Source: a virus | Length of the DNA stretch: 20,598 bases | IMG/VR virus record: IMGVR_UViG_3300031216_000083 | Location: 1-20,598 of that record | Direction: 5' to 3' (one strand) | Shown here: in pieces, positions 1-20,598 of the stretch | Layout: every line of letters begins with the position of its first letter | Numbering within the stretch: the first letter of the stretch is position 1 | Translations under genes and position numbers: made by a program | Notes under the pieces: generated by a model | The model's input: the letters and a program-made list of their open reading frames with translations, nothing else | What the model was told of the DNA's origin: nothing | Database searches by the model: none

Positions 1-277
1 ACTTGTATCAATGATTTTTTTGTGCATATACTCGGCAAGCCTCCCAATCCCTATCAGTTCGCTCTTCTCATCGGTATGATAGTATTGCACATATAGGTGC
101 AACAACTGTGCAAAAGTTTCTTGATCGTGTATTAGTCGCTTGGTTTCGGCTGTAGTTTTTACCACTTGGTTTTGCTACTTTGCTTAATTGACCTGTCAAT
201 GTTAGTGCACTTCAAAAGAGAAAGTTACTTTTATCTTCCTTGTATAGTCATCAGTCTGGAAAGTATTTTTTATCCAT
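1..277 (-). CDS. Start of a probable lysis enzyme (partial, runs off left end)
   Basis: ATG at 277-275 opens a frame with no TAA or TAG to the window edge, giving about 92 residues. The start overlaps the end of the upstream holin-like gene (TAA at 272-270) by 8 bases, as in holin-endolysin cassettes. The protein begins MDKKYFPDGGLYKED. Around residues 55-65 it has FCTVVAPICAIL, a cysteine-led hydrophobic helix that could be the nucleophile helix of a papain-like or other cysteine peptidase. That reading is an inference from a fragment. The gene holds five CGA codons (for example at 146-148, 125-127 and 71-73). Read as Trp they make the segment Trp-rich, as in many cell-wall enzymes; read as Arg they make it Arg-rich. 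I am fairly sure it is a real gene and unsure of its product. Confidence 0.55.
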
Positions 278-563
278 TATCCTTACTGCCAAACTCTAAA
301 TCCGGTAAGCTAATCTTTCATTCATTACTAGCTTTATACGATACAGTAGATGCAAAAGCAAACAAGATACCATTCACAATATACATCTTTAATGGGTATT
401 CTGGGAAAGCAAAGTACAATCACACAAAAACAACTATACCAAAAACAAATGGTATAAGAAATCTTGCCCACTTAGGTATTCATCCCTTTACTCCGTTAGA
501 TAGATAGATGATTAATGGTATAAGCATTGGTAGTACTGCTGTTAGTTCTGTAGAGAAGTCCAT
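270..563 (-). CDS. Putative holin (three-segment membrane protein, 97 aa)
   Basis: Reading frame from ATG at 563-561 to TAA at 272-270. The protein starts MDFSTELTAVLPMLIP and has three hydrophobic stretches: about residues 8-22, 34-52 (FLIPFVFGIVVFVG) and 57-75 (YIVNGILFAFASTVSY). A short charged tail follows, ending FGSKDNG. In-frame TGA supplies glycines in VKGGIPKW, FVGLYF and NEGKIS. Small size, membrane segments and the position immediately before a probable lysis gene, after the tail genes, fit a holin that permeabilises the cell membrane at the end of infection. No catalytic motif is visible. The assignment rests on topology and context, not on a recognised family. It is preceded by a second small membrane protein, so which of the two is holin and which is antiholin or accessory cannot be settled here. 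Confidence 0.65.
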
Positions 564-584
564 AATTATATATAAGAAAATAAA

Positions 585-791
585 TTACTTTTTGAATTTA
601 TTATTAATATACTTAGTTATCCAGTCTATTACCGCATCTGTTCCAACAAGAGCAATTCAAATTGAGACGAACCGAAGTCATTCCAGGACTCTCGGTATAT
701 CTCTCTCAACATACAGAAGCCATGTATACATTCAAGTCAAAAGTATAGTGACTATAACCCTCATTATCACACTTCAACTAGCTTGTGCCAT
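585..791 (-). CDS. Small two-segment membrane protein, holin or antiholin candidate (68 aa)
   Basis: ATG at 791-789 is preceded, 8 bases upstream, by a GAGG that can serve as ribosome binding site. The stop is TAA at 587-585. The product has two hydrophobic segments, near residues 12-28 (VIVTILLTGMYTWLL) and 40-56 (containing IGIALVGTDAV), then a basic tail ending NKFKK. TGA encodes glycines at residues 6, 20 and 46. A CGG codon at 674-672 (residue 40) sits at the start of the second membrane segment, where Trp is at least as natural as Arg. Size, topology and its place just upstream of the other small membrane protein and the lysis gene suggest a role in lysis. I do not recognise a specific family. 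Confidence 0.55.
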
Positions 792-1073
792 AATACCAAC
801 GCCTCAATAAAAGACCTATCACTATACCTAGTGTATACTCGATAAGAAATGACGTGTGTATAGAGTATATGACTACTCATATAATTAGTATAGACGAATC
901 TACCAACCAGTGTAATCACCTTACTTCCTTCAGTAATATGCTCATGCTATATATCAACAAACAAATCAAATAAAGAGAACTAGTGCTATTTCTTGCCAAG
1001 AATCCATCATAGTATAGATCATAATGTAAAAGCTATGTATTTCATAGTTATAGGTTATATATAAAGATGTTCT
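792..1073. other. Intergenic region before the lysis cassette
   Basis: This 282-base AT-rich gap separates the last adhesion gene from the lysis genes and is the longest non-coding stretch in the window. All three minus frames carry frequent TAA or TAG. The longest open stretch (880-764, 38 codons) has no convincing protein character. A 7-base inverted repeat with a 4-base loop lies at 866-883 (tatatga, ctac, tcatata). It lacks a T-tract and is not a typical terminator. A promoter for the lysis genes could lie here, but I cannot point to a clear -35/-10 pair. Confidence 0.5.
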
Positions 1074-1820
1074 CTATGCTGTAAAGTCCGCATAAGGCAA
1101 TCAAGATCAAGAGTTATAGAGTTGTGATACTTGTGTTGCAGTAAGTGCCTTTATCCAAAGTCCAACAGAGTCTAGCAATCAATTATAGAACCTTATGCTA
1201 GCCCCAGATCTACGTCATATCTTTATATCATTAGTGTTCACTATTAATCAGCTTTTGGTTGTTGTATCTACCTCCACTCAATCCGTATATAATCTCATTG
1301 TAGTACCATCATAAGTATATACAAAATGAGTCCACACCGTAGTACTAATTGTTTGTGTATCTTCTACAACATACCTTGTACTTTCGCTTGAGTGTTGATG
1401 CACTACACAGAAAGTGTTATCCGTTGAAATAGTTGTACCCTCAACACATACACCTATCTGTGTAGAATTATCATATCAGTTAGCATCATTACTAATGATA
1501 GTTTGCACCTTATTGTCGGTATCTGGCTTCACTCGAACACTATATGAAAAAGCATTACTACCAATAGATGTTCATGTGTCAAAAAATCAACCACTTTCCC
1601 ATCCGAGAGTATTATCAAAAGTACCACTTGCAATACAATCACCACTTGCAGATCAAAGTTTTTTATCTGATGTGTTATAAGAAAAACTAGAAGCAGTACC
1701 GTCATTACTATTTGAACTACTGTCATTGACGTTACTATCTAACTCATATAGCCAACGTAGGTCAGTTAGTAGTCAATTACTACTGGCTCTTTTATTAAAT
1801 CATAATCAACTTAGAAACAT
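1074..1820 (-). CDS. LamG / concanavalin A-like adhesion protein (248 aa)
   Basis: Frame from ATG at 1820-1818, two bases after the TAA of the upstream gene, to TAG at 1076-1074. The sequence shows the course of a LamG-type jelly roll: an opening strand near residues 29-42 (LYELDSNVNDSSSN, then NDGT), FSYSVWVKP near 91-99, a THFVYTYDG strand, a TDGVEV hairpin, IGRRSGAS, FYNGLLDSVGLW and the closing LTATQVSQLYN helix. The family pattern is close to 'fs.s.WvkP' and 'F.G.iDevgiw...Lt..ev..LYN'. The Trp of WVKP (residue 96) is written CGA at 1535-1533, and TGA codons supply several glycines. Such domains bind sugars; as the last of six fibre genes it probably contributes to host-surface recognition. 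A standard-code annotation would show only fragments here. Confidence 0.8.
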
Positions 1821-1824
1821 ATTA

Positions 1825-2307
1825 TTATGAAAGAGCTAAAACTTCTACTCAAAAGTAACTAGTACCATCATAGAGAAAACTAATTATATCAGTTGCACTT
1901 GCTGTTGTTGTTAGTGTCGGTGCTGTTCCTCATGGTCGTTTAACCGTTCAAGGTCGTGTAGCGATTCTACTACCTGTACCATCTTGTATTACTATTAACT
2001 GATAGTTTCAAGGTCAATCTGGAGCAGTGAAAGTATAAGTACAGTTACCAGTCAGAGTAGATTTTTGTATATTACCTGTTCCCCGATCAACTGTGTCTGC
2101 TGTGCTACTATTACCGTTATCTGTTACTGCGTCAACAGTTGCAAGTTGTACGTTCGAAGTTCCATTATTGAAGTATAGATTCTTTGAGTCCGTTGTGTAG
2201 TGAAGCTCCCCAGCACTCGCTATCGCATTCGTTACCAATGTGTTTATGTTTACGTCTAGTCACGACTTAGGCAGTATTTTGAACTCTACGTTATTGAGGG
2301 TTTTCAT
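1825..2307 (-). CDS. Tail fibre tip protein (160 aa)
   Basis: ATG at 2307-2305 overlaps the TAA of the upstream beta-helix gene by one base (TAATG). The stop is TAA at 1827-1825. The N-terminal part (MKTLNNVEFKILPKSG) leads to ASAGELHYTTDSKNLYFNNG near residues 31-50, a pattern common in modular fibre proteins. The C-terminal half carries a motif seen at many fibre ends: TWPGTVKWPGGTAPTL, then DIISFLYDGTSYFG. Both Trp of the motif, residues 118 and 124, are written CGA (1956-1954 and 1938-1936), and its last Gly is TGA. With arginine there the consensus would break twice. Probable role: structural or tip component of a receptor-binding fibre. The motif is recognised from memory of the family, not by a search. 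Confidence 0.75.
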
Positions 2308-3194
2308 TATGAAACACTTGCTACTCAAATAAGGGGACTCGTAGGCTTTAAGTGGAAGTCTCAATTGTTGGGGTCGACAAACAATGGATCTACCGTCGTT
2401 GTTCCTATCTCTCCGTCGGTATATGATACATTATTGAGGCATGAGTATGTTGTTGTTATATCAGCAGATCAACCACTTGAATTAACCACGTTGGAGTATC
2501 CACCCACTAATGTGCCTGATGCAAGCATCACTATACTGTTCTTGATAGTGATGGTTAAGTTACTAGACGATCAGTCTGTTCTCACCGAGAATATGTACCT
2601 TGGTATTAGTGTCCCAGCTATCTCAGTGCCATCGTTATAGAATAAGCAACTATTCACTGTCGTAGTATGCTCGCTATTGGCTCTATGTCATATAATAGCT
2701 CATCCTATAGCTCAAGATTGGTATCTACAGTTCCGAAAAATACACCTGTTTAATGTGGTGGTTGAGTTTTCGAAAATCCCACCCCTAGAACTGGTTGATG
2801 ATGAATCACCTCATGCAGTGCAATCCCTGAAGATACAACCGTTTATCGACGCTACATTGAAATTAGAAAACATAGATCTGTTCGTGCTTACAAAATTATT
2901 AGCAAACTGTATATTTGCAAGTGATCCTTGTGAACCACCAGCTGTTCTTAATATTGGGGTAGCCGAGTAGTCTAATATGGTGAGCTTTGCGTTACCGCTT
3001 GCAGAGTAGATGACTCTATCCCCCATGTCTCGGTCATCTGCTCCTACTGTCTGCACCAATGTCCCTTCGTTTACTATTATAGTGTCCGTATTACCAGTAT
3101 TATTGACTGCATATACCAAATTCAACCAAGGTGCACCACTCGATCAATCTCCTGTACTGTCGTTTCCTGCTGGATCTAGGTAGAATGTAGCCAT
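2307..3194 (-). CDS. Right-handed beta-helix (pectin lyase-like) tail protein (295 aa)
   Basis: ATG at 3194-3192 overlaps the previous TAA by one base; the stop is TAA at 2309-2307. The N-terminus MATFYLDPAGNDSTGDG with APWLNL is the usual opening of phage parallel beta-helix proteins. The body has irregular helix turns such as INGCIFRDC and NRCIF, and the end is DPLFVDPNNGDFHLKP followed by TSPLIG. That ending is the family's C-terminal consensus, and its glycines at residues 278 and 290 are both TGA (2363-2361, 2327-2325). Proteins of this shape form trimeric tailspikes or fibres that bind, and sometimes cleave, surface polysaccharide. I see no catalytic residue set that would prove enzymatic activity. 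It sits in a chain of coupled fibre genes. Confidence 0.8.
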
Positions 3195-4060
3195 TAGAAT
3201 GTTCATCATGATATAACTAAAGGTGTCTGATATATCCCAATATCCATCTTCATGTTCTGCACCATGGGCACTCAATCGGGATCAGTAACATCACTGTTAC
3301 CTGTTATGAGGCTGAGGTTATAAGGCTCGAAGTCTGTTACTTCTATGTCTACTGGATTCTCTGTATCGTCTGTCTGTATATTAACACCCGTCAGAGCAGT
3401 CTTCCATCATCAGTTGATGTAGAATTGTGCTATATCCTTATCTAAGATTGCGGCATTTGTTACCCTTATACTTCATCTCTCAGGGTCTGAGTTCTCCCCT
3501 ATGGAACAGTTACTGATCCTTTTGTTGGTTATGTACTCCAATCAGTACCCATCTAAGGCGCTCCCTTGCTCTACGCCAATATCTTTAGCGCCACGAGTAG
3601 GTTGTCGGTATCACGGCATTGCTTTCCGCACAGTCCCATCAAACAGGTATACTTGATGAGTGTCTGTAGACAATCCTGTGGTTACTACATCTGGCGTAGA
3701 TGATAGTATGTTGGCTTTCGTATCTTGTACTATATTATCTAAATCAGCTCGCTCAGTGTCGAAGTCTGTGTCGGTTGCTTTTACTAGTTTCTGTCCCGTT
3801 GTACCTCAAACAGCAATCCCTTGCCCATCTGCTCCGTCTGCTCCGTCTGCTCCATCTGTTCAAGCCGTTCAAGCTGGTCAAGGTGGTCACGACCCTCACG
3901 GGAATGTTGCTTTTATTACTGTTGTTGATATTATTGCGTTTATTTCTGTTGTTGATATTATTGCGTTTATTTCTGTTGTTGATATTATTGCGTTTATTTC
4001 TTTTGTTGATATTGTTGCGTTTATTTCTTTTGTTGATATTATTGCGTTTATTTCTGTCAT
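3194..4060 (-). CDS. Collagen-like tail fibre protein (288 aa)
   Basis: ATG at 4060-4058 overlaps the TAA of the BppU-like gene by one base; the stop is TAA at 3196-3194. Residues 3-47 are five copies of a 9-residue unit (EINAIISTT and variants). Residues 55-78 are a collagen-like tract, GPPGPAGTAGTDGADGADG. Glycine occupies every third position from 55 to 76, and those at 55, 58, 61, 64 and 67 are all TGA, so the triplet rule appears only if TGA is Gly. Next comes the fibre motif GTTGQKLVKATDTDFDTEW, whose Trp104 is CGA (3751-3749), then a beta-rich domain. Phage collagen tracts make stiff trimeric stalks between the baseplate and receptor-binding domains. A role in host attachment is inferred. 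Confidence 0.85.
3920..4054 (-). repeat. Five tandem 27-base coding repeats
   Basis: Five consecutive 27-base units, nearly identical, encode EINAIISTT or close variants (residues 3-47 of the collagen-like protein). The period is a multiple of three, so copy-number change by slippage keeps the frame. The repeat is protein-coding and has no spacers, so it is not a CRISPR array. It probably forms a regular beta or coiled stalk at the base of the fibre. Confidence 0.9.
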
Positions 4061-4410
4061 TATGATCTCTTGGTTACATCTTGAATTATTGAGAATATAC
4101 CACTCTCAATACTATTGATAATTCAATTCGTGAACTTGATCTGCAAGTCATAGCAATAATCCAAAACGGCAATATCTGTGTCGGTATTGGTCAACACAAT
4201 GTTAGTTAATCAAGCCGAAGCGTCGACGTGGCTTGTTTGATCTATCTCGATTAACGCCGTGTCGTCTGTTGCGTCTCATACGGTTGATTCTTTTCTAACC
4301 GTGAAATAGACGGTTGCGCCTGTCAAGTCAACTGCGACACCGTCTCAATCTTTCAAGTTGATGGATATGGTGTGATCGTCTCCGCGTATTACTTTTATTG
4401 TTGATGACAT
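4060..4410 (-). CDS. BppU-like baseplate / fibre-anchor domain protein (116 aa)
   Basis: ATG at 4410-4408 to TAA at 4062-4060. The protein begins MSSTIKVIRGDDHTISINL and continues with DGDGVAVDLTGATVYFTVRK, the pattern of the N-terminal immunoglobulin-like domain of phage upper baseplate proteins ('r.D...i.v.l....G..vDLTGatv.F.vr'). TGA gives glycines in DGDG, in TVGDATDD and in FTNG. Unlike the long BppU proteins of lactococcal phages, this one holds little more than that domain. It may act as an adaptor that fixes the neighbouring collagen-like and beta-helix fibres to the baseplate. Its stop overlaps the start of the collagen-like gene by one base, which fits coupled synthesis of interacting parts. 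Confidence 0.7.
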
Positions 4411-4437
4411 CGTTACATCTTGATAGGTAAAGATACT

Positions 4438-5892
4438 CTATAGTCAATAATATGGTATTTTCTTGTTGGTTCAATTGATGTTCACCGTGACGTATCACTC
4501 TGCATCTCACAAAGTCAATACTCACGTTGTGGCGCTTGTTGCAAGAGTTCAACTGATTGTTGAGGAGTTATTTATGATTGCAAGTTCTGTTGATGATATT
4601 CACACTCAAATCAGGTGTTCTCACGATGTACTAATTCATGTTCAAACAAGAGTTTCTGTTGTTATGACAAAGTAACGATCGTACGATGATACCGAATTCC
4701 ACGAGGAACTATAAAACGCATAGAAGTTACCTCAAGCGTATGGACTAGCACTTGTCCAATCCCATCTAAAATAGTTACTTGTACTTAATGATCCGCTTCT
4801 CTCTAATTCCACAAAATACGTTCCACTCGAAAATACCGTACCTCAAAGACTGAACACTTCTGTTGAATATGAGGAAGTTAGTGTCCCTCCCGCTATAGTT
4901 GTAGGGCTAGTATAGAGTAACGTTCATCAAGGGGAATTGTATATTTTCAAAACTAGATTATCTGTTGGCGAGTTGTTTTTAGATACTTTTAACGTTATGT
5001 TGTTAAGTTTAGTTCTTGCCGAGAGGGTAAATGTCTGTCCTCATTTTGTACCAGAACTAGACGAATAGCCAATATATGCCGTTGATCATGTGTTATTGAG
5101 TGATGTGGTATTCTCTATGTTTGGTCATGTTGAGTAAGCACCTAGAAAGTATTTCTCTCAAACAGTTAGACTTGATTGATTGGTATCTATACCACCAATA
5201 GCTACCGAAACGACTCAATCTGTTGCGATGTCTGCTTGCGCTATTCAAATTAATCAAACTTTATCTAGGTTGGTAGCATCTGTCTTATATACCTTGTTGT
5301 CTGATGAGTCTTGATAGAGTGTGTCTCATGCTGTCAAATCTTCTCATGCTGTAAAGTCTCTCACTAGCTGTTTTGTGCTTGCTTCAATGGTATCAAATGA
5401 CGGCGCGACTGATGCTCAATTTGATGTCAAAACCGTGCCACTAGCGCCAAGTCAAAGTTCAACCTCGTCTCCGTCCGCGTTTGTATGTGATACCTTCCAC
5501 GCTCAATTCCCTGTTCTCAATTCTCCAGCGCTATCCAACTTCGTTGTTTCCAAAGATTCAACTTCGTTTTGTATGTCCTCAATTACTTCGGCTGTTGCAT
5601 ATATGAATAAATAGTCGTTTGCACTAAATGCGACGGGTGTGTCCGAACTATACCCTCTTGTAACCGTTACGCTATCACTTGATCTTGCTGTGATTGTTAC
5701 CCTCTCCTTTTTTGTGACGTTACCGTCAACGTCGTATGCGATAAGTGTCCCGATACTCGTCTCTCCCGCACCATAACTTGGGAAGTTTGCACCCTCTCAA
5801 GCTTTCAAAACAACCGATGTTGCTACACTTGATATTCAAGCGAGGAGTTGCCCACCCGCGTCATCTTTTACTTTATATTTCTTGAAAGTCAT
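4438..5892 (-). CDS. Large tail fibre / receptor-binding protein (484 aa)
   Basis: ATG at 5892-5890, one base after the TAA of the hub gene, to TAG at 4440-4438. Segments seen in order: a beta-rich N-terminal domain opening MTFKKYKVKDDAGGQLLAG; a short helical stretch near residues 88-104 (EVIEDIQNEVESLETTK); a middle domain with TLYQDSSDNKVYKTDA and GLIGIAQADI, typical of phage fibre collar domains; a jelly-roll-like module (GQTFTLSARTKLNNITL, then PTDNLVLKIYNSPGG); and a Gly/Ser/Thr-rich C-terminus ending KKIPYYGL. TGA codons are frequent and several fall in Gly-Gly pairs. The jelly-roll module resembles carbohydrate-binding modules of secreted proteins. It is the first and longest fibre gene after the hub, so it is the best candidate for the main receptor-binding protein. 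The exact function is inferred. Confidence 0.7.
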
Positions 5893-5893
5893 G

Positions 5894-6922
5894 TTATTGT
5901 GATAATAATGATAAAGATTTCTCTATACTGTCGTAGTCACTCAAATATAATGTCGCGACGTTCTCTCTGTATATAATTTTCTTGATTGATCTGAAGTTGG
6001 TCGCGCTTTCGTTGCTCTTATTCATTATTCTTACTGTATCACCTATGTTGATAGTTTCAAGGTCGTATTGAGAGTTGACCGCCAAAATTGTTTGTTCGTT
6101 CGGGTCTTTTTTGTTGGCAATCTCGGTGTCTGCTCTAATCACTCCCGTCGGGTCGTCGTTTATTGCTGTTGATCTTACGATTGATTGAAGCAACCCGTAC
6201 GTTGTTTGGCTTGTGGCATCTTGACTGCTCTCTATTCAAGCCGTATGTTTGACGTATACAAAATTCGACATTGTCAAACTGTCGGTTGTTCTTGAAAACT
6301 CTGAAATATGTTTTTCAAACGTCAACTTGTGGTCGGCGGTTGTTTCGTCTATTGCTTGAAACACGATCGTTCCGTCGGGTAAAAAGTCGATATAGTGTTC
6401 GATATTACTCATTATCTTATTGAGCGCCGTCAAACCTGTGTCATAATCGAAGTCGATCACAAGGTTTGTTCAATAGCTTGTGATGGTCGTGTCAAAGATA
6501 GTCCGACCCCTATTTGTATTCACTACTGTCAATATTTCGGCAAGCATTGTTGCGGGGTCTGCTGTCCTTGTGAAAGTCTCGTTGCTTGTATATGTGTACA
6601 AACAATGTTTCAATATTGATTGCATACCGTCGATTCTGATGTCAATATACTCTTTACTATCTTTGACGATCTCGGTGTATAAACTAATATACCCCCTATA
6701 CACTAACACCGCTCAATAATAAATATATACAACATCAAAAAGCGCTAAGTCGTTTGCGCTGTGTAGCGTATCATAAGACAACGTGACCGCTCAATATCCT
6801 TGGTTGATTGTACGGGTGAACTCTACCCCGCCCGTCTTCAATTTACTATTGAGTAATGTCTTTTTGAATACGTTGTCTTTGTCGTGAATCTTATAGGTAT
6901 ATTCTTTATACATACGTTCCAT
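5894..6922 (-). CDS. Tail hub / tail-associated lysin-like (Tal) protein (342 aa)
   Basis: ATG at 6922-6920 overlaps the end of the distal tail gene by 17 bases; the stop is TAA at 5896-5894. The product starts MERMYKEYTYKIHDKDNVFK and contains TGGVEFTRTINQGYGAVTL and LVYRGYISLY, which match the opening of siphovirus hub proteins that cap the tail tube below Dit. It ends with a beta-barrel-like part (INIGDTVRIMNKSN, ENVATLYLSDYDS). At 342 residues it is about the length of the hub domain alone, and no C-terminal peptidase or lysozyme domain is visible. TGA glycines include those at 6713, 6470 and 6236 (plus-strand positions). The position between Dit and the fibres is diagnostic for the hub. 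Its CGG codon (in NRGWTIFD) is neutral on the Trp question. Confidence 0.7.
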
Positions 6923-7736
6923 ATCGTAGAATATAAACGTCGGCTTCTCGTGTACCGTTTATTGTCACCGTAAATTCGTTACTACCAACCTCAAGCGAAG
7001 GGAATTGACCGCTGTAGTCGTGTCATCAAGTACCGTTCAACAATACTTCTTTGTCTTTACAGTTGATGACAAGGTCGTCTCACGGTGCGAAAGTGTCTGT
7101 GACGGTGATTGTTCTATCTCCAATAGTGAATTGCGCTTCGGTGACTGTCGTGGTGGTGTTGAAGTTCACTAATATCGTTGGAGTCGCTCTAATACTTCAT
7201 TCGACATAATTCACCGTGCTTATTTGGTCTGCTGTCAAACCTTCATAACTTTCTTGTGACTGTGTTATGTCATAGAAAAACGGGTCTGCTGTTTCTCGTC
7301 CGATCTGTATATTTGGTAGGAACGTCGTTTGGTAGTATTTTCTATTCGTTACGAACTTTGTGCAAGTTGCCGTTGTTCGCAAAACACGACCATCAAGTCT
7401 TCTGTATGATAGTACCTTTTCGCTTTGTACTACCTTGGACTTCATTGCGGTCAAGTTCGCTTCTAATTCTTCGACGGTGTCACCTTTCAATAAAGTCTCT
7501 ATATTGATAGTTTTGTTTCTTATGTGTCGTCAATAAACACCCTGTCAATGATCATTCGCAACGTTGTAAGTTTGGTACTCGATACCGTTCACGTCCTCAA
7601 TCGTTGGCAACTCACTCAATCTGACGCTTCAACTATCAAAAGAGAAGTTGTCAAATTCTAGCAACGTATAAACGGCGCTTGTTGGGACTAGTCCCGTATT
7701 ATACTGCTGTGTGTTGTATTGAAATGTATTGAACAT
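6906..7736 (-). CDS. Distal tail protein (Dit, siphovirus tail family; 276 aa)
   Basis: ATG at 7736-7734, 15 bases after the tape measure stop, to TAA at 6908-6906. The N-terminal part has the family order: FDNFSFDSGSVRLSELPTIE, an HIRNKTINIETLLKGD strand pair, and a helix EELEANLTAMKSK. A dense strand region ends in ADPFFYDI, where the family has 'dPf.yd'. The C-terminal galectin-like half contains TIGDRTITVTDTFAPGD and SNEFTVTING. TGA codons supply, among others, the Gly of VEGSI and GTGGHDYSG. Dit forms the ring joining the tail tube to the hub and fibres. The order tape measure, Dit, hub supports the call as much as the sequence does. Confidence 0.75.
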
Positions 7737-7750
7737 ATATTTGTTTGTTA

Positions 7751-9880
7751 CTAGTAAACGCCTTGTTGAATGTTTTTGTATGCGCTAATAATTGCCTTGT
7801 CAACTGTCGCACCCAAGCCGTCAAGATCTGTTCAATCGTTTATTGTTACCGTCCCAAAGTTTACGTTTATCGGTGGTGGTGTCTCCCCGTTTTTTACTGG
7901 TGTAACGTACGGCAATCACTTAGTCAATCCAGTATCACCCGTTACCGTCAACGATCAACCTCACCTCAAGAGCGAAGCCTTTGCAATTAACTGATCATAT
8001 AATGACAATTGCTCTAATGAGTTTGCTCTAAATGTGATTTGATAAGCATCATCTAACTCTATTTTGAAGTTTGTCAAATTACTGTGCGCCGTTTTCTCTG
8101 TCTCGATCTTTTGGTCAATTGCTTGGATTTCGTCTTCAATGGCTTTGACCTTTTCGTCTCTCTCTCTCACTGCCCTTTCAAGTTCTGATTCTGTCGCTAG
8201 TTGTCTTGCTTTCTCTATTTCTTCCATCGTTGTTTCTCCTATTCATTGATTGATCTCTTGACGCAAGACTTTCCTTCTTTGTGTCAATGCGCCCCTGTCT
8301 CCAGTTCAAGCGCTCAATTGTTCATTGATTCCCGTCATTTCGTCTTGTAACGCAACAACTGTTGACGCTATACCGCCCGCTCAATCTGCTAATATTCATT
8401 TTTTGCTGTCTTGTAGGTTGCTTTTCTCTTGTTGTAGTGACTTGATCGAATCCGCAACGCCGTCAATATCACTCTTGACAGAATCAAAGGCACTCGACAT
8501 TGCATCTTTTACGGTGTCCCTATATTCTTTGATATTCTTCATTCTCTTTTCTTGTTGTTCTTTCTCCGCTTTTTTAATAGTCTTTGCAATTTCAGCAAAG
8601 GCGTCTTTTGTCTCCTTCACCGCTTTTGATTTTCAACCTCAAGAAGTACCAATAGCTTCGGGCATCGTATCAACTTCATCAAGAGCCTTTTGTAATTCTT
8701 TGGCTATTGTTTCGCTTGCTTCTTTGTCGATTTGCATTCTTTTGGTTACTTCGTCACGGTATGCGCCCGAACTGACTGGTCATCATAGGACGCCAAACCT
8801 TGCACTTGATACGTCCATTGATTTCGTTCAAGCGGGGGTTAATTGCTCTTTCCCGATAACTCACCTTATTTCGTTTGCTCTTAGTAACGCTTGCTTTCTC
8901 ATAAACGAATCAAGAGCGTTTCAAGCAACTATTGACATATTTGCCAACTGTCATAAGTAGCCGATCGTTGTAACAAGTATACCTCAAACGTTACCTAGTA
9001 ACGTACCAACCCCGGCCAATGATTCACCAAAGTCGTCTTGTCACCCACTTGCTTCTATGGTCTTTTCTATGACGTCCGCCATTTTGCTTCTGAACTCTGA
9101 CAATGCGGGCAATAGTGCGTTTCATAGCTTCGATTTTGCATCTTGAATCTTTGCGTTGTACTGTTGTTGTTTCTCGGAAGCTGTCAACACAATTTCTCCC
9201 ATCTCTTCTATTTCTGCCTTCCCGTCTTTTACAACTTTATTGATCAATGCTTGTTTCCTTTCTCAATCTGTCAATTCCTTACTAGTTTTCCCTAGTGTCT
9301 TTGCGTATTCCTCTTGTGCTTCCGAAGCGTTAATTGTGATACCCAAGTTGTCAAGAATAAGCGGTGACGATCTACCTAGTCCAGTAACAATATCATTAAA
9401 CGCCTGTGTAGTTGTTAGTCACATACTTTTGGCTTTCACTCTTGCAATATCCATCAACGTTGAAAACTCTGTCGTACTACTAGCGACCCCCAAAGACATT
9501 GCTTTATTCGCCGACAACATCAAGTTGTACTCTGAAATTGTACCTTTTGACGCTGTTTGTAATGATGTTAGTATTTCCGAACTAGCTATTCAAACACCGC
9601 TTGAAAGTCTATTAAAAGCACCACTAACTTCTTGTGTTTGTGAAGCTAGGTTTGATATTTCTTTTTGAAAAGCAAGAATTTTATATACGGCGAAAGTCCC
9701 GACAACTTGTTGTTTCAGTTTCTTAAGATCACTATTTGTGTTTTTCACGCCCTTACTCACTGCGGTGGTTGCTTTTTGTACTTCACTTTGCAAAGATCAA
9801 ATCTGTTTTTGTAATGCTTTTATTTCTTTTGACGCCTTGTTCTGTGCTTCAATAACAATTTGCAATTTCTGTGAAGACAT
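7751..9880 (-). CDS. Tape measure protein (709 aa)
   Basis: ATG at 9880-9878 to TAG at 7753-7751 with no TAA or TAG between, when TGA is read as Gly. The N-terminal part is a long charged helix (KASKEIKALQKQIGSLQSEV), followed by QEVSGAFNRLSSGV and a phage tape-measure core with repeated helical blocks. A hydrophobic glycine-rich region lies around residues 285-315 (GGILVTTIGYL), the usual membrane-inserting part. Two strong coiled coils follow, near residues 415-470 (EIAKTIKKAEKEQQEKR) and 550-600 (ARQLATESELERAVRERDEK). It ends in a beta-rich tail (TPPPINVNFG). At about 1.5 angstrom per residue, a rule known from lambda-like phages, the tail would be roughly 100 nm. It follows the GT chaperone gene, as expected for its partner. 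Confidence 0.85.
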
Positions 9881-9894
9881 AGGTTTCAAGTGCG

Positions 9895-10370
9895 TTACTT
9901 ATTAAATTTTGCTTTCTGTGCTTGTCTCTTACTTTCTAAATATTCATGTTTCAATTCCTCGAATCTATACTCCCAATATAGTTGCAATGTGCTTTCTTCT
10001 GTTTGGTCAAGCTGACTAGGTGAACACCCAAACAACTTGCACAATTCAAAGTCTCTATGTTCTTTCGTTAGTGTGCCGCCCGACTTGATTGCCTTTTTGA
10101 ATTGTGCGACTAAGCGGGCGTTGCTTTTCCCTTTTTTAGTGTGTCGATCTCTTTCAATAATTTGTCGTATTCATGCACTTCAAGCCCGTCAACTTCTTCT
10201 TGTGTTTTTCCATATAGTGTTCTGATCAAAAACTCATTTGCTTCTTGCATATTGTCGTAAACGTTACCGTCTCCAACCATTTTGCCGTCTTCTCATACCT
10301 TCAATTCTTTGAATAGGATTTTGTAATATTCTTTATCAATTCCTCTTGTGTAAGTTTTGATTGCCTCCAT
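9895..10370 (-). CDS. Tail assembly chaperone GT, made by -1 frameshift (about 158 aa)
   Basis: The second chaperone frame has no convincing start of its own and continues the G protein after a -1 slip at 10137-10131. After the shift the protein reads KKGKSNARLVAQFKKAIK, then KEHRDFELCKLFGCSPSQLD, LYWEYRFEELKHEYLESK, and ends at TAA 9897-9895. This is the lambda G/GT arrangement: G alone and a G-T fusion coat the tape measure and recruit the major tail protein during tail assembly, and are absent from the finished virion. The T part is well formed (charged helices, no TGA, no stop), sits between G and the tape measure, and overlaps the end of G by 22 bases. The coordinates span both frames, so translation is not collinear. 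Confidence 0.8.
10110..10370 (-). CDS. Tail assembly chaperone G (86 aa)
   Basis: ATG at 10370-10368, with AAGAGA directly upstream as a weak ribosome binding site, to TAG at 10112-10110. The protein begins MEAIKTYTRGIDKEYYKILF, has FKELKVGEDGKMVGDGNVYD in the middle and a charged helix ELKVHEYDK-like region (GLEVHEYDKLLKEID) before the slippery codons LKK. The last five codons after the slip site (GKATP-A) are the unshifted tail. Size, position between the major tail protein and the tape measure, and the frameshift signal near its end all match the shorter of the two tail chaperones. One glycine in VGEDG is TGA. Confidence 0.8.
10131..10137 (-). promoter_or_regulatory. Programmed -1 ribosomal frameshift site
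   Basis: On the minus strand the heptamer A AAA AAG lies exactly in the codon phase required for a -1 slip (CTA AAA AAG in the G frame), the strongest type of bacterial slippery site. It is followed at once by GGG. The stop of the unshifted frame is 19 bases downstream. The frame entered after the slip encodes the T part of the chaperone. Confidence 0.85.
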
Positions 10371-10412
10371 TCTCTTGTTTTGTTACTTGTAAAATACTTG
10401 TTTTTTATTGAA

Positions 10413-10434
10413 GGGGCGGACAAGCAACCGCCCC
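10413..10434 (-). terminator. GC hairpin between major tail protein and chaperone genes
   Basis: A perfect 7-base stem, GGGGCGG and CCGCCCC, with an 8-base loop starts 10 bases after the major tail protein stop. GC-rich sequence is rare in this window, so the hairpin stands out. On the transcribed strand it is followed by TTCAATAAAAAA, with no U-tract, so it is not a full intrinsic terminator. It may slow polymerase or protect the upstream mRNA end, helping keep tail protein high and chaperone low. Confidence 0.55.
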
Positions 10435-10444
10435 AAATCTTTAT

Positions 10445-11392
10445 CTAGTAACCTGTTGCGTTGTCGTTGATCATTGTCGCCTTCACGCTGTACCCGTCTG
10501 TATTGTTGTAACTGGCAACAAATCCAACTGTTTGTGTTACGATTGCGTCGTTGTCGTCTGAACTATCCCAAGATTCGAACGCTACCTTTGCAAAGGTGAA
10601 ACTTAATGTTGGGTTTCCACTAACGGCAAGGTCAACGTCGGGGTTGATGAACTCAATTTTCATATATTGTTTTGTCCCGTCTCTTGCTATTACTTGATAA
10701 TCTGTATTTGAAAAGATTGCTTCGAAGTCACCCGAAACATCGAAGTTTTGGTTGAATATTTTATCAATGTCTACTGATCAAACTGATTGGTGTACCATCA
10801 AATTTTTCTCGATATTTAGATTAACGCTGTTTACACTTATTGCGGTTGCTCCTGCCAGTCCTCATTCGGTGCTTGCGAAATATACTTTACAATCTTTTGC
10901 TCTGAATAGTGTTTCGCTTGCGTATGACACCGTTGGCGCTGATTCGCTTGTCCCTTTCTTTCCTAGCATATTACAAGAAAACGTTGCGTAGTCTTCTGCT
11001 TCAACGCTTATGTTCAATGATTGTACCATTGAATATGTTGACGCAACTGTTCCGACTGGGTCAACCCCTCGAATACTGAATGATGGGTGGCAATTGGTGT
11101 TTGATCTTGTGAAGGCATGTGTGTACGGTCAACTTCACGATTTTGCAACCGTTCCAAGCGCTCAAAGCAATAATAAACCGAAACTATCGTCCGTGATAGT
11201 TCATTCGATGTTTGTTTCTGTGTGTTCTTTGACTGTTTGCACATCATAAACGGTATCGATTACACCATATCAAGCCGTATCTTTCAACGTCTCAATGACT
11301 GGCTTTAATAGTCCGCTAGTTTTTGCAAGTCGATCTGTTGCCGAAACTTGTGTCCCTGCTGTTGTCTCCTTCCCTATTCCAATAGCTTGCAT
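10445..11392 (-). CDS. Major tail (tube) protein (315 aa)
   Basis: ATG at 11392-11390 to TAG at 10447-10445. The sequence opens MQAIGIGKETTAGTQVSATD, with the 'G.e...GT.v....w' start typical of tube proteins; residue 21 after SATD is CGA (11332-11330), and Trp is the usual aromatic there. The body is beta-rich: DTVYDVQTVKEHTETNIGTI, the GLLLLGALGTV helix, YTHAFTRSN, YSMVQSLNISVEAEDY, and NKNLMVHQS-like strands (NIEKNLMVHQS). It ends with a domain from MKIEFINPDV to ATMINDNATGY, including FTFAKVAFESWD. TGA provides many glycines, for example in GSGPY and TAGYG. Polymerised hexamer rings form the DNA tube. The position directly before the chaperones supports the call. Confidence 0.8.
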
Positions 11393-11460
11393 TCTTCCAA
11401 TGTGTGCCGTGCATGTCATAATTATAGTTGTTTATTACTAAAATTGCTTGTTGGTTGTTC

Positions 11461-11607
11461 TTATTCCTTCACTTCATTCATAATCTTTAGAGCCTTTGCG
11501 TTGCATTCTTCTAGTGTTGCCCCTTCAACTACTTGATCAATTTGCGGGTAGTATCTTTTGACAACAACGGCTTCTTTGGTTTTGATTTCTCTTTTCTCCT
11601 TTTTCAT
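11461..11607 (-). CDS. Small unknown protein in tail module (48 aa)
   Basis: ATG at 11607-11605, 12 bases after the tail terminator stop and with an A-rich leader, to TAA at 11463-11461. The product is MKKEKREIKTKEAVVVKRYY, then PQIDQVVEGATLEECNAK and ALKIMNEVKE: a basic N-terminus, a short strand and a C-terminal helix. It resembles the many short proteins found before major tail proteins but belongs to no family I can name. The frame is tightly packed between neighbours and has good codon character, so I take it as real. Confidence 0.55.
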   Translation of the reverse strand: MKKEKREIKTKEAVVVKRYYPQIDQVVEGATLEECNAKALKIMNEVKE

Positions 11608-11619
11608 TATTACATTATA

Positions 11620-12024
11620 CTAACAAAGTAAAGTTGTGTAAGTTGCTTTGATCAATGCCACTCTCGTTGGCTGTTCGTCATCTGAATACGCCCGTTCAAT
11701 ATCGAATTGCGCTTTGTTTACCGATCAAGTCAAGTATTCGTCTCCCCTCAATCCAGTTAGTATTGCATCAACGATTGTTCTTATTGTTACCTCCGCAACT
11801 GCAATGCTCTCACTTCTAACGTACACCGCAATCACGAATGGTATATCAATCATATTTGCGTTGCTTGAATAGATCTTTTCTACTGTTGACGTTGGTGTTA
11901 TTGTTGCGTATGGATACCCGCTGTCGCCGATTTTCTTTTCATAATTATATACGAAATTCAAATCGGTTGTTGCAATCAACCCGTTCACTATATCGAATAC
12001 CTTATCTCAAACTGCAATAAACAT
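11620..12024 (-). CDS. Tail terminator / tail completion protein (134 aa)
   Basis: ATG at 12024-12022 to TAG at 11622-11620. The order of elements is that of tail terminator proteins (lambda gpU, SPP1 gp17 type): an N-terminal helix (VGDKVFDIVNGLI), a strand with YEKKIGDSGYPYATITP, a second strand MIDIPFVIAVYVR, a helix EVTIRTIVDAILTGL, and a last pair NKAQFDIEWAYSDDEQP and RVALIKATYTTLLC. In-frame TGA gives Gly before SVNKAQ and in VGDKV. The CGG at 11694-11692 (residue 111) falls in IEWAYS; Trp or Arg would fit. It caps the tail tube and joins it to the connector. Position and fold order make this the likely role. Confidence 0.65.
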
Positions 12025-12058
12025 AATACATATATGATATAAAAGCAACGTTCTTTAT

Positions 12059-12457
12059 CTATTGACCGCCAAGCGCCGTTCAAAGATTTCTTGTGAATAC
12101 TTGATCAATCTTACTCTTCATAGCTTGCAACGCTGGTGTCAAATACGGCTTCTTTTTTATTCTTACTTGCCTTGTCGTTACCCGTTGACCCCCAATTTTG
12201 AATCTTAGGTACTTCCCGTTCTTTGGTCTTATAGTACCCCCGTACTCGTGAATCCTAGCGTATACAAGGTTTGTTCAAACTGTACCCCTCATTCAATTGA
12301 CTTTTTCGGTGATTGACCTTCTTAATGTTCAACTTTTGAAGGGCGCTCTTTTCGTCGCTTCTCTCCTCACTAACATCACCGATTGCCAAAGAGACTTCTT
12401 GACTGATCAAGACAAATCTCACGGCAACGTCGGGACGGTTATTGATACACTAATCAT
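12059..12457 (-). CDS. HK97 gp10-like tail completion protein (132 aa)
   Basis: ATG at 12457-12455 overlaps the preceding stop by 8 bases; it ends at TAG 12061-12059. After an N-terminal helix (KKSLQWQSVMLVRRETAKRA) it carries the family's best-known features: PFKSGTLRRSI, GTVGTNLVYARIHEYGG, then RPKNGKYLRFK, and KKKPYLTPALQ near the end, equivalent to 'rPfl.pal'. Several glycines are TGA (for example RGTVG and NGM). Residue 92, in GGQWVTTRQVRIK, is CGG (12184-12182); the family often has Trp there ('g.W...k.v.i..rPfl'), which favours CGG=Trp. Proteins of this family (HK97 gp10, SPP1 gp16.1/17 region) help join the tail to the head. Confidence 0.8.
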
Positions 12458-12743
12458 TTTCGTTTCTGATTTGTACCTCGTAAAAATTAACGACAATACT
12501 GTTTCTGTGTTTTACTTTCTTAACGATGTACGCCTTTGCGTCCTCGTCGATTACTTTATCGCCTATTTGTAGTCACGAAAACACCGTTAACAGACGTTGC
12601 TCGTTCTGTGCCCCTTCTACTCCATTCATTGCATCTTGTGCGTCTGATTGCTCATAGATATAGACGTCGATATTGCTATCAACGGTCGTTGCGAATGTGT
12701 CACCTCTGAACACGCTGACTTGGTGGTTTGGGTATACAATCAT
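12450..12743 (-). CDS. Head closure / head-tail joining protein candidate (97 aa)
   Basis: ATG at 12743-12741 overlaps the connector stop by one base (TAATG); the stop is TAG at 12452-12450. The product is beta-rich: MIVYPNHQVSVFRGDTFATT, IDVYIYEQSDAQDAMNGVE, then LQIGDKVIDEDAKAYIVKKV and SIVVNFYEVQIRNEND. The 'GD.v....k.y.V..v' strand pair is common in the SH3-like head closure proteins that follow connectors in siphoviruses. It shows no motif strong enough for a family name. The place between the connector and the gp10-like gene is the usual place for the stopper protein that keeps DNA in the head. Confidence 0.55.
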
Positions 12744-13312
12744 TATACGGCGTATATATCAATAAATTTGTATTTCCCTATAATCCTATCGATGATTGTT
12801 TTTTGGTTTGTGCTTGTACCGAACGTTTCGTCTGTGCTTGAATATGAAACGCTTATGTCTCCTTGTGAATAACTCGAAAGCCCGACCCCTTTTGCTTTCG
12901 CTTGTAGTCATCATACAAGAATAAACATAGCGTTTTTTATGTCTGTTGGTATTGTCTCGAATCAAGAGGTGTATGTAAATTCTATATAGTCCCGTTCGGT
13001 TGATTTCGCTTCTAGTGTAACAGAATTTGCAAACAGGATTGTCCTTCCGCTCAATATATATTCTGTGCCTTCTGTGTATGATACCCCAACGCCGTTAATT
13101 TCTGTTATTGCGTTTCCTCTTGGGTGTCTCTTGAGGTAGTACGGTCAATTGGCGTTGTATTCATGTCTCTCTGTGGTTGAATCGTCGTGGAAAGATTCTA
13201 CATTACAAAGAGAATGCAGAATATTTTCTGCTTGAGATATGTATATATTGACAAGTGTATCTTTTCAAGATAACTCCAAGAAAGCGTTTGCTTCCGCAAG
13301 TGTGATGTACAT
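12743..13312 (-). CDS. Head-tail connector (adaptor) protein (189 aa)
   Basis: ATG at 13312-13310, 6 bases after the previous stop, to TAA at 12745-12743. It begins MYITLAEANAFLELSGKDTL and continues NIYISQAENILHSLCNVESF, the helical opening shared by gp6/gp15-type adaptors ('mitlaeak.fL.i...d..i..li..A...ie...'). The middle has YYLKRHPRGNAITEINGVGV, DYIEFTYTSGFETIPTDIKN and AMFILVGGL; the 'y.sGf..iP.dik.A...l' segment is the signature of the family. Several glycines are TGA, including LELSGK, SGFETIP and a double one in VGGL. Adaptors form a ring under the portal. Confidence 0.8.
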
Positions 13313-13318
13313 GTTTTT

Positions 13319-13621
13319 TTATTTGTTATCTTTTGAAACTTTCCCTTTCTTTGCAATTACTTTCTTTGTGCTTGCGTCTGTTGTTTGAATCTCTCTGTCT
13401 GCAAGTATTTCTTCACATATAATAAAATTGTTTGATAGAAAATAATGTATCTTGTTTGATGGTACTTGGATTGTCTTTCCTTTCTTGACGATCTCTTTGT
13501 CCGCCCCGTCTGTTACTCTGATCAATTGGTCTTGTGTTGCTTTTACGTTGATTGTCTCCATTTTGTCGTTTTCATAATAGACTAAAGCCTTTTTTGTGTC
13601 ATATCCAGAAGCATACAACAC
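13319..13621 (-). CDS. Unknown small protein after the capsid gene (about 100 aa; start uncertain)
   Basis: The frame ends at TAA 13321-13319 and is open far upstream, overlapping the capsid gene. I place the start at GTG 13621-13619 because a purine-rich GGGGAGGGG (13644-13636) lies upstream and because the segment KKALVYYENDKMETINVK reads like real protein. An ATG at 13561-13559 would give an 80-residue product. The body contains QDQLIRVTDGADKEIVKKGK, QVPSNKIHYFLSNNFIICEE and a Lys/Ser-rich end. Repeated 'kkGk...v' elements suggest small beta-barrel repeats. It could be a head decoration or accessory protein, as the gene after a capsid gene often is. I do not recognise a family. Confidence 0.5.
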   Translation of the reverse strand: MLYASGYDTKKALVYYENDKMETINVKATQDQLIRVTDGADKEIVKKGKTIQVPSNKIHYFLSNNFIICEEILADREIQTTDASTKKVIAKKGKVSKDNK

Positions 13622-13649
13622 AAGAAAGGGATTAACCCCTCCCCAATAA

Positions 13650-14660
13650 TTAAATAGTAACGTTGATTGCACAAGCAACTGAATCTGTTGATTTGATCTT
13701 CAACGCGTATCTTACGTGTCCTGTGAATCTGAATTGATCGTATTCAGGCAAGTATTCTGTGAATACTTGTAGCCCTCTCTTGAATCCATGAATAAGATCA
13801 GGTTTGTAAACAAGTAACATTCTTCCCGTTGTGTTGTTTGATGATGTTGTTGATATTTTACCGTCCGCTTCTGCGTTTCCTAGAAGTGATGTTGGCAATA
13901 CTTCAATACCGTCAATTGCACTAAGTGTTCCGTTTACGACTGTTGCTCTACCTCCGAATTTTTCGACTGTTTCTGCTTGTCCCAATCAAAGAAGTTTGTA
14001 ATAAACATCTGTTGAAGGTATCAATAACAAGTCACTAGGATCAATTCATTTTAATCCAAGAAGTTTCCTCATACCTCTGATGTCTGCTAAGTCTAACGCT
14101 CCAGCATTAACTGTCGCACTATTTGTAATAGCTGTTTTTACTAACCCGTCTTGGTGTAGGTAGTATGTTCCAGCTGTCGGCGCACCGTCATCACTATTAA
14201 CATTTCCAGTTGATGCTGTAACAACATCACCATTAACGACAACTCCGTCAAGTAGTTCTTTGTAACTCTTTGCGAATTTGTCTCCCAAGAAGGTATTGAT
14301 GTTCACGATTGAATCGTCATCAAGTTCACCCGAAGCATATACGGAAGTACTGTACTTCTTAGCAACCAATACAACTTCGTCTGTCCCAGCAACGTTTGCG
14401 TTTTCGCTTGTTGCATACCATGTATTGTCTGATCATTCAACGGGCATTGTGTACGTTGATGTCGGCATTACAATCGGAGCGTTCAATCTTGAAACGATTG
14501 TGTTTGCGTCTCTAACTGACGCAAGAACTGTTGACGCCAAATCTGATGGTACGAAGTCTTGCCCGTAACCGTCTTGTCCTGTTGACATTGATTCATTTGC
14601 TCTTGTCTCTACTCATGCAATGCTATTTTTAAGCATAGCTAATTTTTCTTCTCTGTTCAT
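13650..14660 (-). CDS. Major capsid protein, HK97 fold (336 aa)
   Basis: ATG at 14660-14658 to TAA at 13652-13650. The short N-terminus (MNREEKLAMLKNSIAG) leads to GQDGYGQDFVPSDLASTVLA, the N-arm and E-loop entry of HK97 capsids. Then come RLNAPIVMPTSTYTMPVEG, NINTFLGDKFAKSYKELLDG (spine helix), KLLGLKGIDPSDLLLIPSTD, YYKLLGLGQAETVEKFGGRA, GTLSAIDGIEVLP and a C-terminal RMLLVYKPDLIHGFKRG, where HK97-type proteins have the 'd...~g..r' strand. The glycines of LKGIDPSD and LLGLGQ are TGA. There is no long delta domain, which fits scaffold function residing in the protease gene upstream. Trp in NTWYATS is TGG, so TGG also still codes Trp. Confidence 0.9.
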
Positions 14661-14680
14661 GTTTAATAAATTGTAATTGA

Positions 14681-15916
14681 TTAAATACCGTTTTTAAGTC
14701 CTTTGAGCATTTCGACAAACGGTTCGCCTTGTGCCTTTTGTTCTTTCAAGTTGTTGTGTGTGGTTACAATTGGTTTGTTGACCGCCCTTTTGTCAAGTTT
14801 GGCTTGTAACTCACTAACCCTTCAAATCAAATCGTCAATAATTTTATCATTGAACGACCTTTCTTCACTCAATTCAAATTGTAATTCTTCTATCGTCTTT
14901 TCACTTGCTTGAGTTTCGGCTGTTGCCGTGTCGGGATTTTCACCGTCACTTCCCTCGTCGTCTTGTGAATCTTCAATAGCTATGTCGATTTCTTCAATCG
15001 TTTCGTTTGTGGTTGTTGTGTCTTCTTCTTTTATGTCGCCTTTTACTTCATTGTCATCAATCTCTTTCCCCTCTCCTTCTGTTTCTTCAATATTCGTTGG
15101 TTGTTCTTTTGAACCCTCTGATCAATCTGTTTTGTTTGTTTCTTCAGTTCATTCTGTGGTCTTGTCTTCGCTTGGTGGTGTAATAGTCGTTTCAACGGCT
15201 GTGTCGTCGTTAGATTCGTTTGTGTCACTTGTCTCTGCTGTTTCTTCTGTATTTTCGTCTGTTTCATCTGTTTCTGTTGTTGCTTCGGCTGTTGTCTCCT
15301 CTGTTTCATTGTCTATTTTACTAGTAAATGGATTTTCGTTGTCCTTCACCAAATACCTTTCCGCAATCTGTCTTGTCTCTAACTCTGTGAAAAACGCTCT
15401 CAATGCTTTACTGATTGTGAATAGTGATTGAGCGTTTGCGGGTACGTTCACGACGCTCAATTCAACAATGTCAACCGCTGTAATAACTCTTACTATATTT
15501 TGGTAGTCCATTGCTTCTTGCTCCTCTTGTGTCATCTCTGACAATAGTTTGCTTGTTGCTCTGTCAATATAGTGTCGTGCTAATGGAATGAATCCAATAG
15601 AGAATCATTTTGTTCTTCACTCGGTCACGTCCGACATTACACCGTCTGTGTCTTTGGTTATGTCTGCGGTTACTTTCCAACCCTTCTTGTCAATACTCCA
15701 ATCGGTTACTGTCCCGATAGGTTTTGCGCTGTCGTGTCCCAATAGTAAAACGGGGTTTTTTTCGTAATTCTCCAACCCGTTTTGTATTGCTTCAACCTCG
15801 ACGATTGAGTTGTATCTATCAATTGACGGCGTACTTGCGTAACCTTGGATTGTGATTTTACCCTCTCTTACTTCCACTCAAGTCAATCACATTTGGAATT
15901 GCACGATTTTGTTCAT
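14681..15916 (-). CDS. HK97-type prohead protease fused to an acidic linker and scaffold-like coiled coil (411 aa)
   Basis: ATG at 15916-15914 to TAA at 14683-14681. Residues 15-170 are an S78/U35-type prohead protease: VREGKITIQGYASTPSIDR, VLLLGHDSAKPIG with His61, and EGRTKGFSIGF with Ser106, then DIVELSVVNVPAN. Gly100 and Gly104 are TGA and fit the family pattern. From about residue 200 to 330 the chain is a Thr/Glu/Asp-rich low-complexity linker. The last 80 residues form a coiled coil (EKTIEELQFELSEERSFNDK, then IGRVSELQAKLDKR) and a tail MLKGLKNGI. This looks like a protease-scaffold fusion, so one protein may build the procapsid and then cleave itself and the capsid precursor. The gene lies directly before the capsid gene, which lacks a delta domain. 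Confidence 0.85.
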
Positions 15917-15940
15917 GTGTCATAATATACTTGTAAAAAG

Positions 15941-16678
15941 TTAGTTTGTTATCTCGACGTTAGTTGTGCATCTGCACCTTGGGTTGCTGTGTCTCGGTGC
16001 TTTGTTGTCTCCACTTGGTCGGTTTTGTTCGTATAATATCCAGCCTTGTGCTTCGTTGTTTCTACATTCGGGTGTAACTTTGTCGTCGCCTACTGTGTCC
16101 CATATCTTTTTCATTACATACCCTTGCCTTTTCAAGTCATCAAACGCCGTATATCTCCCGTTTTCGTAGGCGTTCCCTACTTGGTTTATAGCGATCAACT
16201 CCGATCTTGCCTTTGAGAATAATCAAGCGTCTAGTTGTTTGCGAATAGTTTTCCCTATCTCTGTATAACTTTCTCAATCGAAAACCCCTCAAGATATAAT
16301 ACTCTTGATCTTGTTGAACGTGGTCTTGTTGATACTGTTATCTATACTTGTGCTTCATAATGATGTCAAGCTATCAACCCGCTTGACCGCCAAAAGATTG
16401 ATCTTGCTCAAGTCAACCGCTCACTTGACCGCCTTGTTTACATATCTTGATCACAACTTGAAAAGGTTTGCAAGGTCTCAATCTAGCCGTGATCAACGTG
16501 TCTTGATCATTCGGTTGTTGATGTACAACTCGACGTCGTTATTCAACGCCCTTTCGGTCTCTTGTGTTTCGACGATCTGAATGATACCGTTTCATAACGT
16601 GCGCAAGTCTTTCGAAAGCCTCTTTGCAAGTCTACGTTCGGCTCTCTTGATAACTCTCTTTTGTGACTTAAGTTTCAT
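15941..16678 (-). CDS. Minor head protein, Mu gpF / SPP1 gp7 family (245 aa)
   Basis: ATG at 16678-16676 overlaps the portal stop by 11 bases; the stop is TAA at 15943-15941. The N-terminal two thirds is helical and basic (MKLKSQKRVIKRAERRLAKR). The C-terminal part shows the Mu F homology: SELIAINQVGNAYENGRY, DTVGDDKVTPECRNNEAQG, and SGDNKAPRHSNPRCRC, with Cys205, Cys235 and Cys237 as probable metal or disulfide ligands. The residue before PSGDNK is CGA (16021-16019, residue 220); the family has an aromatic there, which supports Trp. TGA gives many glycines. These proteins sit inside the head near the portal and are made in few copies. Confidence 0.85.
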
Positions 16679-17864
16679 CTGCGAAAATGTCACTCAATCA
16701 CACATCAACCAATTTATCGTATGACTTGGATATTAACGGTTGGTCGGCTTCGTCTATTCCTTCATAAGGTTCATATCATAATTCGGCTCTTGCTTCGTTT
16801 GCTGTGATAAGTCCGTTTCTCATTTTGGATTCTATGATATCAATCTTCTCTTTGTTTATTTCGAATGTTGTGTCAACGATGTGAAATACAAGGTCTTCTG
16901 TCTGTAGCGCTTCGTTGATTCGTTTCTCCACCCTCTTTTCAAATGGTGCGGCAGTCTGTTCGATGAACTTCTTGAATTGCATGTCCGCGTTGGTGTAGTT
17001 AACTCCGTCGGTATATCCAAGCATTACTTTGGGAACACCGAAAGCGCTACATACTCTATTGGTGTTGAAGCCCCTCATAACCTCAAATTGCATATCGGCA
17101 ACGCTGTCTTGCATCTTTTCAATTCCTGAAATTCCTCTCAACATTCCAATCTTATGTTTGTTTTTACCTCAAGAGAAATTCTTTTTCATTTGTGACATTA
17201 CTTTCGTCATTTCGGCGTCGCTTATGTCGTCCGACATTGTGAGAATCATCGAAGGAATTGCGTTGTTCTTGAAATAATGATAATTCATAAGAGAACTCTC
17301 GCTGTCGGACAATATCTCTATAATTATACCCTCCAAAGTTGATAATCAAAAAATTTCATTATCGGGGTCAAGATCGTCGTAACAATTGACGATCTCGTCG
17401 GGGGTGTATGTATTAACGACACCACCGTTGACAAATTGTTCATACGCCAAAACGTCACCGTATTCGTCGGCCCTTACTCTCACCGTCCTCGGGTCAATGG
17501 TGTCTAATCCGATCAAGACACCGCTGTCATTCAATAACCTTACAATATAAGCATTTCACCCGATAAGTAAGTCCCTAATGATTTTGTTTTTTAGTGTCCT
17601 TCGTCCTTTCCCGTACTCCATTACTGCGGTATAGCTTGCATCTGTCGCAACGTCCTCACCACTCATAAAGAAATATCAGTCCGACCCGATACTGTCTTGG
17701 TGTTCTTTTACGCAACGCCTGACGTCGCTGTTCTTTCTGTAATACTTATAGTACATATCGACGTTTGTTGTCGGTGCTTCTGTCTGTCAACCAAAAAATC
17801 AACCTGTCTTTTGTGCTGACGGTTGATTGACGGCTCTTCTGATCTCATACCCAAGAATATTCAT
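16668..17864 (-). CDS. Portal protein (HK97 family, 398 aa)
   Basis: ATG at 17864-17862 to TAA at 16670-16668. The sequence runs: MNILGYEIRRAVNQPSAQKT, a Gly-rich linker GGFFGGQTEAPT, NVDMYYKYYRKNSDVRRCVK, the conserved RDLLIGGNAYIVRLLND core, IDPRTVRVRADEYGD, TPDEIVNCYDDLDPDNE, SGGKNKHKIGML, MQFEVMRGFNTNRVCSAFGV (crown/wing helices), MLGYTDGVNYTNADMQFKKF and the helical C-terminus with GLITANEARAELGYEP. Double glycines in KTGGFFGG are partly TGA. CGA occurs at residue 88 (before RTLKNK) and 315 (in EKWINEAL); Trp is plausible at both. Twelve copies form the DNA channel at one capsid vertex and the dock for the terminase. Confidence 0.9.
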
Positions 17865-17929
17865 AGCCCTATTCCTTCAAAATAAATATACGTTTTATAT
17901 ATATATTGTAGGGCAATAATTAGTCAACG

Positions 17930-18127
17930 CTATTCTTGTTCTGCCCGCCAAGCCTTCACTATTACTTCTTTGACCGCTTTCTTCTTTCTTAAATAGTCCC
18001 TTTCGCTTCAAGTCAATTCGTCTCTCACATCAAACCGCATTGTTTTACGCTCCTTATAGTGAAGTCTTCAAATAACTTTGTAACTCTCGGGCAAGTCACA
18101 ATTCTCTATTGTCGAAAATATATCCAT
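17930..18127 (-). CDS. Small unknown protein between terminase and portal (65 aa)
   Basis: ATG at 18127-18125 starts 9 bases after the large terminase stop; the frame ends at TAG 17932-17930. The product begins MDIFSTIENCDLPESYKVIG and continues RLHYKERKTMRFDVRDELTG and RKKKAVKEVIVKAW. Two glycines are TGA. It is charged and helical in its second half, with a predicted strand pair in the first. A 65-base AT-rich gap separates it from the portal gene. I do not recognise it; by position it could be a packaging accessory protein. Confidence 0.5.
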
Positions 18128-18136
18128 AGCATCATC

Positions 18137-19408
18137 TTACATGAATAAAGCGGTGACCGTTCAACGTTTGAATTTGGTCGCTCCATAAAGAGCCGAATCA
18201 ATGCAATGATCGTTTCAATCCTCGGGAACATCAAGCGACACTTGCGTTTTCTTGTCAAGCATTCGGCTATATTCTGCGACCTCTTCAACTAAGTGTGCGC
18301 CGTTGATATATATATCATATTGCTTGATGTTGTCGATTTGTTCGTTTTTACTATTCTTGTACTTCTTTACTCACTTGATACGATACCCCGCTTTCTTTAT
18401 GTCTGCAATCATTTCGGGGCGGGCGCTGTCTGCTATAATCAACGTATCTTTCGGCACGTCTTTGGCTTCCATCTCTCTAATCAAGTCTTGACTTGTCTGT
18501 CCTGTGCTGAATATAATTTCTTGAATGTATAGTCTTTTCCTTGGTTTGGGTGTTGCTTGCGTTGTCTTTTGATCAACCTCGACTGTTTCGTTGTCGTTTG
18601 GTGTAATTGTACTGTAGGCAATGTCCTCAATCCTTAGATATGTCATTGCGTTCGGGTCGTTGAATCCAAAATCCAACCCAATCACGTGGGGTTTGATGTC
18701 GTGTTCAAATATTTCGTAGCTTGGGAATATTGACCCTTTGTTTCACTCTCACCATTCATTCATTGCGTATATTTTCCACTTCGCTTTGTTTTTGTACTTG
18801 AGAGCGTCCAACGAATCCAAGTAGTCTTGTCAAACGAATTTGTTGTCTCGTGCCGTCTTCTCAATCCATATGGCATTCTTTCGTAACTTCTTCTTGTCGT
18901 ATATCTCTTTCTTTAATCGATGCCTTGCCGAGACTGGGTTGAATATTCATATAATCTTATGATTGCTCCCTCCTCTTAATCTAAGATCTAGTTGTGTAAA
19001 CTCCTCGTAAGTTATCTCTGTCATTTCCTCAACAACAAAAACATCAAACTGCGCGATTGATTTTATTTTCTCTGCGTCATCTAATCCAAACATCATAGCA
19101 AAGCCTTTGTCTGCGATAATGTCTTTGTTCTCTTTACATGTTATATAGTCTCACACGCCAAAGTCTTTGATGACGTCCTTTGCTAGTTGTAAGCATGACG
19201 CTTTTAGTGTCCTTGATACCTTACGGAAGAATCAAACCCTCAATCAGTCCAATATCTCTTGTATAATCAACTGCATTACTGCGTACGACTTACCCGCTCC
19301 CGCTCAACCCTTTAAGAATATGTATCTTATTTTTGGGTCGTCCATCGCTTCAACGATCTCTTGTATTCGATCAACATATAGTGTCTCGTCATCGAAGTCG
19401 ATTATCAT
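18137..19408 (-). CDS. terL: Terminase large subunit (423 aa)
   Basis: Two-domain packaging motor: an N-terminal ATPase drives DNA into the head and a C-terminal nuclease cuts concatemers. ATG at 19408-19406, TAA at 18139-18137. Walker A is GGAGAGKS at residues 34-41, with Gly35 written TGA (19306-19304). Walker B is DVFVVEE near 122-128. The adaptor region has NPVSARHRLKKEI and NEWGEGNKGSIF. The nuclease site shows GLDFGFNDPNA (Asp246), IIADSARPEM (Asp327) and CIDSALYG (Asp404). Residue 382, in EYSWMLDK, is CGA where the family has 'Y.W..dk', supporting Trp. Overall length is normal. TGA also encodes the glycines of VGFFRK, FGVGDY and EDGNDH. The gene is intact; only a standard-code reading breaks it. 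Confidence 0.95.
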
Positions 19409-19458
19409 GTCTTTTTGTTGGGTAAAATATTTCCGTATCTACGGTGCAACATTTCTCA

Positions 19459-19884
19459 CTAGCCCGCTTTCTTACTGGGTTTTACTTTTGGGTGTTTTGT
19501 GGTGTCGTTGGTCTTGTTGTCCTCTTTTGTTTTCATTCCAAGAATCAAGTCCAACATCTCGGTCTTAGTTAGTCTCGGGGGCTTCTTCGTGTTCAATATG
19601 TTTGTGTACATAGGATTCAACGAATAAGCGTTGTCGGTGTAGTATACTGTGATTGTGTACTTGTCGCCCGTTGCTATCTTATTGAGTTCGTCCAACTTCT
19701 CTTTGACCTCTTTGTTGTCCTTGTTGAAGTCCAACATCTTTTTGAAGTGTTTTTCGGTCTCGTTGGTGTTGATGTTCTCTTCAAACACTTGCAACGCAAT
19801 CTCTCTCATTCGTTTCTTAACTCCAAACATTATAATATCCATACATAATAAAGTTGTTCTTATTTCTCTGTCTGTTTCCTTCAC
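19459..19884 (-). CDS. Unknown helical protein between the terminase subunits (about 141 aa)
   Basis: The frame ends at TAG 19461-19459. I take GTG at 19884-19882 as start, overlapping the small terminase gene by 25 bases, because the resulting N-terminus (KETDREIRTTLLCMDIIMFG) is continuous with the helical protein after it. ATG at 19842-19840 is the alternative and gives 127 residues. The body has REIALQVFEENINTNETEKH, DNKEVKEKLDELNKIATGDK, the strand YTITVYYTDN, and a Lys/Thr-rich C-terminus ending PSKKAG. It contains no TGA. A CGA in VKKWMREIA is neutral. I do not recognise a family. The place between the two terminase genes suggests a role in packaging. Confidence 0.55.
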   Translation of the reverse strand: MKETDREIRTTLLCMDIIMFGVKKRMREIALQVFEENINTNETEKHFKKMLDFNKDNKEVKEKLDELNKIATGDKYTITVYYTDNAYSLNPMYTNILNTKKPPRLTKTEMLDLILGMKTKEDNKTNDTTKHPKVKPSKKAG

Positions 19885-20285
19885 ACTTTTATAATTTCGA
19901 TATTGGTGTTGGTCTGTTCAACCTCTGTCTTTAAACTAAATTCGTCTTTGCCCTTTCTCTCCAATCGTCGCTTGTCGGCGTCCTTGTCTTGCCCGCTGTT
20001 TATTCTCTTAACCATATTAGTTTTCGCCTTTATGTTGGGACTTTTTTTAAGTATAGTCCTTTTTCTTGCGAAAGTAGGATTCTTCCTCAAGTACATATAA
20101 AAGGTTTTCGGGTCAATCTCTGCGACCAAACACGCTTCGGTATCGGTCAAAGCGTTCATAAACGCCGTTTCTAGTTTCGCAATAACTTCTTTTGTCATTT
20201 TGGTCGGTCTGCCCCCTACATTCTTCTTGCTTTTGTTCTTTGTTCCTTTTGGTCTTCAACCTTTGTTTACTGGTTTTTTATCCAT
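19860..20285 (-). CDS. terS: Terminase small subunit (141 aa)
   Basis: DNA-recognition subunit of the packaging motor. ATG at 20285-20283, 3 bases after the preceding stop; TAA at 19862-19860. The start is NKGGRPKGTKNK, a typical terminase or DNA-binding opening, with Gly10 written TGA (20258-20256), and VGGRPTK follows. Residues 47-68 (TDTEACLVAEIDPKTFYMYL) form a helix-turn-helix as in small terminases ('td.eAc..agis..tfY.wl..np'). Near the end is WWLERKGKDEFS, which matches the family's 'A.wyLerk..deF'; both Trp, residues 106 and 107, are CGA (19970-19968, 19967-19965). The tail EIIKVGRKQTEK is reached by reading one more TGA. It lies just upstream of the unknown gene and the large subunit. 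Confidence 0.8.
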
Positions 20286-20288
20286 TGG

Positions 20289-20387
20289 TTATCGTACAAA
20301 ATAAATTATCGTGTCCTCGCGGTCTCTTATGGTTTTCTCTAGGTCAATGCTTTCTTGTAACTCTTCTTCTGTTAGTTTATTTATCAT
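20289..20387 (-). CDS. Tiny ORF upstream of small terminase (32 aa), possible gene
   Basis: ATG at 20387-20385 to TAA at 20291-20289, ending 3 bases before the small terminase start. The product is MINKLTEEELQESIDLEKTI followed by RDREDTIIYFVW. The acidic helix and close spacing look gene-like, but at 32 codons chance is hard to exclude. It may serve as a leader that couples translation to the small terminase. Confidence 0.35.
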   Translation of the reverse strand: MINKLTEEELQESIDLEKTIRDREDTIIYFVR

Positions 20388-20448
20388 GTTTTATTTCGAG
20401 TATCTACGGTACAACTTATTTGGCTTAGCCCTTTGGTAGATTGATTTT

Positions 20449-20598
20449 CTAAAATGGGAGCAGGCTTTCCTTTGGTCAAGTATCTTTAGCGTTATTGTTC
20501 GTTAGTTTCCATGCACTCACAGAATTAAACCATCTACCATTATATTCTCTAGCTTTTACGTTCAGTCATACTGTTACCTCATCTCCTAGAGTTAGCCC
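20449..20598 (-). CDS. C-terminal end of a DUF3127-like protein (partial, runs off right end)
   Basis: The frame enters at the right edge and ends at TAG 20451-20449, about 49 residues. It reads LGDEVTVGLNVKAREYNGRW then FNSVSAWKLT and a Lys/Asn/Asp-rich tail. The pattern 'vGd.V.vsfn.kgReyngr.f..l.aw+i' is that of DUF3127 proteins, which are common in phages and thought to resemble single-stranded DNA-binding proteins (established for the family only by similarity, as I remember it). The Gly in TVGLNV is TGA; both Trp are TGG. It likely belongs to the replication module upstream of the packaging genes. Confidence 0.6.

Follow-up and report, generated by a model that had tools for sequence, protein, structure and literature searches.

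Results

The window, by which we mean the whole analysed stretch of 20,598 bases of a virus record, is a tailed-phage contig (20.6 kb) whose genes lie on the minus strand. Hallmark genes of the Caudoviricetes are present (terminase small subunit TerS, terminase large subunit TerL, portal, head protease, major capsid, distal tail protein Dit and tape measure), together with a Mu F-like head protein, an adaptor, tail genes, fibres and a Laminin_G_3 protein. Open reading frames of at least 100 amino acids cover 43% of the window in code 11 or the standard code, versus 95% when TGA is read as Gly (code 25). The 27 ORFs contain 184 TGA, 28 TGG, 26 CGA and 12 CGG codons, with a usage of about 40 (CGA) and about 18 (CGG) per 10,000 codons. 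Besides CGA and CGG, 207 Arg codons are found (AGA 127, AGG 58, CGT 18, CGC 4). CGA and CGG specify Arg in almost all organisms. The initial annotation of this DNA had proposed that CGA, and probably CGG, are read here as Trp, and the codons it pointed to (first bases 1535, 1956, 1938, 3751, 19970, 19967, 18265, 16021 and 12184) are all in-frame CGA or CGG. If both are read as Trp, they make up 38 of the 66 Trp codons of the window (58%).

Masked-codon inference

The meaning of the two codons was evaluated by a Codetta-style test, in which CGA and CGG were replaced by X, the window proteins were aligned to phage relatives and all 20 amino acids were scored at each site. An early run with BLOSUM62 and fewer relatives, a procedure that recovered 56 of 60 control codons correctly, scored CGA/CGG as Y 8.8, W 7.6, F 5.1 and R -15.0. 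In a later run, empirical residue distributions were used and fibre, TerS and LamG relatives were added; here the 29 alignable CGA/CGG sites gave W +23.3, Y +15.0, F +7.5 and R -24.7 nats. Trp is also favored over Arg when the relatives are restricted to those with the standard code (W +18.1, R -28.6 nats) or to those with TGA=Gly (W +14.6, R -15.9). When TGA was masked in the window, Gly scored +35.8, with Ser next at +5.5. AGA and AGG returned Arg as top score, and CGT and CGC returned Lys followed by Arg at few sites, in line with the proposal that Arg is written AGA, AGG, CGT or CGC in this phage.

The most conventional alternative is that CGA and CGG are ordinary Arg codons and that the Trp matches are chance picks. 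It has the nearly universal meaning of these codons on its side, as well as a portal profile that prefers Arg and the few sites that lean towards Arg (five of 29, namely 12184, 16513, 17947, 18850 and 7379), all of which lie in variable columns. Against it stand the total scores given above, the observation that CGA does not sit in Arg columns and the behavior of the remaining codons: Trp is favored over Arg at 24 of 29 CGA/CGG sites and at 14 of 14 TGG sites, and at 8 of 103 AGA, 5 of 42 AGG and 0 of 16 CGT/CGC sites. Using family phages only, the W-R difference over 20 window sites amounts to 31.5, a value reached by none of 100,000 random draws from real Arg sites (maximum -12.1). Moreover, the same method does return Arg for CGA/CGG in the related contigs L228, L210 and L212. 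The probability that these are ordinary Arg codons is therefore practically nil.

A second alternative, in which CGA and CGG have been reassigned to Tyr, Phe or an aromatic mixture, is suggested by the frequent Y and F among the aligned residues. Window CGG alone scores Tyr 6.3 vs Trp 5.2, and with family phages only Trp is ahead of Tyr in 77% of bootstraps, which is no clean split. For window CGA alone, however, Trp is clearly first (W +18.2, Y +8.6, R -18.1). Trp likewise ranks first when the sites of the phage family are pooled, both for CGA (65 sites; W +82.1, R -53.2) and for CGG (25 sites; W +29.2, R -22.4; W +26.9 without the window). The TGG columns of the relatives hold a similar Y/F mixture, and the host tRNAs with UCG and CCG anticodons look like tRNA-Trp (see below). 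What separates Trp from Tyr is thus the evidence from distant relatives, from the pooled sites and from the tRNAs, not the family-only window data. A Tyr, Phe or mixed meaning appears extremely improbable on this basis, and Arg, chance and Tyr/Phe were all rejected. The reading of CGA as Trp, in the window and its relatives, is strongly supported by the sequence comparisons, which combine masked alignments, pooled family data and host tRNAs. For CGG, support for Trp comes from the pooled sites of the family and from the tRNAs; the window alone points to a clearly aromatic residue other than Arg, with Trp and Tyr inseparable.

Individual sites

The best single site is the CGA at 18917..18919 (minus strand) in the terminase large subunit (Terminase_3/PBSX type; 18137..19408, minus strand; PHROG and Pfam matches), which carries five CGA codons with first bases 19369, 18919, 18883, 18850 and 18265. 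This codon, absent from the examples put forward earlier, occupies a near-invariant Trp column of large terminases (NPVSARH-W-LKK), with W in 8 of 8 phages and TGG in the relative L216. L216 also has TGG opposite the CGA at 18263..18265 (minus strand; EYS-W-MLDK), which faces W/Y, and, as a close relative, opposite CGA 18850, which faces L, K or R in distant phages. Reading CGA/CGG as W raises the phrog_6672 score of TerL from 77 to 83.2. In the terminase small subunit (19860..20285, minus strand; PHROG match), the R-to-W change raises the PHROG score from 57 to 65.2 bits. Its two adjoining CGA codons had both been taken as Trp: the first (19968..19970, minus strand) stands, as all three aligned Streptococcus phages have W, and the second (19967) lies in a Tyr column and is thus aromatic, not Trp as such.

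Similar gains are seen at the other end of the window. The tail fibre protein (1825..2364, minus strand; PHROG match) has CGA 1956 facing W in 5 of 5 standard-code phages, CGA 1938 facing W in 3 of 5 and CGG 2085 facing W in 2 of 4, and its PHROG scores rise from 42.2 to 53.6 and from 36.0 to 50.3 bits. The LamG-like lectin protein (1074..1820, minus strand; Pfam and PHROG matches) contains CGA 1535; read as W, Laminin_G_3 increases from 80.6 to 87.7 bits and the PHROG match from 43.9 to 50.7 bits. Among the examples of the initial annotation, 1956, 1938, 19970, 18265 and 1535 consequently proved strong. For CGA 3751, in a fibre, the profile scores barely move between the two readings.

In the remaining proteins the effects are smaller or mixed. 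The tail protein of PHROG 290 (10445..11419, minus strand; PHROG match; CGA 11332 and 11071) rises from 97.4 to 100.4 bits as W, and its relatives carry TGG or CGA. CGG 11694 of the tail-terminator-like protein (11620..12048, minus strand) is matched by CGG, CGA, TGG, F and W, and CGG 12994 of the head-tail adaptor (12743..13312, minus strand; PHROG match) by F, W, Y, T and N, with 57.5 rising to 58.4 bits as W. At CGA 15577 of the head maturation protease (14681..15916, minus strand; PHROG match) relatives show W, Y, F, V and I; its PHROG scores change from 81 to 82 and from 43.4 to 47.9 bits. The Mu F-like head protein (15941..16708, minus strand; PHROG match; CGA 16513, CGG 16489, CGG 16381, CGA 16021) moves from 47.0 to 49.4 as W. 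Opposite its CGG 16381 all five aligned residues are Tyr, and CGA 16021, preceding PSGDNK and proposed as Trp, falls in a mostly Phe column, which bears out an aromatic residue rather than Trp specifically. The portal protein (16668..17864, minus strand; PHROG match), in which CGA 17603 faces F/Y/L and CGA 16922 W/M/F/V, loses 4.7 bits with W (184.6 to 179.9). For Dit (6906..7736, minus strand; HMM match), with five CGA codons (7529, 7379, 7298, 6950, 6926), HMM scores are mixed; here 6926 faces W/Y, 7298 F/L and 6950 Y/A. CGG 12184 of the gp10-like protein, the one CGG offered as an example of Trp, is aligned with F, P, A, G and K and does not serve as such; 2085, 11694 and 12994 are stronger CGG sites. 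The Trp readings at 12184, 16021 and 19967, with columns that are mixed, mostly Phe and Tyr, respectively, and the one at 3751 thus lack support as single sites.

Related phages

Relatives were found by scans with the major capsid protein (13650..14660, minus strand), which contains no CGA or CGG, and with its alignment; the same protein was used to build the tree. L184 (nearly identical to the window), L185, L186, L187, L209, L213, L214 and L216 read TGA as Gly; L210, L211, L212, L215 and L188 are relatives without this reassignment. Within the TGA=Gly set, CGA/CGG make up 14% of the codons aligned with TGG vs 0.3% of those aligned with other Arg codons, an approximately 50-fold difference. 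Four contigs of 25-26% GC (L187, L214, L229 and L230) contain no more than one CGA/CGG codon across the ORFs counted.

A portal profile run over 353 genomes of the class detected homologues in 11. Two prophage-like regions in Absconditabacterales genomes favor Trp for CGA, namely L231 in genome G041 (W +8.1, R -3.7) and L232 in genome G024 (W +16.7, R -4.0). L228, in a genome outside this order (G069), gives Arg for CGA and CGG (R +8.7 and +9.0; W -40.1 and -28.9) and has in-frame TGA with weak support for Gly (G +2.6, 8 sites). The tRNA-UCG and tRNA-CCG of G069 carry A20 and A73 and are Arg-like. L228 could be misbinned in G069, though its codons and the tRNAs of this genome agree. That the same phage group contains a TGA=Gly contig which reads CGA/CGG as Arg, in a genome whose tRNA-UCG and tRNA-CCG are clearly of the Arg type, is new here.

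In the phylogeny, which is based on the capsid alone and in which several forks are weak, the window groups with L185, L186, L187 and L209, and L213, which reads W, pairs with L211, which reads R (97/93). The latter grouping suggests more than one change in the meaning of CGA/CGG within the phage group, as far as the weaker forks of the tree allow. Repeated crossing of a sense-codon barrier by this group is rather probable, with Trp read where the host tRNA-UCG/CCG are of the Trp type, Arg where they are of the Arg type, and very AT-rich, CGA/CGG-poor members as possible bridges.

Hosts and tRNAs

A DNA motif for GHVDHGKT with the first Gly written as TGA retrieved 41 genome-contig stretches, nearly all from Gracilibacteria or Absconditabacteria, and tRNAs were identified with Rfam RF00005 and ARAGORN. 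In six Absconditabacterales genomes (G001-G004, G024, G041), tRNA-UCG has G73 and no A20, like tRNA-Trp(CCA); for G003 and G004 the automatic call at N20 was A, but visual inspection shows a G following G18-G19. The tRNA-CCG shows G73 and no A20 in five of these genomes, and that of G041, outside the automatic parse, has the same ending by eye. Both tRNAs mostly possess A/G1:U72, as in tRNA-Trp. The tRNA-Arg with UCU, CCU and GCG anticodons carry A20 and A73. At the level of the order, the host tRNA-UCG is therefore not Arg-like, as the proposed Trp reading had implied. In short host-gene stretches of four Absconditabacterales genomes, the partners of CGA/CGG are 123 W and 0 R. As judged from these genome sequences, the GCG-anticodon tRNA-Arg would read CGT/CGC, the UCU and CCU tRNAs would read AGA/AGG, and tRNA-UCG and tRNA-CCG, with their Trp identity elements, would deliver Trp at CGA and CGG.

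These tRNAs might still be charged partly with Arg and partly with Trp, in which case the proteins would be statistical mixtures. Charging is not measurable by sequence comparison, and some CGA sites do lie in residue-tolerant columns; yet CGA/CGG at near-invariant Trp positions of terminase and fibre argue that mostly Trp is inserted, and tRNA-UCG/CCG are devoid of A20, which served as the Arg element in PMC8629427. We thus regard ambiguous decoding as very unlikely. A further scenario assumes a phage-encoded Trp-tRNA for CGA/CGG on a missing part of the genome, with a host that reads these codons as Arg. The record may indeed be a fragment, and the Absconditicoccaceae phage RSA-ATP1 has a suppressor tRNA-Gly (PMC13059738). 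No tRNA gene, however, is found in the window or in any of 20 related phage contigs, and the genomes that harbor the CGA=Trp regions L231 and L232 have a Trp-like tRNA-UCG (both) and tRNA-CCG (G024), which leaves this scenario with only a small probability. Lacking a tRNA gene on its contig, the phage appears to depend on the host tRNA pool, from which its translation would draw.

A direct host link was sought by comparing the window with the 353 genomes of the class for CRISPR and DNA matches, which yielded only short and weak matches, mostly to simple sequence and none flanked by array-like repeats; a DNA-level search against named phages gave no match. Across the order Absconditabacterales, the TerL profile retrieved only G021 (no in-frame TGA) and one weak match, and distant portal homologues are present in four genomes of the order (G022, G023, G024 and G041). 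From the code and the phage family we infer as host an uncultured dwarf bacterium of the Absconditabacterales, whose sense-codon change the phage would share.

Conclusions

In conclusion, the comparison of sequences makes it very likely that translation of this phage follows the Absconditabacterales code, i.e. TGA as Gly, CGA and CGG as Trp, and Arg by AGA, AGG, CGT and CGC only. The survey of bacterial codes that the initial annotation referred to is that of Shulgina and Eddy (2021), in which Codetta does predict CGA and CGG as Trp in Absconditabacteria (PMC8629427); a 2026 statement likewise has Absconditabacterales decoding CGG and CGA as Trp. The reassignment is confirmed as common to phage and Absconditabacterales, with the host code already predicted in 2021 (PMC8629427). 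That Absconditabacterales (SR1) code matches the window in UGA as Gly, in CGA and CGG as Trp and in the tRNAs behind it (GCG serving Arg, UCG/CCG being Trp-like), but it was described from bacterial genomes, whereas here it is found in a phage, in which the CGA/CGG share of Trp codons (58%) lies above most host figures in PMC8629427. CGG is also read as Trp in Anaerococcus and Onthovivens (PMC8629427, PMC13092985), unrelated bacteria in which, unlike here, CGA stays Arg. A precedent for phages following a sense-codon change of their host is provided by two phages with AGG as Met, matching recoded Bacilli (PMC8629427); these also lack the relevant tRNA, although another codon, another amino acid and hosts of another phylum are involved.

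Phages and prophages of Absconditabacteria and Gracilibacteria that share TGA as Gly and the host group (PMC10746230, PMC13059738) were annotated with code 25 alone, with CGA/CGG read as Arg; a term search of the two papers returned no mention of CGA, and the mentions of Trp found there concern other matters. No description of CGA/CGG as Trp in these phages was found in the open full-text papers searched. The proposal that NCBI table 25 alone mistranslates the phage holds: it would give an incorrect residue at 38 positions and miss over half of the phage tryptophans. Selection on phage proteins lends independent support to the predicted bacterial code, including its sense-codon change. The relatives form an unusually good set of phages differing in the meaning of CGA/CGG; because some of them take these codons as Arg, the way in which viruses get across a sense-codon barrier can be tested here in a natural setting. 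Recoded organisms rely on barriers of this kind for virus resistance.

The related phage contig L228 (G069:C31:1-15664), whose GC content is 56%, carries TGA in frame, yet CGA and CGG are read there as arginine, and both tRNA-UCG and tRNA-CCG of the genome that holds it (G069) are of the Arg type. Four relatives that read TGA as glycine (L187, L214, L229 and L230) are highly AT-rich, with a GC content of 25-26%, and are nearly devoid of CGA and CGG, a near-absence that would be neutral as to whether these codons mean tryptophan or arginine.

Within the window, the fibre N-terminus (residues 1-47; 4060-3194) bears a near-perfect tandem peptide repeat with the units TEINAIIST and KEINATIST, followed by a collagen-like GPPGPAGTAG stretch. 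An AT-rich segment at 552-617, which gives weak DNA matches across many genomes of the class, is probably simple sequence.

The Absconditabacterales genome bin G021 contains PBSX-type large terminase genes lacking in-frame TGA (L081, L083), which represent either a TGA-avoiding phage or contamination.

In five genome stretches labelled Gracilibacteria by their submitters (L010, L014, L023, L038, L042), the few CGA and CGG codons face tryptophan in alignments, whereas those of L031 and L037 face arginine. Judged from these alignments, the border of the reassignment among hosts is broader or patchier than the order Absconditabacterales.
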